Shown: in pieces, positions 1 to 64,000 of the stretch
How positions within the stretch are numbered: the stretch's first letter is position 1
Layout of the letters: every line of letters begins with the position of its first letter
NCBI RefSeq assembly: GCF_037991315.1
Contig: NZ_CP150300.1
Coordinates: 434,001 to 498,000, forward strand
Reading direction: 5' to 3'
Length of the DNA stretch: 64,000 nucleotides
Source of the DNA: Paenibacillus sp. FSL H8-0079
GTDB lineage: Bacteria > Bacillota > Bacilli > Paenibacillales > Paenibacillaceae
The notes under the pieces: generated by a model
What the model saw: only the letters and a program-made list of their open reading frames with translations
Database searches by the model: none
What the model was told of the DNA's origin: nothing
Program-made: the position numbers and the translations under genes

Positions 1-196
1 TCGTAATCGTTATAATGCCGAGCAGAGCATTAAAGGTGTTGAGCAGTATGATGAGACTACGACAGCGTATATGAAAGAACGGACCAATGGAGAACGAACG
101 ACCCCATGGTCCGAGCTAATGGCGAAGCGCCTGACTGAGCCAACACGGTTGCAGGTGAGACCGTTCCTGGAAGGCAAAGGATTTTTGAAGCGTTAA
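1..196 (+). CDS. 3' end of an unidentified gene (partial)
   Basis: An open frame enters from the left edge and stops at TAA (194-196), giving about 64 C-terminal residues ending in FLEGKGFLKR. The piece is polar and charged with no membrane segment. It is followed 17 bases later by a good rho-independent terminator, which supports it being the real end of a plus-strand gene. I do not recognise the family from this fragment. Confidence 0.6.
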   Translation, partial: RNRYNAEQSIKGVEQYDETTTAYMKERTNGERTTPWSELMAKRLTEPTRLQVRPFLEGKGFLKR

Positions 197-212
197 GATT
201 TATATATAGATT

Positions 213-250
213 AGAAGTCAGTCGGTGCGCAGCCGACTGGCTTCTTTGTG
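213..250 (+). terminator. rho-independent terminator of the partial gene
   Basis: Arms GAAGTCAGTCGG and CCGACTGGCTTC flank a short loop, with one G-T pair, and are followed by TTTGTG. It lies 17 bases after the stop codon. The stem is symmetric enough to act on the minus strand too, where the TatD-type gene also runs toward it. Confidence 0.75.
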
Positions 251-318
251 CTGAGCTGTAATGTGTTGTGCTGAGTTGGCAGGGCAAGCGAGTGTGCTTG
301 CTTCTACCTAATTTTGAA

Positions 319-1125
319 TTAAGTTAAGCCGTAGAAACGCTTCGTATTCTGATAAAAGAGACGGGCGGCCCGCTCAGTTCCCATGCCGGTGATCTCACTC
401 CAAGCCTGAATGACCTGTCTGGTCATGGCCGGGTGTGTCATTCTTCCCTGAAAAGGTCCTTCGAAGGGCCAAGGTCCGTCAGTCTCCGCCATGACTTGTT
501 CCGCTGGATATTGCCGGGCGAGTTCACGAATCTCTTCTTCATACCGAATATCCGGCGTGAAAGAGATGAAATAGCCGTTGTCCGCCATGCGCCTTACGGT
601 TTCGCGAGATCCTTTGAACCAGTGGAAATGAGCACGTCGGAACTGGTATTGCTCCAGTAGATCACAGACGATATCCGCATCTTCGTATACCGCATGAAGG
701 ACAAGTGGTTTGTTATGCTTTTTGGCGAGCTGGATGAAACGTTCGAGCAGCTCGATATACCCGCTCTGATCGAAGTGCTGCCCTGCCTGCTCAGCCTCCT
801 GACGGTTGTAATAGGGAAGACCGACTTCTCCTATGGCTGTGGCTTGTCCCATATGCTTCTCGATCCATTGGAAGAACAGATCCATTTCTGCAGTGGAAGG
901 CAGCTCCTGTTCCGGATGGAAACCGAAAGCCGGATAGATGGTGCGTGGATGTTGCTTTGCAAGCTCCAGATTGGCCTGGGCAGAAGAGAGGTTCATGGAC
1001 ACGGCGATGACTGCTTCGACTTGCTGAGACGGGAATGATAGCAGCATCTCACGTTGTTCGTCAGATGTATACTGATCGAAGTGAATGTGAGCATCAATCA
1101 ATGGTGCAAAAGCTTGAGAATGCAC
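319..1125 (-). CDS. TatD family metal-dependent hydrolase
   Basis: A 268-residue TIM-barrel hydrolase of the TatD family, whose members are metal-dependent DNases or phosphoesterases. Visible ligand motifs in order are DAHIHF near the N-terminus, GEVGLPY (metal-bridging Glu), LHAVYED, FHWFKGS, and AETDGPWPF in place of the usual ETD-PW motif. The length is typical. I place the start at the GTG at 1125: an AGGAGG sits 9 bases upstream (1135-1140), whereas the in-frame ATG at 1149 lies before that ribosome binding site and has none of its own. It stands alone, tail to tail with the preceding partial gene. The exact substrate cannot be told from sequence. Confidence 0.9.
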   Translation of the reverse strand: MHSQAFAPLIDAHIHFDQYTSDEQREMLLSFPSQQVEAVIAVSMNLSSAQANLELAKQHPRTIYPAFGFHPEQELPSTAEMDLFFQWIEKHMGQATAIGEVGLPYYNRQEAEQAGQHFDQSGYIELLERFIQLAKKHNKPLVLHAVYEDADIVCDLLEQYQFRRAHFHWFKGSRETVRRMADNGYFISFTPDIRYEEEIRELARQYPAEQVMAETDGPWPFEGPFQGRMTHPAMTRQVIQAWSEITGMGTERAARLFYQNTKRFYGLT

Positions 1126-1230
1126 GAGGGAATTCCTCCTTGTGTTCATTTATATTTTAACTATGTTACGTAGAATTTTTTATGGTGGATCACCCATTAA
1201 AGGAAAATAATAACTTAAAAACCCGCGCTA

Positions 1231-2139
1231 TCATGATAGGCGGGCTTTCTGCTGTTCTTCTCTCATCCACTGTGCAATCTGCCGTTTACGCTCAAGGAAT
1301 GCGGATTCCTCCGTAATTTCTTCTCGTCTTGGGCGATCAAAAGGAACATGTACCTCATGCAACACCGTTGCAGGTCGGTTGGATAATACATAGACTCGAT
1401 CCGCAAGCAGCAATGCTTCTTCGATGTTGTGGGTGATGAACAGCACCGAGCGGCGGTTCTGTTCCCAGATATCGAGCAGCCAGCGCTGCATGTCACTACG
1501 TGTCAGTGCATCCAGCGCGCTGAAAGGTTCGTCCAGCAGCATCAGTTCCTGCGGACTGAGCAGGGCACGCAAAAAGGCAGCACGCTGCTGCATTCCGCCC
1601 GACAGCATATGAGGATAGGCCTGCTCGAACCCGGCAAGTCCCACGCTGCTTAACCACTTTCGAGCCTCTGCAAGTGCTTCTGCCCGAGGGGGAGCATTTA
1701 TCGCTACTTCACCAGCAAGTAGTACATTATCTTCAATGGTACGCCATGGGAAAAGAGCGGGCTGTTGAGGCATATAACTAATCTTGCCACGCTGTCCCGT
1801 CACATCATGACCATTCATCAGCACTTGCCCTTCCTGTGGCTTCAGCAGACCGCCGACGATATGGAACAGGGTGCTTTTGCCGCAGCCAGAAGGACCAACG
1901 ATAGCGACAAACTCACCTTGCTCGACAGTCAGGGACAGGCCGTCCAGAACCGATAGCCTACTCCGTCGCTCGCGGAATGATGCATGAACATTAACAACGT
2001 CCAGTGCAGGTGGAACCGGAGCAGGAGTAGAATTGGCAGGCCGATCAGGTGTAGCCGGGTGAGGTTTTTCACCGTGCTTTGGCTCCAATGCACTTGCTCC
2101 TCGTCCAGGCTGGACTTGTTCGTCCTGTTGCCGATTCAT
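1231..2139 (-). CDS. thiZ: ABC transporter ATP-binding protein, thiamine-precursor type (ThiZ-like)
   Basis: A 302-residue ATPase energising the transporter whose other parts lie just upstream. Visible motifs are Walker [11 protein letters not shown]-loop PQQPALFPW, signature LSGGMQQR, Walker B LMLLDEPFSALD, and switch His in FITHNIEEAL. The first 45 or so residues are a proline-rich hydrophilic extension unusual for the family. The start is the ATG at 2139, preceded by AGGAAGT at normal spacing. A longer frame runs up to 2352 but overlaps the permease gene and has no ribosome site. It is the last gene of the riboswitch-controlled operon, 38 bases after thiX. The nitrate/taurine/HMP-type ATPases are similar, so the substrate is assigned from the TPP riboswitch and neighbours. 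Confidence 0.88.
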   Translation of the reverse strand: MNRQQDEQVQPGRGASALEPKHGEKPHPATPDRPANSTPAPVPPALDVVNVHASFRERRSRLSVLDGLSLTVEQGEFVAIVGPSGCGKSTLFHIVGGLLKPQEGQVLMNGHDVTGQRGKISYMPQQPALFPWRTIEDNVLLAGEVAINAPPRAEALAEARKWLSSVGLAGFEQAYPHMLSGGMQQRAAFLRALLSPQELMLLDEPFSALDALTRSDMQRWLLDIWEQNRRSVLFITHNIEEALLLADRVYVLSNRPATVLHEVHVPFDRPRREEITEESAFLERKRQIAQWMREEQQKARLS

Positions 2140-2177
2140 ATGATCATCACTTCCTAATATACAGATTACATGCTTTA

Positions 2178-2936
2178 CTACCGCTTCTGTGGTCGCCAGC
2201 GTACGAGCAGCTTCTCCAGCAGCGCAATGAACAGGAAGAGCAGCAAGCTGAGCGCGACAATAATCATGATCGCCACGAATAGGCGATCCGTGCGATAAGC
2301 TGACTTTTGCAGCATCATATAATAACCAATACCCTTGTCTGCACCAATCCATTCGGCGATGATGGCACCCATCACGCTATAGGTAGCGGCGATTTTGACA
2401 CCGGAGAACACGGATGGCAGGGCATGGGGGAGCTCCAGCTTCCAGAAGATATGACGACGCTTGGCACCAGCCATGCGCATATAGTTCATCATGGCCGCGT
2501 CAGTACGTGTCAGGCCATCCATGGCCGCCACCGCAACGGGGAAGAAGCAGACGAGGATGATGGTAATCAGTTTGGGCAACAGCCCGAATCCGAACCAGAT
2601 TAACAGGAGCGGCGCGAGCGCGATGGTCGGAATATTTTGACTAAGAATAAGTAAAGGATACAGGGCTGACTTGAGAAAAGGGACCAAATGCAGCACCATA
2701 GCAATCAGTAATCCAACCGCGGTGCCAGCAGCGAATCCGATCAGCGTTAATTGAATGGTAGCAGAGGCGTGCATGACAAGTCGCTCGGCCTGTGTTGCCG
2801 CTTCGCGGGCGATATCGGACGGTGCGGGCAGCATCCATTTCTCAATATGGAATAGGGAGACGGCTCCCTGCCATATTGCTATAAAGAGAATAACCGCCAC
2901 AATGGGCGGCCATACGCTTTTGAAATAGGCATGCAT
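2178..2936 (-). CDS. thiX: ABC transporter permease, HMP/thiamine precursor type (ThiX-like)
   Basis: A 252-residue integral membrane protein with about six hydrophobic segments and the binding-protein-dependent permease loop (MAGAKRRHIFWKLELPHALP, the EAA-type motif) that docks on the ATPase. It belongs to the SsuC/TauC/ThiX class. Its ATG overlaps the stop of the upstream gene by one base (TAATG at 2936), so translation is coupled. With ThiY and ThiZ it should import a pyrimidine precursor of thiamine such as hydroxymethylpyrimidine or formylaminopyrimidine. The substrate is inferred from the riboswitch. Confidence 0.9.
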   Translation of the reverse strand: MHAYFKSVWPPIVAVILFIAIWQGAVSLFHIEKWMLPAPSDIAREAATQAERLVMHASATIQLTLIGFAAGTAVGLLIAMVLHLVPFLKSALYPLLILSQNIPTIALAPLLLIWFGFGLLPKLITIILVCFFPVAVAAMDGLTRTDAAMMNYMRMAGAKRRHIFWKLELPHALPSVFSGVKIAATYSVMGAIIAEWIGADKGIGYYMMLQKSAYRTDRLFVAIMIIVALSLLLFLFIALLEKLLVRWRPQKR

Positions 2937-3226
2937 TAGCGATATTTCTCCGTCAGGGTATCCATGCTGAAGCCAGAAGGGCTATGGGCAATCTTGATCT
3001 GGGAGATGATGCTTGGGCTGCCAGCCTCCACGAGTACCTCGTGCATTTTACGGACAACCTCCAGCAGTTCCTCCAGTTCCCCCTCCATCGTGGTGTCGAG
3101 CGCGTTCACCTGATACTTCAGGCCAGATTGCTGAATAACTTCAATGGCGCGATCTACGTAAGGGTAAGAGTTCTCGCCATTTGGCGTTTTCGGAATAACT
3201 TGAATGCTAAGTAATGTGCTTGCCAT
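2936..3226 (-). CDS. thiamine-binding protein, MTH1187/YkoF family
   Basis: A 96-residue protein of the MTH1187/YkoF (DUF77) family, small alpha-beta proteins that bind thiamine or its precursors in the cytoplasm. The sequence has the typical opening (LLSIQVIPKTPNGE, then YPYVDRAIEVIQQSGLKYQV) and the later segment GSPSIISQIKIAH. AAAGGAG precedes the ATG at 3226. It lies between the binding protein and permease genes of the TPP-controlled operon, so it probably buffers or delivers the imported pyrimidine. It is preceded by a 263-base gap that holds a structured repeat in the same orientation. Confidence 0.9.
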   Translation of the reverse strand: MASTLLSIQVIPKTPNGENSYPYVDRAIEVIQQSGLKYQVNALDTTMEGELEELLEVVRKMHEVLVEAGSPSIISQIKIAHSPSGFSMDTLTEKYR

Positions 3227-3302
3227 GAGAGATCACGGCTCCTTTCGTGATAAATTGCATGAATTGAACCAGATTTACACTTATAACTTCGATTGCAGTA
3301 CC

Positions 3303-3457
3303 CTCTTCCGATCGCTGTTATCCCCAGATTTTTTTTGATTCCCTTTCTCTAAAGGGAAAATCCGGTGATAGCGTATGCTTCCGATGCAGCTTTCTTTCAG
3401 AAAGCTTTTAGGAGACCGCTTCGCTTTTTTACGTTATTTCTGTCCTCTCCGTCCTCG
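3303..3457 (-). repeat. structured intergenic repeat, copy 1 of 3
   Basis: Read on the minus strand, this stretch matches the plus-strand repeats near 18710 and 28053. Shared blocks are the GAAGCGAAGCGGTC core and the 3' half GGGGATAACAGCGATC. The central hairpin (GGATTTTCCCTTT, loop, AAAGGGAATC, then a tract of A and ATCT/ATCC) is almost identical to copy 2. This copy carries an extra small hairpin (AGCTTTC/GAAAGCT). The 5' block is degraded (GAGGACGGAGAGGAC). It lies inside the thiamine operon, between thiY and the MTH1187-type gene, about 77 bases before that gene's start, in the transcribed sense. Confidence 0.75.
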
Positions 3458-3489
3458 TGTAAATATTAAGTTCGTTTTATATGAGAATT

Positions 3490-4530
3490 TTATTGGGGTA
3501 AAAACTCGTTCGTATATGCTTTGCTCACATCGATCTGTTCATCCAGCAGTTTTTTGCTAAACATCCAGTCGGTGTAGTTCTGCCACACTTCCTGTTTTTG
3601 TTCTCCCCAGCGTGGGGCGTCATCTGTGTACTTGGGACTGAGCCACTTCTGGCTTGCTAGTACCAATTCCTTGTCCAGATCCGGTACAGCTTTGATCAGA
3701 ATGTTCGCTGCGTCTTCGGGATGATCAATCGCATATTGATACCCTTCGGAAGTGGCTTTCAGGAATGCTTTCACCAGCTCAGGGTCGTTCTGAATCGTCT
3801 GTTCGTTTGTCACGAGGACAGGCGTGTAATAATCCAGTGCATCTGAATAATCTTTCACGTATAACATGTCGATCGGTTCCCCGCGCAGTTCGGCTTCAAT
3901 ACCTGTCCAAGCGTAGAAAATCCACGCGAAATCAATGTCCCGTTTTACTGCAGTGAAAAAGTCAGCGTCACCCATGTTAATGTTTTTTACTTTGGATACA
4001 TCGGCGCCTTCGCCTTCCATAATGGATTGCATCACGGCTTCTTCCACTGGGGAACCCCAACCGCCATAGGTTTTACCTTCAAAATCTTTCGGCGATTTGA
4101 TATTCCGATCCGCCGGAGCAGCGAACCCGGATGTATTATGCTGAATAACTGCTGCAATGGAGACGAGTGGGACACCCTGTGTGCGGGCTTGAGTTACACT
4201 CTCCTGATAGCTTACACCAAAAGGCACTTCATTCGATGCAACCATCGTATCTGCGCCACCGGCACCTGGTTGAACAATCTCAACATTCAAGCCTGCGGCC
4301 TTGTAAAAACCTTGATCCACGGCCGCATACAGGCCGGTATGATTCGTATTCGGTGTCCAGTCGAGCACCACTTTAATATCTTTCAGGGCGAAAGTGTCAC
4401 CTTCGTTGCTGCTTTCCGTATTGGTGTTGCCGTTCTGTGCTGCCGGGGCAGCTTCTTTGCCGCCACATGCGGCTACCGTCACCAGTAGTACGCATAAGAG
4501 CAACAGTCCCATTGTTTTACGCCAATTCAT
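3490..4530 (-). CDS. thiY: thiamine-precursor ABC transporter substrate-binding lipoprotein (ThiY, NMT1/THI5-like)
   Basis: A 346-residue lipoprotein: a short basic N-terminus, a hydrophobic stretch, and a lipobox ending VAAC at about residue 22, then a Gly/Asn/Ser linker. The mature part begins IKVVLDWTPNTNHTGLYAA, the hallmark opening of the NMT1/THI5-like binding proteins for pyrimidine precursors of thiamine, followed by VEIVQPGAGGADTMVASNEVPFGVSYQE. The ATG at 4530 is preceded by GAAGGAGAG at good spacing. The longer frame to 4599 adds a non-signal N-terminus and is rejected. It is the first gene of the operon, behind the TPP riboswitch. Confidence 0.93.
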   Translation of the reverse strand: MNWRKTMGLLLLCVLLVTVAACGGKEAAPAAQNGNTNTESSNEGDTFALKDIKVVLDWTPNTNHTGLYAAVDQGFYKAAGLNVEIVQPGAGGADTMVASNEVPFGVSYQESVTQARTQGVPLVSIAAVIQHNTSGFAAPADRNIKSPKDFEGKTYGGWGSPVEEAVMQSIMEGEGADVSKVKNINMGDADFFTAVKRDIDFAWIFYAWTGIEAELRGEPIDMLYVKDYSDALDYYTPVLVTNEQTIQNDPELVKAFLKATSEGYQYAIDHPEDAANILIKAVPDLDKELVLASQKWLSPKYTDDAPRWGEQKQEVWQNYTDWMFSKKLLDEQIDVSKAYTNEFLPQ

Positions 4531-4768
4531 GTTTGATTCTCTCCTTCGGTATGTCCGGCCGATTGGCACGGTGTACTCCTTGGCTTCATATCCAATCATC
4601 TTGCATAAATCGACAGATTTATACCAGTTGAGATCTGGATGACGTTATTTTTGAACGTAAGTAAAACGTCCATCGATGTCATTCAAGGAAGCCAGACCGC
4701 GTTTAGCGGCAGTTTTTCTTGCCATATCAGGAAGGTGATGCTTCCAAACTTATACTTCTGATAGTAAC

Positions 4769-4796
4769 AAAAAAAGCGCCCCGTATTCCGGGACGC
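4769..4796 (-). terminator. riboswitch terminator of the thiamine operon
   Basis: On the minus strand GCGTCCCG, loop GAATA, CGGGGCGC (8 pairs with one G-T) is followed by seven U. It lies between the TPP aptamer and thiY, the standard place for a transcription-attenuation platform. A second hairpin (CAGCC/GGCTG, extended by wobbles, about 4816-4840) lies between aptamer and terminator and may be the competing or linking structure. Confidence 0.85.
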
Positions 4797-4851
4797 GTGC
4801 AGGCGTTAGAGAGGTGGCGTGCAGCCATAGGGCTGTGCCATTTCGATATAC

Positions 4852-4946
4852 TCCGATTCCTACGCTGGCATGATCCAGATCAGGTCTAAGGGTTAGTATC
4901 TTGGTGGGATACACTCTCAGCCGGCCAATTCCGACTCCCCTGGGAA
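4852..4946 (-). promoter_or_regulatory. TPP riboswitch (THI element)
   Basis: On the minus strand the conserved blocks appear in order: GGGGAGTCGGAAT, GGCTGAGAG, CCCTTAGACCTGATCTGG, ATCATGCCAGCGTAGGAA. These are the universally conserved parts of the thiamine pyrophosphate aptamer. The terminator just downstream indicates that TPP binding switches the thiYXZ operon off. This settles the substrate class of the transporter. Confidence 0.97.
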
Positions 4947-4976
4947 ACTATGAAGTTACGGGCATTACTAGGTGTT

Positions 4977-5005
4977 ATTATAGGCCAGTGGGTGGAACGT
5001 GTCCA
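4977..5005 (-). promoter_or_regulatory. sigma-A promoter of the thiamine operon
   Basis: On the minus strand TGGACA (5000-5005), a 17-base spacer and TATAAT (4977-4982) are seen. The predicted start near 4970 lies about 25 bases before the TPP aptamer. It is a near-consensus promoter in exactly the expected place. Confidence 0.8.
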
Positions 5006-5111
5006 GTCAGGAACTGGATAGCGTGCGGTCGAGTGGAGCATGCCATCCATCAAAGGAATTACACAGGTTACTATTGAACCGTCCTAATTGTTCACGCTCT
5101 AGCTGATGTAC

Positions 5112-5498
5112 TTAACGTTGGAAGAATTCGATCCATTCTTTCTCCGGACCATAGATGAAGAAATAACGGTAACCGTTAGGCAGTGTAATGATTTCTCCAT
5201 CGATAAATTCGGCTTCGGTGGCTTGGATGCGTTTGTACTCAGAATCAAGGTCATCCACATGGATGGCAAAATGGTGCACAGTTCCTTCGGCAGGCAGCTT
5301 GTCGCTGTACCCTTGAATTAACTCTATTTCAGTCTCATTGCTGCCATTGAAGCCGAGAAAGGCAAGCTGAATGACGCCGTTTGTATGCGTTACCCGGTCT
5401 TTCAGTTCCAGTCCAACAACCTCCGTATAGAAACGGAGTGTAGTATCCAGATCACGAACGGCAATGCCGACGTGGTCGATGCGCTTTTGAAAACTCAT
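5112..5498 (-). CDS. VOC family protein (glyoxalase/bleomycin-resistance fold)
   Basis: A 128-residue single vicinal-oxygen-chelate domain pair. Visible features are IDHVGIAVRDLDTTLRFYTEVVGLEL (first beta-alpha-beta module, metal-ligand His in DHVGI), then HHFAIHVDDLD (second His) and the C-terminal FFIYGPEKEWIEFFQR with the usual metal-ligand Glu. It resembles methylmalonyl-CoA epimerase and glyoxalase I, but the exact reaction is not determinable. AAGGGGGAT precedes the ATG. It appears monocistronic and convergent to nothing nearby. Confidence 0.85.
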   Translation of the reverse strand: MSFQKRIDHVGIAVRDLDTTLRFYTEVVGLELKDRVTHTNGVIQLAFLGFNGSNETEIELIQGYSDKLPAEGTVHHFAIHVDDLDSEYKRIQATEAEFIDGEIITLPNGYRYFFIYGPEKEWIEFFQR

Positions 5499-5722
5499 CG
5501 AAGTAATCCCCCTTATGATCCGTGAATGTATTCGGCCAATATTTCCCTTACATAATAAGGAGTATGATAGATTTATAAAACCTAGTTGTCAAGTGGGGAT
5601 TATTGATATATGCACGTGTGAAATTGAGCTGTAGTAACCATCCAATGATTATGTAGTTCACAGAACGTTCACTTATGTGGGGGTATCCATGATCTCTATA
5701 ATTGTCAAAGTAAACAGAGAGG

Positions 5723-6217
5723 ATGAGAGAATTGCCAACAAGCAAGAAGGAACAAATTATTTTCGGATTAATGATGTGTACAGGGATGGTCGTGGTCATG
5801 ATGTTCTTCAATCTATGGCACAGTGGGTTACTCGGCAAGATGTCCCCGCTTGAGATACTGCTTCAATTCATATTATGTTTTGTCATCGCGTTTTTGGTGG
5901 AGTCTTTCATTGTTGGCTCTGTGGCGAGAAAGATTGCATTCTCCTTGCCCTTTGACAAGTCCAACAAGATTCTTGGTGTGCTCGCCATGTCATTTTTCAT
6001 GGTGATTGGCATGGTTCTGATCATGTCCTTGTATGGGATGATTTCGGCTTATCTTGCGAATCAGTTAAGTGGGGGTTCCATATTCCATACGTACCTTCAT
6101 ACGATCGCTCGTAACTTCAGCCTGGCGCTTCCATATCAGTTAATTATTCTGGGACCACTCGTGCGGTATGTATTCGGTAAATTCATTAGGGAAAAGGCTA
6201 CTGTCGTCGTGTCTTAA
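5723..6217 (+). CDS. DUF2798-type membrane protein
   Basis: A 164-residue protein with four hydrophobic segments (about residues 10-32, 42-68, 84-108 and 130-155) separated by short charged loops, resembling the DUF2798 family of uncharacterised bacterial membrane proteins. GAGAGG lies directly against the ATG at 5723, so the true start may be the in-frame TTG at 5732, nine bases downstream of that site. No operon partner is seen. Function unknown. Confidence 0.75.
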   Translation: MRELPTSKKEQIIFGLMMCTGMVVVMMFFNLWHSGLLGKMSPLEILLQFILCFVIAFLVESFIVGSVARKIAFSLPFDKSNKILGVLAMSFFMVIGMVLIMSLYGMISAYLANQLSGGSIFHTYLHTIARNFSLALPYQLIILGPLVRYVFGKFIREKATVVVS

Positions 6218-6322
6218 AAATGGAATAAGGCATGTTGGTTTCTAAGGTGTTCAGCAATGTCTCGCATTCGAGAAAGTATTTCCTGGGCAATCTTGTGCAA
6301 ATGAATAAATCGTATTATAGCG

Positions 6323-6517
6323 TTAACGAATCAAGAACACCTTATTAGGCCAGTTTTTAGGGAATGAAAAATCTAACGAATCTCAGCGGCGTTATTATGC
6401 AAAAAAACTGCAACGAGACCTTAAATTTTGATAACTACCTAACAATAAAGTCTCTAGGATTCGTTAGATTTCAAACATGCAGAAATGGATGCGAACAACT
6501 TGTGCTAGGTTCGTTAG
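6323..6517. repeat. palindromic array of four 24-base repeats
   Basis: Four 24-base units share the start CTAACGAA(T/C)C and mostly the end TTATT. Copies at 6323-6346 and 6373-6396 are on the plus strand, and copies at 6444-6467 and 6494-6517 are on the minus strand. The spacing within each pair is exactly 50 bases, so the whole is an imperfect inverted repeat with a loop of about 47 bases. It sits in the 407-base gap between a plus-strand and a minus-strand gene. No coding signal is seen in the gap. Confidence 0.75.
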
Positions 6518-6532
6518 AACAGAATAACGCTA

Positions 6533-6570
6533 CAAAAAAATGTCCACCGTCAAGTCATGACAGCGGACAT
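6533..6570 (-). terminator. terminator of the MFS gene
   Basis: On the minus strand ATGTCCGC-TGTCA and TGAC-GGTGGACAT form a long stem followed by a run of seven U. It lies about 55 bases after the MFS stop codon. Confidence 0.8.
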
Positions 6571-6624
6571 CTCGATTTCTTTAATAGGTAATTCTAATTC
6601 TTAGGACTGCCTCGACGCATAACG

Positions 6625-7860
6625 TTAAGTTGCTGGATCGGCCACATGTTTGTTCTGCCATTGATACGTGATCACACTAATGACAAGTAGGCCAACTGCA
6701 AAGATGGCAAGCATCCATGCAGACTGATTAACCTCCAAATGATCAAGACTCCATCCCGTCGTCAAAGGTAGAATGGCACCGCCAACTCCACCTGAGGCAA
6801 TCAAAATGCTGGGCGTGGATTCTTCGGTTCCTGGCAGCAGTTTACTGGCGAAGACAAGGGCAATGGAGAAAATGCCTGACATCGCAAGTCCAAGCAGTAA
6901 GATAATGAGAAATGCAGACCAGATTTGGTTTGTAAATGGAAATACCATTAATAAGAGAACAGATGCGAGACAACTGTACAGGACATAGACGCGGTATTGG
7001 AATTTCTCTGCGATATACCCGGCGAAGAGTCTTCCCACAGACATGGCAATCCAGAAACAGGTGACGCTAAGCGCTGCTCCGGCTTCCTTCATGTTCATTT
7101 TCTCAATCAGGATCGCTGGCATGAAGTTCGCAAGACTCATCTCCGTGCCAACGTATAGGAAGAAGAACAGGACGAATAGTACTAGCAGAGTCAGGTTACG
7201 TCCGCGATAGGTTGGGCCGGATGAACTGGCAGGTGCGGTGTGCATCTCACCCGATGTTCCAGCAGAGTGCGTATGTACCGAAGCATGATTTGAACCTCGT
7301 CGATCCAGCACCTGGTCTAGCTCACCGAATGATCCTTTCGCCCAGAATATAAAGGTTAGTGCTGCGCAGATCGCAACAACGAGAAAGGAAAGGCGCCAGT
7401 ATCCGGCAGCAATCAGACCACTGGCAATGAGCGGCATGACCATCGCCCCGATTCCGAATAACACTTCCAGTCGACTCATGGCAACGGCCGTATTGTCTTT
7501 GATTGCAGCGATGATAATGGTGCCAATGACAGCTTCAACCATTCCGAATCCAAAGCCGGCTGCGGGTGCGATGACGAACATCCAGCCCCATGGTGGCAAC
7601 AGCATGTAGGATAATTCTGCAATACAGAGCAACCCTGTGGCGATTAACAGACCTCCCCGTTTACCGAAACGTCTGTTCAGCCATGGGGATAACAATACAC
7701 CACCTAGGAATCCGGCAAATTGAGCGAAGATCAGCGTTCCGCCTTGGCTATAATCTTTGCCGTAATGTTCAAGTGCAACCGGTAGAATGGAACCGAGTAC
7801 AACGTGTGCCAGTCCAATCAGGAAATAGGACAGACATCCGATCCACAGTAATTTTTTCAT
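6625..7860 (-). CDS. MFS transporter
   Basis: A 411-residue major facilitator with about twelve hydrophobic segments. The cytoplasmic loop between helices 2 and 3 carries the MFS signature (LNRRFGKRGGLL). A central hydrophilic loop of about 45 residues (His/Ser/Thr rich) separates the two six-helix halves. It resembles the FucP/NarK-like sugar or YfkF-type permeases, but substrate assignment is not possible. AAGGAG precedes the ATG at 7860. Single gene with its own terminator. Confidence 0.88.
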   Translation of the reverse strand: MKKLLWIGCLSYFLIGLAHVVLGSILPVALEHYGKDYSQGGTLIFAQFAGFLGGVLLSPWLNRRFGKRGGLLIATGLLCIAELSYMLLPPWGWMFVIAPAAGFGFGMVEAVIGTIIIAAIKDNTAVAMSRLEVLFGIGAMVMPLIASGLIAAGYWRLSFLVVAICAALTFIFWAKGSFGELDQVLDRRGSNHASVHTHSAGTSGEMHTAPASSSGPTYRGRNLTLLVLFVLFFFLYVGTEMSLANFMPAILIEKMNMKEAGAALSVTCFWIAMSVGRLFAGYIAEKFQYRVYVLYSCLASVLLLMVFPFTNQIWSAFLIILLLGLAMSGIFSIALVFASKLLPGTEESTPSILIASGGVGGAILPLTTGWSLDHLEVNQSAWMLAIFAVGLLVISVITYQWQNKHVADPAT

Positions 7861-7982
7861 AACGAACTCCTTCTACTTATATACATAAATTGAGAATCAG
7901 AATAAAGCGTAATCATGGAGACAAAGTCTATCATAACAGGACATGTCAAGTTGTGCCATGAATTCCTGATCGATACAGAAGG

Positions 7983-8012
7983 TTGCAATTTGGTCTGACG
8001 ATCGTATATACT
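7983..8012 (+). promoter_or_regulatory. probable promoter of the serS leader
   Basis: TTGCAA (7983-7988) and TATACT (8007-8012) are separated by 18 bases, placing transcription start near 8019 and giving a leader of about 230 bases that contains the T-box. Confidence 0.55.
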
Positions 8013-8029
8013 GAGACACAACAATTACA

Positions 8030-8226
8030 GATCGGACCATGCCGTTGAAGAGCATCCAACTCGGAGGCGTTTTCGCCAGGGGAGCGATATTTCCCCAAGT
8101 TAACCGGAACCGCCCGTTATCGCGGACCAAGAGGCTGGAAGCAGGATATCCTGATTCAGCAAGTTGGGTGGCACCGCGAGCAGAGCGCTCCTCGTCCCAA
8201 GGGATGAGGGCGCTCTTTGCATTTTT
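8030..8226 (+). promoter_or_regulatory. T-box leader of serS
   Basis: The conserved antiterminator sequence GGGTGGCACCGCG is at 8166-8178. It is followed by a strong terminator (8182-8216) with arms AGAGCGC/GCGCTCT and CCTCGTCCC/GGGATGAGG and a T-rich tail. A stem (GCTG..CAGGATATCCTG..CAGC) precedes it, as expected for stem III. Uncharged tRNA-Ser should stabilise the antiterminator. I could not assign the specifier codon with confidence. Confidence 0.92.
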
Positions 8227-8248
8227 ACAGCCAAAGGAGACGGTGACC

Positions 8249-9547
8249 ATGTTAGAAATGAAATGGATTCGGGCACATGCAGAAGAGGTTCAGGCCGCAG
8301 CGGACGGGAAAAAAATCAAGATCAACATTCGTACATTGCTGGAGCGGGATGAAGAACGCAGAGCACTTTTGCAGGAATCGGAAGAAGGGCGCAGACTGCG
8401 CAATACGTTATCCGCGGACATTGGCAGACTCATGCAAGCCGGGAATCGGGAACAGGCCGAGGGTTTGCGGGCACAGGTGAAACAGCTCAATGAACAGTTG
8501 GAACACGTGGAAGCTAGGCTTGCCCCTGTGCAGGAGGAAGTAACCAAGCTGCAATGGCTGGTACCCAATATCGTGTCCCCGGATACCCCCAATGGCTTGT
8601 CGGACGCAGACAATGTAGAGCTACGACGTGTGGGAGAGGTGCCAACGTTCGAGTATAACACCAAAGATCACGTCCAACTTGGGGAATTGCACGATCTCAT
8701 CGATATTCCCCGTGGAGTTAAGATTGGCGGGACGCGAAGCTATGTATTGAAAGGTGCTGGCTTGCTACTGCATCGGGCTGTACAGCAACTTGCGCTTGAT
8801 CTGCTGCTGAAGCATGGGTTTACACCAATGGAGGTACCGCTGATGGTCAGGGAGGATGCATTGGTGAACACCGGATTCTTCCCAACCGGTCGAGATCAGG
8901 TCTATGAACTCGAAGGGGAGAACAAGTGGCTGGTGGGGACTTCTGAAGTGCCGCTGGTTTCGTATTATGCGGATGAGATTGTTGATGTTGCAGAGCCAGT
9001 GAAACTGGCTGCGGTATCGACTTGTTTCCGCAGTGAGGTTGGCTCCGGCGGACGTGATGTACGTGGGTTGTACCGTGTGCACCAATTTGCCAAAGTCGAG
9101 CAGGTAATCCTCTGTGCCCCTGATGCGGAAGAATCGGAGCGCATGCTGCAAGAGATTACGGGACACGCCGAGGAATTGCTGCAATTACTGGAACTGCCGT
9201 ATCGTGTTGTCGCTGTATGTACCGGTGATATGTCGCAGAAAACGTACAAACAGTATGACATCGAGACCTGGATGCCAAGCCGCGGTGCCTATGGAGAAAC
9301 GCATTCGTCGTCGAATCTGCATGATTTTCAGGCTCGCCGTTCGAACATTCGTTGCCTGGATGCCGAAGGCAAGTTGGCCTACTGTCACACCTTGAATAAT
9401 ACGGCGGTAGCATCGCCGCGTATCCTGATTCCTTTGCTTGAGAATCATCAGCAGGAGGATGGAAGCATTCGCATTCCGGCAGCCCTGCGGCCCTATATGG
9501 GCGGGGCCGAGAGCTTGATTTTGCCAGAGCAGGATGAAGTGAAGTAG
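8249..9547 (+). CDS. serS: seryl-tRNA synthetase (divergent motif 3)
   Basis: A 432-residue class II synthetase. An N-terminal coiled-coil arm (about residues 30-100) is followed by the catalytic domain with motif 2 (FRSEVGSGGRDVRGLYRVHQ) and motif 3 around SNLHDFQARRSNIR. The usual motif-3 region reads EISSCSNF; here it is ETHSSSNL, and the downstream HTLN segment reads NTAVASPRIL rather than the common GSGLAVGRT. This suggests a second, divergent SerRS (SerS2-like). AAAGGAGA lies before the ATG at 8249. The frame extends upstream to 8039, but that part is T-box RNA. Confidence 0.92.
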   Translation: MLEMKWIRAHAEEVQAAADGKKIKINIRTLLERDEERRALLQESEEGRRLRNTLSADIGRLMQAGNREQAEGLRAQVKQLNEQLEHVEARLAPVQEEVTKLQWLVPNIVSPDTPNGLSDADNVELRRVGEVPTFEYNTKDHVQLGELHDLIDIPRGVKIGGTRSYVLKGAGLLLHRAVQQLALDLLLKHGFTPMEVPLMVREDALVNTGFFPTGRDQVYELEGENKWLVGTSEVPLVSYYADEIVDVAEPVKLAAVSTCFRSEVGSGGRDVRGLYRVHQFAKVEQVILCAPDAEESERMLQEITGHAEELLQLLELPYRVVAVCTGDMSQKTYKQYDIETWMPSRGAYGETHSSSNLHDFQARRSNIRCLDAEGKLAYCHTLNNTAVASPRILIPLLENHQQEDGSIRIPAALRPYMGGAESLILPEQDEVK

Positions 9548-9575
9548 AGAGGTTAGTTAAAGCTCTAGTAATTCA

Positions 9576-9629
9576 AAAAGGGGATGTTCCACACGTCATG
9601 TTGCATGTGACGATGGACATCCCTTTTTC
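9576..9629 (+). terminator. terminator of serS
   Basis: GGGATGT-CCA-GTCA and TGAC-TGG-ACATCCC form a long interrupted stem flanked by AAAAA and TTTTT, so it can also work on the minus strand. Confidence 0.8.
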
Positions 9630-9772
9630 AACGGTAACACTATTTAACGAACCGATCTCCTACTATGTTGTGCTGAACTGATCCGGTAAGTGCTTGGACC
9701 TAAGATATAGCTTACTTCCTTGATCACAAATTTCTTCGTTTATGTAAGTAAATAAAATTATTTCTTTAATTG

Positions 9773-9877
9773 TCAACGCAGCTTCCATTCACGCTCGTTA
9801 ATGATTTCAATTTGTCCAGATTCAAGGGCTTTTTTGAAACGATTGCGGGCTGTTTTCATCAATAGAACCATTTCGTC
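9773..9877 (-). other. small open frame or gene remnant, unknown
   Basis: The end of a minus-strand frame reads RPEDEMVLLMKTARNRFKKALESG and ends EREWKLR, which has protein-like charge patterning. The only Met start close to it (9877) lacks a clear ribosome site, and the rest of the frame upstream runs into the next gene on the other strand. It may be a remnant of a longer gene or a very small gene. Weak support. Confidence 0.25.
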
Positions 9878-10037
9878 TTCAGGACGAATCTTGGTGGATA
9901 CGCGACCTTCCCATATTATACAATGAAAATTATGAATTGTTCCAAGACTCCCACTTACGTTATTCAACTTTATGCAATTCATATCCGATATAATATAATA
10001 GAAGTAAAATATTGGATTATGGGAGATGGAGATAGAA

Positions 10038-11144
10038 ATGAGTAGAATCAAACTGGCGCTTCGAGGCACACTTGCTCTAATTATGGCATTAACCGTACTG
10101 GTCCCTTCGTTGGCTTTGGCGGCTACCGGTGACGTGACATCGATTGAAATAACCAACAGCAGTCCGCAGAAGATGAGCGTCTCCGAAACGGCTACGCTTC
10201 AGGTGATGGCAACGGTAGAAGGTTTTGATAACAAACAGGATGTTACCGAAGGCGTAACATGGTCTACCAGTAACGCAACAGTTGCCACGATGGTGAAAGG
10301 CAAAGTCAAGGCTGTGGCCGCGGGCGAAGCAACCATTTATGCAGAGGTAGACGGGGCTAAAGCTCAGTTGGTTGTGCAGGTACAGGAGAAGATCAAAAGC
10401 ATCAAAGCTTCACCGAACTCTTACAGTTTCGTTAAAGGCAGTGAAAGCACCCTTCCCAAAGTAAGCATTACTCGTGCGAATGGTAAGGAAGAGGATGTGA
10501 CGTCTGAGATTGTGTGGTCCGTATCCACGTCTTCGGCTGTGCTGGAAAACGGCAAAATCAAAGGCGTTACACCCGGCAGAGTATTGCTGCAAGGCAAGTA
10601 CGGAACAACGATTGTGAAAGTCCCTGTTGCTGTGACGGACGAAATTACCAAAGTCGAGGTCACTCCTGCCACAATGCAGCTAAACATCAAGAAGTCCAAG
10701 GCGTTGAAGGTTATCGGGACCTACGCGAACGGCAAAACCATTAACCTTTCGAAACAGGTCATATGGACCTCTTCCAATACAAATGTAGCTATCGTGAAAA
10801 ATGGAGCAGTCAAGACGCTGACAGAAGGACAAGCGACCTTGACAGGAACTTATCAAAATCAGACAATAAAGGCAGAGGTTACCGTTGTGCCTTTGCTTAA
10901 AAAGCTGATTACAGGCCAGAAAAAACTGGTCTTGTCTCCGCAGGGAAGTACAACGCTGAGTGTTATGGCTCAGTATGATACAGGCAAAACCACTGTTGTG
11001 ACTAACAGCGCGGTGTGGAGTAGCACAAAGCCGGGCGTAGCAACAGTAACAAATGGCAAGATCGTAGCTGTAGGCAAAGGTAAAACGTCCATAACGGCCA
11101 AGTGGGGCAACAAAAAAGTGACGATTCCTGTTACGGTAAAATAA
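10038..11144 (+). CDS. exported protein with four Big_2 immunoglobulin-like domains
   Basis: A 368-residue protein: signal peptide (basic start, hydrophobic core, cleavage near LALAATGD), then four tandem Big_2 repeats of roughly 80-85 residues. Each carries the pattern I/V-TWS(S/T)SN..VA..KGK(V/I)KAV..G.ATI. They start near residues 28, 113, 200 and 285. The family is found in surface and adhesin-like proteins. There is no SLH or LPXTG anchor, so it is probably secreted or held by other means. The ATG at 10038 with GGAGA upstream is preferred over the in-frame ATG at 10026, which abuts GGGAG. Monocistronic. Confidence 0.88.
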   Translation: MSRIKLALRGTLALIMALTVLVPSLALAATGDVTSIEITNSSPQKMSVSETATLQVMATVEGFDNKQDVTEGVTWSTSNATVATMVKGKVKAVAAGEATIYAEVDGAKAQLVVQVQEKIKSIKASPNSYSFVKGSESTLPKVSITRANGKEEDVTSEIVWSVSTSSAVLENGKIKGVTPGRVLLQGKYGTTIVKVPVAVTDEITKVEVTPATMQLNIKKSKALKVIGTYANGKTINLSKQVIWTSSNTNVAIVKNGAVKTLTEGQATLTGTYQNQTIKAEVTVVPLLKKLITGQKKLVLSPQGSTTLSVMAQYDTGKTTVVTNSAVWSSTKPGVATVTNGKIVAVGKGKTSITAKWGNKKVTIPVTVK

Positions 11145-11238
11145 ATATTTATATAATGAAGTGCTTTGCATCAATTCAAAGATAAAATCAATACATGACA
11201 CTTAAAATCATCAATATCATCAAGGTAACAGACAACCA

Positions 11239-11266
11239 AGGGGCGTAGACATACGCTTCTTTTTTG
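11239..11266 (+). terminator. terminator of the Big_2 gene
   Basis: GCGTA, loop GACA, TACGC with outer AAG/CTT is followed by TTCTTTTTT. Confidence 0.65.
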
Positions 11267-11307
11267 GATATATAGAAATCTGACGAAATCAAGGAGTGAG
11301 CTTGGTA

Positions 11308-11859
11308 ATGACAGATCCATTGCAACCGGAAAATTGGCCTGCCTGGGCGACAGAGTCGGTAGAGATTGCTAAGGCCAACCCCAATTGGGGCGCGCAGGCT
11401 CAGGAAGAAATCCGGCAACTCAAACTTCTTCTACAGCAGTTTAACATCCATCAATTCGAACATATCGGAAGCACGTCCATTCCCGGATTACCCGCCAAAC
11501 CCATCATTGATCTGATGGCAGAGGTACATTCATGGGATGACATGGATCTGATTGCGGATCAGCTGAATCCGGTGGGCTGGAACTACGTTCCGCCTGAACT
11601 GGATGGACGGGAATACAGACGATTCTGGGTCAGGGTTAAGGATGGCAAGAGAGCTGTACACCTTCATCTTATGCGCCCAGGAGAGGAACGTTGGGATCGT
11701 CAAATTCGGTTTCGGGATGTACTGAGAAAACGCCCAGATCTGGTGGAAGCTTACGCCGTCCTGAAGACGAAGCTTGCTGCTGAGAATAAAGAAGATAGGG
11801 AATCGTATACCGCTGCCAAAACGCAATTTATTTTACAAGTGCTTGATGAAAGCGTGTGA
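11308..11859 (+). CDS. GrpB family protein (UPF0157 nucleotidyltransferase-like)
   Basis: A 183-residue protein with the GrpB hallmark FEHIGSTSIPGLPAKPIIDLMAEV, which resembles the nucleotidyltransferase active-site fold (GSTS, then D.M), plus VHLHL and the DVLR..PDLV..Y..LK helix. Members are fused to CoaE in some species; the activity is not established. The start is taken as the ATG at 11308 with AAGGAG eleven bases upstream; the GTG at 11296 overlaps that site. It is 4 bases before the DUF2809 gene, so the two are probably cotranscribed. Confidence 0.87.
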   Translation: MTDPLQPENWPAWATESVEIAKANPNWGAQAQEEIRQLKLLLQQFNIHQFEHIGSTSIPGLPAKPIIDLMAEVHSWDDMDLIADQLNPVGWNYVPPELDGREYRRFWVRVKDGKRAVHLHLMRPGEERWDRQIRFRDVLRKRPDLVEAYAVLKTKLAAENKEDRESYTAAKTQFILQVLDESV

Positions 11860-11863
11860 TTGA

Positions 11864-12268
11864 TTGAAAAGCGTATTTATCAAAGACAGGCTGATCTATT
11901 TCTTCGCAGTTATGGTGACCATGGCGGCAGGACTGGCATCCAGACACTATGGTGAACGATTGCCGGATTGGGTGCATGAACATTTCGGTGATGCATGTTG
12001 GGCAGGCATGATTTATTTCGGAGTTCGCATGATATGGCCTCATTGCAGCTTGGTATGGGCGATGTGTTTTAGCTGTATATTCAGCTGGTTGATTGAGTTC
12101 TCGCAGTTGATTCAGATGCCTTGGCTGATTGAGATACGCTCTACCGTATTAGGTGCTCTTATTTTGGGACATGGGTTTCTGGTGATCGATCTGATTCGAT
12201 ATACGGTCGGTATTCTGTGTATGGCTGTAATCGATCGTTATTTCCTGAGAAATAAGATGACTAGATGA
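11864..12268 (+). CDS. DUF2809 membrane protein
   Basis: A 134-residue protein with four hydrophobic helices and the family-typical segments ASRHYGERLPDWVHEHFGDACWA and FSWLIEFSQL. The start is a TTG at 11864, four bases after the GrpB stop, without a clear ribosome site, which suggests translational coupling. Function unknown. Confidence 0.82.
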   Translation: MKSVFIKDRLIYFFAVMVTMAAGLASRHYGERLPDWVHEHFGDACWAGMIYFGVRMIWPHCSLVWAMCFSCIFSWLIEFSQLIQMPWLIEIRSTVLGALILGHGFLVIDLIRYTVGILCMAVIDRYFLRNKMTR

Positions 12269-12300
12269 TGCACTCAGTTTGAGTAATGGAGGTGTTCTGA

Positions 12301-12858
12301 GTGAATGGAGAGAAACTTTTTGCCGAATCGCCCGAATTCGAAACCCATCGGCTGAAGCTGAGACGCCTTGCGATGGATGATCTTGATGAATATTATGCGT
12401 TTGCCTCTGATCCGCGAGTGAGTCAGCAAAGCTTGTGGAACTGCCATGAGACGACGGAGGATTCGATTCAATATATTCAGCGGGTACTGGATAATTATGA
12501 ACGGAAAACGGTCTATATCTGGGCTTTTATCCTGAAGGAAACAGGGACCTTGATCGGGAGGGGTGGCATTTTTCATCTCAACGAACCCATGCAGAGTGCT
12601 GAACTAGGGTACGCGATAGCCAGCAGTCAATGGGGTAAGGGTCTCGCAGCAGAAGCGATGCAACCTATCGTGGATTATTGCTTTCGGGAACTGGACTGCA
12701 ATCGGTTGGAGGGGAAATGTAATGCAGACAACATAGGCTCTGCACGCGTAATGGAGAAGCTGGGCATGTCGTACGAAGGTTTGCTACGCAAACAGTTGAA
12801 GATCAAAGGTGTATTCACGGATCAAAAATTGTACTCCCGTATCCGGGATGATCTATAA
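12301..12858 (+). CDS. GNAT N-acetyltransferase (RimJ/RimL type)
   Basis: A 185-residue acetyltransferase. It has the ETHRLKLRRLAMDDLDEYYAFASD opening of the ribosomal-protein acetyltransferase type, the motif-A region WGKGLAAEAMQPIVDYCF that binds acetyl-CoA pyrophosphate, and the C-terminal NADNIGSARVMEKLGMSYEGLLRKQ. It starts with a GTG at 12301 eight bases after GGAGG. The target could be a protein N-terminus or a small amine. Sits in a run of small same-strand genes. Confidence 0.88.
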   Translation: MNGEKLFAESPEFETHRLKLRRLAMDDLDEYYAFASDPRVSQQSLWNCHETTEDSIQYIQRVLDNYERKTVYIWAFILKETGTLIGRGGIFHLNEPMQSAELGYAIASSQWGKGLAAEAMQPIVDYCFRELDCNRLEGKCNADNIGSARVMEKLGMSYEGLLRKQLKIKGVFTDQKLYSRIRDDL

Positions 12859-12909
12859 TACTCCCAATGACACATAGGGTACATCGCAGAAATTGAAGGA
12901 GGCGGAACC

Positions 12910-13239
12910 ATGATCTATAGTATTATTTCCCGTTCGTTGTGGGAGCAAGTGTCAAAGGGGACTGAGTATGCACCAGATAGCCTGGAGACAGACGGATTCA
13001 TTCATTGTTCCACTAAGGAACAGATCCCATGGGTAGCCGGGCAATATTATGCAGGCCGCACAGATCTGTTATTACTTAGTATTGATGAGAAGGCGTTAAA
13101 GCCGGAACTGGTATATGAGGATCTCTACGAATTGAATGAACTATATCCACATATCTATGGAGAGCTGAATCTGGATGCTGTTCGCAAAGTCATTCCATTT
13201 GAACCGAATGCAGACGGCACATTCTCATTTCCTGAATAA
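12910..13239 (+). CDS. DUF952 family protein
   Basis: A 109-residue protein with the DUF952 signature: IYSIISRSLWEQ at the start, DGFIHCSTKEQIPWVAGQYY in the middle and YPHIYGELNLDAV near the end. The fold is related to ADP-ribosyl-type domains in structural databases, but function is unknown. GGAGGCGGAACC precedes the ATG. Confidence 0.87.
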   Translation: MIYSIISRSLWEQVSKGTEYAPDSLETDGFIHCSTKEQIPWVAGQYYAGRTDLLLLSIDEKALKPELVYEDLYELNELYPHIYGELNLDAVRKVIPFEPNADGTFSFPE

Positions 13240-13307
13240 ATAACATGTGACGCTTCTATTTGGACGTGATCTGGGGACATTATACTTTTTCGAAGGGTGG
13301 TTAACGG

Positions 13308-13898
13308 ATGGATATGAATCAGGTTTTTCTGGAGACAGCCGAGAAGCAATTCTTGTATTACAAGCAGCTCGGGGAAAAAGCCATGGCACAACTGGATTCC
13401 GAGCAATTGTTTCAATCCTGGAATGAAGACGCGAACAGCATTGCGGTGATCGTAAAACATCTATGGGGCAATATGCTGTCCCGTTGGACGGATGTACTGA
13501 CAACAGATGGTGAGAAACCGTGGCGTGAACGGGACGCCGAGTTCGTGAATGATATTACATCCCGGGAAGAGTTGCTTGCCAAATGGGAGGAAGGCTGGAC
13601 ATGCCTACTCGAAGCCATTCGTTCGTTTACCCCGGAACAATTGTCTCATATCATATACATTCGCAATGAAGGACATACCGTCATGGAGGCAATTATTCGG
13701 CAATTGGCGCATTATCCGTATCATGTAGGGCAGATTGTATTTGCCGCGAAAATGCTCAAAGAAACATCTTGGGACAGTCTCTCGATTCCGAGAAACGGGT
13801 CTTCTCAATATAATGGCGGCAAATTTGCCAAACCGAAGGCGCGCAAACATTTTACAGAAGATGAACTTCATATAGAAAAAGGTGAGGAACAACAATGA
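13308..13898 (+). CDS. DinB-like protein (DUF1572)
   Basis: A 196-residue four-helix bundle protein of the DinB/YfiT-like superfamily, DUF1572 branch. His residues positioned for metal binding are seen at IVKHLWGN and in the C-terminal HYPYHVGQIVF. GAAGGGTGG lies before the ATG. It overlaps the next gene by four bases (ATGA at 13895). Members are thought to be metal-dependent thiol transferases or stress proteins; the reaction here is unknown. Confidence 0.85.
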   Translation: MDMNQVFLETAEKQFLYYKQLGEKAMAQLDSEQLFQSWNEDANSIAVIVKHLWGNMLSRWTDVLTTDGEKPWRERDAEFVNDITSREELLAKWEEGWTCLLEAIRSFTPEQLSHIIYIRNEGHTVMEAIIRQLAHYPYHVGQIVFAAKMLKETSWDSLSIPRNGSSQYNGGKFAKPKARKHFTEDELHIEKGEEQQ

Positions 13899-14485
13899 CT
13901 CAAATTACATTGATTCGCCATGGAAGCACCGCGTGGAATAAGGAAAAACGTTCACAGGGACAGACGGATAATCCGCTGGATCAGGATGGAAGAGAACAGG
14001 CGGTATTACTTGCCGCGAGACTGGCCGAGGAATCCTGGGATGCCATCTATGCAAGTGACTTGGAGCGTGCAAGTGAGACGGCTCGCATCATCGGTGATCG
14101 CTTGGGCATTCAGGAGATTCATCTGGACCCTAGACTTCGCGAGATGGGCGGAGGACAGGTCGAAGGAACGACGGAAGAGGAACGGTTAGCCAAGTGGGGA
14201 GCGGACTGGAGTACTCTGGATCTGGGACGGGAGCTTGCAGATGCAGGGACTGTTCGAGGCAGTGCGGTGCTTGAGGATATCGTACAGCAGCACCCCGATG
14301 GAAGAGTGATCGTTGTCAGTCACGGAGCTGTTCTGCGGAATACACTGAGAGGTCTGGTGCCTGAGCTTGATATCAGCGTGAAGCTGTCCAACACATCCAT
14401 TACCCGGATCGCCAAGAATGAGAATGTGTGGCAATGCGAACTGTACAATTGCAGCGTACATTTGGATTCGTCCAGGGAGTCTTAA
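13895..14485 (+). CDS. histidine phosphatase family protein (phosphoglycerate mutase-like)
   Basis: A 196-residue enzyme with the catalytic LIRHGSTAWN motif at residues 5-14, the arginine-rich segment SDLERASETARIIGD, the Glu in LREMGGGQVEG and the second catalytic His in VVSHGAVLRN. It belongs to the branch-1 histidine phosphatases that include CobC and broad-specificity phosphatases. It is translationally coupled to the DinB gene through an ATGA overlap. The substrate is unknown. Confidence 0.88.
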   Translation: MTQITLIRHGSTAWNKEKRSQGQTDNPLDQDGREQAVLLAARLAEESWDAIYASDLERASETARIIGDRLGIQEIHLDPRLREMGGGQVEGTTEEERLAKWGADWSTLDLGRELADAGTVRGSAVLEDIVQQHPDGRVIVVSHGAVLRNTLRGLVPELDISVKLSNTSITRIAKNENVWQCELYNCSVHLDSSRES

Positions 14486-14488
14486 TAG

Positions 14489-15322
14489 ATGGATGCTCTG
14501 ACGTTAAAACAAAAATTACAGCATATTCAGTCGGTTGATCTATCCATCGATAACGTGGAACAGCCTTATGAATTGGCGCTGTATATGATGAAGCATATTG
14601 GCAGTCCTGACCCTGTTCTGCGGGATGAATTGATCTATGTTACCTTAGCGACCTGGATTGGGCAGGGTGTATTTTCGGAAGAGCAGCTGAGGGATGTGTT
14701 GCAGTTGTCGCTGGACGATAAGCACCTTTTCTATGGGATCGGAGAGCAGGGAACAGATAGTGTGTTTACGCGGACGTTCTCCGTGTTGTTGCTGCCTCCA
14801 ATTCTGAGTGTGGATCGTGAGCGGCCTTTCTTAAACAAGGAGGATATCGCAGGCATTCATCATCGGTTGACTACATATCTGGAATGTGAAAAAGATGTTC
14901 GCGGCTACGCCGATGATAAGGGCTGGGCGCATGCTCCGGCACACGCGGCGGATGCGGTTGAAGACTTGGCACAATCGCCATATCTGGAGCGAACGGATCT
15001 GCTGGAACTTCTGCATGCACTCGCTGTAAAAATAACGGAATCAAGTGTAGTTTACATCCATGATGAAGATCAGCGAATAGCGCATGCTGTAATTACCATT
15101 CTTCGTCGGAATCTGCTAGAGCCAAAGGATATTACGGTGTGGATCGATTCCCTTCATCAGGGAGATAAGGCAGAGAACAGATCCCTTCTTGAAACCAGTC
15201 AGATGAGCCTGAATATGCGTCTATTCTTGCAGACACTCTATATTGCCATACGTACAGAAGAAGCTGAGCCGTTTCCGGCTGTTCGTTCGATGGTATTGCA
15301 GGCATTAGGAAAAGAAAAGTAA
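14489..15322 (+). CDS. DUF2785 domain protein
   Basis: A 277-residue soluble, largely helical protein. Recognised by the DUF2785-type segment YLECEKDVRGYADDKGWAHAPAHAADA and the later LARSP/LLHAL-type helices. It starts three bases after the phosphatase stop, so the DinB, phosphatase and DUF2785 genes form one unit. Function unknown. Confidence 0.85.
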   Translation: MDALTLKQKLQHIQSVDLSIDNVEQPYELALYMMKHIGSPDPVLRDELIYVTLATWIGQGVFSEEQLRDVLQLSLDDKHLFYGIGEQGTDSVFTRTFSVLLLPPILSVDRERPFLNKEDIAGIHHRLTTYLECEKDVRGYADDKGWAHAPAHAADAVEDLAQSPYLERTDLLELLHALAVKITESSVVYIHDEDQRIAHAVITILRRNLLEPKDITVWIDSLHQGDKAENRSLLETSQMSLNMRLFLQTLYIAIRTEEAEPFPAVRSMVLQALGKEK

Positions 15323-15373
15323 CGGGATACTAGATATATGGGTATTGGGTATGGGAAAAGGAGGAAATGGCAC

Positions 15374-16090
15374 ATGAGCGCAATGTCGTATTCATGGACG
15401 GAGGAGATCCTATCTCCGCTGGGTGAGACAGCGGTTATTATCGATTGCGGGGATCACTTGTCTGAAGCGGTACAGCGCAGAGTGATGTCTGTATGTGATT
15501 TATTGGAAAAGCGTACGCTGCCAGCCATGATCGAATGGGTGCCTTCTTACACGTCGGTTACGCTGTTCTATGATCCGTTCATCTCCTCGTACCCCGAGTT
15601 ATGCCTGATTCTGCTTCAGCAGTTGAATCAAATGAAGGAATCCGTACAAAACAAGCCCAGGACGGTCACGATTCCCGTATGTTACGGTGGTGAGTGGGGA
15701 CCTGATCTGGACTATGTTGCCAGTGAACATGGACTAACCACAGAGGAAGTTATTGCGATTCATACATCTGGGGACTATCTTGTGCACATGATTGGATTCG
15801 CACCGGGTTTTCCGTATCTCGGCGGGTTATCCGAACGGATTGCTACGCCCAGAAGAGCGACGCCGAGGCTCCGGGTTGAGGCGGGCACAGTAGGTATCGG
15901 TGGCAAACAGACGGGAATCTATCCGGTGGACACACCTGGGGGATGGCAATGTATTGGACGAACGCCACTCCGGTTGTTTCGGCCGGATGAGAACGTACCG
16001 AGTTTGCTGGCAGCAGGTGATCGGGTTCGATTCAAACAGATTACGATGCGGGACTATCTGGCGTTGAAGCGGAAGGAGGGCGAACAATGA
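15374..16090 (+). CDS. pxpB: 5-oxoprolinase subunit PxpB (KipI-like)
   Basis: A 238-residue allophanate-hydrolase-subunit-1 fold protein. Visible motifs are GETAVIIDCGD, the signature IGFAPGFPYLGGL and the PGGWQCIGRTP segment. With PxpC and PxpA it makes the ATP-dependent 5-oxoprolinase that turns pyroglutamate into glutamate. The ATG at 15374 is nine bases after GGAGG; the frame upstream to 15338 lies before that site. It overlaps pxpC by four bases (ATGA). B. subtilis KipI is the close relative, so a role in signalling is a less likely alternative. Confidence 0.93.
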   Translation: MSAMSYSWTEEILSPLGETAVIIDCGDHLSEAVQRRVMSVCDLLEKRTLPAMIEWVPSYTSVTLFYDPFISSYPELCLILLQQLNQMKESVQNKPRTVTIPVCYGGEWGPDLDYVASEHGLTTEEVIAIHTSGDYLVHMIGFAPGFPYLGGLSERIATPRRATPRLRVEAGTVGIGGKQTGIYPVDTPGGWQCIGRTPLRLFRPDENVPSLLAAGDRVRFKQITMRDYLALKRKEGEQ

Positions 16091-17121
16091 GTATTGAAGT
16101 GATTCGCCCTGGTCTGTTATCTACCGTTCAGGATGAAGGCAGAACCGGCTATCGCCGGTATGGTATTCATCCTGGCGGGGTCATGGACACCTTTGCAGCC
16201 AGAGCAGCCAATATGCTTGTGGGCAACTCCCGACATGCGGCAGTACTGGAGATGACGATGACGGGGCCAGAGCTTCGATTTCAGGAGAGCCAGCTAGTCT
16301 CATTATGTGGAGCCGATCTGACGGCAACGGTGGATCATCTGTCTGTACCTTTGTGGCGTCCTGTGCTGGTGCGGGCAGGAAGTGTAATGAAGTTTGGCCC
16401 ATGTCGTCATGGTTTGCGCGGTTATCTGGCGTTTGCGGGTGGAATAGCTGTGCCTGAAGTGATGGGCAGTCGAAGTACGGATCTCAAGACAGGTCTTGGC
16501 GGTTTGGAAGGTAGAGCCCTGCGCGTGGGGGATCTGTTATCCATAGGTGAACCTTCTGCCGAAGCGCAAGGTTGGATGCAGCGTATGGAGCAGCAGGTAA
16601 AGCAGAGTGAGCGGGACCACCGAATATTGGCGCCTGCGTGGCTTTTATCTGAACGTGAAAGACCTGACTATTTTGGGCATCCTGTTATTCGTGTGATGGA
16701 GAGCAAGGACAGTTTGCTGTTCAGCCAAGAAAGTCTGGTGCAGTTCTACGTGGAAAAATACGTGATTTCTCCGCAATCGGATCGGATGGGTTATCGATTA
16801 CAAGGTTCAAGATTGGAGCTGGAACAGCCGCTGGATCGGCTGTCTGATGCCGTTACCTATGGCACGGTGCAAGTGCCTCCGGATGGGCAACCCATCATCT
16901 TGATGGCAGACCATCAGACGATTGGAGGTTACCCTGTGATTGCACAGGTAGCCCGGGTGGATATGCCAATCCTGGCTCAGGCTAAGCCAGGAACTCGAAT
17001 TGCTTTTGAACAGATTACGCATGATCAAGCCCGTCAGTTGTACATGGAACAAGAATGCAACATGCAGCTTATCGATAAGCTGATACGCAGAAGAATGGCA
17101 GAAATGGAGGGCGCTCAATGA
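16087..17121 (+). CDS. pxpC: 5-oxoprolinase subunit PxpC (KipA-like)
   Basis: A 344-residue allophanate-hydrolase-subunit-2 fold protein. It opens with [30 protein letters not shown], followed by [20 protein letters not shown], and later has [10 protein letters not shown] and [23 protein letters not shown], all typical of the family. It overlaps pxpB and pxpA by four bases each, so the three proteins are made in step and form the complex described for PxpABC. Confidence 0.94.
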
Positions 17122-17891
17122 ATACCTCGAATACCTTGGATATCAATTGTGATCTGGGCGAAAGTTATGGTATATATCGCACGCTATCGGATGAGGCTAT
17201 TCTACCCTTGATTACATCAGCCAATATTGCCTGCGGGTTTCATGCAGGAGACCCGGCTACAATGCGGATGACGGTGGAGAGGGCATTGGAGCATCAGGTT
17301 GCAATTGGAGCCCATCCCGGATTGCCGGATTTGCAGGGGTTTGGTAGAAGACGTATGGATATTACGCCACGGGAAGCATATGACATGGTGGTGTATCAGA
17401 TCGGAGCGCTGGATGCCTTTGTCCGTGCAAGTGGGGGGCACATGCATCACGTGAAACCACACGGAGCCTTATACAATATGGCCGCAGAAGATGCGAAGCT
17501 TGCTGAAGCCATCGCCGAGGCAATCTATCGAGTACAGCATGAACTGTATCTGTATGGTCTGGCGGGCAGTGAGCTGATTCGCGCTGCGGATCGTATCGGT
17601 CTGCGCAGTGTGAGCGAGGTGTTTGCGGATCGAACCTATGGGGCGGATGGCAAGCTAACCCCTCGCAGCCAAACCGGAGCCATCATTGAAGAGTCAGGAC
17701 AAGCGATTGCGCAAGTGCTCCAGATGGTGAAAGACGGTGTGGTTATATCCACGGATGGTACGCTGGTTCCCATTAAGGCAGAGACAGTCTGCATCCACGG
17801 TGACGGAGCGAATGCCCTTGAATTTGCGCAAGAAATTCGTCGTGTGCTGGAATCGGAAGGCGTTGTGCTGTCCGCGCATACAGCTGGATAA
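17118..17891 (+). CDS. pxpA: 5-oxoprolinase subunit PxpA (LamB/YcsF family)
   Basis: A 257-residue LamB/YcsF protein, the catalytic partner of PxpBC. Visible motifs are [44 protein letters not shown] and [11 protein letters not shown], which hold the conserved Asp/His residues. It closes the pxpBCA operon (order B-C-A). The pathway is salvage of 5-oxoproline, a spontaneous breakdown product of glutamine and glutathione, to glutamate. Confidence 0.94.
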
Positions 17892-17978
17892 TACGTCTGT
17901 TCAGCAGAACAACAGTTAACAGATTGTTTTGTTAATTGAACTTTGAAACTTTGGAATGACAAGGAGTGAAGAATCAGA

Positions 17979-18437
17979 ATGAAACCCATACGCAACTCGG
18001 CGAAGGCCGTTATTGTGCAGGATGCACGATTGCTGGTCATCCGGCTGGAAGATCAATATGGTACTGCTTATGTGTTCCCAGGTGGAGGACAGGAGAAATG
18101 TGAAGAACTCAAAGATGCGGTCGCACGCGAATGTCTGGAGGAGATTGGTCAGGCCGTGAACGTGGGAGAGCTGTTACATATCCGGGAATATATCGGAAAA
18201 AATCATGAATTCGCCGAGTGGGATGCAGACATCCACCAGGTTGAATTTTATTTTGCGTGCAGCCTGATAGATCCGGAGGCAAGCGTTTTTGAAGGCTCTA
18301 ATCCAGACGATCATCAGGTCGCCGTGGAATGGATTGCCCTTGAAGACCTGTCCAAGATTCGTTTATATCCAAAAACGATTGGCGAATTGCTGCTTCAATC
18401 GGGATCTCCCTCAATCTATCTTGGAGATTTGAATTAA
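17979..18437 (+). CDS. Nudix hydrolase
   Basis: A 152-residue Nudix protein with a complete Nudix box: GGGQEKCEELKDAVARE followed by CLEEIG, matching G-x5-E-x7-R-E-x2-E-E-x-G. It starts with KAVIVQDARLLVIRLED as expected for the fold. AAGGAG precedes the ATG. It hydrolyses an X-linked nucleoside diphosphate; the substrate is not evident. Confidence 0.9.
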   Translation: MKPIRNSAKAVIVQDARLLVIRLEDQYGTAYVFPGGGQEKCEELKDAVARECLEEIGQAVNVGELLHIREYIGKNHEFAEWDADIHQVEFYFACSLIDPEASVFEGSNPDDHQVAVEWIALEDLSKIRLYPKTIGELLLQSGSPSIYLGDLN

Positions 18438-18709
18438 ATCAGCCATGCAGAAATTTCGTACTAATCCCTTTATGTAAACATTTTTATAAAGAACTTTTCC
18501 ATTTTTGTCACGTTTGCATACAGGTTCATTGGATTCACCATAGGTGAGGTGGGTACACTATAAGTACAGGCGTATTACACAAGCATTTGCATAAAGCTGG
18601 CTCTAGTGATGCGCGAATAATGAACTCTCATTAAACACAAAGAGATAGTAACAACTAAACTTCTCTTTGTACTTTTATTATTCACACTAAATTGGGAGAA
18701 CGGTAGACG

Positions 18710-18844
18710 TAGTGGAGGGGACGGAATCGATTCTGAGGAAGCAAAGCGTTCGCCTTTATCAACGGATTTTCCCTTTGAGAAAAGGGAATCAAAAAAATCC
18801 GGGGATAACAGCGATCCAAAGAACGATCCGTACCCGGAACGACC
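18710..18844 (+). repeat. structured intergenic repeat, copy 2 of 3
   Basis: It contains ACGTAGTGGAGGGGACGG, then ATCGATTCTG, the GAAGC-AAGCG core, a central hairpin and ACAGCGATC..GAACGATCCGTA. Pairing arms are ACGGAATCG (18721-18729) with CGATCCGT (18824-18831), TTATC (18756-18760) with GATAA (18804-18808), and GGATTTTCCCTTT (18764-18776) with AAAGGGAATC plus ATCC. It ends about 50 bases before the PNPOx-family gene, on the same strand. The rest of the 457-base gap (18438-18709) holds no convincing gene. Confidence 0.8.
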
Positions 18845-18894
18845 TTCTACACTGTCCTTCCAACATTCCCCCAAAACCGAAAGGAGCACTTCTC

Positions 18895-19311
18895 ATGAAC
18901 CAGACTGAATTGGAACAAAACATTGTAAAGGCTTTGGAAAACAACCCTTTTTGCAGCTTCTCCACTGTGGAGGATGGTAAACCGAAATCCCGCTATATGG
19001 CGCTTTTCAACGATGGACTGAACATTCATCTGGCAACGAACCGCCGTACACACAAAGTAGAGGAACTGGAGAATAATCCGAATGTTAGCCTACTACTTGG
19101 TTATGAGGCTGGTGGTTCCAAGGAAGTGGTTGAGATTGAAGGAACCTGTGAAGTGACGAAGAACGAAGGTTTGCGTGAGCAAGTGTGGAACGACGAACTG
19201 AAGGCCTGGTTCGATGGACCTAATGATCCGAACTATGTCATCCTGGATATCACGCCTGCTCGTATTGAGTATACGGGCAAAGACCATGAACATCACGTGT
19301 GGGAACATTAA
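18895..19311 (+). CDS. pyridoxamine 5'-phosphate oxidase family protein (general stress protein 26-like)
   Basis: A 138-residue split-barrel flavin-binding-fold protein. The pattern FCSFSTVEDGKPKSRYMALF, then LATNRRTHKVEELENNPNVSLLLGY is typical of the small PNPOx-like general stress proteins, which bind FMN or F420-like cofactors. The ATG at 18895 has AAAGGAG at good spacing. The frame continues 61 codons upstream but that stretch is the structured repeat. It sits directly behind repeat copy 2. Confidence 0.88.
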   Translation: MNQTELEQNIVKALENNPFCSFSTVEDGKPKSRYMALFNDGLNIHLATNRRTHKVEELENNPNVSLLLGYEAGGSKEVVEIEGTCEVTKNEGLREQVWNDELKAWFDGPNDPNYVILDITPARIEYTGKDHEHHVWEH

Positions 19312-19378
19312 GTCGAATAAAGAAAATATCCTTTGCGAAGTAGCGTCCTTATGCGAAAAATCGCACAGAGTTCAATCC

Positions 19379-19415
19379 AACCGTGAAAGCCGTTCAGGCT
19401 TCACGGTTTTTGTTG
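19379..19415 (+). terminator. terminator of the PNPOx-family gene
   Basis: AACCGTGAA-GCC, loop GTTCA, GGC-TTCACGGTT, followed by TTTTG. A clear rho-independent terminator about 65 bases after the stop. Confidence 0.8.
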
Positions 19416-19580
19416 TGAATGAAGAACGCTGAATTGGATATAGATGTAAGGCGTATGTAATATACGTATTTTGAAACAAATAAGCACTAAATACCTACTA
19501 AAATGTTGAAAAAAATGTCGAAATCACGCATGATAATGTAAACTTGGTCCGGTATGTGCGGGTAATGTAAAAAATAATGC

Positions 19581-19609
19581 TTTTCAATGGCTGAACATTG
19601 CGTTATGAT
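19581..19609 (+). promoter_or_regulatory. possible promoter of the exported phosphoesterase gene
   Basis: TTTTCA (19581-19586), 17 bases, TATGAT (19604-19609). It lies about 180 bases before the start codon. The remainder of the 19416-19789 gap shows no gene or recognisable RNA. Confidence 0.4.
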
Positions 19610-19789
19610 TTGGAATGTAAACGACAAGCACAGACATAAATAGATGTTCATGTGAGATAAACTTACCTGAAATTCCGATGCATGTCATCAGAGCGTCAGT
19701 ACGCACAACCCATGAAATCTATCTTTTTTCTGCGCTCTTCGTTTGCCCATTAATGCATGATTCAATGTACATAACCGGGAGGGGTTATT

Positions 19790-22039
19790 TTGAAAATGAG
19801 AAAAAAAGTATTATCGAGCCTGACTGCCGCTTTGGTTGCATTAAACGTGCTTGCGGTATTTCCGGTACCTGTGTCGGCTGCGGATGCTGCCAAAGTTAAA
19901 CTGCGGATCATGGAGACCACAGACATTCATACCAATCTGGTTAACTATGATTATTATTCCGACAAAGAGACAGACCAATATGGACTCGCCAAAACAGCAA
20001 CACTGATTAAGAAAGCCCGTGACGAAGCGAAGAACAGCCTGCTGTTTGATAACGGGGATCTAATTCAGGGGAATCCGCTGGGAGACTACGCTGCCAAAAT
20101 TGATCCACTGAAAAAGGGTGAGACTCACCCTGTATATAAAGCGATGAATCTGCTCGATTATGATGCAGGGAACATCGGTAACCATGAATTCAACTATGGT
20201 CTGGATTTCCTGGACATGACGCTGGAGGGAGCAAACTTCCCTTACATTAATGCCAATGTCTATGTAGACGATGGTGATGATGATGAGACAAATGACAAGA
20301 ATTATTTCACACCGTATGAGATTTTGGATAAGAAAGTAACGGACGAAACGGGTAAGGAACATGCGATCAAAGTGGGTGTGATCGGATTCGTGCCGCCACA
20401 GATCATGCAGTGGGACAGTGCTAACCTTGAAGGTAAGGTCATCGCCAAAGATATTATCGCTACTGCGAAAAAATTCATTCCTGAGATGAAAGCAAAAGGT
20501 GCCGACATTATTGTAGCTATTCCTCACTCCGGATTTGAGGAAATTCCTCAAACGGATCTGATGGAGAACTCCGTATTGTATCTGAGCCAAGTTGAAGGCA
20601 TTAATGCCATTTTGTTTGGACATGCCCACAAAGTGTTCCCAAGTGCTGATTTTGCTGGCAAAAAAGGGGTAGACCTGGAGAAGGGCACAATCAATGGCGT
20701 TCCTGCGGTTGAGCCAGGATTCTGGGGGGATCACCTGGGAATTATTGATCTGGATCTAGAACAAGTGGATGGTAAATGGAAAGTGGTGGATTCCAAAACG
20801 GAAGCACGCCCAATCTATGACACAGCCAACAAAAAGGCACTGGTAGAAGCGGATCAGGACATCATTGATGCGGTTCACGAAGAGCATGAAGGCACATTGG
20901 AGTATGTTCGTGGTCCGGTGGGCGAAACGACTGCACCAATCAACAGCTTCTTCGCTCTGGTTCAGGATGATCCATCCATTCAGATCGTAACGAATGCACA
21001 GAAATGGTATGTTGAAAAACATATGCAAGGTACGGAATATGAGAAAATTCCTGTATTGTCCGCAGGTGCTCCATTCAAAGCAGGTGGACGTTCAGGCGCT
21101 TCGTATTACACGAATATTCCTACGGGCACCATTGCGATCAAAAACGTTGCTGACTTGTACGTGTATCCAAATACGGTACATGCTGTAATGGTTAACGGCG
21201 CAGAACTGAAAGAATGGCTGGAATGGTCTGCAGGCCAATTCAACCAGATCGACCCGGCAAAAGGTGGACAACAACAACTGATCAACAATGACTTCCCAAC
21301 GTACAACTTCGATGTTATTGATGGCGTAACGTATCAGATTGATGTAACTCAACCAGCCAAATACGATAGCAAAGCTACGATCGTTAATGCATCCGCAAGC
21401 CGGATCAAGGATCTGAGCTTTAACGGCAAACCAATTGACCCAGCGCAAAAATTCATTGTAGCGACGAATAACTACCGTGCTTCTTCATCCAAACTGGCTA
21501 ACCCGGACGGCAAACGCATCGTTCTGGCTGCACCGGATGAGAACCGTCAAGTGATTATCGACTACATCCGTGAGAATAAAACGATTAATCCAGCAGCGGA
21601 CGGCAACTGGTCCCTGGCACCAATCAAACCATCTGCTGGTGTAACTGCAGCAGCGCTGAACGATCTTGAAGTTGTGTTTGCTTCTTCCCCGGATGCGAAA
21701 GATCTGGTTGAAGCGAATCCGGCAATGTCATTCATTGGTACGAACAAAGAAGGTTTTGCAGAGTATGGCTTGAAACTGACAGGTGAAGCAACGACAACAC
21801 CTGAAACAGGTGTGGAGCCAGCTCCGACGCCTAAACCAACACCAACGCCGACACCTAAGCCACAACCTGAGAAACCGGCAACCAACAACAAGGTTGTATA
21901 TGTGGTGAAAAAAGGGGATAACCTGTACCGCATCGGTTTGAAATATGGTGTGGACTGGCGCAAGCTTGCGACAGCGAACAAAATCTCAAATGTGCATAAC
22001 CTGAAAGTTGGACAGAAAATCGTGATTCCCGCTTCTTAA
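19790..22039 (+). CDS. exported 2',3'-cyclic-nucleotide phosphodiesterase/3'-nucleotidase with LysM domain
   Basis: A 749-residue CpdB/YfkN-type enzyme. A signal peptide ends near PVSAADAA. The metallophosphatase domain shows METTDIHTNL, DNGDLIQGNPLG, GNHEFNYG, PHSGFEE and FGHAHKVF (two-metal site). A 5'-nucleotidase C-terminal domain follows (about residues 360-640), then a Pro/Thr linker, and one C-terminal LysM domain (YVVKKGDNLYRIGLKYGVDW to KIVIPAS) that should hold the enzyme on the peptidoglycan. The TTG at 19790 is seven bases after GGAGG, so I prefer it over the ATG two codons later. It releases phosphate and nucleosides from extracellular nucleotides. Confidence 0.93.
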   Translation: MKMRKKVLSSLTAALVALNVLAVFPVPVSAADAAKVKLRIMETTDIHTNLVNYDYYSDKETDQYGLAKTATLIKKARDEAKNSLLFDNGDLIQGNPLGDYAAKIDPLKKGETHPVYKAMNLLDYDAGNIGNHEFNYGLDFLDMTLEGANFPYINANVYVDDGDDDETNDKNYFTPYEILDKKVTDETGKEHAIKVGVIGFVPPQIMQWDSANLEGKVIAKDIIATAKKFIPEMKAKGADIIVAIPHSGFEEIPQTDLMENSVLYLSQVEGINAILFGHAHKVFPSADFAGKKGVDLEKGTINGVPAVEPGFWGDHLGIIDLDLEQVDGKWKVVDSKTEARPIYDTANKKALVEADQDIIDAVHEEHEGTLEYVRGPVGETTAPINSFFALVQDDPSIQIVTNAQKWYVEKHMQGTEYEKIPVLSAGAPFKAGGRSGASYYTNIPTGTIAIKNVADLYVYPNTVHAVMVNGAELKEWLEWSAGQFNQIDPAKGGQQQLINNDFPTYNFDVIDGVTYQIDVTQPAKYDSKATIVNASASRIKDLSFNGKPIDPAQKFIVATNNYRASSSKLANPDGKRIVLAAPDENRQVIIDYIRENKTINPAADGNWSLAPIKPSAGVTAAALNDLEVVFASSPDAKDLVEANPAMSFIGTNKEGFAEYGLKLTGEATTTPETGVEPAPTPKPTPTPTPKPQPEKPATNNKVVYVVKKGDNLYRIGLKYGVDWRKLATANKISNVHNLKVGQKIVIPAS

Positions 22040-22060
22040 GTTTAATAAGCGGTGAGGGGG

Positions 22061-22094
22061 AGACCGACAGTCATCAGACTGCCGGTCTTTTTTT
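22061..22094 (+). terminator. terminator of the phosphoesterase gene
   Basis: AGACCG-CAGT, loop CATCAG, ACTG-CGGTCT followed by a run of T. The group II intron begins only a few bases after this T-run. Confidence 0.88.
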
Positions 22095-22101
22095 CTGCAG
22101 C

Positions 22102-22821
22102 GTGCCCAGCTAAGCACGCATCTTCTAGCCGATGAAAATCCGGTCGCGGGAGAGGCCAAGCCCCGTGTAGCTAGGATACTTGCGTATGGAGAAATCTGTG
22201 CGTAAAAGCGTATCGACGAAAGTACCTGTCAGAGACAGGGCGAGCGACAGTCCAGGCCGTAACATCAAGTGAATCCTGCCGCGTCGTCAAAAAGGCCTTG
22301 CAAGAGGGAAAAGAGGAAGCCGAGTCTCGTGTAGATGGACGAAGGCCAGGGAAGCTGTTTTGAACTTGGAGCGACAGCGAAGAATCCTCCGGCGTAAGGG
22401 GAGCGGCATGGTCTGAAAGAGGATGTAGTGAACTGGGGAGACCCTCCCCTGCACGGATTTTTTTTTTTTTATGAATCCGTAAAGTGGTACTCTATAAGCC
22501 AGAAGGTGAAGTGAGTGAACAGCAGGAAGGGAGTCCGAGGGGCTCATACTACCTGGGAACGCAGGACAACACAACCTGCGGGAGGGAAGGAGCCCTACTT
22601 TGTTCACGTTTCACCAAGAGGTACGAGTTCGTGAATGCCAAAATGGCTAACGACACGCTAGAAAACACTCAACAACTCTTATAGGGGAAACTAGGTCATG
22701 AGGCCAAAGCAAATATGCTGCATGCCCATGAAAGATGAACATCGGAAAGCCGTATGAGGGAAAACCTCACGTACGGTTTGATGAGGAGGGGCTGGGTTTT
22801 GCCCAGCCTTTTACTCTAGAT
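22102..22821 (+). mobile_element. ORF-less group II intron
   Basis: The 5' end GTGCC at 22102 resembles the GTGYG intron start. Domain V is clear at 22746-22779: AAAGCCGTATGAGG, GAAA loop, CCTCACGTACGGTTT, with the AGC catalytic triad at 22748-22750. Domain VI follows (GGGGCTGGG, TTTTG, CCCAGCC) with a candidate bulged branch-point A at 22813 and an AT 3' end about eight bases on. No reverse transcriptase frame exists. A small hairpin with a 13-base poly-T loop (arms ACGGATT 22453-22459 and AATCCGT 22474-22480) may mark domain IV. Insertion just behind a terminator is the habit of class IIC introns. Exact ends and class are uncertain. Confidence 0.82.
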
Positions 22822-22974
22822 TTTGAATATATTTGTTTCAATAACCGTCATACAGGAAGTCATCAAAACAGTAGAGATTAATTTCTAGACCCATGATATA
22901 ATATTTACAAACTTTGGGTATATACCAGTGAACATTAATGGACATGGAATCATAAATTGGCAAGGGGGTCCTAC

Positions 22975-24012
22975 ATGAATTGCAGTGGCTGCAGTCCAAT
23001 CTATCCTATAGAGGGTGAAGGTACCTTGTACCTGCGTCCCATTTCCCCCGCTTTGCTGGAAGCGCTGCAAACGCCGGGAAGACATATCGAGACGTCGGAT
23101 GACATGATGTGGATGCATTTTACGGATATTGAGGCGGTTCAGAGCTTAATAGAAGAGATCGGTATAATTGATCCCACTTTACGTGATTCCCTAACCGTTC
23201 AGATTACGCCTTTATACGAACAGGCTAATGAAGAAGGCTGGATCAGTCTATACATGCAGGAGTCCCGTTTCAAGCATGCGGAGCTCGTTTCCATTATTTT
23301 GGAGCATCAATTCAGCAGTCATATGCAGCCCATTGTTGATGCCTCGGAGCAGATTATTGGATATGAGTTTTTACTTCGTCCTGCTGAAAATGGAAAATCC
23401 TTCAGTTCCTATGAATTATTTGAAGTTGCGCGCGAGACCGGATTACACTCTTTTCTGGATCGAACGGCGCGTATTACCGCCATTGAGACCAGTGCCCTTT
23501 TTCTGCCGCATGGTGTCAAACGCTTCGTTAATTTCCTGCCTTCCTCCATATATAACCCCGACTATTGTCTGACACATACGTTTGAAGCGATTGAACGTCT
23601 TTCACTTGACCCTAAAGATTTTGTGTTTGAAGTCGTGGAAACAGAGCAGATTCAGCATATGTCCATCTTGCAGCACATCTTTGAGGTATATCGTTCACGC
23701 GGAATGTCGGTTGCGTTGGATGATGTGGGTGCCGGATATTCGACAATAGAGTTGATGAGTCGATTAGAACCGGATTTTGTCAAAATAGATCGAAGTCTTA
23801 TTGATCGTTGTGATCAAGATTCGACCAAACAACAGAAGATTCTTCATATTGTTGAGATGTCCAGTCGATTTGGGGGTCAAGTACTTGCCGAGGGGATTGA
23901 ACGAATGGAGGAGTTTGAATTCTGTCGTTCTATCGGTATTGAGCTTGCGCAAGGTTACTATTTCGGTAAACCTGCGGCACAACCTCCAGACGGTACATGT
24001 TCCAACACTTGA
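22975..24012 (+). CDS. EAL domain protein (c-di-GMP phosphodiesterase)
   Basis: A 345-residue cytosolic protein. A Cys-containing N-terminus (NCSGCSPIYP) and a roughly 95-residue helical region precede an EAL domain (about residues 100-340). EAL-type catalytic residues are kept in variant contexts: GYEFLLRP for EALLR, NFLPSS for NxxP, FEVVETEQ, ALDDVGAGYS for DDFGTGYS, VKIDRSLI, LAEGIE and the end AQGYYFGKP. It should hydrolyse c-di-GMP. The ATG at 22975 is seven bases after AAGGGGG. No GGDEF domain or membrane segment is present. Confidence 0.9.
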   Translation: MNCSGCSPIYPIEGEGTLYLRPISPALLEALQTPGRHIETSDDMMWMHFTDIEAVQSLIEEIGIIDPTLRDSLTVQITPLYEQANEEGWISLYMQESRFKHAELVSIILEHQFSSHMQPIVDASEQIIGYEFLLRPAENGKSFSSYELFEVARETGLHSFLDRTARITAIETSALFLPHGVKRFVNFLPSSIYNPDYCLTHTFEAIERLSLDPKDFVFEVVETEQIQHMSILQHIFEVYRSRGMSVALDDVGAGYSTIELMSRLEPDFVKIDRSLIDRCDQDSTKQQKILHIVEMSSRFGGQVLAEGIERMEEFEFCRSIGIELAQGYYFGKPAAQPPDGTCSNT

Positions 24013-24049
24013 TCTAAATTTATGAAATAATTAGTAACCCTTACCTTGT

Positions 24050-24083
24050 ACAAGTCACTTCTAAGTAAGAAGTGGCTTGTTTG
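24050..24083 (+). terminator. terminator of the EAL gene
   Basis: ACAAGTCACTTCT, short loop, AGAAGTGGCTTGT then TTGG. A strong stem but a poor T-run. Confidence 0.6.
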
Positions 24084-24105
24084 GCGTGCCTGCACATTTT
24101 TCTCT

Positions 24106-24133
24106 CAAATAAATACCCTCACCCAGCCGATAT
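24106..24133 (+). promoter_or_regulatory. sigma-D (SigD/FliA-type) promoter of the chemotaxis receptor
   Basis: A perfect GCCGATAT -10 element lies at 24126-24133, with CAAA (24106-24109) 16 bases upstream. The consensus for SigD is TAAA, about 15 bases, GCCGATAT. It precedes the chemoreceptor gene by 76 bases, which fits the motility regulon. Confidence 0.75.
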
Positions 24134-24208
24134 ATAAGATAAGCCTTTTAGATTGATCCATACATACAAAGAAAGAGGGCATTTTTACATTTAGAGGGGG
24201 AGAAATTC

Positions 24209-26305
24209 ATGAGTGAAGCTCAGGATACTAAAACAATGAAAGCAGCGAAACCTGCCAAACCAAAACAAAATAAAAATAAAAAGAAGAATAAAAAGAAAGG
24301 TTTCGTCTGGAATATAAGGAACAAATTATTGGTCTCTTTCCTGGCAGTTCTACTCCTGCCGAGTCTGGCCATAGGTTTGATCACGCTAACGATGGCTGAA
24401 GGTGGCGTGCAGGGACAACTAGTGGACAGCGCTCAGCAAAGTGTGAACACGGCCAATACAATTGTAGAAAGCCAAGTGAGTTATAAAATTCATGACATTA
24501 ACTATTTTGCGGATGCCCTTGATCCGAGCCTGATTAAAGGGGAGAACGATAGTCCTGAGGTTCAGGTGAAGCTGGAGCAATATCTGGGCTTACATCCGGA
24601 TGCCTTGAATATTTTTGTGGGAACGACAGAAGGAGTCATGGTTCGAGGTAAACCAACAGCGAGCAGCACGCGGGGAGATGCATATGATCCACGGGAGCGG
24701 GAGTGGTACACGCTTGCGATGGAGAAGCCAGGTACGACTGTGGTTTCACCTGTATCCATCAACACGGATGGGGCTGCGGTTGTATTTATCTCCAAAACAT
24801 TAAAGGATCAATCGGGTGTTATCAGTTTATCTTTGGACCTGACAGACTTGCAAGAACAGGCATCCATTAAGGTGGGTAAAGAAGGCTACGTCATTATTCT
24901 GGATGAGAACAAAAATTATGTCGTTTCTCCTGTAGTTGATGCAGGCACGCAGGAAACTAGCGGCTTGCTAGATGAAATGTACGAGGGTCAAGAAGGCCAA
25001 TTCGATTACGAATTCAACGAGCAACCGAAAATGATGATTTTTTCAACGAATGAAGTAACGGGTTGGAAGATTGCTGGTACGATGTTCAAGAGTGAAATAA
25101 CCAATGCAAGTAAGGATATTCGCATGGCGACGTTTGCTGTTATTCTTGCGGCCACGTTCCTTACCCTGATCTTTATTATTTGGTTTACTCGTTCCATGCT
25201 ACGTCCGATCAAACGATTGCAGGAATCTGCCAGAGCCGTGAGTAAAGGTGACCTGACCGTGAAAATGGAAACAGGGCGTAAAGATGAAGTCGGTGATCTG
25301 GCGAAGTATTTCGAGCGTATGGTTGATAACCTGCGGATGATGATTCTTGGTGTACAGGAAACGACAGAGCAGGTATCCGCTTCTTCTCAAGAATTGTCTG
25401 CCAGTGCAGAACAAACAACCAAAGCGATTGAACATTCAACACTGGCCATACAGGAACTGGCTGAAGGTGCTGAGCAACAGGTGAACAGCGTGAAAGACGG
25501 ATCTGGACAGATGAGCCGAATGGCAGAAGATGTTCGAATGATGTCGGAGCGTGTGCAATCGATCACGGCGAATATGCGGAATACGTCCGGAGCCGCTTCT
25601 TCTGGTAATGAGGCAGCTGGACAGGCTGTAGAGCAGATGAACAGCATCCAGGAAACGGTGGAGCAGCTGGGAACAGTGGTTCAGTCACTGAATGCCCGTT
25701 CGGTAGAGATCGGCAGCATGGTTGATGTCATTGCCTCCATCTCCAAACAAACGAACTTGCTCGCATTGAATGCTTCCATTGAAGCGGCAAGAGCGGGTGA
25801 TGCGGGTCGTGGGTTTGCTGTTGTAGCAGGAGAAGTACGTAAACTGGCAGAAGAATCCGGTAGCTCGGCAGCACAGATCGGTGAGGTGGTTCACAATATC
25901 CGTCAGGATATGGATGCCGCCCTAATCGCCATGAATGCCGCCCAGACTCGGGTGGGAGAAGGAATTCAGGCCGTGAATACGTCCGGACAATCGTTTGCCC
26001 AGATTCGGGAGGCAGTGGAAGATGCTGTTCATACATTGGATGACCTGTCCGAAACAACGAAGCAACTGGAGAACGGTGCATCCCACGTTGCCAAAGCGAT
26101 GAGCGATATTTCGAATGTGACTCAGGAATCTGCTGCAAATACAGAATCCGTGTCTGCATCTTCACAAGAGCAATTGGCGTCGGTAGAAGAGATTGCATCA
26201 TCCTCGGCACATCTGAATAGCATGGCAGAACAATTACAAGGACTGCTTGGCATGTTCAAGATGGTAGAGGATACACCGAAGGATAAGGGTAACGATAAAT
26301 CCTAA
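24209..26305 (+). CDS. methyl-accepting chemotaxis protein (dCache type)
   Basis: A 698-residue chemoreceptor. A very Lys-rich N-terminal tail (residues 10-35) is followed by TM1 (about 43-65). An extracytoplasmic double-Cache sensor runs to about residue 300 ([24 protein letters not shown] is the Cache signature). TM2 is at about 305-328, then HAMP ([25 protein letters not shown]). A long coiled-coil signalling domain contains the hairpin-tip motif [23 protein letters not shown]. It starts with an ATG behind GAGGGGGAG and carries a sigma-D promoter. The ligand is unknown; dCache receptors often bind amino acids or related molecules. Confidence 0.95.
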
Positions 26306-26483
26306 CATTTGGATAGCGAAACTTACTACAGATTCTATAAAACAAAATAAAGATAGACATTGCTCCTGCGGCCCTGTATAAATATATCGTCTGGTTCTTC
26401 CGCGCATCTTGCGGTGTAATCTTACAATATAATGATGGAATGAACGATAGAATATATCGAGACAGGGTACAGCAGGAGGCTCT

Positions 26484-27776
26484 ATGGTATACGTAGCAAT
26501 ATTGATTTTTGCAGTAACAATCACCTTGGTGATCTGGCAACCTCGTGGATTGGGTATCGGCTGGACTGCCTCGGGTGGGGCATTGCTTGCCCTGCTGTGT
26601 GGAGTCGTCAGCTTGAACGACGCATCGGATGTGGCATCCATTGTATGGAATGCAACGCTGGCTTTTGTCGGTATTATTATGATTTCTCTTATTCTCGACG
26701 AGACGGGTTTCTTTGAATGGGCTGCCCTTCACATGGCACGGCTCGCTGGAGGAGACGGTCGCAGACTGTTCTTCTACTCCATTTTGTTGGGTGCCGCAGT
26801 ATCTGCGCTGTTCGCGAATGACGGTGCGGCGCTCATTCTGACGCCAATTGTACTGGCAATGGTGCGTGCATTGAAGTTCGATGAGCGCATGGTGCTGGCT
26901 TTTGTGATGGCGAGTGGATTTATCGCCGATACCACATCATTGCCGCTGGTCGTCAGCAATCTGGTTAACATTGTGTCTGCTGATTTCTTTGGTATTACAT
27001 TTGTGGAATATGCGGTGCGCATGGTCGTACCCAATCTGTTCTCAATCGTAGCGAGTACGGGGATGTTGTTCTTGTTTTATCGTAAAAGCATACCCCTTCG
27101 CTACGACATCTCCGCGGCACGCGACCCGAAGGAAGCGATACGTGATCCACGGATGTTTCGAATCGCTTGGTTCATGCTGGGGCTGTTACTGGTGGCCTAT
27201 GCATCCAGTGAGTTTCTGCCGATTCCTGTGTCGGTTATCGTTGGCTCCGTTGCGTTGCTATTCGCCTTACTGGCACGCAAGAGTGAGGCGGTTGATCTGA
27301 AACGGGTAATCAAGGAAGCACCGTGGTCGATTGTGGTATTCTCGGTGGGCATGTACATCGTCGTATATGGACTGCGTAATGCAGGTTTAACTGATCATCT
27401 GAGCCGTTGGCTCGATGCCATAGCGGAGCATGGCCTACTGGCTGCCTCCCTCGGAATGGGCATCATCGCTGCCGTATTGTCATCAGTGATGAACAACCTG
27501 CCGACCGTGTTGATTAACCTGCTAGCCATCCAGGGTGCACATACCGAAGGTATCGTTCAAGAGGCATTGATCTATGCTAATGTCATTGGTTCCGATCTGG
27601 GTCCCAAAATGACTCCAATTGGATCCCTTGCCACATTGCTGTGGCTGCACGTGTTGTCCCGCAAAGGTGTGAAGATTACATGGGGATATTATTTCAAGGC
27701 AGGCATCATCCTGACGATTCCTACATTGCTAATTACCTTGGCCGGATTGGCAGTGTGGTTATGGATTCTGAGTTAG
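26484..27776 (+). CDS. arsB: ArsB-type arsenite efflux membrane protein
   Basis: A 430-residue protein with 11-12 hydrophobic segments of the ArsB/NhaD (ion transporter) superfamily. Motifs include [47 protein letters not shown] and the later [16 protein letters not shown] plus [20 protein letters not shown], all close to classical ArsB. GGAGG precedes the ATG. No arsR, arsA or arsC is adjacent, so its regulation and true substrate (arsenite, antimonite or another anion) rest on family likeness only. Confidence 0.87.
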
Positions 27777-27830
27777 TAAAATTAGATTTTACATTAGGTA
27801 TTAATAAAGATAATCTGTTTTAATGTAAAA

Positions 27831-27879
27831 GCTGCTCTCACAGCTGGTGCCTATGCACTGGCAGTGAGGCAGTTTTTTT
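27831..27879 (+). terminator. terminator of the arsB gene
   Basis: CTGC-CTCAC-GC-GGTGC pairs with GCAC-GGC-GTGAG-CAG in an interrupted stem followed by seven T. A further hairpin (AGGTCAGCC/GGGCTGGCCT, 27952-27981) follows. Confidence 0.75.
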
Positions 27880-28052
27880 ATTTCCTGCTTTTGCACCTTC
27901 TATAGAAGAAATGAATTTTGTTTCTCTATTAAGTACTTAAGCATTTACATCAGGTCAGCCTATTATAGGGCTGGCCTTCTTTGCCTACACCCCAGGCAGG
28001 AGATTGAAATGCCTGAGGCCTAACAAGCGCTGACACAGCGAAGGGAAACCGC

Positions 28053-28192
28053 GAACGTAGTGGAGGGGACGGAATCGATTCTGAAGAAGCGAAGCGGTCG
28101 CCTTTGTCTCCAAATTTCAACAATTTAATTATTAATTAAAGAAAATATGGAGACAACAGCGATCAGAAGAACGATCCGTAACCGGAACGGCC
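28053..28192 (+). repeat. structured intergenic repeat, copy 3 of 3
   Basis: The best-preserved copy: ACGTAGTGGAGGGGACGG, ATCGATTCTGAAGAAGCG, AAGCGGTCGCC at the left, and ACAGCGATC, GAAGAACGATCCGTA, ACCGGAACGG at the right. Pairing arms are ACGGAATCG (28069-28077) with CGATCCGT (28172-28179), GGTCGC (28096-28101) with GCGATC (28159-28164), and TTGTCTCCA (28104-28112) with TGGAGACAA (28148-28156). The AT-rich tip differs completely from copies 1 and 2. It precedes pstS by about 270 bases on the same strand. Confidence 0.82.
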
Positions 28193-28338
28193 ACTCAGGG
28201 TATTAGTTACTTAATATATCTATAAGTAATTTTTTTCATGGAAATCTGGACACAATACGGATTGAAACAACGTCCGCTCCCGAGCGGCCACTTCAGCACC
28301 GAATAAATCCCAAATATTTCAAAATGATGCCGATATTT

Positions 28339-28392
28339 TTAACATTGCGTTTACAAAACACTGATTTTAAGATGACATACCGAAACTACAAT
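28339..28392 (+). promoter_or_regulatory. Pho boxes and promoter of pstS
   Basis: TTAACA (28339-28344) and TTTACA (28350-28355) are spaced exactly 11 bases apart, the pattern bound by PhoP in Bacillales (TT(A/T/C)ACA repeats). They lie just upstream of a TACAAT -10 element (28387-28392), in the position used by PhoP-activated promoters. Phosphate limitation should induce the operon. Confidence 0.75.
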
Positions 28393-28463
28393 GAGTAAAG
28401 AGTTGATGGTGAACAAACAAATTCACAAAACGCCATCACCACATTGGGGGAGGAAAACAAAAC

Positions 28464-29390
28464 ATGTTTAAAAAGTTGCCGTTTATTTTGATGACCTTAA
28501 CGTTCGTACTGGTGCTCGCTGCATGCGGATCGAAAAATGACGCTGGTACAGAGGGTGCTGCAAGCAATGGATCAGGAGAGGCTGCTACTGAGCTTAGCGG
28601 TAACATTCTGGCAGTCGGATCGACAGCATTGCTACCTCTGGTAGAACAAGCTGGACAGAAATTTATGGCAGTTGATGAATATAAGAACGTAACGGTTCAA
28701 GTTCAAGGTGGCGGTAGTGGTACTGGTTTGACACAAGTATCTGACGGACAAGCTACAATCGGTAACTCTGATGTATTTGCAGAAGAGAAGCTGGAGGACG
28801 AAGCCAAAGTAAAAGAATTGGTTGACCATCAGGTAGCAGTAGTAGCTATGGCGCCAGTTAGCAACAAAGATACAGGTGTAGAAGATTTGACGAAGCAACA
28901 ACTGATCGACATTTTCTCCGGTAAAGTAACGAACTGGAAAGACGTTGGCGGTGCGGATCAAGCAATCGTTATTGTAAACCGTCCGAGTAGTTCCGGTACT
29001 CGTGCAACTTTCGAGAAGTATGCATTGGGTGAAAAAATGGGTGATATCCAAGGTTCCATTCAAGAAGATTCTTCAGGTAACGTAAGAAAATTGGTAGCTG
29101 AAACACCAGGCGCTATTGGTTACCTGGCCTTGTCTTACCTGGATGACAGCTTGACCGTTCTGAAATACGAAGGTGTGGAAGCAACAGTTGAGAACGTGGA
29201 AGCAGGAACTTATCCAGTATGGGCTTACGAGCACATGTATACGAAAGGTACGCCAGATGCAGCAACACAAGCATTCTTGGATTACATCTTGAGTGACGAA
29301 ATTCAACAAAATGACGTGACTGAACTTGGATACATTCCAATGTCAGGTATGAAAGTAAAACGCGATGTAGCAGGTAATGTGGTTCAATAA
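28464..29390 (+). CDS. pstS: phosphate ABC transporter substrate-binding lipoprotein PstS
   Basis: A 308-residue phosphate-binding lipoprotein: lipobox VLAAC near residue 21, then a Gly/Ser/Asn linker. The mature domain has GSTALLPLVEQAG, VQGGGSGTGLTQVSDGQATIGNSDVF and NRPSSSGTRATFEKYAL, which form the phosphate site. AGGAAAAC and GGGGGAGG lie before the ATG. First gene of pstSCAB, behind Pho boxes. Confidence 0.95.
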   Translation: MFKKLPFILMTLTFVLVLAACGSKNDAGTEGAASNGSGEAATELSGNILAVGSTALLPLVEQAGQKFMAVDEYKNVTVQVQGGGSGTGLTQVSDGQATIGNSDVFAEEKLEDEAKVKELVDHQVAVVAMAPVSNKDTGVEDLTKQQLIDIFSGKVTNWKDVGGADQAIVIVNRPSSSGTRATFEKYALGEKMGDIQGSIQEDSSGNVRKLVAETPGAIGYLALSYLDDSLTVLKYEGVEATVENVEAGTYPVWAYEHMYTKGTPDAATQAFLDYILSDEIQQNDVTELGYIPMSGMKVKRDVAGNVVQ

Positions 29391-29412
29391 TCTTTGACTT
29401 GCGCATACAGCG

Positions 29413-29441
29413 AAAGAGGCGGACTTAGGTCCCGCCTCTTT
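29413..29441 (+). other. hairpin between pstS and pstC
   Basis: AAAGAGGCGG and CCGCCTCTTT form a ten-pair stem without a proper T-run. Such stems between a binding-protein gene and permease genes usually protect the upstream message or weaken read-through, giving more binding protein than permease. Confidence 0.6.
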
Positions 29442-29531
29442 ACGCGGTTTGCTCTGAAATAATCCCATATTTTGCACTAATTCTACTATAGAAGGATGGT
29501 TGTTATGGAACAGACCGAAGGGGGAACGGTA

Positions 29532-30440
29532 ATGAATAACAAGTTGAAACCGCGCCGGCCCTTAAAAGAGAAACATTATTGGGAAGAGTGGACGGGACGG
29601 ATCTATACGTCGATTTGTGTCGTTTTCCTGATCGTTGTCATGTTTTCCATTGTTTATTTTGTAGCGTCCAAGGGACTATCAACATTTTTCCAAAATGGAA
29701 TAAGCATAAGTGAATTCCTTGGTGGAAAAACATGGAATCCAACGGGGGAACCTGCTTTCTACGGGGCATTGCCGTTCATTACAGGTTCTTTCATCACAAC
29801 CTTGCTTGCAGCACTGATCGCAAGTCCGCTTGGTCTGTGTGCAGCACTCTTCATGACAGAGATTGTTCCGGGTAAAGGGAAAAAGATATTGCAACCTGCG
29901 ATTGAGCTTTTGTCTGGAATTCCGTCCGTTGTGTACGGATTTATCGGTCTGAGTGTCATCGTACCTTTGCTTCGTAGTATCTTTGGTGGAACAGGCGTCG
30001 GGATTGCAGCCGGATGTCTTGTTCTCGCTGTAATGATTCTTCCTACGGTCACAAGTATTATGGCAGATGCATTGTCCGCGTTGCCCAAAGGATTGCGTGA
30101 ATCCTCCTACGCACTGGGTGCCACTCGTTGGCAAACCATCTACCGTGTCATTATTCCAACGACTTTGCCAGCTTTGTTGACAGGTGTCGTTTTGGGTATG
30201 GCCCGTGCTTTTGGTGAGGCACTTGCTGTGCAGATGGTTATCGGTAATGCACCGCATGTTCCAACATCCTTGCTCGAATCGGCTTCAACATTAACAAGTG
30301 TAATTACACTCAGCATGGGTAACACCACGATGGGTTCTGTTCATAACAATGCACTGTGGAGTATGGCGCTTGTCCTGTTGGTGATGACATTTGTCTTCGT
30401 CATTCTGGTTCGCCTGCTTGAAAGGAGGAACCGGGTATGA
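29532..30440 (+). CDS. pstC: phosphate ABC transporter permease PstC
   Basis: A 302-residue membrane protein with six hydrophobic segments. Characteristic parts are LSGIPSVVYGFIGLSVIVPLL and the permease loop LRESSYALGATRWQTIYRVIIP. The ATG at 29532 has AAGGGGG seven bases upstream; ATGs at 29505 and 29496 are in-frame alternatives, of which 29505 also has a plausible site (GAAGGA). It overlaps pstA by four bases (ATGA at 30437). Confidence 0.93.
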   Translation: MNNKLKPRRPLKEKHYWEEWTGRIYTSICVVFLIVVMFSIVYFVASKGLSTFFQNGISISEFLGGKTWNPTGEPAFYGALPFITGSFITTLLAALIASPLGLCAALFMTEIVPGKGKKILQPAIELLSGIPSVVYGFIGLSVIVPLLRSIFGGTGVGIAAGCLVLAVMILPTVTSIMADALSALPKGLRESSYALGATRWQTIYRVIIPTTLPALLTGVVLGMARAFGEALAVQMVIGNAPHVPTSLLESASTLTSVITLSMGNTTMGSVHNNALWSMALVLLVMTFVFVILVRLLERRNRV

Positions 30441-31330
30441 AAATGAAGGCAAAAACGGTAGATAAGATTGCAACATCCGTTATCGTTGTATTGGCCCTAT
30501 TCATTGTTATTCTATTGCTCGGTCTGCTTGGATTCATCATGTATAGAGGAATTGGACATATTAGCTGGAACTTCCTGACGAGCGCACCACAGTTGCTTAA
30601 GGGTGGCGGCGGAATTGGTCCACAGCTCTTTAACTCCGTATTCTTGCTTGTTCTGACCTTGATTGTTACCATTCCACTCGGATGGGGCGGCGGAATTTAC
30701 ATGGCGGAATACGCCAAGCCAGGTAAGATTACCAGCTTCATTCGTCTGGTCGTTGAAGTATTGTCATCATTCCCATCCATCGTTATTGGTTTGTTTGGTC
30801 TCTTGCTGCTAGTCAATCAATTTGGTCTTGGTTTCTCCCTGATCTCGGGTGCCTTGGCTCTGGCGATCTTTAACTTGCCACTGATGGTACGGACAACGGA
30901 GCAGGCCTTCCGGGCCGTTCCGAAGGAACAAAAGGAAGCAGGTCTGGCGCTTGGACTGTCCAAGTGGAAGATTATCACTTCCATTCTGCTGCCTGTGGCA
31001 TTGCCGAGCTTGATTACGGGTACGATCCTGGCATCGGGCCGGATCTTCGGTGAAGCAGCCGCGCTGATGTTCACCGCAGGTATGAGTAGCCCACCATTGG
31101 ACTTTACAGATTGGAATCCGACGAGTCCAAGATCACCGCTTAATCCTTTCCGTCCGGCAGAGACACTTGCTGTCCATATCTGGAAAGTAAATAGTGAAGG
31201 CATTGGGCCAGATTCCAAAGAAGTGGCAGCAGGGGCATCCGCCGTGCTTGTCATTCTCGTGCTGGCGTTCAATCTAAGTGCACGCTGGATCGGTCGGGTT
31301 GTATTCCGCCGCATGACAGCTTCGAAATAA
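30437..31330 (+). CDS. pstA: phosphate ABC transporter permease PstA
   Basis: A 297-residue six-helix permease with VEVLSSFPSIVIGLFGLLLL and the coupling loop VPKEQKEAGLALGLSKWKIITSILLP. It is translationally coupled to pstC. AAAGGAGGAACC sits before its ATG. With PstC it forms the membrane channel of the high-affinity phosphate importer. Confidence 0.94.
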   Translation: MKMKAKTVDKIATSVIVVLALFIVILLLGLLGFIMYRGIGHISWNFLTSAPQLLKGGGGIGPQLFNSVFLLVLTLIVTIPLGWGGGIYMAEYAKPGKITSFIRLVVEVLSSFPSIVIGLFGLLLLVNQFGLGFSLISGALALAIFNLPLMVRTTEQAFRAVPKEQKEAGLALGLSKWKIITSILLPVALPSLITGTILASGRIFGEAAALMFTAGMSSPPLDFTDWNPTSPRSPLNPFRPAETLAVHIWKVNSEGIGPDSKEVAAGASAVLVILVLAFNLSARWIGRVVFRRMTASK

Positions 31331-31342
31331 GGAGGAACCAAC

Positions 31343-32098
31343 ATGGCCATACCTTTTGGTACGGAACAGTTAAGCATATATTATGGACATTTCCAGGCGG
31401 TCAAGCAGATCAGTCTGACGTTTCCTGAAGCAAGCGTAACGGCGCTTATTGGGCCGTCTGGTTGCGGTAAATCCACGTTCCTCCGGTCGCTGAACCGGAT
31501 GAATGATGAGATCGCGGGTTCCCGCACAGAGGGACATATCTGGATGGACGGTAACGATCTGAATGAGCCTGGAACTGATGTAATCAAGCTTCGTCAGAAG
31601 ATTGGCATGGTATGGCAGAAGCCGAACCCTTTTCATAAGTCCATCTACAACAATATCGCGTTTGGCCCCCGCTACCGTGGTACGAAGAGTAAGAAGGCAC
31701 TGGATGAAATTGTGGAAAAAAGCTTGCGCCGTGCTGCGCTCTGGGACGAAGTGAAAGACAGACTGCATGAGTCAGCTCTGTCTCTCTCCGGCGGACAACA
31801 ACAACGTCTGTGTATCGCTCGCGCTTTGTCTGTTGACCCGCAGATTCTGCTGCTCGATGAGCCGGCATCTGCACTTGACCCGGTATCTACGGGTAAAGTT
31901 GAGGAATTGATTACCGAGCTTAAGAAAGATCTGCGGATCGTCATTGTTACCCATAATATGCAGCAGGCGGCACGCATCTCGGATTACACGGCATATTTCT
32001 ATCTGGGCACCATGGTTGAGCACGGGGATACGGAGCACATTTTCACGAACCCGGACAATCGTCTGACGCAAGAATACATTATGGGTCGTTTCGGTTAA
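31343..32098 (+). CDS. pstB: phosphate ABC transporter ATPase PstB
   Basis: A 251-residue ATPase: Walker [10 protein letters not shown], the PstB-typical [30 protein letters not shown], signature LSGGQQQR, Walker [13 protein letters not shown] and [31 protein letters not shown] precedes the ATG, 12 bases after pstA. The usual following phoU is absent here; a terminator follows. Confidence 0.96.
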
Positions 32099-32163
32099 TT
32101 GGATCATGGAGTGTCACATAGAGCAACAGACAGAGAGATAGAGAAATAATAGAGACAAAAGAA

Positions 32164-32207
32164 AGCACAATGCCTGAACGGTTGTTCGGGGGTTGTGCTT
32201 TTTTTAT
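32164..32207 (+). terminator. terminator of the pst operon
   Basis: AGCACAA-CC-GAAC, loop GGTT, GTTCGG-TTGTGCT followed by seven T. It closes pstSCAB about 65 bases after pstB. Confidence 0.85.
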
Positions 32208-32297
32208 TTATAATTTTAGTGGGATTTTCTGTATGCCAGATAAACATTATGCTACGATATTTAATATAAAGAGAGCGTTTACATAACTTCAAAGGAG

Positions 32298-33353
32298 ATG
32301 ATGATAATCACTACGGATCAGACGTCTTACGACCCTATGGCAGCTCAGATTATACAGAACTATAACATGGAGAAACCTGTCGTTTCCTATATTCGCCACA
32401 ATGAGAATCTGACGTATCATGTCGATGATGAAGCAAGTGGGCAGAAGTATCTGCTACGTATCCATCAAGCCGCATATGCAAGTATGACAGGCATTCAGCA
32501 TACGCTTCCTGCACTGGAGGCGGAGATGAACCTGCTTCATGAATTAAACGCAACGACAACATTGCGCGTGCAGCATCCGGTACGCAATGTGTCGGGAGAC
32601 TGGGTCACGGTATGGACAAGTGAAGCGGGTAAAGAAATCTGCTGTACCGTACTAGAGTGGATTGAGGGCAGGGACATCCAGCAGGGAGAACGCCTGACAA
32701 CAGAGCAAATCTATGACCTAGGTGTCCAACTGCAGATGCTTCATCAATATGGACGTGTACAGGTGGAAGGCAACGATCATCAGCGGACAGGAAGAGAGAT
32801 GAGCCAGCTAGATCGAACGAAGGTACGGCCGGCATATGGCAACACCCATGAGAATTTGGTCATGCTAGGGCAGTTGGAGGAAGGCGTCCGACTTGGGATT
32901 TTTACAACGGAAGACTTTGATCTGCTTCGAGAGACGTTCGAGAACATTAATGAGCAGCTGGAAACATACCCGCACGATGAAAAGACACGGGGAGTTATTC
33001 ATGGGGATATTACGCGCAACAATCTGCTGATAACGGATGAGGGGATTTCCATGATTGATTTTTGTCTACACGGTTATGGTTATTATCTTTTCGATGCCGG
33101 AGGGGCAGCGCTGATGTTCAATCGGGAGGAACGTGACATATTTTTATCCGGTTACACGAAACAGATCGCACCACTGACAGATCGTGATATCCGATTAATG
33201 GAAGGGTTTATGTTGATCTTTACGCTGGGTTATTATGCCTTTCAGATGGCAAATGAATCGAGACATGAATGGATGAAAGATCGCATGCCGAAGTTATGCA
33301 GCAAGTATTGCAGACCTTATGTACAGAGCGAGAGTATTTTCTATGAACTGTGA
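32298..33353 (+). CDS. aminoglycoside phosphotransferase-fold kinase
   Basis: A 351-residue APH/ChoK-superfamily kinase. It has the N-lobe LTYHVDDEASGQKYLLRIH (strand with the ATP-contacting Lys/Arg), the catalytic loop GVIHGDITRNNLLI and the metal-binding SMIDFCLHGYGYYLFDAGG. It resembles homoserine-kinase-type and stress kinases (SrkA/YihE-like) rather than true drug-resistance enzymes. AAAGGAG abuts the first ATG (32298), and the second ATG (32301) is only three bases further, an unusually short spacing, so the start is uncertain. Substrate unknown. Confidence 0.82.
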   Translation: MMIITTDQTSYDPMAAQIIQNYNMEKPVVSYIRHNENLTYHVDDEASGQKYLLRIHQAAYASMTGIQHTLPALEAEMNLLHELNATTTLRVQHPVRNVSGDWVTVWTSEAGKEICCTVLEWIEGRDIQQGERLTTEQIYDLGVQLQMLHQYGRVQVEGNDHQRTGREMSQLDRTKVRPAYGNTHENLVMLGQLEEGVRLGIFTTEDFDLLRETFENINEQLETYPHDEKTRGVIHGDITRNNLLITDEGISMIDFCLHGYGYYLFDAGGAALMFNREERDIFLSGYTKQIAPLTDRDIRLMEGFMLIFTLGYYAFQMANESRHEWMKDRMPKLCSKYCRPYVQSESIFYEL

Positions 33354-33497
33354 ATTATAGTCCAGATGTACAGATCCAGATGGGCTACTGAGCAGTGTGG
33401 TTTGAAGAATATGGTTGCAGAATACCCGAACGTTTTCGTGGACAACATCATAAATAGTAGTAAGCACATCATGGCATTCATTGAAGGAAAACAGAAA

Positions 33498-33525
33498 TGA
33501 GCTTTTCTATAAGCTCTTTTTAACG
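33498..33525 (+). terminator. terminator of the APH-fold kinase gene
   Basis: GAGCTT, loop, AAGCTC followed by TTTTT. It is about 145 bases after the stop codon; the intervening stretch holds nothing recognisable. Confidence 0.65.
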
Positions 33526-33716
33526 CATTAATGTAATGAAATCTGACAAAATATTCTGGTTATTATCGGTTCAATCGAAAATGAAGGAAATATACCCAAG
33601 GAAATCGTTAAGTTTGTTGACACTGATCTTCCGGTCGATTAATCTTAATGAAGAAGAAATCAACGACTTCCATCACTGTTCTGACATAAGCTCAGAATGG
33701 TTCCATACAGCGGATG

Positions 33717-33972
33717 ATAACGAGCGGGAGAGACCTGATCAGCCGAGTCAAATGGCTAGTTTTCAGGCACCGAAGGAGCAAGCTGCTGCGCACCCGGCGC
33801 AGTGGTTAATCTCTCAGGTAAATGTACCATCGTTGGACGCAACTCTGGAGAGTGCGCGAACTTGCGCCACCCAAGGGGTATATGATCAGTCAGTCCGGTG
33901 ACTTGTCTGTAATCACAGGCAAGTACCTTGTCGTGAGACACTCCTGATCGTGAAACTCTCAGGTATCGAGGA
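33717..33972 (+). promoter_or_regulatory. tandem glycine riboswitch
   Basis: Aptamer 1 (about 33717-33835) shows GCGGGAGAGACC, GGCACCGAAGGAGCAAGC, ATCTCTCAGGTA and the tail GTTGGACG. Aptamer 2 (about 33836-33972) shows ACTCTGGAGAG, GCGCCACCCAAGGGGTA, AAACTCTCAGGTA and GAGGACAGAG. These are the conserved blocks of the cooperative two-aptamer glycine riboswitch. It controls the L-serine dehydratase operon that follows. Confidence 0.95.
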
Positions 33973-34009
33973 CAGAGAGAGGGCCTGAGGCCTTCTTCTG
34001 TCCTTTTTT
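33969..34009 (+). terminator. riboswitch terminator before sdaAB
   Basis: GGACAGA-AGGGCC, loop TGA, GGCCTTC-CTGTCC, then TTTTTT. Its left arm is the conserved GGACAGAG tail of aptamer 2, so ligand binding would compete with terminator formation, consistent with an ON switch (inference). Confidence 0.88.
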
Positions 34010-34089
34010 GATGTCATCATTCAGTGAATAAGGAACAATATGGATGATATTCTGGATGGAAATGACGAATACAATTGGAGGGTTACAAG

Positions 34090-34779
34090 GTGCGATTTAA
34101 AGATGTTTTTTCAATTATTGGTCCGTCCATGACGGGACCTTCAAGTTCACATACAGCTGGAGCAGCAAGATTAGGGAGAATTGCTCGCCAGTGGCTTGGT
34201 TGCACGCCGGATCGGGCGCGACTGACGTTGTACGGTTCATTTGCAGATACGTATCAGGGGCACGGCACGGATCTGGCATTGATCGGCGGTCTGCTGGACT
34301 ATGTCACAGACGATCCGCGTATCCCTGATGCAGAACAATACGCAGAAGAAGCGGGCATGGAGGTTGAGTTTTATACAAGCGGCCTGCCTGCTCCTCATCC
34401 AAATACCGTCAAGATTGAGTTATGGCATGGCGAACGTGCCTGCTCATTGATCGGCGCATCTATTGGTGGTGGTAGTGTATCGGTACATGCGATGAATGAT
34501 TTTCGTGTCCAGATTAGTGGTGAATTCCCTACACTCGTTCTGCGACATGCAGACAAAGCGGGCGTGCTCGCATCAGTGACGTCCACGATCAGCTCATCAG
34601 GGGTTAACATTGGCTATATGCAGGTGGACCGGAAAGCCCGAGATGGCGAAGCACTGACTGCAATGGAGATGGACGGCGTGCCGAATCCGGATATGCTGAA
34701 GCGTCTGCGTTCGCTCGACCATGTACTGGACATTCGTGTCATTGATTTGAAGAGAGGAGTTGATTCGGATGCGCTTTAA
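34090..34779 (+). CDS. sdaAB: L-serine dehydratase, iron-sulfur type, beta subunit
   Basis: A 229-residue beta subunit: FSIIGPSMTGPSSSHTAGAARLG, GHGTDLALIGGLL and GASIGGGSV in the main domain, and a C-terminal ACT domain (LVLRHADKAGVLASVTSTIS) that likely senses serine. The start is the GTG at 34090 with GGAGGG seven bases upstream; the TTG at 34075 precedes that site. It overlaps sdaAA by 11 bases. The enzyme turns L-serine into pyruvate and ammonia in the cytoplasm. Confidence 0.94.
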   Translation: MRFKDVFSIIGPSMTGPSSSHTAGAARLGRIARQWLGCTPDRARLTLYGSFADTYQGHGTDLALIGGLLDYVTDDPRIPDAEQYAEEAGMEVEFYTSGLPAPHPNTVKIELWHGERACSLIGASIGGGSVSVHAMNDFRVQISGEFPTLVLRHADKAGVLASVTSTISSSGVNIGYMQVDRKARDGEALTAMEMDGVPNPDMLKRLRSLDHVLDIRVIDLKRGVDSDAL

Positions 34780-35740
34780 ACATTTGCATGAACTGAATAC
34801 GATCTGTACAGCGGAATCCAAAACCATTGCTCAGCTAATGATCGAGGAGCAGGTTCAGGAGACCAATACGCCGGAAGCGGATGTTGTGCAGCAGATGTCT
34901 GAATATTATCAAGTGATGAAGGAAGCGGTACGCAAAGGGTTAATGGAAGACACCACTTCACGCAGTGGATTAACGGGTGGAGACGGCAAAAAAATGGCCG
35001 AGTACATTCGCAAGGGTGAGACATGTTCTGGTGATGCTTCTGCACTTGCGATGGCGTATGCCCTGTGTGTATCTGAAGTGAATGCTTCCATGGGTCGCAT
35101 CGTGGCAACACCAACAGCTGGTTCTTGCGGGATTATCCCTGGTGTGTTTATCAGTTCACAGGAGCGGTTTGGCTGGACGGACGAACACTTGGTGAACGGG
35201 TTGTTTTGTGCGGGAGCGATTGGTTATGTCATTGCTAACAATTCGTTTATCTCCGGGGCCGAGGGTGGTTGTCAGGCGGAAGTGGGTTCCGCGATTGGTA
35301 TGGCTGCGGGTGCCATGGTTGAGCTGCGTGGAGGTACACCGGAGCAGGTCGTTCATGCCGTTGGCTTGGCGTTAAAAAATACACTGGGCCTGATCTGCGA
35401 TCCGGTTGCAGGCCTCGTTGAAATTCCGTGCATCGTCCGTAATGGACTAGGTGCAGTCACCGCGCTGGCTGCGGCCGACATGGCATTGGCCGGAGTGCGT
35501 AGTGCCATTCCGTCAGACGAAGTCATCGACGTCATGCTGGAAGTGGGTAGTGCGATGCCGAGCCGTCACCGGGAGACTGCCCAAGGTGGACTGGCTCAGA
35601 CGCCAACAGGCCGCAAAATGATGCAGAAACTGGCTAAACCGAAGGCAAAGCGTGCAGAGCCAGATACGGAGACACAGGGTTCTAACACAACTGACGCAAA
35701 CACAACGGTAAGTGAGGCGGACACGGATTCTCAAGGTTAA
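34769..35740 (+). CDS. sdaAA: L-serine dehydratase, iron-sulfur type, alpha subunit
   Basis: A 323-residue alpha subunit with the cluster-binding cysteines in PTAGSCGIIPG and GLICDPVAGLVEIPCIVRNG and the catalytic region RHRETAQGGLAQTPTGRKM. The ATG at 34769 has GGAG nine bases upstream and lies within the end of sdaAB. After the normal C-terminus there is a 35-residue Lys then Thr/Asp/Ser-rich tail, unusual for the family and probably disordered. Confidence 0.94.
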   Translation: MRFKHLHELNTICTAESKTIAQLMIEEQVQETNTPEADVVQQMSEYYQVMKEAVRKGLMEDTTSRSGLTGGDGKKMAEYIRKGETCSGDASALAMAYALCVSEVNASMGRIVATPTAGSCGIIPGVFISSQERFGWTDEHLVNGLFCAGAIGYVIANNSFISGAEGGCQAEVGSAIGMAAGAMVELRGGTPEQVVHAVGLALKNTLGLICDPVAGLVEIPCIVRNGLGAVTALAAADMALAGVRSAIPSDEVIDVMLEVGSAMPSRHRETAQGGLAQTPTGRKMMQKLAKPKAKRAEPDTETQGSNTTDANTTVSEADTDSQG

Positions 35741-35802
35741 TCTGAAAACAAGTCCTTCCGAATAAACGAGTCAGTGACCTTATGCATAACGGAAAATACA
35801 CC

Positions 35803-35853
35803 AAATAAGCGTCCGCAACCCTGGAATCCAGGTCTGCAGGACGCTTATTTTGT
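35803..35853. terminator. bidirectional terminator between sdaAA and the amylase gene
   Basis: AAATAAGCGTCC..GC..CC-TGG and CCAGG..GC..GGACGCTTATTTT form a long interrupted stem flanked by A and T tracts, serving the two convergent genes. Confidence 0.85.
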
Positions 35854-35909
35854 TGTTGCTAGGTGAAGCTAAGCTGGATTCTTTAAATGTGACCCTAGAT
35901 GTATGCGTA

Positions 35910-37676
35910 TTAAGATGATCCCTGATTCACACCTGTACTCAGTACGGCATATCCGTACGCAGGCAGTTCAATGGCGAGCACGCCATCTTCCTTGGCGGTA
36001 CGATGGTTTCCGCCGAATAACTCGGTCCACTCCTCGTCACCAGCCTCCAGCTCGACAATAGCCGTCTCTTCTGAGCGATTGAACAGAACCAGAATGCGTT
36101 CCTCCTCATTTTGCCGCTCGAACACCAGTTGGCTGCCATCGGGGCGAGCCTGCAGGAAACGAATGGTGCCTTCCGCACGCAGGGCAGGATGAACATGACG
36201 TAGGGAGATCAGTTTCTGATAAAAGTCGAACAGTTCTCGGTCCTGCTTCGCTTCATCCCACTCCATGCATTTACGGCAGCCCGGATCATGCTTGCCGTCC
36301 ATTCCAATCTCGTCCCCGTAATAGATGCACGGCGCGCCCATATAAGTGAACTGGAATAGCGCAGCCAGCTTCATCTTGCGCTGGTCGCCTTCACACAGCG
36401 TGAGCAGCCGCGGGGTATCGTGGCTGTCCAGCAAGTTGAACGCCACTTCGCTGGCCTGAAGCGGATAACGGGATAGCTGTCGTCCGATGGAGTTCGCGAA
36501 CTGTTCGGCGTGCATCGTATTTTTCACAAAGAAAGCATTCACGGCATCTGTAAACGGATAGTTCATGGACGCATCGAACTGGTCGCCTTGCAGCCAGGAG
36601 GAAGACTCGTTCCATACTTCGCCCAGAATATAGGCATCCGGATTAGCGGCCTTGACTACACGGCGGAAATCGCGCCAGAATGCATCATCCACTTCGTCTG
36701 CGACATCCAACCGCCATCCGTCCGCACCCACGTCCTTGATCCAGTACTCGGCAACCTCTAACAGATAGGCCTTCACCTCGGAATTCTCCGTATTCAGCTT
36801 CGGCATGTGTTCTTCGAATCCGAAGGTCTCATACGTAGGAATGCCATTCTTCACGTCCAGCGGGTATTCATGTACGTGGAACCAGTCCTTGTATTTGGAT
36901 TGCTCCCCGTTCTTCTGTACATCTACAAACGGCGCAAACGTCTTCCCGGAATGGTTAAACACAGCATCCAGCAGTACGCGAATTCCGCGTGCGTGGCATA
37001 GCTCGACCAGTCGTTTCACGGTATCTGCGTCACCGAAGTGACGATCTACCCGTAGATAGTCCTCGGTATCGTATTTGTGATTGGTGGTGGCTTCGAAGAT
37101 AGGTGTGAAGTAGATCGCATTAATGCCTAGCTCGCTGATGTAATCCAGATGGTCGATCACGCCCTGAAGGTCACCACCGAAGAAGTTGAAAGGGGTCGGC
37201 TCACCGCCCCATGGCTCAACCTTCTCCGGACTAATATCCGGGTTACCATTGGCGAATCGTTCGGGGAAAATCTGATAGAACACCGCATCCTTAACCCATG
37301 CAGGGGGTGTGAAGACGGCTCCGGGGTGAATATAAGGGAACTGGAACATACGACCCGGATCGTCCGGTTCTTCTTCCTGGAAGTCAGTCTCGGTCATCCA
37401 GATTTGTTCGTCTCCGCTTTTGAGCAGAAATGAGTACTTCAGTCGGTGGTACGGAGGTTTCACTTCTCCCTCGTAATAATCGAACATGGAGTCCGAGGTG
37501 AATCTGGTCAAGGGAACCAGCGCTTTGGTTGCATCCCACGCATATTTGTCCCCAGTCAGGGCATGTACCTCGGTCAGGTCATTCTTTTTGGCACGCAGGC
37601 GCAGATGGATTGTATCTTGGTCATAGGCATAGGCCCAGTTCCGTTTCGGTTGATGATAGATGGCTTCCAGCAGCAT
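35910..37676 (-). CDS. intracellular neopullulanase/cyclomaltodextrinase-type glycoside hydrolase (GH13)
   Basis: A 588-residue enzyme. The N-terminal CBM34-like domain (residues 1-125) is followed by WVKDAVFYQIFPERFANG and the four GH13 regions: DAVFNHSG, GWRLDVADEV (nucleophile Asp), LGEVWNESS (acid/base Glu) and LLDSHDTPR. A C-terminal beta domain ends the chain. No signal peptide is present, so it acts inside the cell on imported cyclodextrins, pullulan fragments or maltodextrins. The start has GGGAGGAATTTC before the ATG. The catalytic residues are intact. Maltogenic amylase, neopullulanase and cyclomaltodextrinase are not separable by eye. Confidence 0.94.
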   Translation of the reverse strand: MLLEAIYHQPKRNWAYAYDQDTIHLRLRAKKNDLTEVHALTGDKYAWDATKALVPLTRFTSDSMFDYYEGEVKPPYHRLKYSFLLKSGDEQIWMTETDFQEEEPDDPGRMFQFPYIHPGAVFTPPAWVKDAVFYQIFPERFANGNPDISPEKVEPWGGEPTPFNFFGGDLQGVIDHLDYISELGINAIYFTPIFEATTNHKYDTEDYLRVDRHFGDADTVKRLVELCHARGIRVLLDAVFNHSGKTFAPFVDVQKNGEQSKYKDWFHVHEYPLDVKNGIPTYETFGFEEHMPKLNTENSEVKAYLLEVAEYWIKDVGADGWRLDVADEVDDAFWRDFRRVVKAANPDAYILGEVWNESSSWLQGDQFDASMNYPFTDAVNAFFVKNTMHAEQFANSIGRQLSRYPLQASEVAFNLLDSHDTPRLLTLCEGDQRKMKLAALFQFTYMGAPCIYYGDEIGMDGKHDPGCRKCMEWDEAKQDRELFDFYQKLISLRHVHPALRAEGTIRFLQARPDGSQLVFERQNEEERILVLFNRSEETAIVELEAGDEEWTELFGGNHRTAKEDGVLAIELPAYGYAVLSTGVNQGSS

Positions 37677-37901
37677 AATGAAATTCCTCCCGTCAGGTGT
37701 AGGTATAATATGTACTTGATAGACTTGATGGATATGACATTATCCAAGGTAATGGATAAGCTATAATTAGAATGCGTGTTAACGTAAGAGATCTAAACAT
37801 TGCAATAAGACATGAATTCATAGGTTATATACAGCTTTTATCATGATGATGCTCAGATATATCATTAACCCAATGGGGGCAGAAAGGAAACGAACATTCG
37901 A

Positions 37902-38585
37902 ATGAAAACCAAACTGTTATACATTGAAGATGATACGGAAATTGCAACATGGGTCAGAGCCGATCTGGAGGAACGCGGTTATGAGGTGCAATGGCTCGGA
38001 AGTGGTGAAGGTGCAGCGGAGGCTGCTGTGGGTTGCTCTCTCATTATTCTGGATGTCATGTTGCCAGGATTGGATGGATTTACGGTGGGTCAGCGACTGA
38101 AAAAAGAACTTCCCGCCGTGCCCATTGTCATGCTCTCGGCCAGAACGTCCATTGACGACAAGCTGCATGGTCTCGATTTTGCCGATGACTATGTGACCAA
38201 ACCATTTCACCCCGATGAATTGGCTGCCCGGATTGAGGTTCAACTGCGTAAGGCGGGAACTGCGGTCTCATCGGATACAGCCCTGAAGCTGGATCATCTC
38301 TCCATCTATGAGAAGGACAACCGGATCATCAATGAGGAGACGGGGGATGAGATTATTTTATCGGGAAAACAGTTCCACATCTTCGCCTACCTGCTACGAC
38401 ATATGGGCATGATTCGAACGAAAGAGCAGATCTATGAAGCCGTCTGGAACGAGCCCTATCTGGATGGGGACAAGACTTTGATGGTACATATTCGGCATCT
38501 ACGCGAAAAGCTGGAGCTTGATCCGGCCAATCCTGTAGTTATTCAGACGGTCCGCGGTGTGGGATATCGGGTGAAGAAGCCATGA
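37902..38585 (+). CDS. OmpR-family response regulator
   Basis: A 227-residue regulator: receiver domain with the acidic pair EDD near the start, phosphoacceptor Asp in LIILDVMLPGLDG, the conserved Ser/Thr in MLSART and Lys in YVTKPFHPDELAARI, then a winged-helix DNA-binding domain ending VIQTVRGVGYRVKKP. GGGGGCAGAAAGGAAACGAAC precedes the ATG. It overlaps or directly precedes the histidine kinase gene and heads a kinase-transporter module. Confidence 0.94.
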   Translation: MKTKLLYIEDDTEIATWVRADLEERGYEVQWLGSGEGAAEAAVGCSLIILDVMLPGLDGFTVGQRLKKELPAVPIVMLSARTSIDDKLHGLDFADDYVTKPFHPDELAARIEVQLRKAGTAVSSDTALKLDHLSIYEKDNRIINEETGDEIILSGKQFHIFAYLLRHMGMIRTKEQIYEAVWNEPYLDGDKTLMVHIRHLREKLELDPANPVVIQTVRGVGYRVKKP

Positions 38586-38641
38586 TTCGGCGGTTCAGGG
38601 AACGGAAAATCATGAAGGGAGAACAGAAGGGAGAACGAAGC

Positions 38642-40147
38642 ATGGATCAAAAGCAGTATGGGCGGCGCAGGCTTCGCTTTGGGCGGTCCTTGATGTCCAG
38701 GTATATTATCCTGATTCTGGCGGCAGTATTATTCGTGCCCGTCGTTCTTCCGATCATATCCATCATTTATGTTGTGGTGGTGAATAATACGAATCCGAAT
38801 CAAGCGTCACCATATGGTGACGTTACCCGGATCAGTAACCTCTGGTCACGTGAAGCGGAGAAGCTCGATGGTGCTTCAGATGAAGAGGTTAGCACACGGT
38901 TGAAGCAGGTACATCGCAAGTATCCCAAATCTTCGATGTATCGAGTGAATGCTCGTGGTGAGACGGTCTTTATTCTGAGTGGTGAAGATGTATCGCTGGT
39001 GAAATCCACGTCAGCAGATGGCGTAACAGACACGATATTAAAGTGGTCATTGAATTCCGGGAGAACGGCAGAGACTCGAATCCCAGCCGAATGGAATGCG
39101 AACAATACCCTGCAATTCATGAAAGAAGCTTCCTATCGTGATCCACTGACCGTAGTTGCCTATGTAGGCGGAGATGAACAGGATAGAGGACAGGGCTTCA
39201 TGGTCATTGAAGTGCCGCGATCGCTTTTGCAAAAGACACAAAATAATTTTCCAATGGAACTCTTGTATCTTGGCATTGTCATGATCATCATCTTCATGAT
39301 ATTCATCATCATGTCCATTCTCTTCTTTGCACGCATTCGCAAGCGACTTATTCGTCTGCAGACGGCGATGATGACCCCAGGCAAGGAAGGCATTCCGCTT
39401 CCGGTGGATATCCGCCGGTCAGATGAGATCGGCCAGTTGGAGGAATCTTTCAATCAGATGGTGCATCAACTGTCCGATAGCCGCCATCGTGAACGCGAAG
39501 AAGAACAATTGCGCAAACGTCTCATTGCCGGGCTCTCCCACGATCTGCGCACCCCGCTAACGGTGATTCGTGGACATATGCATGCTTTGCACAAGGAAGT
39601 GCTGAGCGAGCAAGGTGACCGTTCATTACATCGCATGGAAGCGAAGATGGAGGACCTCGGCGGGCTCATCGACAACATGTTATCCTACAATTTGCTCACG
39701 AGCGGGAAATATACGTTGAAGCTGGAAGAGAAAGATATGCTGCGGATCGTCAGGGAAACGGCGGCGGCCTGGTACCCAGTCTGGGAGAAAGAAGAGTTTG
39801 ATATTGATATCGACCTGCCGGAGGAACCGCTGATCTGGTACGTGGATGAACAGGGCATGCGCCGTATTCTCGATAATCTGTTTCAGAATGTGATCCGTCA
39901 TGCCGCCAGAGGGAAGTATATTGGTATATCAACCCAGGAGATTCAAGGCGAGACGGCGATTGTTATTCAGGATCGTGGTCCAGGAATGCAACCGAATTCC
40001 AACACGAAGGGGACTGGCCTCGGCTTATCCATAGTAGACCTGTTGATCCGTGAAATGGGACTGCGCAAGCGGGTAGACAGTTCCGATACAGGTGTTCGGA
40101 CATATATCTACAGTGGAAAGGGAAACAGGGAAATACCAAACCGCTGA
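38642..40147 (+). CDS. sensor histidine kinase of the peptide-immunity module
   Basis: A 501-residue membrane kinase. TM1 is at about residues 18-42, a roughly 145-residue extracytoplasmic sensor follows, then TM2 (about 200-225) and HAMP. HisKA contains AGLSHDLRTPLTVIRGH. HATPase has DNLFQNVIRHA, IQDRGPGM and GTGLGLSIVDLL. I prefer the ATG at 38642 behind AAGGGAG; a longer reading from 38582 overlaps the regulator stop (ATGA) but has no ribosome site. The signal is unknown; the context suggests a cell-envelope peptide. Confidence 0.9.
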   Translation: MDQKQYGRRRLRFGRSLMSRYIILILAAVLFVPVVLPIISIIYVVVVNNTNPNQASPYGDVTRISNLWSREAEKLDGASDEEVSTRLKQVHRKYPKSSMYRVNARGETVFILSGEDVSLVKSTSADGVTDTILKWSLNSGRTAETRIPAEWNANNTLQFMKEASYRDPLTVVAYVGGDEQDRGQGFMVIEVPRSLLQKTQNNFPMELLYLGIVMIIIFMIFIIMSILFFARIRKRLIRLQTAMMTPGKEGIPLPVDIRRSDEIGQLEESFNQMVHQLSDSRHREREEEQLRKRLIAGLSHDLRTPLTVIRGHMHALHKEVLSEQGDRSLHRMEAKMEDLGGLIDNMLSYNLLTSGKYTLKLEEKDMLRIVRETAAAWYPVWEKEEFDIDIDLPEEPLIWYVDEQGMRRILDNLFQNVIRHAARGKYIGISTQEIQGETAIVIQDRGPGMQPNSNTKGTGLGLSIVDLLIREMGLRKRVDSSDTGVRTYIYSGKGNREIPNR

Positions 40148-40233
40148 AATCCCTTTTTTTAAACTAAACTTAAACTGGAGACTACCTTGGCTTTAACCTT
40201 GGAAGGTTACGATAGTTCCGAGGTGATCATACA

Positions 40234-41148
40234 GTGAGTGAAAATATTATTCAAACGGCGAATTTATGGAAAACATACCGGGACCGTGCAGCGGTCCGTG
40301 AACTTGATCTGCATATTAAAAAGGGAGATATCTACGGCTTCCTCGGTCCCAATGGCGCCGGCAAAACAACAACGATTCGCATGCTTCTCGGCTTGATTAA
40401 ACCAACCAAAGGTGTGATCCGGGTCTTCGACAAGGATATCCGCAAAGATCGCATGGATATTCTGCGCCGTGTGGGCTCTCTGGTCGAATATCCGTCCTAT
40501 TACGGGCATCTGAACGCGGTGGAGAATCTGGAGACCTTACGCCGCATTATCAATGTACCGAAATCGAGAATTGCGGAAGTGTTGTCCATTGTAGATCTGA
40601 CCAAGGATGCCAAACGTTCAGTAAAAGGATACTCCCTCGGGATGAAGCAGCGTCTCGGTATTGCTAGCGCTTTGCTGGGTGAACCGGAGCTATTGATTCT
40701 GGACGAGCCGACGAATGGGCTTGATCCTGCCGGTATTCAGGAGATTCGGGAATTGATCAAACGCATGCCTCTGGAACATGGCATTACTGTTCTGGTGTCC
40801 AGCCACTTGCTGAGTGAAGTCGAACAGATGGCAAGTCGCGTCGGTATTATCCGTGAAGGCAAGATGGTGCTTCAGGATACCATTGCGAGTCTGCATAGTC
40901 AGACGGGCAGCTCTATCCGGTTAACGGTTTCGGAGCCGGAAGAGGCCATGAAGCTGGCCAGAGAACAGGGGCAATTCGGTCAGCGGCAGGGTTCTGCGTT
41001 AACGTTCCCTTATATGGATAACCCTTCGGTGGCACTGCTTGTGCGCCGATTAATTGAGCAGGATCATGATGTGTATCGTGTGGAGGAACAGCGTCAGTCT
41101 CTGGAAGATCTGTTCATGCGGGTCATCGGCGAGGGGGCATCCATATGA
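40234..41148 (+). CDS. ABC transporter ATPase, lantibiotic/bacitracin immunity type (BcrA/LanF-like)
   Basis: A 304-residue ATPase: Walker A GPNGAGKTT, signature region YSLGMKQRLGIA, Walker B LLILDEPTNGLDPAG and SSHLLSEVEQMASRVGII. About 80 C-terminal residues form the extra domain seen in BcrA/LanF proteins. It starts at a GTG behind GAGGTGATC and overlaps the next gene by four bases. TAAAC repeats lie at about 40160-40175 and might be regulator sites. Confidence 0.92.
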   Translation: MSENIIQTANLWKTYRDRAAVRELDLHIKKGDIYGFLGPNGAGKTTTIRMLLGLIKPTKGVIRVFDKDIRKDRMDILRRVGSLVEYPSYYGHLNAVENLETLRRIINVPKSRIAEVLSIVDLTKDAKRSVKGYSLGMKQRLGIASALLGEPELLILDEPTNGLDPAGIQEIRELIKRMPLEHGITVLVSSHLLSEVEQMASRVGIIREGKMVLQDTIASLHSQTGSSIRLTVSEPEEAMKLAREQGQFGQRQGSALTFPYMDNPSVALLVRRLIEQDHDVYRVEEQRQSLEDLFMRVIGEGASI

Positions 41149-41861
41149 CCGGGCGTGCATTATCATCGGATTGGCTCAAGATTCGCGGGAAAGGCATCTG
41201 GTTTCTCGTCTTCCTGGCTCCGATTGGATTGATAGCCATGCAGGCGCTTAATTTCGGGCTACGGCTGGATTATCTGAAAGAACAGTACGCCGATAACCTG
41301 TGGGGCGGGCTATTGGGCAATGTGGTTATCTTTGTGCCCTTGTCTCTGATGTTGGGAGCAACCATTCTCAGCTCCATGATCGCCAATGTTGAGCATGAAC
41401 AGGGATCGTGGAAACAGTTGCTCGCGATGCCGATCCCCAGACCGGCTGTGTATCTGGCTAAGTTCCTGCTTGCCTGTCTGCTGCTGGTGATCTCCTGCCT
41501 GCTATTAACCGCTGGAATTGTGAGTCTGGGTCTGATCCTCGGGTTCCATGCTAGTGAGATCCCTTGGACGCAGGCGATCAAGTTGGGGCTGCTACCTTTG
41601 GCTGGTGCGCTTCCCGTGTTGTCACTGGAGTTGTGGCTGACGATGGTAAACAAGAATCAGGCGCTTCCGGTAACCCTGGGTATCGTGCTCGCGATAACCG
41701 GCATGTTCGCACTTAGTATCTCGCCGAACTTTCCGCTTGCTTGGGCGCAGATGGCTTGGAACGGACCTAATCCATATCTGTATGCAGGCATGGGTGCAGG
41801 TCTGGGACTATTGATCCTGTTGCTGGGTATGGTGCATTTTAGCCGGAAGGATGTGGCCTGA
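41145..41861 (+). CDS. ABC transporter permease, immunity type (LanE/BcrB-like)
   Basis: A 238-residue ABC-2-type permease with six hydrophobic segments and the family loop IANVEHEQGSWKQLLAMPIPRPAVYLAK. It overlaps the ATPase by four bases (ATGA at 41145) and ends two bases before the next permease. The two permeases are paralogous and would form a heterodimer. Confidence 0.9.
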   Translation: MTGRALSSDWLKIRGKGIWFLVFLAPIGLIAMQALNFGLRLDYLKEQYADNLWGGLLGNVVIFVPLSLMLGATILSSMIANVEHEQGSWKQLLAMPIPRPAVYLAKFLLACLLLVISCLLLTAGIVSLGLILGFHASEIPWTQAIKLGLLPLAGALPVLSLELWLTMVNKNQALPVTLGIVLAITGMFALSISPNFPLAWAQMAWNGPNPYLYAGMGAGLGLLILLLGMVHFSRKDVA

Positions 41862-41862
41862 T

Positions 41863-42597
41863 ATGAGCTTTGCGACAACGTATTTCCGAATTCTGTCCGC
41901 TGAACGATTGAAAATGGGTAAATCGCCCATATGGATCCTGATTCTGCTAAGTCCACTCATTGCGCTGCTCATCGGACTGTTGTCCACGCCTTCGGGGAAT
42001 TGGCAGGTATTGATGACCACGATGGTTTTCCTGCACGGTTTGCTATTGTTACCGATGCTGACTGGCGTGTTTACGTCCTTTGTCTGCCGTTTTGAACATG
42101 CAGGAGGAGGGTGGAAGCAGATGCTGGTTCTACCGCTCACACGTTCAGGCGTATATGCAGGTAAACTGACGATTGTGCTCATGCTTCTGGCGGGTACGCA
42201 AGTATTATTGCTGATGTCCATTCTGCTGGCAGGGTTGATTCATGGTATCACGGGGCCCGTCCCTTGGGGATTTTTGGTAGGCAAACTCCTGCTTGGGTTG
42301 CTGGCCTGTGTACCACTGGCTGCCCTGCAGATGTTCGTTTCATTGGTTTGGAGCAGCTTTGCCGCGCCGCTCGCACTGAATTTTGCACTGACCATACCGA
42401 ATATTCTCATTATAAACTCGGCGACATATGGGCCGTATTATCCATGGGCACAACCAATGATTCTGATGACACCCGTGGACGGCGCAGGTTTCGGAGCCTA
42501 CAACGTGCCACTGATGACGATGCTCGCAGTCGTCGGAGGAAGTGCTGTTATTTTCATTGGGATAGGTATGATGTATTTTGCAAAAAAAGAAATTTGA
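41863..42597 (+). CDS. ABC transporter permease, immunity type (LanG-like)
   Basis: A 244-residue six-helix permease with FVCRFEHAGGGWKQMLVLPLTRSGVYAGK, matching the loop of the preceding permease. The ATG at 41863 follows the upstream stop by one base; GAAGG is 12 bases before it. With its neighbours it makes a five-gene sensor-regulator-transporter unit, with no peptide-biosynthesis gene in sight. Confidence 0.9.
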   Translation: MSFATTYFRILSAERLKMGKSPIWILILLSPLIALLIGLLSTPSGNWQVLMTTMVFLHGLLLLPMLTGVFTSFVCRFEHAGGGWKQMLVLPLTRSGVYAGKLTIVLMLLAGTQVLLLMSILLAGLIHGITGPVPWGFLVGKLLLGLLACVPLAALQMFVSLVWSSFAAPLALNFALTIPNILIINSATYGPYYPWAQPMILMTPVDGAGFGAYNVPLMTMLAVVGGSAVIFIGIGMMYFAKKEI

Positions 42598-42629
42598 ATA
42601 ATCCGTTACGTTCTTGGTTATCGTAGATC

Positions 42630-42692
42630 AAAATCCTCTTTAAGCAAAACATGCAAAGCTCTATTGTATGTAGGCTTGAGGAGGATTTTTTC
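42630..42692. terminator. bidirectional terminator between permease and acyltransferase genes
   Basis: AATCCTC-TTTAAGC and GCTTGAGGAGGATT enclose a loop with internal pairing; an A-tract lies at one end and T6 at the other. Confidence 0.7.
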
Positions 42693-43177
42693 TAATGTCT
42701 GACCCATCCATCATGAATGGTCAACTCCCGAATGATTTTGGCTGGCGCTCCGGCTACAAGTGTATTCTTGGGTACGTCTTTGGTTACCGTGCTTCCTGCA
42801 GCCACGACTGCATTTCTGCCAATGGTCACTCCGGGCAAAATAAGCGCGCCTGTACCAATCCAGGCATTATCTTGGATCACAATCCGCTTGGCAGTCTGGC
42901 TCCCGTCATCCAGCGAATCAATCCGGTGATAGGCACTGTCGAATATGCTTGTTCGAGGACCAATCATGACGTTATTTCCGATGGTCACTTCAACGTTAGC
43001 CGCAATCCCTACACCTGCATTAATCATGACGTCATCGCCAATGGTTAATCGCGCGCCTTTGACCACGGTTAACTGAGTTCCCCACGGTTTGCCTATGATG
43101 TTAAGCCGTTTTCCCACCTGCAAGTCACCCAATTTATTCAGATAAACCTTACCTCTGATTCGTGGCAGCAGGCCCAT
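42692..43177 (-). CDS. hexapeptide-repeat acyltransferase (WbbJ/CatB-like)
   Basis: A 161-residue left-handed beta-helix acyltransferase with repeated [LIV]-G-x4 hexapeptides: LTIGDDVMINAGVGIAANVEVTIGNNVMIGP, then the acceptor/CoA-site region YHRID and WIGTGALILPGVTIGRNAVVAAGS. The C-terminal VPKNTLVAGAPAKII is typical of sugar O-acetyltransferases. No good ribosome site precedes the ATG at 43177 and the N-terminus is short, so the gene may be 5'-shortened or nearly leaderless. A TATACT-like -10 lies just upstream on the minus strand. Confidence 0.82.
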   Translation of the reverse strand: MGLLPRIRGKVYLNKLGDLQVGKRLNIIGKPWGTQLTVVKGARLTIGDDVMINAGVGIAANVEVTIGNNVMIGPRTSIFDSAYHRIDSLDDGSQTAKRIVIQDNAWIGTGALILPGVTIGRNAVVAAGSTVTKDVPKNTLVAGAPAKIIRELTIHDGWVRH

Positions 43178-43409
43178 AGAGGGCTGGATTTAAGTATAAT
43201 AAAGTGAAAATATAAATTCCAACTATTACATCACACATCATGTGAATTGAATCATAGATTGTAAGCAAAATGAGACGAGAATCTGGTAAAATAAAAAAAG
43301 CTGTTTCTAGGCAGGCTTACATGGTTATTCGAGGGTAGGCCCATTTCTACGGGATTAATCAATTCCTGTTGTTAGATGAAGATATTGGCTAAGAAAAGAG
43401 GGGTAAGCC

Positions 43410-46118
43410 TTGGATGTTAATAAAACGGAAACCCTGAAGCGCATTATTTCTGAGGGAAGTTCTTACCAATCACTGTTTTTTAACCATCCGGATGCCATAT
43501 ATGTAATGGACATCCATGGAAACTATATTGATGCTAATCCCTCAGTAGAGCGGATGTCAGGGCATACACTGGATGACTTGATTCGTATGAGTCGAAATCA
43601 GATCTGTCCTCCGGACAGTGAAAATTCACGCAAAGGATATATTAAAGAGGTACTGGCTGGACGTTCAGTCAGTAATTCCATTACTTTTTATCATAAAGAT
43701 GGTTCCCTGAAACAGGCACAGATAACGTATGTGCCCATCACAGAGGGGGAAGAAGTTGTAGGTATCTACGGCATTGCCAAAGATGTTACCGATATCTTGA
43801 AAGTGGAACGCGAGCTTCGGGAGGCGCAGGAGAAATATCAGGTACTCGCTGACCATGCGCAAGATCTAATTACGACCTGTGCTACAGATGGTGAGTTGTT
43901 ATACGTTTCACCTTCCGTGTACACCTTGCTGGGTTATAAGCCGGAAGAAGTTACAGGAAAGTCCTTCAAGGATTATTGTTATCCGGGAGATTATCCTGAT
44001 CCGATGGAGCTTTCCGAGATTGGTAATGGCTGCAAGATGCGTGTGTTACACAAAAAAGGACATTATATCTGGATGGAGACATTGGCGAAGCCTGTGGCTG
44101 GAGAGCGGGGCAAGACAACCCAGATTGTTAGCATCAGCAGGGATATTACTCAGCATAAGGATGCGGACAGACGTCTTCGAGAAAGTCGTCAGCGATACAG
44201 ATCGCTGTTCGAACATAATCCGGCAGCCGTGTATTCATTGAATATGCAGGGCCAATATAGTGCGGTGAACAGCAAGCTGATGCAGATGCTGGATGTTTCA
44301 CGCAATAAGCTTATTGGCAAATCGTTTTTATCCAATCTGGATAAACGCGAAGTGCAATACGGCCAAACGAGTTTTGAAATGGTGAAGCAGGGCGAACCGC
44401 AATATTATGAGACCCGGATCGTCAATTCAAGTGGTCGGAAGATCGAAGTATCTGTTACGAATGTGCCTATTATTGTGGATAAAGAAGTGGTAGGTGTCTA
44501 TGGAATCGTGTCCGATATTACCGAGCGTAAGGAATATACGGAGCGAATTCAGGAGCTTAGCAAGCAACATGAGCTGATTCTTAACACCGTTACGGAAGGG
44601 ATATATGGATTGGATGCGGATGGAATCACCATGTTTATGAATCCTGCAGCAGCTTCGATGTTCGGTTATGAAGCGAAAGAATTCATCGGCAAAAACTCAC
44701 ATCCCATTATCCATCATACCCGTGCAGACGGAAGTCATTTTCCAAAAGAAGAGTGCCCAATCCACATGACCGTGTTGGATGGACAGAGACGCACAATCAA
44801 GGAAGATGTGTTTTGGCGTAAAGATGGCAGCAGCTTTCTGGTGCAGTATCAAGTGACGCCGATTATTGAACAGGGACAGATTCAGGGCGCGGTTGTCGTG
44901 TTCAATGATGTGACTGGCGAACGTGAGATTGTACGTGCCAAAGAGACAGCTGAGCTGGCAGCTCAGGCCAAGTCCGAGTTCCTGTCGATGGTCAGCCATG
45001 AGATCCGTACACCAATGAACGGGATCGTGGGCATGACCGAGTTGTTGATCGGTACCGATTTATCGGAGGAACAGCGAGAATATGCCGAGATTATTCAAGA
45101 TAGCGGCGATGCTCTGCTGAACATCCTTAATGATATTTTGGACTTCAGTAAGCTGGAATCCGGGAAAATGTCGCTATCCTATGAGCCGTTCGCATTACGC
45201 AAGATGCTGGAACAGGTTGCCGAACTGTTTAAACCTCGTGCAGATGAGAAACATCTGGAGATCAGATATCGTCTCAATCCAAGTATTCCTGAGTTCATGG
45301 TAGGCGACTCCATACGTATCCGGCAGATTCTGGTGAACCTGGTTGGCAATGCGCTCAAGTTCACAGACCGGGGAAGCATTGATGTCACGGTAGATATCAT
45401 CAAGGGCAGAAAGCCTGAAGACAGCGTTCTTGATTTTGCGGTACAGGATACGGGAATCGGCATCCCGGCTGACAAGCTGGATCAGTTGTTCCAGTCCTTC
45501 TCTCAGCTGCATCCGGTAATTAACCGGAAGTATGGTGGTACTGGCCTGGGCCTGGTCATCTCCAAGCGACTCGTGGAGATTATGGGAGGCAGTATTAGTG
45601 TCGAGAGTATAGAAGGGGAAGGTTCGACCTTCCGGTTTGCTGTTCCTGCGACGAGTGTAGATGCTTCAGCGGAACAGACGGCAAGTCAGTTCCATCATGA
45701 TCGCACACGTCAAAGTGACAAGGTCGCCATGCGTATTCTGGTGGCGGAGGATCATCCGGTGAACCGGAAGATTCTGCGAGAATATCTGGAGAAGCTCGGA
45801 TACCAGGCAGATGTATGTACCAATGGTGTGGAAGCAATCGATGCCATCTCTCAGAATGCTTATGATATTGTTCTGATGGACATTCATATGCCTGTGATGG
45901 ATGGACTGAAGGCGACAGACCTTTTACACCGCCTAATTCCACAGGATCGCATACCGCCCATCATTGCAGTTACAGGCAATGCCAAACGTGAAGACAAGGA
46001 AGCTTGTCTGGAGATGGGTATGCGTGACTTTATTAGCAAACCGGTTATGCTGAGTGAGTTGAAGCGAGTGTTACAGCAATGGGGACCAAGGGACGAACCT
46101 CAGCTTGCACCGAATTGA
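43410..46118 (+). CDS. multi-PAS hybrid sensor histidine kinase
   Basis: A 902-residue soluble protein. Four PAS domains are at about residues 17-130, 143-255, 265-380 and 385-505, each followed by a PAC-like segment (IAKDVTDI, ISRDITQH, IVSDITER, VFNDVTGE). HisKA has SEFLSMVSHEIRTPMNGIVGM and HATPase has VNLVGNALKFTDRG, DTGIGIP and GGTGLGLVISKRLVEI. A C-terminal receiver has phosphoacceptor Asp in IVLMDIHMPVMDG and KPV. The start is a TTG at 43410 behind AGAGGGG. It has no transmembrane segment and no histidine phosphotransferase; its output partner is not in the window. Confidence 0.94.
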   Translation: MDVNKTETLKRIISEGSSYQSLFFNHPDAIYVMDIHGNYIDANPSVERMSGHTLDDLIRMSRNQICPPDSENSRKGYIKEVLAGRSVSNSITFYHKDGSLKQAQITYVPITEGEEVVGIYGIAKDVTDILKVERELREAQEKYQVLADHAQDLITTCATDGELLYVSPSVYTLLGYKPEEVTGKSFKDYCYPGDYPDPMELSEIGNGCKMRVLHKKGHYIWMETLAKPVAGERGKTTQIVSISRDITQHKDADRRLRESRQRYRSLFEHNPAAVYSLNMQGQYSAVNSKLMQMLDVSRNKLIGKSFLSNLDKREVQYGQTSFEMVKQGEPQYYETRIVNSSGRKIEVSVTNVPIIVDKEVVGVYGIVSDITERKEYTERIQELSKQHELILNTVTEGIYGLDADGITMFMNPAAASMFGYEAKEFIGKNSHPIIHHTRADGSHFPKEECPIHMTVLDGQRRTIKEDVFWRKDGSSFLVQYQVTPIIEQGQIQGAVVVFNDVTGEREIVRAKETAELAAQAKSEFLSMVSHEIRTPMNGIVGMTELLIGTDLSEEQREYAEIIQDSGDALLNILNDILDFSKLESGKMSLSYEPFALRKMLEQVAELFKPRADEKHLEIRYRLNPSIPEFMVGDSIRIRQILVNLVGNALKFTDRGSIDVTVDIIKGRKPEDSVLDFAVQDTGIGIPADKLDQLFQSFSQLHPVINRKYGGTGLGLVISKRLVEIMGGSISVESIEGEGSTFRFAVPATSVDASAEQTASQFHHDRTRQSDKVAMRILVAEDHPVNRKILREYLEKLGYQADVCTNGVEAIDAISQNAYDIVLMDIHMPVMDGLKATDLLHRLIPQDRIPPIIAVTGNAKREDKEACLEMGMRDFISKPVMLSELKRVLQQWGPRDEPQLAPN

Positions 46119-46143
46119 ACAACTACCGATTGTGAAAAATAAT

Positions 46144-46200
46144 AAACGCAAACATGCCAATAAAACTCCTCGTATGGAGTGTTATTGGCATGTTTGCGTT
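46144..46200. terminator. strong terminator after the hybrid kinase
   Basis: AACGCAAACATGCCAATA with its complement TATTGGCATGTTTGCGTT encloses ACTCC..GGAGT, a near-perfect stem of over 20 pairs. It can serve the convergent ldh gene as well, although no long T-run is present. Confidence 0.8.
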
Positions 46201-46256
46201 GGCAAGGCTTTTGAAGTTGAGCTGAAGCATACAACGTGGAGATGTATACGAATGGC

Positions 46257-47210
46257 TTATGCCAGTGTCAGACGATTGATGTTACCTGATAGGATTTCAC
46301 AGGAATTGTTGAATTTCTCACGTTCCGTTGCATCCAGATTCAATTCGATAATCTCTTGAATGCCATTACCACCGATGATTGCGGGAACACCGACGCAGAC
46401 GTTATGCTGCTCATACTCTCCGTCCAGGATAGCCGATACGGCGATAATTTTATGTTCGTCATTGAGGATGGAACGCGTGATGTGCGCCAGAGCGTTGCCG
46501 ATTCCGAATTGGGTGGAGCCTTTACGGGTAAAGATCTCCCATCCGGCATCTTTCGTTTTGCGTGCGATATCGTCCAGATCCAGATGTTTGAAACGCTCCT
46601 TGTGTTGATCCATAATATGCAAAATCGGTTTGCCACCAATGGTCACATGCGACCAAGCCACGAACTGGGATTCTCCATGCTCCCCGAGAGCATAACCATG
46701 CACACTGCGTGGATCGATGGAGAAGACTTCAGATAGCAGCGTTTTGAGTCGTGAAGAGTCAATGGACGTGCCTGTACCGATGACGTGTTCGCGCGGTAGG
46801 CCGGATAATTTCCATACCATATAAGTTACTATGTCAACCGGATTGGCAGCGACGACAAAAATCCCGTTAAATCCACTGTTCATGATGGGAACCACGATGT
46901 CTTTGGCAATGGACTCCGCTTCTTCCAGAATATCCAGCCGTGTCTGTCCTGGCTTGGGATTCACCCCAGCGGTTAAGATAATCACATCCATATTGCCGCA
47001 ATCGGCATACGTTCCTGCATATACTTTGGTGCGGTTATGTGTGAAGTCCATACAATGGGAAAAATCCAGTGCCTGTGCTACAGCACGGTCATACGTCCGG
47101 TCCACCATCATAATTTCCCTGCATATCGATTGATTAATCATGGAATACGCACAACTCGAACCGACAAGACCCGCCCCGATCACCGCTACTTTACCTGATT
47201 TGCCTAACAC
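46257..47210 (-). CDS. ldh: L-lactate dehydrogenase
   Basis: A 317-residue NAD-dependent dehydrogenase: [19 protein letters not shown] (Rossmann), [16 protein letters not shown] (active-site loop with the substrate Arg in GQTR), [24 protein letters not shown] and the catalytic [15 protein letters not shown] with His-Asp-type pairing and substrate-binding Arg. The start is a GTG at 47210 behind GGGGG; alternative starts are unlikely. It interconverts pyruvate and L-lactate. L-2-hydroxyisocaproate dehydrogenase is a less likely alternative. Confidence 0.92.
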
Positions 47211-47394
47211 TGCCGTTCAGCCCCCATTACATTGATATTTATCCGTCACTTACGCGTCCTATGTTAAGTATAGTCCTTTATTTTATGCTGAAATGTACTT
47301 CTACGTTACATAAGATAACACATGGAAAAGCTGTGCAGCAATGATATCCGCTATCGCGGGAGCGTATTGGAGTAAAGGAGTTAACAAAATTGAC

Positions 47395-47520
47395 ATGAAT
47401 AATTCACAATCCTATGATTTGACGGCATTTGCACCAGTATCATTCGACATGACAGCATTCATGTTCGTTGTCGGATCAAGGGTTATTTGTGCGAATCGTA
47501 TACCTGACAAAAGTTCTTAG
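47395..47520 (+). CDS. possible small protein of 41 residues
   Basis: An ATG at 47395 opens a 41-codon frame (MNNSQSYDLTAFAPVSFDMT, then AFMFVVGSRVI and a polar tail). An AAAGGAG lies 14 bases upstream, longer than usual. The peptide carries an internal DLTAF/DMTAF echo and a hydrophobic centre. I do not recognise it. It could be a leader or a genuine small protein, or chance. Confidence 0.35.
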   Translation: MNNSQSYDLTAFAPVSFDMTAFMFVVGSRVICANRIPDKSS

Positions 47521-47681
47521 GAATCCGCAGAAACAGAACAAAACCGCCAAAGGGATCTGCCGAGAAGCTGACGAATACATACGGACAAGCAAAAGATAAG
47601 CATACTTGATCCATGAGACAGGTTGCCCCGATCCGATGACGGTTCCAAAAGGAACGCTGAAGCCATAATGTTTTTATCCAA

Positions 47682-47724
47682 GAATCAATTTCATAACTCA
47701 CTAAAGGTATTATGAAATTGATTC
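47682..47724. repeat. perfect 15-bp inverted repeat before the MerR-like gene
   Basis: GAATCAATTTCATAA (47682-47696) and its exact complement TTATGAAATTGATTC (47710-47724) are separated by 13 bases and end 17 bases before the GGGAGGG ribosome site of the following gene. There is no T-run, so it is an operator, or an RNA hairpin in the leader, rather than a plain terminator. Confidence 0.7.
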
Positions 47725-47753
47725 CCAAAAGACTTCATTCCGGGAGGGAATTA

Positions 47754-48440
47754 ATGATGATTGAAGAAGCAGGAGCAACGACGGAAACGGCCAAGAGCCT
47801 GGGCATAGGCGCCAGTACTCTTCGTAAATATGCGGCGGCACTGGAAGAACAGGGATACCGGTTCGAACGTTCCGCCAACAAATCGAGACTATTCAAATCA
47901 GACGATATCGAGTGCATTGAACGCCTGATGACCGAACTCAGAGAGCATAATCTACCCCTTGCTGATGCTGTGGTGACTGTATTGGCTCCAGACATACCTG
48001 TCGTAGAAGTAAATGTAGATGTACCCGCAGTGAGAATCGAAGGTCTGTCAGAGCCGGAATGTGCAGCAACATCAATGTCATCCGTATTCCCTGAAGAACC
48101 TGAAGTAACGGGTAATCTTAGATCCTATGAGGGTCTGGGACAGCTGGTAAGTGAGGTCACTTATGGTGCTGTAGAACAACAACAGGACGATCGGGTACAG
48201 CTGCTGCAACAGCGGGTCGATGAACTGGAGTTGACCCTTCAGCATCTGGCCGATACACATATGGCTCTTCAGGAACAGATGGATAAACAGCGTCTATGGA
48301 TGAATGAGAAGTTAGAAGAGGAGCGGGATCGTGAACTCGTAACCAATCTGCGCAGTTTCCAGGGAAGAAAACCCAAATCCAAAGGAGTATCCCTGCGTAT
48401 GTTGTTCGGGTTGCTGCCCAAGAAGCATAAGGAAGCTTGA
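47754..48440 (+). CDS. MerR-type HTH and coiled-coil protein (RacA-like)
   Basis: A 228-residue protein. The N-terminal winged helix (ETAKSLGIGASTLRKYAAALEEQGYRFERSANKSRLF, the MerR-like fold) is followed by an acidic linker and a coiled coil at about residues 150-200 (LLQQRVDELELTLQHLADTH). A very basic tail (GRKPKSKGV..LLPKKHKEA) ends the chain. This layout matches RacA-like chromosome-anchoring proteins or DUF3967-type regulators. GGGAGGG lies before ATGATG at 47754/47757. No effector domain of classical MerR sensors is present. Confidence 0.8.
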   Translation: MMIEEAGATTETAKSLGIGASTLRKYAAALEEQGYRFERSANKSRLFKSDDIECIERLMTELREHNLPLADAVVTVLAPDIPVVEVNVDVPAVRIEGLSEPECAATSMSSVFPEEPEVTGNLRSYEGLGQLVSEVTYGAVEQQQDDRVQLLQQRVDELELTLQHLADTHMALQEQMDKQRLWMNEKLEEERDRELVTNLRSFQGRKPKSKGVSLRMLFGLLPKKHKEA

Positions 48441-48480
48441 GCAACAGGCATTTACCTATCGTGATTTTACAGTATCGGCC

Positions 48481-48489
48481 TGATATAAT
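48481..48489 (+). promoter_or_regulatory. extended -10 promoter of the kinase-like gene
   Basis: TGATATAAT gives the TGnTATAAT extended -10 element (TATAAT 48484-48489). No good -35 is seen. The implied start leaves only about eight bases before the ATG at 48504. Confidence 0.5.
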
Positions 48490-48503
48490 AAGCTCCATAC
48501 AAC

Positions 48504-49397
48504 ATGAAGACTGGCAACGGATTGCTCGATATAGAATTAGTCCGGGAGCATCGGGAAGCTGGCGTGGGAGGATCTGTGGAGCTGCGACGAAGTTGGCAAA
48601 GATTGCTCGGACTATGGACTGACCGTTCTCGGCGTGAGGGGACGGCCATTGCTGAGCGTTATACAATACAGGAATTGCTGGGTATGGGGAGCTATGGGCT
48701 AACGTATCTGTGTACAGATGACCGGACCGGCAATGAAGTGGCATTGAAGGAGTCAAAGCCCAGCAAGGGCAGACTCTCTGCGCATCTGTTGGAGCGGGAG
48801 GCGGACGTGATGAAACGTCTGCACCATCCGGCGATCCCTGATCTATTGGACGTGTTCACATCCGGGAGACGAAGTTATATCGTTACCCAGTATATTCGTG
48901 GACAGACGCTGGAAGATTGCATATTTGAGCAAGGTCTTCAATATACGGAGCGGGAATGCCTGGAACTGGCAGGTCAACTGCTGGCCCCGGTAGCTCATGT
49001 GCATGAGCAGGGATATATTCATGGAGATGTGCGGATTCCCAATGTTATTTTACGTGAAGGGACGGTGCATCTGATTGACTTTGGCCTGGCAAGACGCTTG
49101 GGGGAGCCGTTGTTGCCGGAGCTGAAGCGACGTATGCGAGAAGTACCTGAGCCTGAAGATGAACCGGCTACACCGGATCATGATCTGCAGGACATCGGTC
49201 ACTTTCTTCTATTTATGCTGTATTCCGCCTATGAGCCAGAGAAGGGCCGAGAACCAGCGAGCTGGCAGGAGGAACTCAAGCTTACACCGGAATTGCACCA
49301 GATGCTGGAGCGACTCCTTGGACTCCGTCCAGGTTATGAGGGTGGGGCGACAGAGTTACAGGCAGAGATTGAGAAAGTGTTGCTGAAATTACTATGA
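48504..49397 (+). CDS. serine/threonine protein kinase-like protein
   Basis: A 297-residue kinase. It has the glycine-rich loop LGMGSYGLTYLC, catalytic Lys in VALKESKPSK, helix-C Glu in LEREADVMKRL, the catalytic loop YIHGDVRIPNVIL (HGD instead of HRD) and the DFGLA motif. It is smaller than Hanks-type kinases with PASTA domains and has no membrane anchor, more like YbdM/YrzF-type kinases. The promoter leaves almost no leader before the ATG at 48504; a GTG at 48576 behind GGGAGG is an alternative start. Confidence 0.85.
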   Translation: MKTGNGLLDIELVREHREAGVGGSVELRRSWQRLLGLWTDRSRREGTAIAERYTIQELLGMGSYGLTYLCTDDRTGNEVALKESKPSKGRLSAHLLEREADVMKRLHHPAIPDLLDVFTSGRRSYIVTQYIRGQTLEDCIFEQGLQYTERECLELAGQLLAPVAHVHEQGYIHGDVRIPNVILREGTVHLIDFGLARRLGEPLLPELKRRMREVPEPEDEPATPDHDLQDIGHFLLFMLYSAYEPEKGREPASWQEELKLTPELHQMLERLLGLRPGYEGGATELQAEIEKVLLKLL

Positions 49398-49514
49398 AAT
49401 AAGCTCTATAGTCGGACCTATATATGTTATCCGTGACCTCTTCGTTATGATATCTGCAGGGGTCTTTTTCCTTTTTGCTGATAAATGCAAAACGTATCAA
49501 AACAGTGGGTTGAA

Positions 49515-49523
49515 TGATATAAT
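49515..49523 (+). promoter_or_regulatory. extended -10 promoter of the toxin-antitoxin pair
   Basis: TGATATAAT (TATAAT 49518-49523), identical to the element before the kinase-like gene. Start is expected near 49530, leaving a leader that includes AAGGAGG. Confidence 0.55.
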
Positions 49524-49560
49524 GAATAACAATTATACGTTGAAGGAGGCGATTCATCAT

Positions 49561-49809
49561 ATGCTAAAAAAACTGGAAGGCGATCATGCCGAATTATTCA
49601 AAACGTGGTCTCATAGCAAAAAAGACACCATCGTGGATATTGAAGGTAAGCATTATTTAATCAAGCCGCTGGAAAACGTGGTTCAGGAAGAAATAGAAAG
49701 TGATCGGGAGCTTAAAACTTTAATTATGCAAGCCAAAAAGGATATTTCTTCGGGTCGGGTCTACTCTACAGATGATATAATCGACGCAATTGAAAAAGGG
49801 AATTTATAG
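49561..49809 (+). CDS. antitoxin of a type II toxin-antitoxin pair
   Basis: An 82-residue acidic protein with an N-terminal region predicted helical and a C-terminal helix (KDISSGRVYSTDDIIDAIE) like RelB/Phd-type antitoxins that grip their toxin. The ATG at 49561 has AAGGAGG 11 bases upstream; upstream in-frame ATGs would run past the promoter. It ends exactly where the next gene begins. Confidence 0.72.
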   Translation: MLKKLEGDHAELFKTWSHSKKDTIVDIEGKHYLIKPLENVVQEEIESDRELKTLIMQAKKDISSGRVYSTDDIIDAIEKGNL

Positions 49810-50085
49810 ATGTTGATCCAGTGGACACCTTCAGCAAGACAGGCTCTCGCTCAAATCGGAAGTGTTCGTTTCACTCAGGAAGAGACAAAGCTCTATAAGA
49901 TTGAACTAGTTAGGAGAATTGAGATGAAGGTAGCTGTCATGGCAGAATCCATGCCAGCTCAGGAACCATCCTGGCAAGGGACGTACCGGATATTAGTTGA
50001 TAAATTTAAAGTGTATTATTCGTTCTCCCTAGATAAGCGAATTTGCTATATTGAAGCATTAAGACATCAAAATCAGCAAAATTGA
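49810..50085 (+). CDS. RelE/ParE-superfamily toxin
   Basis: A 91-residue protein with WTPSARQALAQIG at the start and GTYRILVDKFKVYYSFSLDKRICYIEALRH at the end, the compact beta-sheet with the basic/aromatic residues of RelE/ParE toxins. It begins directly after the antitoxin stop codon (TAG-ATG), so expression is coupled. RelE-type members cleave mRNA on the ribosome and ParE-type members attack gyrase; which applies is not visible. Confidence 0.8.
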   Translation: MLIQWTPSARQALAQIGSVRFTQEETKLYKIELVRRIEMKVAVMAESMPAQEPSWQGTYRILVDKFKVYYSFSLDKRICYIEALRHQNQQN

Positions 50086-50107
50086 TACATACTTATATAG
50101 AAACAAT

Positions 50108-50153
50108 AGAGGGGTGTTCTGCAGGCCGTGTGTATGGCTGTCGAACACCCCTT
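50108..50153 (+). terminator. terminator after the toxin gene
   Basis: AGGGGTGTTC and GAACACCCCT form a ten-pair stem closing a loop with a further GGCC/GGCT pairing, followed by TTTG. Confidence 0.75.
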
Positions 50154-50229
50154 TGTTACATATTTATATATTGTAGCATCCACTAAGCCGGCACGAGCAT
50201 TGCTCTTTAAAAGCAGTAGTGAGAGCAGC

Positions 50230-50439
50230 TTAGCTGGAGCTGTATTTTCTGCTTTTGTAATACCCAGAGCCACTGCGGTTATCCCGGTATTTTACATCCG
50301 AAGAAGAATAGCGTTTGTAGGAGCGCTTGCCTGAGGAACTGCTGTGACGTTTATATGAGCGCCTGTCCGAGGAGCTATGACGTTTGCGGTGAGATGAAGA
50401 TTTCGAATCGATCAGTTTGCCAATAATCTTTTTGAACAT
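50230..50439 (-). CDS. small basic Ser/Arg/Lys/Tyr-rich protein
   Basis: A 69-residue protein. A short helical start (MFKKIIGKLID) is followed by repeats of SSS-x-RR/KR-SYKR-(H/Y)SSS. Composition is dominated by Ser, Lys, Arg and Tyr. AAGGGTGAAAGCTC precedes the ATG, so it looks like a real gene. No family recognised. The pattern suggests a disordered nucleic-acid-binding or spore-coat-like protein; this is speculation. Confidence 0.65.
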   Translation of the reverse strand: MFKKIIGKLIDSKSSSHRKRHSSSDRRSYKRHSSSSGKRSYKRYSSSDVKYRDNRSGSGYYKSRKYSSS

Positions 50440-50647
50440 GAGCTTTCACCCTTTCGACTTCAACTGTTTTAACCATATACGTGGCCCGATATGAAGGGGT
50501 TTCGAGTTTTTTATGGAAAATTATATTCATTGGACAGGAGCTTGGCGTATAATAGGATGTTGCTGATTATACGGAATTTTTTATTTTGAGCGTTTAGCGT
50601 TACAATAGAGGACAGGATAAGATTTTAACGGACAAGGAGTAGTTGTT

Positions 50648-51394
50648 ATGATTACGTTGAAGACCAAAGAACAGATTGAATATATGCAAAAAGCCGGAGA
50701 AATTCTCGCCGCGTGCCATAGAGAAATTGCAAAAATGATTCGTCCGGGCATCACGACACAGGAGATCGATCAGTTTGCAGAGGCTTTTATGAAGAAAAAT
50801 GGCGCTACGCCGGAACAAAAGGGATACAATGGATACCAATATGCGACATGTGCGTCGGTTAATGATGTGATCTGTCACGGGTTCCCGGGAAAATATGCAC
50901 TGAAAGACGGCGATATCGTCACAATCGACATGGTTGTTAATCTGAATGGCTGGCTGGCCGATTCGGCCTGGTCTTATGCCGTAGGTGAAGTGACTCCGGA
51001 AGCACAACATCTGCTGGATGTAACCAAAACCTCCTTGTACAAAGGAATTGAACTTGCCGTGGTTGGCAACCGGATCGGAGATATCTCCCATGCCATTCAA
51101 GTGTATGCAGAGGGTGAAGGTCTGTCGGTTGTACGTGAGTTTATTGGACACGGGATCGGTGAGAAGATGCATGAGGAACCACAAGTCCCTCATTATGGTC
51201 CACCACATCGGGGCCCACGTCTCAAGGAAGGCATGGTTATTACCATTGAACCGATGCTGAACATCGGTACGTACCGCAGCAAGCTGGATTCGGATGGATG
51301 GACTGCGCGTACTATGGATGGAAGTCTGTCTGCCCAGTATGAACATACGATTGCGATTACAGCAGACGGTCCTGTGATTTTGACAGCACAATAA
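50648..51394 (+). CDS. map: methionine aminopeptidase, type I
   Basis: A 248-residue metalloprotease that removes N-terminal Met. Metal ligands are in place: Asp in VTIDMVVNLNG and ADSAWSYAVGE, His in FIGHGIGEKMHEEP, Glu in TIEPMLNIG and Glu in QYEHTIAI. The substrate-site His is in VICHGFPG. AAGGAGTAGTT precedes the ATG. The lack of ribosomal-protein neighbours suggests this is a second map paralog. Confidence 0.95.
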   Translation: MITLKTKEQIEYMQKAGEILAACHREIAKMIRPGITTQEIDQFAEAFMKKNGATPEQKGYNGYQYATCASVNDVICHGFPGKYALKDGDIVTIDMVVNLNGWLADSAWSYAVGEVTPEAQHLLDVTKTSLYKGIELAVVGNRIGDISHAIQVYAEGEGLSVVREFIGHGIGEKMHEEPQVPHYGPPHRGPRLKEGMVITIEPMLNIGTYRSKLDSDGWTARTMDGSLSAQYEHTIAITADGPVILTAQ

Positions 51395-51436
51395 TAGCTA
51401 AAAGCAGCTACAATGTGACGATATTTGCATATTTCA

Positions 51437-51467
51437 AGGCGGCCCACGTTTGTGATCCGCCTGTTTC
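51437..51467 (+). terminator. terminator of map
   Basis: AGGCGG-CCAC, loop, GTG-CCGCCT followed by GTTTC. A good stem but a weak T-run. Confidence 0.55.
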
Positions 51468-51568
51468 GGTTTAAACTAATAAGAAGTGATAACATAGAGC
51501 CAGTGGTGAGTGATCTCAGCTGACAAGGGTTAACCTTGCGTCCACTTGGCAACAAGGAGGTAATTTTG

Positions 51569-52582
51569 GTGTCTGTAAATAAACAGATCGTACTTGCGTC
51601 TCGTCCTGAAGGTGCCCCATCCAGAGAGAATTTCAAATTTATTGATGCACCCCTTCCTGAACCGGAAGCTGGGCAAGTCCTGGTACGTACATTATATTTG
51701 TCGGTCGATCCGTACATGCGGGGCCGCATGAAAGATACAAAATCATATGCTGCACCGTACGCATTGAATGAAGTGATTAAGGGTGGAGCCATTGGACAGG
51801 TTGTGGAATCCTCGGAACCGAACCTGCGCAAAGGAGATCTCGTATCCGGCATGTGGGGCTGGCAGCAATATGCCGCAGTGAATACGGCGGACCTTTCGCT
51901 GATTGATACCGAAGAAGCACCAATCACGGCTTACCTGGGTGCGCTGGGCCTGACGGGTCTGACGGCTTATTTTGGTATGGAGGACATCGGCAAACCCAAG
52001 GACGGCGAAACGGTAGTTGTATCGGGAGCAGCCGGAGCGGTAGGTATGATTGCAGGTCAGATTGGTAAAATCGTAGGAGCACGCGTGGTCGGCATTGCGG
52101 GCTCTGACGAGAAATGTGAGTATTTGAAAGAAAAACTGGGCTTCGACGTGGTGTTGAACTACAAGAAGGAACAGGATATGTCAGCGGCCATTGAACGGGC
52201 TTGCCCGGATGGCGTAGACGTCTACTTCGACAATGTGGGTGGTGACATCTCGGATGCCGTCCTACGCCACATCAATCGAAATGCACGTATTCCGTTATGC
52301 GGTCAGATCTCGTCCTATAATCTGGAGAAGCCGGATATCGGGATGCGCCCACAGACGCTGCTGTTAACGAATACAGCATTAATGAAAGGTTTCCTGCTGG
52401 GTGACTATACGAAATCCTTCAAGGAAGGCCGCGCCAAATTGGCGAAATGGATTAAGGAAGGTCACATCCAGTATGAAGAGAACATTGTAGACGGGTTCGA
52501 ACAGACACCGGAAGCATTTATGGGTCTTTTCTCGGGAGATAATCTGGGCAAGCAGCTGGTTAAAGTTGCAGATCCTGAATAG
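51569..52582 (+). CDS. zinc-less NADP-dependent MDR oxidoreductase
   Basis: A 337-residue medium-chain reductase of the leukotriene-B4-dehydrogenase/YncB-YfmJ type. It has LYLSVDPYMRGRM near the start, TGLTAYFGMEDIGKPK, the nucleotide loop VVSGAAGAVGMIAGQIGKI and VDVYFDNVGGDISDAV. It lacks the Zn-binding cysteine cluster. The GTG at 51569 is eight bases after AAGGAGG; upstream codons precede the ribosome site. It likely reduces alpha,beta-unsaturated carbonyl compounds. Confidence 0.92.
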   Translation: MSVNKQIVLASRPEGAPSRENFKFIDAPLPEPEAGQVLVRTLYLSVDPYMRGRMKDTKSYAAPYALNEVIKGGAIGQVVESSEPNLRKGDLVSGMWGWQQYAAVNTADLSLIDTEEAPITAYLGALGLTGLTAYFGMEDIGKPKDGETVVVSGAAGAVGMIAGQIGKIVGARVVGIAGSDEKCEYLKEKLGFDVVLNYKKEQDMSAAIERACPDGVDVYFDNVGGDISDAVLRHINRNARIPLCGQISSYNLEKPDIGMRPQTLLLTNTALMKGFLLGDYTKSFKEGRAKLAKWIKEGHIQYEENIVDGFEQTPEAFMGLFSGDNLGKQLVKVADPE

Positions 52583-52621
52583 ATATCGAATGGTTTTACA
52601 TTTATAAATAGGTTGAAAAGG

Positions 52622-52670
52622 AAAAAAGACACGTTCTGCACACCAATGGTGCAAGAGAACGTGTCTTTTT
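52622..52670. terminator. bidirectional terminator
   Basis: AAAAAAGACACGTTCT-GCAC and GTGC-AGAACGTGTCTTTTT form a very strong stem between two convergent genes. Confidence 0.88.
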
Positions 52671-52704
52671 GTCTGTGAATCCGTGCGTGGTTTGTGTATG
52701 ACGG

Positions 52705-53190
52705 CTAGTTTTCAGCAACCAGCACTTCTTTGTAGTGTTTGTACATATATACACGCCAGCGTACAATCATGCCGAATGCGAGCAAGAAGAATAATCCACC
52801 TGTTTGCGGAATGCTTACATATCGCTGAATGATTTCATGCAGGATCAGGCGTACGGCCAGCAATCCGAGCAGAATGAAAGCAAAGCTGCGGGAACGTGTG
52901 GCAAAAATCTCTTCACCTACTCGTTCGAACCGTGTACTGCGAATGAGGGGATACGAGAAGAGAAACCAGCCCACCAGCAACGCAATGAATGCCCAGAGTA
53001 GAGGAACATGTGTCTCCGGTACAACAAACATGAGAAATCCTGTGCTCATGCCGAGCGGAGGAATAAGGATTTTGCGAATGGTCACCGGTCTGTGACTGGC
53101 TTTCATGCGGATGAAGATGGCAAGCAGGGCCATGACGAGCATACCCACGGTTGCTCCGATTTGCAGGTAGTACGGACTGATTTGAGCCAC
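52705..53190 (-). CDS. CcdC-like membrane protein
   Basis: A 161-residue integral membrane protein with about five hydrophobic segments and the motifs PPLGMSTGFLMFVVPE and GLFFLLAFGMIVRWRVYMY, typical of CcdC-type (DUF1453-like) proteins. The start is the GTG at 53190, preceded by AGAGGGAG; a longer frame to 53334 adds non-membrane sequence before the site. The name comes from the ccdA neighbourhood in Bacillus; function unclear. Confidence 0.82.
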   Translation of the reverse strand: MAQISPYYLQIGATVGMLVMALLAIFIRMKASHRPVTIRKILIPPLGMSTGFLMFVVPETHVPLLWAFIALLVGWFLFSYPLIRSTRFERVGEEIFATRSRSFAFILLGLLAVRLILHEIIQRYVSIPQTGGLFFLLAFGMIVRWRVYMYKHYKEVLVAEN

Positions 53191-53407
53191 GTAGAACTCC
53201 CTCTTTCTGGAATAATATGTTATCCGGAGATCCGGAACCCAGTACGAATTGCCGGAATTTTCAGTTCCTATTATATCACAAACGCATATAGCCGATAGAA
53301 AGCTTAGTGTATCATATACCCGATATGTATTCACAGGGTGTATTTGAAAATTTTGTATTATTGTGCCCGTTGTAAGGCCGTTTATTCGATTAAGGGGAAA
53401 TCATGCA

Positions 53408-54562
53408 ATGATTGGACAAAAATGGATGTACATTAAGCTCATCGGTTCACATCGTACAGGTTGGCTTGCCAGTAATACCGATTGGTTAGTACATATGGTC
53501 AGCCTGATCTGTGCAAGTGTACTGTTTCTTTTGCTAGTTATCTACGGTTATATCTTATGGACGAAATATAGCAGCAGACGCAGGGAAAAGGTTAAGACAG
53601 CGCTGGTTCAGGATTTACTTGCAGAAGGCTCGGCTTTACAGCGGTACCTTGACCAAGGGGAAATTAGCGTAGAATTATCGAATATGAGTGGAGATCAACA
53701 AAGCGTGTTGCAGCAGTTATTATTGCAACAGCTCGCTCAAGGGCCGGAAGAGCACGAGATCTTACGGATTCGCCTGTTATCCTGGCAAGTCTTTGGAGGT
53801 TCATATCGGTCGGTACTGAAGACGGGAAAGTGGAGCGAACGGGTTAACACACTATTATATATTGAACAGTTTCATATGATGGAGCTTCTGCCCAGATTAG
53901 AGGATATGCTGCGGGTTAGATCATGTACGCTACTTGAACGCTTTATCATTTTGCGCATATATGCCAGAACCGGTTATTTCAGAATCGTGAAGGAATTAAT
54001 GCGTGAGCAATATGTATTGTCCGATTCACAGTATCTTCAGATCTTACTGTTGCTTACCGATTCATCCTGGACTCGTCTAAAGGATCATTTCAAAGATGTA
54101 CCTTACCAGGTCCAGTCTAATATCATCCATGCCATTCGTATTCGGGATGATCAGACGGATGGCGCTGTTGTTCTACTGGAGAAGCTCATTCTAGGAGAAG
54201 ATGCGAAACTACGTACTTGCTCTTATCAGGCACTGGCGTATGTGGGTAGGCGTCGTGAAGATTTGTTGAAGGGGCTATTGTTGGTATGGAACGAACATGG
54301 TGAGGAAAGGCAACGTGCTGAACGACTAACCGTGACCCAGCTCATGGGAACTGTTCATGCGGATGCTTTTATCCCTCGTTTGAAGATGATGATGGGTGAT
54401 CCTTCCTTTCAGATCAGGCAGGAAGCGGCGAACTCCCTTGCCCGGTACGAACAGGGACTTGAAGAACTTCGGGATACGGCTGTTAATCATCCGGATAAAT
54501 ATGCAAGGCAGATAGCGGAAGAAACGCTGGAAAGGATGCAGTATGGACGAGAGATGGATTGA
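53408..54562 (+). CDS. membrane-anchored HEAT-repeat protein
   Basis: A 384-residue protein. One strong membrane segment (about residues 28-52, VSLICASVLFLLLVIYGYIL) is followed by an Arg/Lys-rich stop-transfer and a long helical region. Its C-terminal third shows HEAT-like pairs (AKLRTCSYQALAYVGRR..LLKGLL and FQIRQEAANSLARYE..LRDTA). The ATG at 53408 has AAGGGG ten bases upstream. It overlaps the next gene by 20 bases, so it is the first of a three-gene unit with a glycosyltransferase and an extracytoplasmic protein. A scaffold role is inferred. Confidence 0.8.
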   Translation: MIGQKWMYIKLIGSHRTGWLASNTDWLVHMVSLICASVLFLLLVIYGYILWTKYSSRRREKVKTALVQDLLAEGSALQRYLDQGEISVELSNMSGDQQSVLQQLLLQQLAQGPEEHEILRIRLLSWQVFGGSYRSVLKTGKWSERVNTLLYIEQFHMMELLPRLEDMLRVRSCTLLERFIILRIYARTGYFRIVKELMREQYVLSDSQYLQILLLLTDSSWTRLKDHFKDVPYQVQSNIIHAIRIRDDQTDGAVVLLEKLILGEDAKLRTCSYQALAYVGRRREDLLKGLLLVWNEHGEERQRAERLTVTQLMGTVHADAFIPRLKMMMGDPSFQIRQEAANSLARYEQGLEELRDTAVNHPDKYARQIAEETLERMQYGREMD

Positions 54563-55985
54563 GATGCTGCGGGGGTTTGTTTTGGCGTGTTATGAGGGGA
54601 TGTTTATTTATCTAGTGCTGGCGATTGTGATGTGCAGTGTACTGGTTGCCGCCGCCGCTCGGACATTGATCCGCAGGAGGGATCTGGACCCGCTGCAATA
54701 TCATGAGATGTTAGATGAGGAACTGGCTCCGGCGGTCTCCCTGCTTGTTCCCGTGCGGAATAGCGAGGATACGATCGTACAGCGAATTAGCTGTCTGCTG
54801 GATATTCAGTATGCACGCTATGAAGTCATTATCATTAATGATGGGTCAGAGGATGGGACCATGCGGCGTCTAAAGGAAACCTATGATCTGATGCCCATTC
54901 AAAGTAAAGTTCATTATTCGGGACTTGGTCAGGAGACAGGTCAGATTAATGGTGTCTACCAATCCAGGTTGCATCATCGTCTGATTGTGATCGACAAGGC
55001 GTATGGAGGACGAATGGACTCCCTGAATGTAGGATTGAATATCTCGCAGTATCCCTACATCGCCTCCGTTGGCCCCCGTACAATTCTGGAACGGGATGCA
55101 TTGGTGAAGATCATGAAACCCGTTATGGATGCTCTTCCGGGAGAAGAGGTCATGGCTTGCAGTGGACGAGTGGATCTCATGGCCCCCGGAAATACGAATC
55201 TGACGAACTCAGCCGACAACAGCACAAGACGGACGGGCAGTACGTTGTTTGTAATGCAGACCATTGAATACGTGCGTGCTTTTCTGATTAGCGGCGTGGG
55301 ACTTGTTCGGTACAATATTAATGTGCTTTTATTTACATCCGAAGTATTCGGTGTATTCAAAAAGAACCGGGTGTTGGAAGTTGGAGGATACAAGCGAGAT
55401 GACCAGGTCGCTCACATGGAACTGGTGATGCGGTTACAAAAACATATGAAGCAGATCCGGCAACGGGGGCGTATTATATATATTCCCGATCCGATCTGCA
55501 GGATAGAGGTACCCGGCACATGGCGTCAGCTGTGCAGACAGCGTACCGGTTGGCATATGCAGCTTGCAAGCAGTCTATGGACTCAGCGGAGCATGATCTT
55601 CAATCCGGCCTATGGTTGGATGGGGATGGTATCCATCCCTTATTTTATTTTGATCGAATTGTTGGGGCCGGTGTTAGAACTGGGAGCGATCGTGCTGTTC
55701 ATTGCAGGCATAGGGCTACAGCTGGTGGATATTAATCTATGCATCATTCTCGCGTTGCTGCTGATACTTTATGGTTCCCTGTTGTCCGCGGGTGCGGTGA
55801 TGTTCGAAATATGGTGCTCACGCAAGGCATATACGTCCCGAGAGGTAACACGTCTGCTGTTGTATGCATGTACGGAGACGTTCTGGTTCAGACCGCTGAA
55901 TAATATATCCCGTATATATGGAATGTTGCAGGCGATGGGATTGAGGAAGGCAGAGGAAAAGGACAGCAGACATGGATTAGGGTAA
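54543..55985 (+). CDS. divergent family 2 membrane glycosyltransferase
   Basis: A 480-residue GT2 protein. TM1 is at about residues 18-40, and a cytoplasmic GT-A domain has EVIIINDGSEDGT (nucleotide-sugar Asp) and KAYGGRMDSLNVGLNIS. C-terminal segments (three or four hydrophobic stretches from residue 350) and a Q-R-x-G-W motif (CRQRTGWHMQ) match processive synthases. The usual second DxD reads ASVGPRT, without aspartates, and the TED region reads RDDQVAHMEL. This makes it atypical, perhaps with altered or lost activity. Related to YdaM/IcaA-type exopolysaccharide synthases. Confidence 0.85.
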   Translation: MDERWIEMLRGFVLACYEGMFIYLVLAIVMCSVLVAAAARTLIRRRDLDPLQYHEMLDEELAPAVSLLVPVRNSEDTIVQRISCLLDIQYARYEVIIINDGSEDGTMRRLKETYDLMPIQSKVHYSGLGQETGQINGVYQSRLHHRLIVIDKAYGGRMDSLNVGLNISQYPYIASVGPRTILERDALVKIMKPVMDALPGEEVMACSGRVDLMAPGNTNLTNSADNSTRRTGSTLFVMQTIEYVRAFLISGVGLVRYNINVLLFTSEVFGVFKKNRVLEVGGYKRDDQVAHMELVMRLQKHMKQIRQRGRIIYIPDPICRIEVPGTWRQLCRQRTGWHMQLASSLWTQRSMIFNPAYGWMGMVSIPYFILIELLGPVLELGAIVLFIAGIGLQLVDINLCIILALLLILYGSLLSAGAVMFEIWCSRKAYTSREVTRLLLYACTETFWFRPLNNISRIYGMLQAMGLRKAEEKDSRHGLG

Positions 55986-56039
55986 TCTACCGATCAATCC
56001 TGGCAATGCCTTGGAACAGAGCAAGGAGGAATACGTTTC

Positions 56040-57170
56040 ATGAAAAAAAGTTACAGGCCAGCTACGATGTGGACGCTGGCTTGTTTTACAGTGGTATCGG
56101 TGGTGCTGGTTGTCCCCTGGATTATGTGGCAATCTCAGGCGCCGGTTCCGCTTAACATCATGATTATTGACAAGAGCAGACCGGACGAGTCCTACCAGGG
56201 ACACAAGGGATTGGTCTGGCTGCTGAATCAGCAAAAGATCGTACAGCAAACCGGGGAACACTATTCCTATGAAGAGGATTATTACGGATATGATCTTCAG
56301 GACGGGCTTCCTCAGATGAAACGATTAATGCCTGATGAGGTGACGGACACGGATCTGATCTATCTGACAGCGAATCGGAGTAGTCTGTCTACATCCAAGA
56401 ATGAACGTAGACAAGATGGAATCTATGAAGGCTTAACGATCTATGATGCGCAGAAGATTCGCGAGGCTGCTTATAAAGGCGTAACGATTGTTGCCGAATA
56501 CAGTGCATTGGCGAATACGGCTTCCAAGATGACAAGGGAGCAGCTATACCCCATCTTGGGCGTGAATAGCAGTGGATGGCAGGGGAAATCGGTATCTAAT
56601 CTGCAAAGTATAGAAGAAGTACCCCGTTGGGTTCGCACGAACTATGAGCAGCGGGAGAAGAAGAAATGGCCTTATCGCGGAGCTGGTATGCTGCTGGTAC
56701 ATATGGATGGACAGGTCATGGTACTGGAGAAAGGTTCGGATGTGAAGACAGGCAGGATACAGGTTGCTTTCACACAGGAAGGCAAGGAGTGGTGCGGCAT
56801 AACCCAGGATATTCATTACAGTGGCTGGTTCGATATCATTGTGCCGCAACAGAATAGTTCCATACTGGCCTGGTATAGGACGGATCTGACGGAGACAGGC
56901 GAGCAGAAGCTGGTGGATGCAGGAATTCCTGCGGAATTTGCTGCATTGGTCCGGTACGACGACTATAACCGGTCGTATTACATGGCAGGATCATTCGGAG
57001 AGATGAAGCATTATTCATTTTGGCGCCGAATTCGGGGATGGGAAGTCGTCCGCTCCAAGCTTACGCCGGATCAGAAAGAGATTCCTGACATGTTCTACTG
57101 GAAGGTGTACGTGCCAGTGATGAAGCATATTTTAGAGGAAGTGCAGGAAAGTCGGCAGCAATGGCCGTAG
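56040..57170 (+). CDS. unknown membrane-anchored extracytoplasmic protein
   Basis: A 376-residue protein with one N-terminal hydrophobic helix (about residues 12-30) and a large polar domain. Its opening NIMIIDKSRPDESYQGHKGLVWLLNQQ and later ADLIYLTANRS-like strands suggest a flavodoxin-like or glutamine-amidotransferase-like fold (inference). GCAAGGAGGAATACGTTTC precedes the ATG. It starts 54 bases after the GT2 gene and has its own terminator at 57293. No family recognised. Confidence 0.75.
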   Translation: MKKSYRPATMWTLACFTVVSVVLVVPWIMWQSQAPVPLNIMIIDKSRPDESYQGHKGLVWLLNQQKIVQQTGEHYSYEEDYYGYDLQDGLPQMKRLMPDEVTDTDLIYLTANRSSLSTSKNERRQDGIYEGLTIYDAQKIREAAYKGVTIVAEYSALANTASKMTREQLYPILGVNSSGWQGKSVSNLQSIEEVPRWVRTNYEQREKKKWPYRGAGMLLVHMDGQVMVLEKGSDVKTGRIQVAFTQEGKEWCGITQDIHYSGWFDIIVPQQNSSILAWYRTDLTETGEQKLVDAGIPAEFAALVRYDDYNRSYYMAGSFGEMKHYSFWRRIRGWEVVRSKLTPDQKEIPDMFYWKVYVPVMKHILEEVQESRQQWP

Positions 57171-57292
57171 AATGGTTATAAAAACGTTCGGCTGGAGAGT
57201 AGACAGCGAAAGTCCGTTCTACTGTAATGAGGAACGGGAGATGTACATAGTAGAGAAGCGCGTAGATGGGATGTACCATTACACGACAACGT

Positions 57293-57325
57293 AAAAAGGA
57301 CTGCAGCGGATCTGCAGTCCTTTTT
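57293..57325. terminator. bidirectional terminator
   Basis: AAAAAGGACTGCAG, loop CGGAT, CTGCAGTCCTTTTT: a perfect 14-pair stem with A and T tracts, between convergent genes. Confidence 0.92.
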
Positions 57326-57346
57326 CGTAATGCCATGCAGTCTTTA

Positions 57347-57919
57347 CTAGTTTTTGTGAAGATGCCGGAGTCCGTGCAGGAATGCGGATACGGTCAGACG
57401 CAGACTTTCGTCCGGATCAAAGTCCATGCCGAAGCCGCCTTGTGCCTCAATGGAGGCAAACCCATGGCAGAGGCTGCGCAAACCACGAACGGCATGCAAT
57501 GCTTCCGCTTCGGTTAGTGGGTAGGGCTGCAAGCTGTGCAGCAGCAACTCCAGTGTGGCTGTGCTGGCCGCGGCGAGCTGTGGCTCCTCGCGGTCCGGGG
57601 CATGAAATGAGGCTTCGTAGAGCCCGGGGTGCTCGCGGACGAAGCCGATGTATGCCGCGGCGATGGCCTGAATGGCATCATCGCCAGTGAGGTCAGCGAT
57701 AGCCGCAGTTAATGCGCGGCTAAGCTGTTGTACGGACATCAGCGCCATTTCCTGGCGAAGCCCGGGCAGTCCGCTGATGTGGTTATAGAGCGACGGTGAG
57801 CGCACATCCAGCCGCTGGGCCAACGCGGCCAGTGTCAGCGCCTGAAAGCCGTCGCTGTCAGCAAGCTGGGTGGCGGCGCTAAGCAGAGCGCCGCGATCCA
57901 GCCCTTGCCGGGGGCTCAT
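57347..57919 (-). CDS. TetR-family regulator (WHG-type C-terminal domain)
   Basis: A 190-residue regulator: HTH at residues 10-55 (GALLSAATQLADSDGFQALTLAALAQRLDVRSPSLYNHI) and a helical ligand domain of the TetR_C_33/WHG kind (HPGLYEASFHAP..LHAVRGLRSLCHGFASIE). It overlaps the upstream MBL gene by four bases (ATGA). The codon usage is much richer in GC than most of the window. It probably binds the twin ACTAAT-N3-ATTAGT sites at 58666-58701. Confidence 0.9.
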   Translation of the reverse strand: MSPRQGLDRGALLSAATQLADSDGFQALTLAALAQRLDVRSPSLYNHISGLPGLRQEMALMSVQQLSRALTAAIADLTGDDAIQAIAAAYIGFVREHPGLYEASFHAPDREEPQLAAASTATLELLLHSLQPYPLTEAEALHAVRGLRSLCHGFASIEAQGGFGMDFDPDESLRLTVSAFLHGLRHLHKN

Positions 57920-58647
57920 CGTTGCCCCCCGGCAAGACCGAGCCGCTGCTGTGCATCAGCGGCTGCCGCGCGCATGGCGGCCGCGGGCTGGCGCAGCATC
58001 CGTCCGTGGCCTACAGCCAGCACGGACGGTTCCAGCTCTGCCAGGCGCTTCGCGCTGGCCAGAGCCGCTTCGCGGTTCCACGTCGCCAGCGCGGGGAACG
58101 GGAAGAGCGGGCGCACGCGGCCGGATACAGCGAGGCCGCCTTGCAGCTGGTAGGCGTCGCCAGCGATAAGCACGCGGCTGCGCGTATCCATGAAGGCCAT
58201 GTGCCCTGGCGTATGGCCTGGTGAGGCAATGGCGACCAGTGATCCAATCTGGTCACCGTCATCCAGCAAGTGGTCCGGCTGGGTACGCACCGCTTTGGGT
58301 TTGGGCACGCCGCCGCGTACCGGGGTCTGTGGCTCACTTGGAAGCAGTGAGGTATCTCCCGCCAATAGCCGGGCATCCCGTCTGGAGATGAAGAACTCCG
58401 CTTGGGGTAACGCCTCCTTGAGGCTATCCAGTGCACCAATATGGTCGCTATGAGCGTGAGTCAGAATCATTTTGGTAATGGGTTTGCCAAGGGAAAGGGC
58501 AGTTGCCAAAATCCCCTTAAGACTGAACGGCATTCCGGCATCAATCAGGGTTAATCCATCTTCCTCTTCAACAAGATACACGTTCACAGGGAAGAGCTTC
58601 GGAAGGAATGTAACTTGAACGACATCAAACTCTCGGGTAATGCGCAT
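57916..58647 (-). CDS. MBL-fold metallo-hydrolase
   Basis: A 243-residue metallo-beta-lactamase-fold enzyme with the metal motif THAHSDHIG (HxHxDH), later His in SPGHTPGHMAF, Asp in IAGDAYQ and His in VGHGR. AAGGAGGG lies at good spacing before the ATG at 58647. It is the first gene of a two-gene operon with the TetR regulator and has high GC content. The type resembles lactonase or glyoxalase-II-like enzymes; the substrate is unknown. Confidence 0.92.
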   Translation of the reverse strand: MRITREFDVVQVTFLPKLFPVNVYLVEEEDGLTLIDAGMPFSLKGILATALSLGKPITKMILTHAHSDHIGALDSLKEALPQAEFFISRRDARLLAGDTSLLPSEPQTPVRGGVPKPKAVRTQPDHLLDDGDQIGSLVAIASPGHTPGHMAFMDTRSRVLIAGDAYQLQGGLAVSGRVRPLFPFPALATWNREAALASAKRLAELEPSVLAVGHGRMLRQPAAAMRAAAADAQQRLGLAGGQR

Positions 58648-58665
58648 CGATAAACCCTCCTTAAA

Positions 58666-58701
58666 ACTAATGATATTAGTATAATAACTAATGGCATTAG
58701 T
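58666..58701 (-). promoter_or_regulatory. twin palindromic operators of the MBL-TetR operon
   Basis: Two perfect 15-bp palindromes ACTAAT-N3-ATTAGT (58666-58680 and 58687-58701) have centres 21 bp apart, two turns of the helix. They flank a TATACT -10 element on the minus strand (58678-58683). This is a textbook layout for autoregulation by the TetR protein encoded in the operon. Confidence 0.85.
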
Positions 58702-58775
58702 TTTAGCAATACCTATAGTTCATTTTGTTTCAATAAAAAAAATTTTAAATAATGATGCACTTTACAAAAAAAGCG

Positions 58776-58873
58776 TTTTCAAAATGAAGATTACCGATTA
58801 TAATAATCACGTAAGCCCTTTCATATGTCTATCTTATTGGAGCCCTTCGCCTAGCGAAAGGCTCACTTTTTTG
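58776..58873 (+). ncRNA. possible small RNA with its own promoter and terminator
   Basis: A promoter TTTTCA (58776-58781), 17-base spacer, TATAAT (58799-58804) is followed by about 30 bases and a terminator hairpin (GAGCC-TTCGC, loop CTA, GCGAA-GGCTC, then TTTTTT ending about 58873). The predicted transcript is about 60 bases, with no convincing open frame and no gene upstream that needs the terminator. Confidence 0.45.
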
Positions 58874-58986
58874 TTCTTTTTAGATTAAAATGCAGATGGA
58901 ATGTGAATCCTGGCCAGATTGTATATAGAGCTGTAAGTATTGGTATAACAGGAAAAATCACGTTTGGTCTCCAGCTTGGGTGAAAG

Positions 58987-59024
58987 TTGACAAACATAAC
59001 TGTTATTCATATAATGACAGTTAT
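58987..59024 (+). promoter_or_regulatory. promoter and palindromic operator of the Rrf2 gene
   Basis: TTGACA (58987-58992), 17 bases, TATAAT (59010-59015) is a perfect sigma-A promoter. The palindrome ATAACTGT (58996-59003) with ACAGTTAT (59017-59024) wraps the -10 element, so a bound repressor would block RNA polymerase. Autoregulation by the following Rrf2 protein is the natural reading. Confidence 0.85.
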
Positions 59025-59077
59025 ACTTACCTTGGGTTGAAGTTCATCGGTGTTGTATACCGGGAAGGGAGTAAGTT

Positions 59078-59542
59078 ATGAACAGCGAATTTACCATAGC
59101 GGTGCATTGTCTTGTTTTTTTATCGATGAGAGATGAGTGTATGGCCAATAGTGAGGATTTGTCCCAAAGTGTGGGTACGCACCCGGCCAGAGTCCGTAAG
59201 GTACTTAGTGTTCTGCGCAAGCATGGTTACCTGACAACCAAGGAAGGTGCTCATGGTGGGTACTTGCTTAGCCGTCCAAGTGAAGAGATCAAGCTTGGAG
59301 AATTGTACAGACTGGTAGCTGGTGGTTCGCTCGGTCCGAACTGGTGCTCAGGGGAGTCTGGTTCATCGTGCGTGGTATCTTCCAATATGCAGGATGTGAT
59401 GGGGAACATTTATAACGGAGGCGAAGAGGCGCTCAGCGCTTATTTTGATCGTATATCTATACAGGATGTGAAGCAGCGTATAGGTCATGGGGAAGAATGC
59501 ACTTTGTCGTTGAATGGATTGCCTACGAATGAGAAGTCCTGA
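59078..59542 (+). CDS. Rrf2-family transcriptional regulator
   Basis: A 154-residue winged-helix repressor of the Rrf2/YwnA type: NSEFTIAVHCLVFLSM at the N-terminus, HTH region EDLSQSVGTHPARVRKVLSVLRKHGYLTTKEGAHGGYLLSRP, then a helix and a C-terminal part with cysteines (CSGESGSSC). No three-Cys cluster as in IscR is complete, so an Fe-S role is uncertain; thiol or electrophile sensing is possible. CGGGAAGGGAG precedes the ATG. It is followed by a nitroreductase, a common target for electrophile-responsive regulators. Confidence 0.9.
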   Translation: MNSEFTIAVHCLVFLSMRDECMANSEDLSQSVGTHPARVRKVLSVLRKHGYLTTKEGAHGGYLLSRPSEEIKLGELYRLVAGGSLGPNWCSGESGSSCVVSSNMQDVMGNIYNGGEEALSAYFDRISIQDVKQRIGHGEECTLSLNGLPTNEKS

Positions 59543-59804
59543 CGATTCCACAACCAATGGTCCTTCATGATATGGCCTTGGTTTAGTCAGGCAGGGTGGA
59601 CAAGTTATGGCATGGGCGTATGCTCCGGTGAAAGATCAATTGATGGTTCCAGGCGATTCCGGGCATAACGTGAACACAGATGGGGAGAGATCGTCTGCGC
59701 TGATGTTATTTTCGGAAGGTAAGTACTTGGTGGAGTTAACTTCAAGATTGCCTTGCGAACGTAAAAGAAGAACAAACAAAAAAAGAGTTTGGGGAGTGGA
59801 ACAC

Positions 59805-60431
59805 ATGTCAGGCATTGAAAAAAATGAAACACTTCGCGTCATTAGCGAACGCCATGCTGTCAAAAAGTACGAAAAAGGTTTTGTATTGCCTGAGGCTGAT
59901 CTGAATGCGATCTTGACAGCGGCTTCTGAAGCACCATCTTCATGGAACCTGCAACACTGGAGATTCCTCGTGATTGAATCCGAAGCAGACAAAGCGAAAT
60001 TGTTGCCAGTTGCTTACGGCCAAAGTCAAATCACAGATAGTTCAGTTACGATTGCTGTTCTTGGTGATCTGGAAGCGAACCGTAACACGGTAATCTACGA
60101 TCAAGCTGTTGAAGCAGGTGCATTGACTGCTGAAATCCGTGACGCATTGGTTGGTCAGATCAACGGTGCTTACCAAAGCGCGCAAACAGCTCGCGATGAA
60201 GCGATTCGTAACGCATCCTTTGCTTCCCAAAATATTATGCTTGCTGCACGCTCCCTGGGTTACGATACTTGCCCAATCGGTGGATACAATCCACAACAAC
60301 TGATCGAAACATTCAACATTCCTGCACGTTTCGTGCCAACGTTGTTGATCACTGTAGGTAAAGCTGCACAGCCAGCTCACCCGTCAGGACGTTTCTCATT
60401 GTCCGAGGTTGTTGTTAAAGGTTCTTTCTAA
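59805..60431 (+). CDS. nitroreductase family protein
   Basis: A 208-residue FMN-dependent nitroreductase. It shows VISERHAVKKYEKGF (FMN-phosphate binding), SEAPSSWNLQHWRFLVIES, FASQNIMLAARSLGYDTCPIGGYNP and the C-terminal VTLLITVGKAAQ-like strand with HPSGRFSL. The ATG at 59805 has GGGGAG just upstream; the long frame to 59607 is rejected as it reaches into the region behind the Rrf2 gene. Likely reduces quinones or nitro compounds and is probably under Rrf2 control. Confidence 0.92.
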   Translation: MSGIEKNETLRVISERHAVKKYEKGFVLPEADLNAILTAASEAPSSWNLQHWRFLVIESEADKAKLLPVAYGQSQITDSSVTIAVLGDLEANRNTVIYDQAVEAGALTAEIRDALVGQINGAYQSAQTARDEAIRNASFASQNIMLAARSLGYDTCPIGGYNPQQLIETFNIPARFVPTLLITVGKAAQPAHPSGRFSLSEVVVKGSF

Positions 60432-60471
60432 GTTAAAAGTACATCCGATGCTTGCATCAGCGATATAGGTA

Positions 60472-60518
60472 TACAAACAGCCGCACTTTCCTGTTGAGGG
60501 AAGGTGCGGCTGTTTGGC
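60472..60518. terminator. bidirectional terminator
   Basis: CAAACAGCCGCAC-TTCC and GGAA-GTGCGGCTGTTTG enclose a short loop: a very strong stem between convergent genes. Confidence 0.88.
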
Positions 60519-60610
60519 ATATTGGAGTTTGTGCGGAAAAGGCCATTCATTGGGACTCCAATCGATCGGATTACCACTCAAGTGAGTTCTTAGCTTCCAC
60601 CATGAAATGA

Positions 60611-61294
60611 TTACTTCTCAGGTGTTTCCGGGATTTGTGGTGCATGGAACGATTCCATGTACTCGATTGCGTTATACATCATAACGGCTGCTTCGGCACG
60701 GGTAATCGTTTGTTTGGGATGGAAGTTTCCATCGGCATCCAGTGCATTAATTTTGAGAACGAGTGAACGTTGAATAGCACCTTGATACTCAGGGGTAAGT
60801 TCCTGTTCGTCGGCAATGTCCACAGGTTTGATTTTAATCATCGGCAGATCGCCTTTGGCCTCGATGCCTTGCATCAGGAACAACGTGTATTGTTCACGAG
60901 TGAGCGCTCTGGATGGATCGATATCCTGTGACATTTGAATTCCATTAAATTGGGCGCGGATAAATGCATCACTGTACCATACGCCATCTTTTACATTAGA
61001 GAAGTAGTCACTTGGCAGTGGCTGTTTGATAAAACGAATCGTGTCCAGATTCAGATTCAGTCCATCTGCAATCAGTTGAATGCCCTGAGAGGTATTTAAC
61101 TCCAGCTCAGGCTTGAACAAGTTGTCTCTCACGCCTTTGATGAATCCATCCTGATGGAGAGATTCAATTTTGTCTGCTCCTGCAATACCTTGAATATCCG
61201 TGAATTGGGCCTGCGCAGCGTGGATTGGACCTGCACTTAGAGAAAGCGTGAGCAGAGCTCCCGCAGTTAATGTAGCAAGAATATTTTTCTTCAT
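60611..61294 (-). CDS. exported SLH-domain protein
   Basis: A 227-residue protein: signal peptide (MKKNILATLTAGALLTLSLS, cleavage near AHAAQ-type HAAQAQ), then two or three S-layer-homology-like units (FTDIQGIAGADKIESLHQDGFIKGV..FKPE and the C-terminal KINALDADGNFHPKQTITRAEAAVMMYNAIEY). SLH modules bind pyruvylated wall polysaccharides, so the protein should sit on the cell surface. Here almost nothing but SLH-like sequence is present, so it may be a small S-layer-associated protein. Confidence 0.88.
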   Translation of the reverse strand: MKKNILATLTAGALLTLSLSAGPIHAAQAQFTDIQGIAGADKIESLHQDGFIKGVRDNLFKPELELNTSQGIQLIADGLNLNLDTIRFIKQPLPSDYFSNVKDGVWYSDAFIRAQFNGIQMSQDIDPSRALTREQYTLFLMQGIEAKGDLPMIKIKPVDIADEQELTPEYQGAIQRSLVLKINALDADGNFHPKQTITRAEAAVMMYNAIEYMESFHAPQIPETPEK

Positions 61295-61452
61295 TTCGAA
61301 TTCGCCTCACTTTTCCAGGAATGATCCCTTTATATAAAAGTTATTTGCCCCTATAGACGACCCTACTGTTCAAAAGGTTGCTGTAATTTCCCAATAGAAT
61401 GGACGACAACAATTCTGAAAGAGGGAAGTGAAGCGCTGTGAAGGTACTGCCT

Positions 61453-62313
61453 CTAACCTTTGGATTTATTTCGATAATCCGTGGGGGAACGGCCCATCAT
61501 TTTGCTAAACAGACGGGAGAAGTAGTACGGGTCCTTGAATCCAAGCTCGGAACTGATCTGCTTCACGGTCCAATCGGTAAAATCCAGATAGCGGCACGAA
61601 TGCTGGATCTTGAGACGCAGGAAATAATCGATGGGCGAATGTCCTGTAGCTTGTTTGAACAACTGAGAGTAATGGGGGACAGAGAGCCGGGCGTGTGCCG
61701 CCAGTTCCTTGAGAGTGATTCCGTTCTCCAAATGCTTCAGCATATATTGAACGGATTGTTCAGCCGCACGTTTGCTACTAATGACCCCGCCATCTGTTCC
61801 TGACGTCTCCGGCCCATAAGCGAGCATACCAAGCATATAACCGATAATCTGGGAGGCGTATGTCATCGTCTGCATGGAGTAACCCGTCTCTAACGCGCCG
61901 TAACATTCATGGAAAAGCTCAAGCCATTTTTGAGCCTTAGCCGGTGGCATAGTAGAAATATGATGGGTTAACAAGGGTTCTATGTAGGATAAAGCATGTT
62001 CCCCGCGCAGATGAATCCAGAAGATGCTCCATGGTTCGGCTGCGTTGGCTCCGTACACATGAGGAACATGTGCAGGCAATATGATGAGGTTTCCCGGGCG
62101 GACATCATATGTCTTGCCGCCATCCATCGTATACCAGCCTGTGCCTTGGGCACAGTACATCAGAATGTGTGATTCACAACCTTCGGGACGGTCACGGTAA
62201 TGATGCTCTGCTTCGTGAAAGTAACCGATATCGGTAACATATAATCCGGACGTGACCGGATAAGCTGCAGCTTCTTGCAGCAGCGGGTCCGGAAGTACAA
62301 TGAGTTTTTGCAT
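61453..62313 (-). CDS. AraC-family transcriptional regulator
   Basis: A 286-residue regulator: a cupin sensor domain (residues 10-140, with HILMYCAQGTGWYTMDGGKTYDVRPGNLIILPAHVPHVYG) and a C-terminal double HTH (ITLKELAAHARLSVPHYSQLFKQATGHSPIDYFLRLKIQHS and VKQISSELGFKDPYYFSRLFSKMMGRSPTDYR). I choose the ATG at 62313 since the sensor domain starts there; a longer frame reaches 62400. It is divergent from the lactonase gene and is the likely regulator of it, probably a sugar-responsive activator. Confidence 0.88.
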   Translation of the reverse strand: MQKLIVLPDPLLQEAAAYPVTSGLYVTDIGYFHEAEHHYRDRPEGCESHILMYCAQGTGWYTMDGGKTYDVRPGNLIILPAHVPHVYGANAAEPWSIFWIHLRGEHALSYIEPLLTHHISTMPPAKAQKWLELFHECYGALETGYSMQTMTYASQIIGYMLGMLAYGPETSGTDGGVISSKRAAEQSVQYMLKHLENGITLKELAAHARLSVPHYSQLFKQATGHSPIDYFLRLKIQHSCRYLDFTDWTVKQISSELGFKDPYYFSRLFSKMMGRSPTDYRNKSKG

Positions 62314-62545
62314 ACGAAATCCGTCAGATTTACGCTGTAGGGGAGGTCTGTTGTTAGGTCTCATACTTTGTATTATGGTGAGAGGTGATAAGAGAGTCAA
62401 TGACAGATATGAGAGCTCACCGAGGTTGTACTCGATTTAGAAAGCCACGTTACAGGAAGTGAAGCAGTTGCCCGTGAATTGGGTAAGTACATACCAGTGG
62501 GAAGAATCTGACCAATGAATATATAGGACAAGGGAGAGATTAGAT

Positions 62546-63601
62546 ATGGAAACAGTCACAACCCAGGAAACGCTTTTCTATACAGGTACGTATGCTTCAG
62601 CAGATGAACCAGGAATATTCCTATGTGCATTGAATGCGGATACAGGAGAGATGCGAATCGTCAATCACATGGAGGGTGTAAGTAATCCTTCTTATCTGGC
62701 GTTATGCCCGGATGGAAACTGTCTGTATGTGGCGAGTGAGACGGACGAGGGAGAGGTGCTGGTCTATCGCAGAGATGCAGCAACGAGTGAACTGCACTTA
62801 ATGGATCGAAAGCAGACCAGAGGGGCTTCTCCATGTTACGTGTCTGTCTCCAAGGATGGTCAGTGGGTATTCACATCCAATTATAGCAGTGGCAGTGTCA
62901 ATGTATTCCCGGTAGGCGATCAGGGTACGCTCGGTGAGATGAGTGCATGGGTGGAACACACGGGAAGTGGAATTCACGAAGAACGTCAGGAAGGGCCGCA
63001 TGCACACTCCATTCAGCCAGATCCGTCCGGACAGTATGCTGTCGTATGTGACCTCGGTCTGGATCAGATCATTGTGTATCGCTTGGAAGAAGGACGTCTG
63101 GTTACCCATCGTGAAACGGATCAGCCACCAGGCGCAGGGCCAAGACATCTTGTATTTCATCCCAACTCGAAGTGGGCTTATGTAATCAATGAATTGGACA
63201 ACACGGTTACAGCATTCCTGTACGATGAGCGTAGAGGGGAGTTTACTACGGTGCAGCACATCTCGACACTTCCAGAAGGGCATAAAGGAGAGGGTACGGC
63301 TGCGGACATCCGTGTATCTCCATGTGGTCGTTTCCTGTATGCATCCAATCGGGGAGATGACAGCATCGTGCTCTATCATATTGATCAGGAGAGCGGTGAG
63401 TTGGAAGCCGTAGAGTGGACGTCTACGATTGGGCAGACACCGCGTAACTTCAATATTTTGCCTGGGGGGATTCTATTGGTGGCGAATCAGGACAGCAATA
63501 ACCTCGTAAGTTTCCAGATCAGTGAAGAAGACGGACGTCTGACGCATAACGGGTTCAAGCTGGAACTACCTCGTCCGGTATGTATTGCACCTGTGGTATA
63601 A
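62546..63601 (+). CDS. lactonase family protein (6-phosphogluconolactonase-like beta-propeller)
   Basis: A 351-residue seven-bladed beta-propeller with the typical repeats FYTGTYASADEPGIFLCALNADTGEM, NPSYLALCPDGNCLYVASE, HAHSIQPDPSGQYAVVCDLGLDQI, GAGPRHLVFHPNSKWAYVINELDNTV and IRVSPCGRFLYASNRGDDSI. It matches the YkgB/Pgl-type lactonases that open sugar lactones. AAGGGAGAGATTAGAT precedes the ATG. It is divergent from an AraC regulator. The natural lactone could be 6-phosphogluconolactone or another sugar lactone. Confidence 0.9.
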   Translation: METVTTQETLFYTGTYASADEPGIFLCALNADTGEMRIVNHMEGVSNPSYLALCPDGNCLYVASETDEGEVLVYRRDAATSELHLMDRKQTRGASPCYVSVSKDGQWVFTSNYSSGSVNVFPVGDQGTLGEMSAWVEHTGSGIHEERQEGPHAHSIQPDPSGQYAVVCDLGLDQIIVYRLEEGRLVTHRETDQPPGAGPRHLVFHPNSKWAYVINELDNTVTAFLYDERRGEFTTVQHISTLPEGHKGEGTAADIRVSPCGRFLYASNRGDDSIVLYHIDQESGELEAVEWTSTIGQTPRNFNILPGGILLVANQDSNNLVSFQISEEDGRLTHNGFKLELPRPVCIAPVV

Positions 63602-63653
63602 GTTGTAATACGGTGAAGTTAACGTGGAATATTACATCTGAAAAGTGTTCCAG

Positions 63654-63698
63654 AAGCTGTGAAATCATGGAGAAACACATGGTTTTACAGCTTTTTTT
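63654..63698 (+). terminator. terminator of the lactonase gene
   Basis: AAGCTGT-AA-CATG and CATG-TT-ACAGCTT form an interrupted stem followed by seven T. Confidence 0.8.
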
Positions 63699-63750
63699 AG
63701 TCTTTTTATATGATTAACTTGAAAATAGTGGCAATTATCACATTTTTTTA

Positions 63751-63779
63751 TTGACCATCGTTCGAACGTTCATTATGAT
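63751..63779 (+). promoter_or_regulatory. promoter with GTTCGAACGTTC palindromes before the XRE gene
   Basis: TTGACC (63751-63756), 17 bases, TATGAT (63774-63779). The spacer holds CGTTCGAACG (63759-63768) and the overlapping GAACGTTC, an alternating palindrome that would make a good operator for a repressor. Confidence 0.65.
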
Positions 63780-63837
63780 CAGAATATATGGTGATAAAAC
63801 CTAAAATCTGGATGTTGCACGAAGGGTGGTGCTTTCC

Positions 63838-64000
63838 TTGGAACCTGCAAATTCAATTCGGGAGCAATTAACCCAGTTTATTGATAAGAACAGCATGACG
63901 CTCTCCCGATTCTCGGAAGGATCTGGCATTAATACAGGCACAATTAGTCGTATTTTACATGGGAATCGTCCGATATCCGTGAGTCAATTGATTGCGATCT
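63838..64000 (+). CDS. XRE-family helix-turn-helix regulator (partial)
   Basis: The frame starts at a TTG (63838) behind GAAGGGTGG and runs off the window. The first 54 residues contain a complete Cro/C1-type HTH: IREQLTQFIDKNSMTLSRFSEGSGINTGTISRILHG, then NRPISVSQLIAI. The rest of the protein is not visible, so any sensor domain is unknown. Confidence 0.85.
   Translation, partial: MEPANSIREQLTQFIDKNSMTLSRFSEGSGINTGTISRILHGNRPISVSQLIAI

Follow-up and report, generated by a model that had tools for sequence, protein, structure and literature searches.

What are the three similar, hairpin-forming sequences that lie within a single 64-kb stretch of the Paenibacillus sp. FSL H8-0079 genome (the window, that is, the whole of the DNA analysed)? 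An earlier note on this DNA had proposed either a structured RNA or a mobile repeat that forms hairpins, present in the leaders of three genes. Both proposals fit, and they fit one and the same object; it is the role as a gene-leader regulator that has been weakened. The copies and their neighboring genes are as follows:

about 3250..3483, minus strand: copy 1 with its arms, which were read directly from the sequence
3371..3409 (approximate bounds), minus strand: extra hairpin (TAAAAGCTTTCTGAAAGAAAGCT...) inside copy 1, which comes and goes between species
3418..3424, minus strand: mini-hairpin GCGAAGC of copy 1 (sequence reading; 7-mer covariation)
2936..3226, minus strand: gene after copy 1, Thiamine_BP family protein, 96 aa (gene call; Pfam PF01910)
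18711..18841, plus strand: inner module of copy 2, subfamily A (model match of 138 bits over all 129 positions; fold)
18741..18747, plus strand: mini-hairpin GCAAAGC of copy 2 (sequence reading; 7-mer covariation)
18895..19311, plus strand: gene after copy 2, PNPOx_N family protein, 138 aa (gene call; Pfam PF01243)
28059..28189, plus strand: inner module of copy 3, subfamily A, with a divergent tip (126 bits, all 129 positions; fold)
28089..28095, plus strand: mini-hairpin GCGAAGC of copy 3 (sequence reading; 7-mer covariation)
28464..29390, plus strand: gene after copy 3, substrate-binding protein (PBP_like_2), PstS-like (gene call; Pfam PF12849)

Direct reading located the blocks shared by the three copies at the places and on the strands originally reported, together with the quoted helix: copy 1 has TATC/GATA, copy 2 TTATC/GATAA and copy 3 TTGTC/GACAA. 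Copies 2 and 3 also share the outer helix ACGGAATCG/CGATCCGT. The copies had been placed correctly, but the element is longer than first described, as the arms of copy 1 make plain. The downstream genes are those that had been named: an MTH1187-type gene (we take the family Thiamine_BP to contain MTH1187), a PNPOx-family gene and a gene whose PBP_like_2 product is consistent with PstS. Each lies on the strand of its copy, as had been claimed, but copy 3 is 275 nt from the start at 28464 and is not immediately upstream.

The likeness of the three copies is not due to chance, because several counts exceed expectation or point to a repeat. The 17-mer GAAGCGAAGCGGTCGCC, allowing up to three mismatches, occurs four times in the 64-kb window where 0.08 occurrences are expected (the match at 62456, considered as a fourth copy, was rejected as not belonging to the repeat). 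A blastn search with copy 2 finds at least 43 places in its own genome (40 of 158 candidates scored), and folding z-scores are -4.8 for copy 2, -4.4 for copy 3 and -2.8 for copy 1 with arms. The covariance-model search that the earlier note had suggested returned 149 matches among the 150 candidates scored in the 6.7-Mb genome of FSL H8-0079 (hereafter G000), so that the repeat has at least 149 dispersed copies there, and it found copies in other genomes of the family as well. The model comprises 129 positions and was built from 27 sequences (three of the first 30 loci were left out), with copies 2 and 3 among them; copy 1 was not used. Copy 1 matches at 3287-3397 with only 46 bits, because it carries the extra hairpin of about 38 nt and the right arm of another subfamily: it is a chimera, with a subfamily B left arm and a type D right arm, and its ortholog in the relative G011 has B-type sequence at either side and no insert.

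The repeat is nearly confined to one bacterial family, the one that includes Paenibacillus. It is carried by most of the sampled genomes of that family (199 of 245) and by two of 15 genomes from elsewhere in the order; in a sample of 299 genomes from the phylum it was found in just five, all from the same family. One match was obtained among 72,556 plasmid records and none among 50,697 phage records. At the three window copies no Rfam 15 family reaches its gathering score, and standard RNA annotation would therefore miss the repeat; a permissive search with copy 2 alone returned msiK and snoR64a, both weak and below threshold, and both were rejected. Among open-licence PMC papers, none of the titles and abstract openings listed by literature searches describes this Paenibacillus repeat.

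With its arms the element is about 200-230 bp long, codes for no protein, and in every copy forms a long imperfect palindrome. Its inner module, about 125 nt long, folds as a three-way junction: besides the outer helices it has a short-looped mini-hairpin of 2 bp and a long, irregular hairpin whose tip varies. In an alignment from 15 non-congener genomes (32 distinct rows, one of them a partial opposite-strand match) double changes occur at 29 of 33 pairs and 97.8% of cells are paired; none of 500 shuffles scored as high and slid controls reached at most 49.3%. The mini-hairpin 7-mer covaries also, and the diverged ortholog of copy 3 in G011 keeps its helix by way of paired changes. The covarying pairs that an RNA would be expected to show in further copies are thus strongly present.

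A folded strand leaves a second signature. Among the 105 of 145 copies that are 124-132 nt long, G.U pairs outnumber A.C mismatches by 63 to 7 at inner pairs, a count that omits two pairs, one mostly G.U and one at a helix end (133 to 20 with both included); the variable tip, where alignment is unreliable and the ratio is 33 to 98, was left out of the argument. In the outer arms the ratio is 51 to 54 (50 copies with good arms). The excess in the module, set beside the even ratio in the arms, indicates that the fold of one strand is selected in the module and that the arms decay in the manner of DNA ends. We conclude that one strand of the inner module has a fold that is conserved and covaries, and that the module is probably a structured RNA made from that strand.

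The arms are inverted repeats that end in TATATA, vary from one subfamily to another and show no strand preference in their decay; at least 18 of 27 arm pairs are kept in 50 of the 105 copies. Many subfamily B copies have the terminal inverted repeats CTATATAARTTGAACTAAA.../...TTTAGTTCAAYTTATATAG. Species differ in the occupancy of sites, which may be filled in one and empty in another: G011 lacks the element at 11 of 44 mapped sites, although two of the 11 keep remnants of its ends and may be losses. Of the features that would mark a MITE, terminal repeats and empty orthologous sites are found, but a target-site duplication is evident at one site at most (a possible 7-bp TTATATA), the other empty sites having no clear one. 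At shared sites the core type also varies between species (239073, 4287312 and, in G003, the site of copy 2), as does the presence of the hairpin module of about 38 nt (5 of 17 shared copies); such differences would come from recombination between copies. No autonomous parent with matching ends was found among 36 arm-pattern sites in G000, and the arm search revealed no insertion sequence with such ends in that genome; the one arm match lying apart from the listed copies proved to be a copy with an internal deletion, not an autonomous transposon.

The reading we prefer, with a probability of roughly 0.55, is that of a non-autonomous, MITE-like element carrying a selected fold, for which effects on gene leaders are secondary. 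The module would be selected as RNA mainly since the element needs its fold in order to spread or persist. A copy that comes to rest downstream of a promoter and upstream of a ribosome site would become part of the 5' leader, where, by analogy with reports on ERIC and Correia/NEMIS, it would most likely alter the processing or stability of the mRNA. A bolder version, to which we give a lower probability, sees a selfish structured-RNA element, a bacterial counterpart of SINEs, whose mobilising or copying machinery recognises the folded sense-strand module and not the DNA ends. Selection would then maintain the fold in nearly all copies, regardless of where they had landed, arms and inserts would be interchangeable accessories, and recruitment into 5' leaders would be a side effect.

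The most durable of the other explanations, which we nevertheless consider unlikely, is a leader regulator acting in cis, of a riboswitch-like or protein-binding kind, that the host keeps before genes. Between tandem genes the copies have a pronounced sense bias, 92 to 14 in G000 and 32 to 7 in G011 (twelve partial opposite-strand matches having been dropped beforehand). The random orientation that was to count against an RNA regulator is thus absent from these two genomes, but there is little bias in other genera, where the ratio is only 13 to 8 (28 loci). In G000 the core ends a median of 73 nt upstream of same-strand starts, and 62 of the 115 copies with a same-strand downstream gene are within 30 nt of the start codon. 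The element remains at the site of copy 2 in 9 of 15 loci from the same genus, although the flanks there diverge, and its orthologs differ by compensatory changes (a comparison that rests on sequence reading, a regular-expression check being empty for one half). Orthologous cores diverge by 3.8%, compared to 8.3% and 10.1% for the arms, excluding three sites that are swapped, chimeric or divergent; this slower change, along with retention at the copy 2 site, could also mean host use. Against a regulator, the downstream genes are unrelated in the loci looked at, with no sign of the fixed association with related genes that marks a riboswitch or leader. Moreover, 29 of 144 copies face a downstream gene on the opposite strand, and among copies of 124-132 nt the fold of such copies is as intact as that of the others, though these counts come from model-found copies and so favor intact ones. 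It is on account of these two observations that we regard the regulator as weakened, and the 11 empty sites in G011 weigh in the same direction. Promoter-like sites show no clear excess over single-base shuffles upstream of the element (32 against 27.7 of 115), inside it (40 against 47.4 of 115) or downstream (11 against 10.0 of 53), and these counts are therefore uninformative.

Marginally less probable still is that selection acts on folded single-stranded DNA, exposed on the lagging-strand template and read by a hairpin-recognising recombinase, for which attC sites and IS200/IS605 ends are precedents. The strand-specific wobble excess is compatible with this too, as G.T is better tolerated than A.C in a DNA hairpin. 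Assuming a terminus near 3.3-3.5 Mb, 121 of 149 copies are co-oriented with replication, and in G000 replication matters beyond gene direction: the sense bias is 83 to 7 for leading-strand gene pairs and 9 to 7 for lagging ones (p = 0.0009), and copies in divergent regions follow replication by 18 to 5. In convergent regions, however, no replication bias exists (8 to 7), and the equivalent G011 counts (28 to 6 and 4 to 1) are too small to separate the effects of gene and replication. A Y1 transposase (PF01797, E<=0.001) is absent from G000 and from nine others of 16 genomes, some of them copy-rich, and we accordingly rejected a Y1 mobiliser of the REP/RAYT or IS200/IS605-derived kind. An ordinary DNA MITE, whose terminal repeats are read by a DDE transposase and whose fold is a by-product of the palindrome, would suit the TATATA-ended arms, the empty sites and the single possible duplication, but is improbable: were the fold a by-product, neither the mini-hairpin, the internal loops and the compensatory changes maintained across genera nor a wobble excess confined to the inner module would be expected, and the subfamilies have different arm sequences.

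Short bacterial repeats of the MITE type are mostly treated as palindromes whose transcripts fold incidentally. Here an apparently mobile repeat holds a strongly covarying module with a strand-specific wobble excess. With it a question of long standing becomes testable: whether selection on the fold of such repeats serves the mobility of the repeat itself or a function in host leaders, or acts on single-stranded DNA. Should the copies be active in leaders, a single repeat may have changed the expression of about 100 genes in one genome.

Several known families invite comparison, here on the basis of excerpts from the published accounts. In the Bacillus cereus group, bcr1 and the other bcr repeats are dispersed, are described as MITE-like in structure and are often in UTRs (PMC3446304), with lengths of about 147-167 nt (PMC2267715); the likeness is one of description. 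The Paenibacillus model has no match outside its own family in the 299 phylum genomes. Streptococcus pneumoniae has 108 dispersed stem-loop copies of RUP; RUP and BOX elements are inserted into one another, and riboswitch-like motifs have been proposed for BOX. The ends of RUP match IS630-Spn1, whereas the Paenibacillus arms found no such partner in their own genome. The ERIC/IRU repeats of enterobacteria, again compared by description and found in other hosts, are dispersed palindromes of about 127 bp that are found in transcripts and affect mRNA stability according to orientation (PMC2229807). Correia/NEMIS elements of Neisseria have terminal repeats, lie near genes and give transcripts cut by RNase III. 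Their 24-bp terminal repeats and target-site duplications contrast with arms that vary by subfamily and sites at which no consistent duplication was seen in Paenibacillus, but their forms of about 107 and 155 bp differ by an internal 50-bp piece that resembles the hairpin module of about 38 nt described here.

The three copies of the repeat in the window are placed as follows:

3303-3457, minus strand, copy 1
18710-18844, plus strand, copy 2
28053-28192, plus strand, copy 3

Direct reading of the sequence confirmed all three, with the features ascribed to them in the earlier note, including the helix that reads TATC/GATA in copy 1, TTATC/GATAA in copy 2 and TTGTC/GACAA in copy 3. Copies 2 and 3 are more stable than their dinucleotide-shuffled versions (z = -4.8 and -4.4); the fold signal of copy 1, arms included, is weaker (z = -2.8). 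No Rfam family scored above threshold at any of the three, a permissive search being made for copy 2 only. Elsewhere in the window Rfam matched the following:

4839-4951, minus strand, TPP riboswitch
33715-33977, plus strand, glycine riboswitch aptamer pair
22126-22821, plus strand, pieces of a group II intron (RF02003, RF00029) separated by about 0.5 kb and flanked by a 5'-nucleotidase-type gene and an EAL gene

The gene caller placed no gene inside these bounds, so that this may be an intron lacking a reverse-transcriptase ORF.

A blastn search with copy 2 found at least 43 places in its own genome, scoring 40 of 158 candidates. Thirty of the places were retrieved for alignment by sequence, and 27 trimmed copies were used to build a covariance model, which gave at least 149 matches in the same genome (149 of 150 scored candidates). 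The regions fetched around these hold additional copies; 149 is therefore a floor. The model matched all 24 same-genus genomes examined, own genome counted, and 199 of 245 genomes (14 of 19 genera) of the family; in the order, outside the genus, it matched 2 of 15 genomes (one and eight matches). In a sample of the phylum 5 of 299 genomes had a match, all five in Paenibacillus' own family; absences in the family and phylum searches are weak, because filters were stricter and candidates per genome few. An exact 21-base piece had at least 120 matches among named genomes, and all 120 listed titles are Paenibacillus. Phage records gave no match (0 of 50,697) and plasmid records one (of 72,556). 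Three listed copies (L004, L005, L009) form a head-to-tail array with units of about 183 bp (own genome, C1:4640875-4641374), apparently one unit shorter in the related genome G011. Head-to-tail arrays with units of about 220 bp also occur in a genome of another genus (G267, C19 15400-15968 and C18 277133-277736).

The earlier note had proposed looking for covarying pairs in other genomic copies, and these are present both in the own genome and in other genera. Given the 27 copies in a sequence-only alignment, RNAalifold predicted 32 pairs, 15 of them changed on both sides. A cross-genus alignment (32 distinct rows, 15 genomes from other genera, one of them from another family) has standard pairs in 97.8% of cells and double changes at 29 of 33 pairs; none of 500 shuffles reached any of five measures, and slid versions paired at most 49.3%. 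Building that alignment with the model biases it towards the modelled structure, and it includes one row that matches only partly and on the opposite strand; the double changes are visible in the sequence letters themselves. The mini-hairpin GCGAAGC covaries too, with AC-loop-GT in 7 of 105 copies in the own genome and, among 34 rows from other genera, 5 AC-loop-GT and 28 GC-loop-GC. The inner module is therefore a three-way junction.

Because a wobble pair becomes a mismatch in the complementary strand, wobble counts show which strand is selected. Across 105 standard-length copies of the own genome, in a sequence-only alignment over 27 inner pairs with two pairs dropped, we counted 63 G.U against 7 A.C; 17 pairs favour G.U, one A.C and nine are tied (133:20 with the dropped pairs restored). 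In 50 copies with good arms the ratio is 31:1 in the inner module and 51:54 in the arms, and a fitted alignment of other genera gives 24:9. Thus selection favours one particular strand in the inner module and neither in the arms, with the proviso that these counts are not independent events, because the copies are related. The G.U excess fits RNA and folded single-stranded DNA alike.

The arms divide the family. A simple motif test on the 145 of 149 listed copies that had flanks assigned 97 to subfamily B (left arm CTATATAARTTGAACTAAAC-ATTTACACG..., right arm ...TATTCTTTAGTTCAAYTTATATAG), 18 to subfamily A, window copies 2 and 3 included, and 30 to neither. Type D has the arms GTGCAGAACC / GGTACTGCA. 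Many copies carry an extra hairpin of about 38 nt, whose 21-nt core has 54 sites in the own genome at up to two mismatches (reversed control, 0), 45 of them at listed copies. Copy 1 carries this hairpin and is chimeric, with a left arm of B and a right arm of D; the ortholog in G011 has B arms at both ends and no insert. In one copy (L266, 1460-1620, minus strand) the arms are quite unlike the rest, CTATATATAGGGAGAGTG.../...ATATATATAG, which shows exchange or free evolution of arms around the core.

Via both flanks, 44 of the 145 copies were mapped onto two 0.8-Mb stretches of G011, where alignments show the element missing at 11. One such site (414578) has an apparent 7-bp duplication of TTATATA; clear target duplication was not seen at the other sites empty in G011. 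At 798130 and 4317506 end remnants persist in G011, so that these may be losses. In 17 shared copies of similar length the core differs by 6.5%, the arms by 10.6% and 13.6%, the tip by 11.8%, and sequence further out, coding sequence included, by 7-8%; leaving out three sites that are swapped, chimeric or divergent lowers the core figure to 3.8% and the arm figures to 8.3% and 10.1%. Element type differs between genomes at 239073, at 4287312 and, in the relative G003, at the copy-2 site, and 5 of the 17 shared copies differ in whether they have the 38-nt insert. These differences are most simply read as exchange between copies, with independent re-insertion possible. No Y1 transposase (E<=0.001) was found in the own genome or in nine others of 16 searched, copy-rich ones included, and a search of the own genome found no transposon with matching ends. 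The earlier note left a choice between a structured RNA and a mobile repeat; the best answer is that it is both, a MITE-like element carrying a strand-specifically selected structured module.

The note had also placed each copy in the leader of a same-strand gene. By a home-made gene caller 144 of 145 copies are intergenic, and upstream and downstream genes, relative to the element, are same/same at 92, opposite/same at 23, same/opposite at 15 and opposite/opposite at 14. The preference recurs in G011 (32, 7, 2 and 7; n = 48) and is weak in 28 loci of other genera (13, 2, 4 and 8, one without a called upstream gene). From core end to same-strand start the median is 73 nt; if the arm is 45 nt long, 62 of 115 copies with a same-strand downstream gene leave at most 30 nt before the start codon and, there being no room for a promoter, probably lie in 5' leaders. 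Regulation from the leader is plausible for many copies. Fold integrity is independent of orientation: 56 of 2318 inner-pair cells are broken with a same-strand downstream gene (83 copies) and 10 of 581 with an opposite one (21 copies; p = 0.22). The result speaks against leader function as the main force, with the caveat that the search tends to miss broken copies; the fold probably exists mainly for some reason other than leader regulation.

Assuming a terminus near 3.3-3.5 Mb, 121 of 149 copies are co-oriented with replication, and not only as a by-product of gene direction: the counts are 83:7 for leading-strand and 9:7 for lagging-strand gene pairs (p = 0.0009), 18:5 in divergent regions (p = 0.011) and 8:7, no bias, in convergent ones. 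The G011 sample gives 28:6 leading and 4:1 lagging, too few to tell the two effects apart. The element's right end lies closer than its left to a gene end in 99 of 144 copies, including 14 of 15 in convergent regions and 13 of 14 antisense, but only 54 of 92 in sense between same-strand genes. For the convergent and antisense copies, downstream-gene transcription cannot be the cause; the polarity may reflect the element's mode of insertion.

DNA similarity identified 15 same-genus loci for the copy-2 site. Nine have the element between NUDIX and PNPOx-family genes, with flanks much more diverged than the element; in the six more distant, similar only in the PNPOx-family gene, the fetched 1.5 kb held no model match. 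In the ortholog from the relative G013, paired differences such as TTTGTTTCTGAAT/ATTCAGAAACAAC, read from the alignment, preserve the helix. Upstream of copy 2, a block with the inverted repeat TTCACC-ATA-GGTGA (window 18523-18572, plus strand) is strongly conserved in aligned related loci and may serve the PNPOx-family gene as promoter or operator.

Among open-access papers, going by titles and abstract openings, we found no description of the element. Published accounts describe ERIC, Correia/NEMIS, RUP, BOX and bcr1 as short dispersed stem-loop repeats, some occurring in UTRs, with mRNA-stability effects or RNase III cleavage reported for ERIC and Correia transcripts (PMC2229807, PMC10969869, PMC3446304, PMC2267715). 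Compared by description, the Paenibacillus element resembles these repeats in both anatomy and placement.
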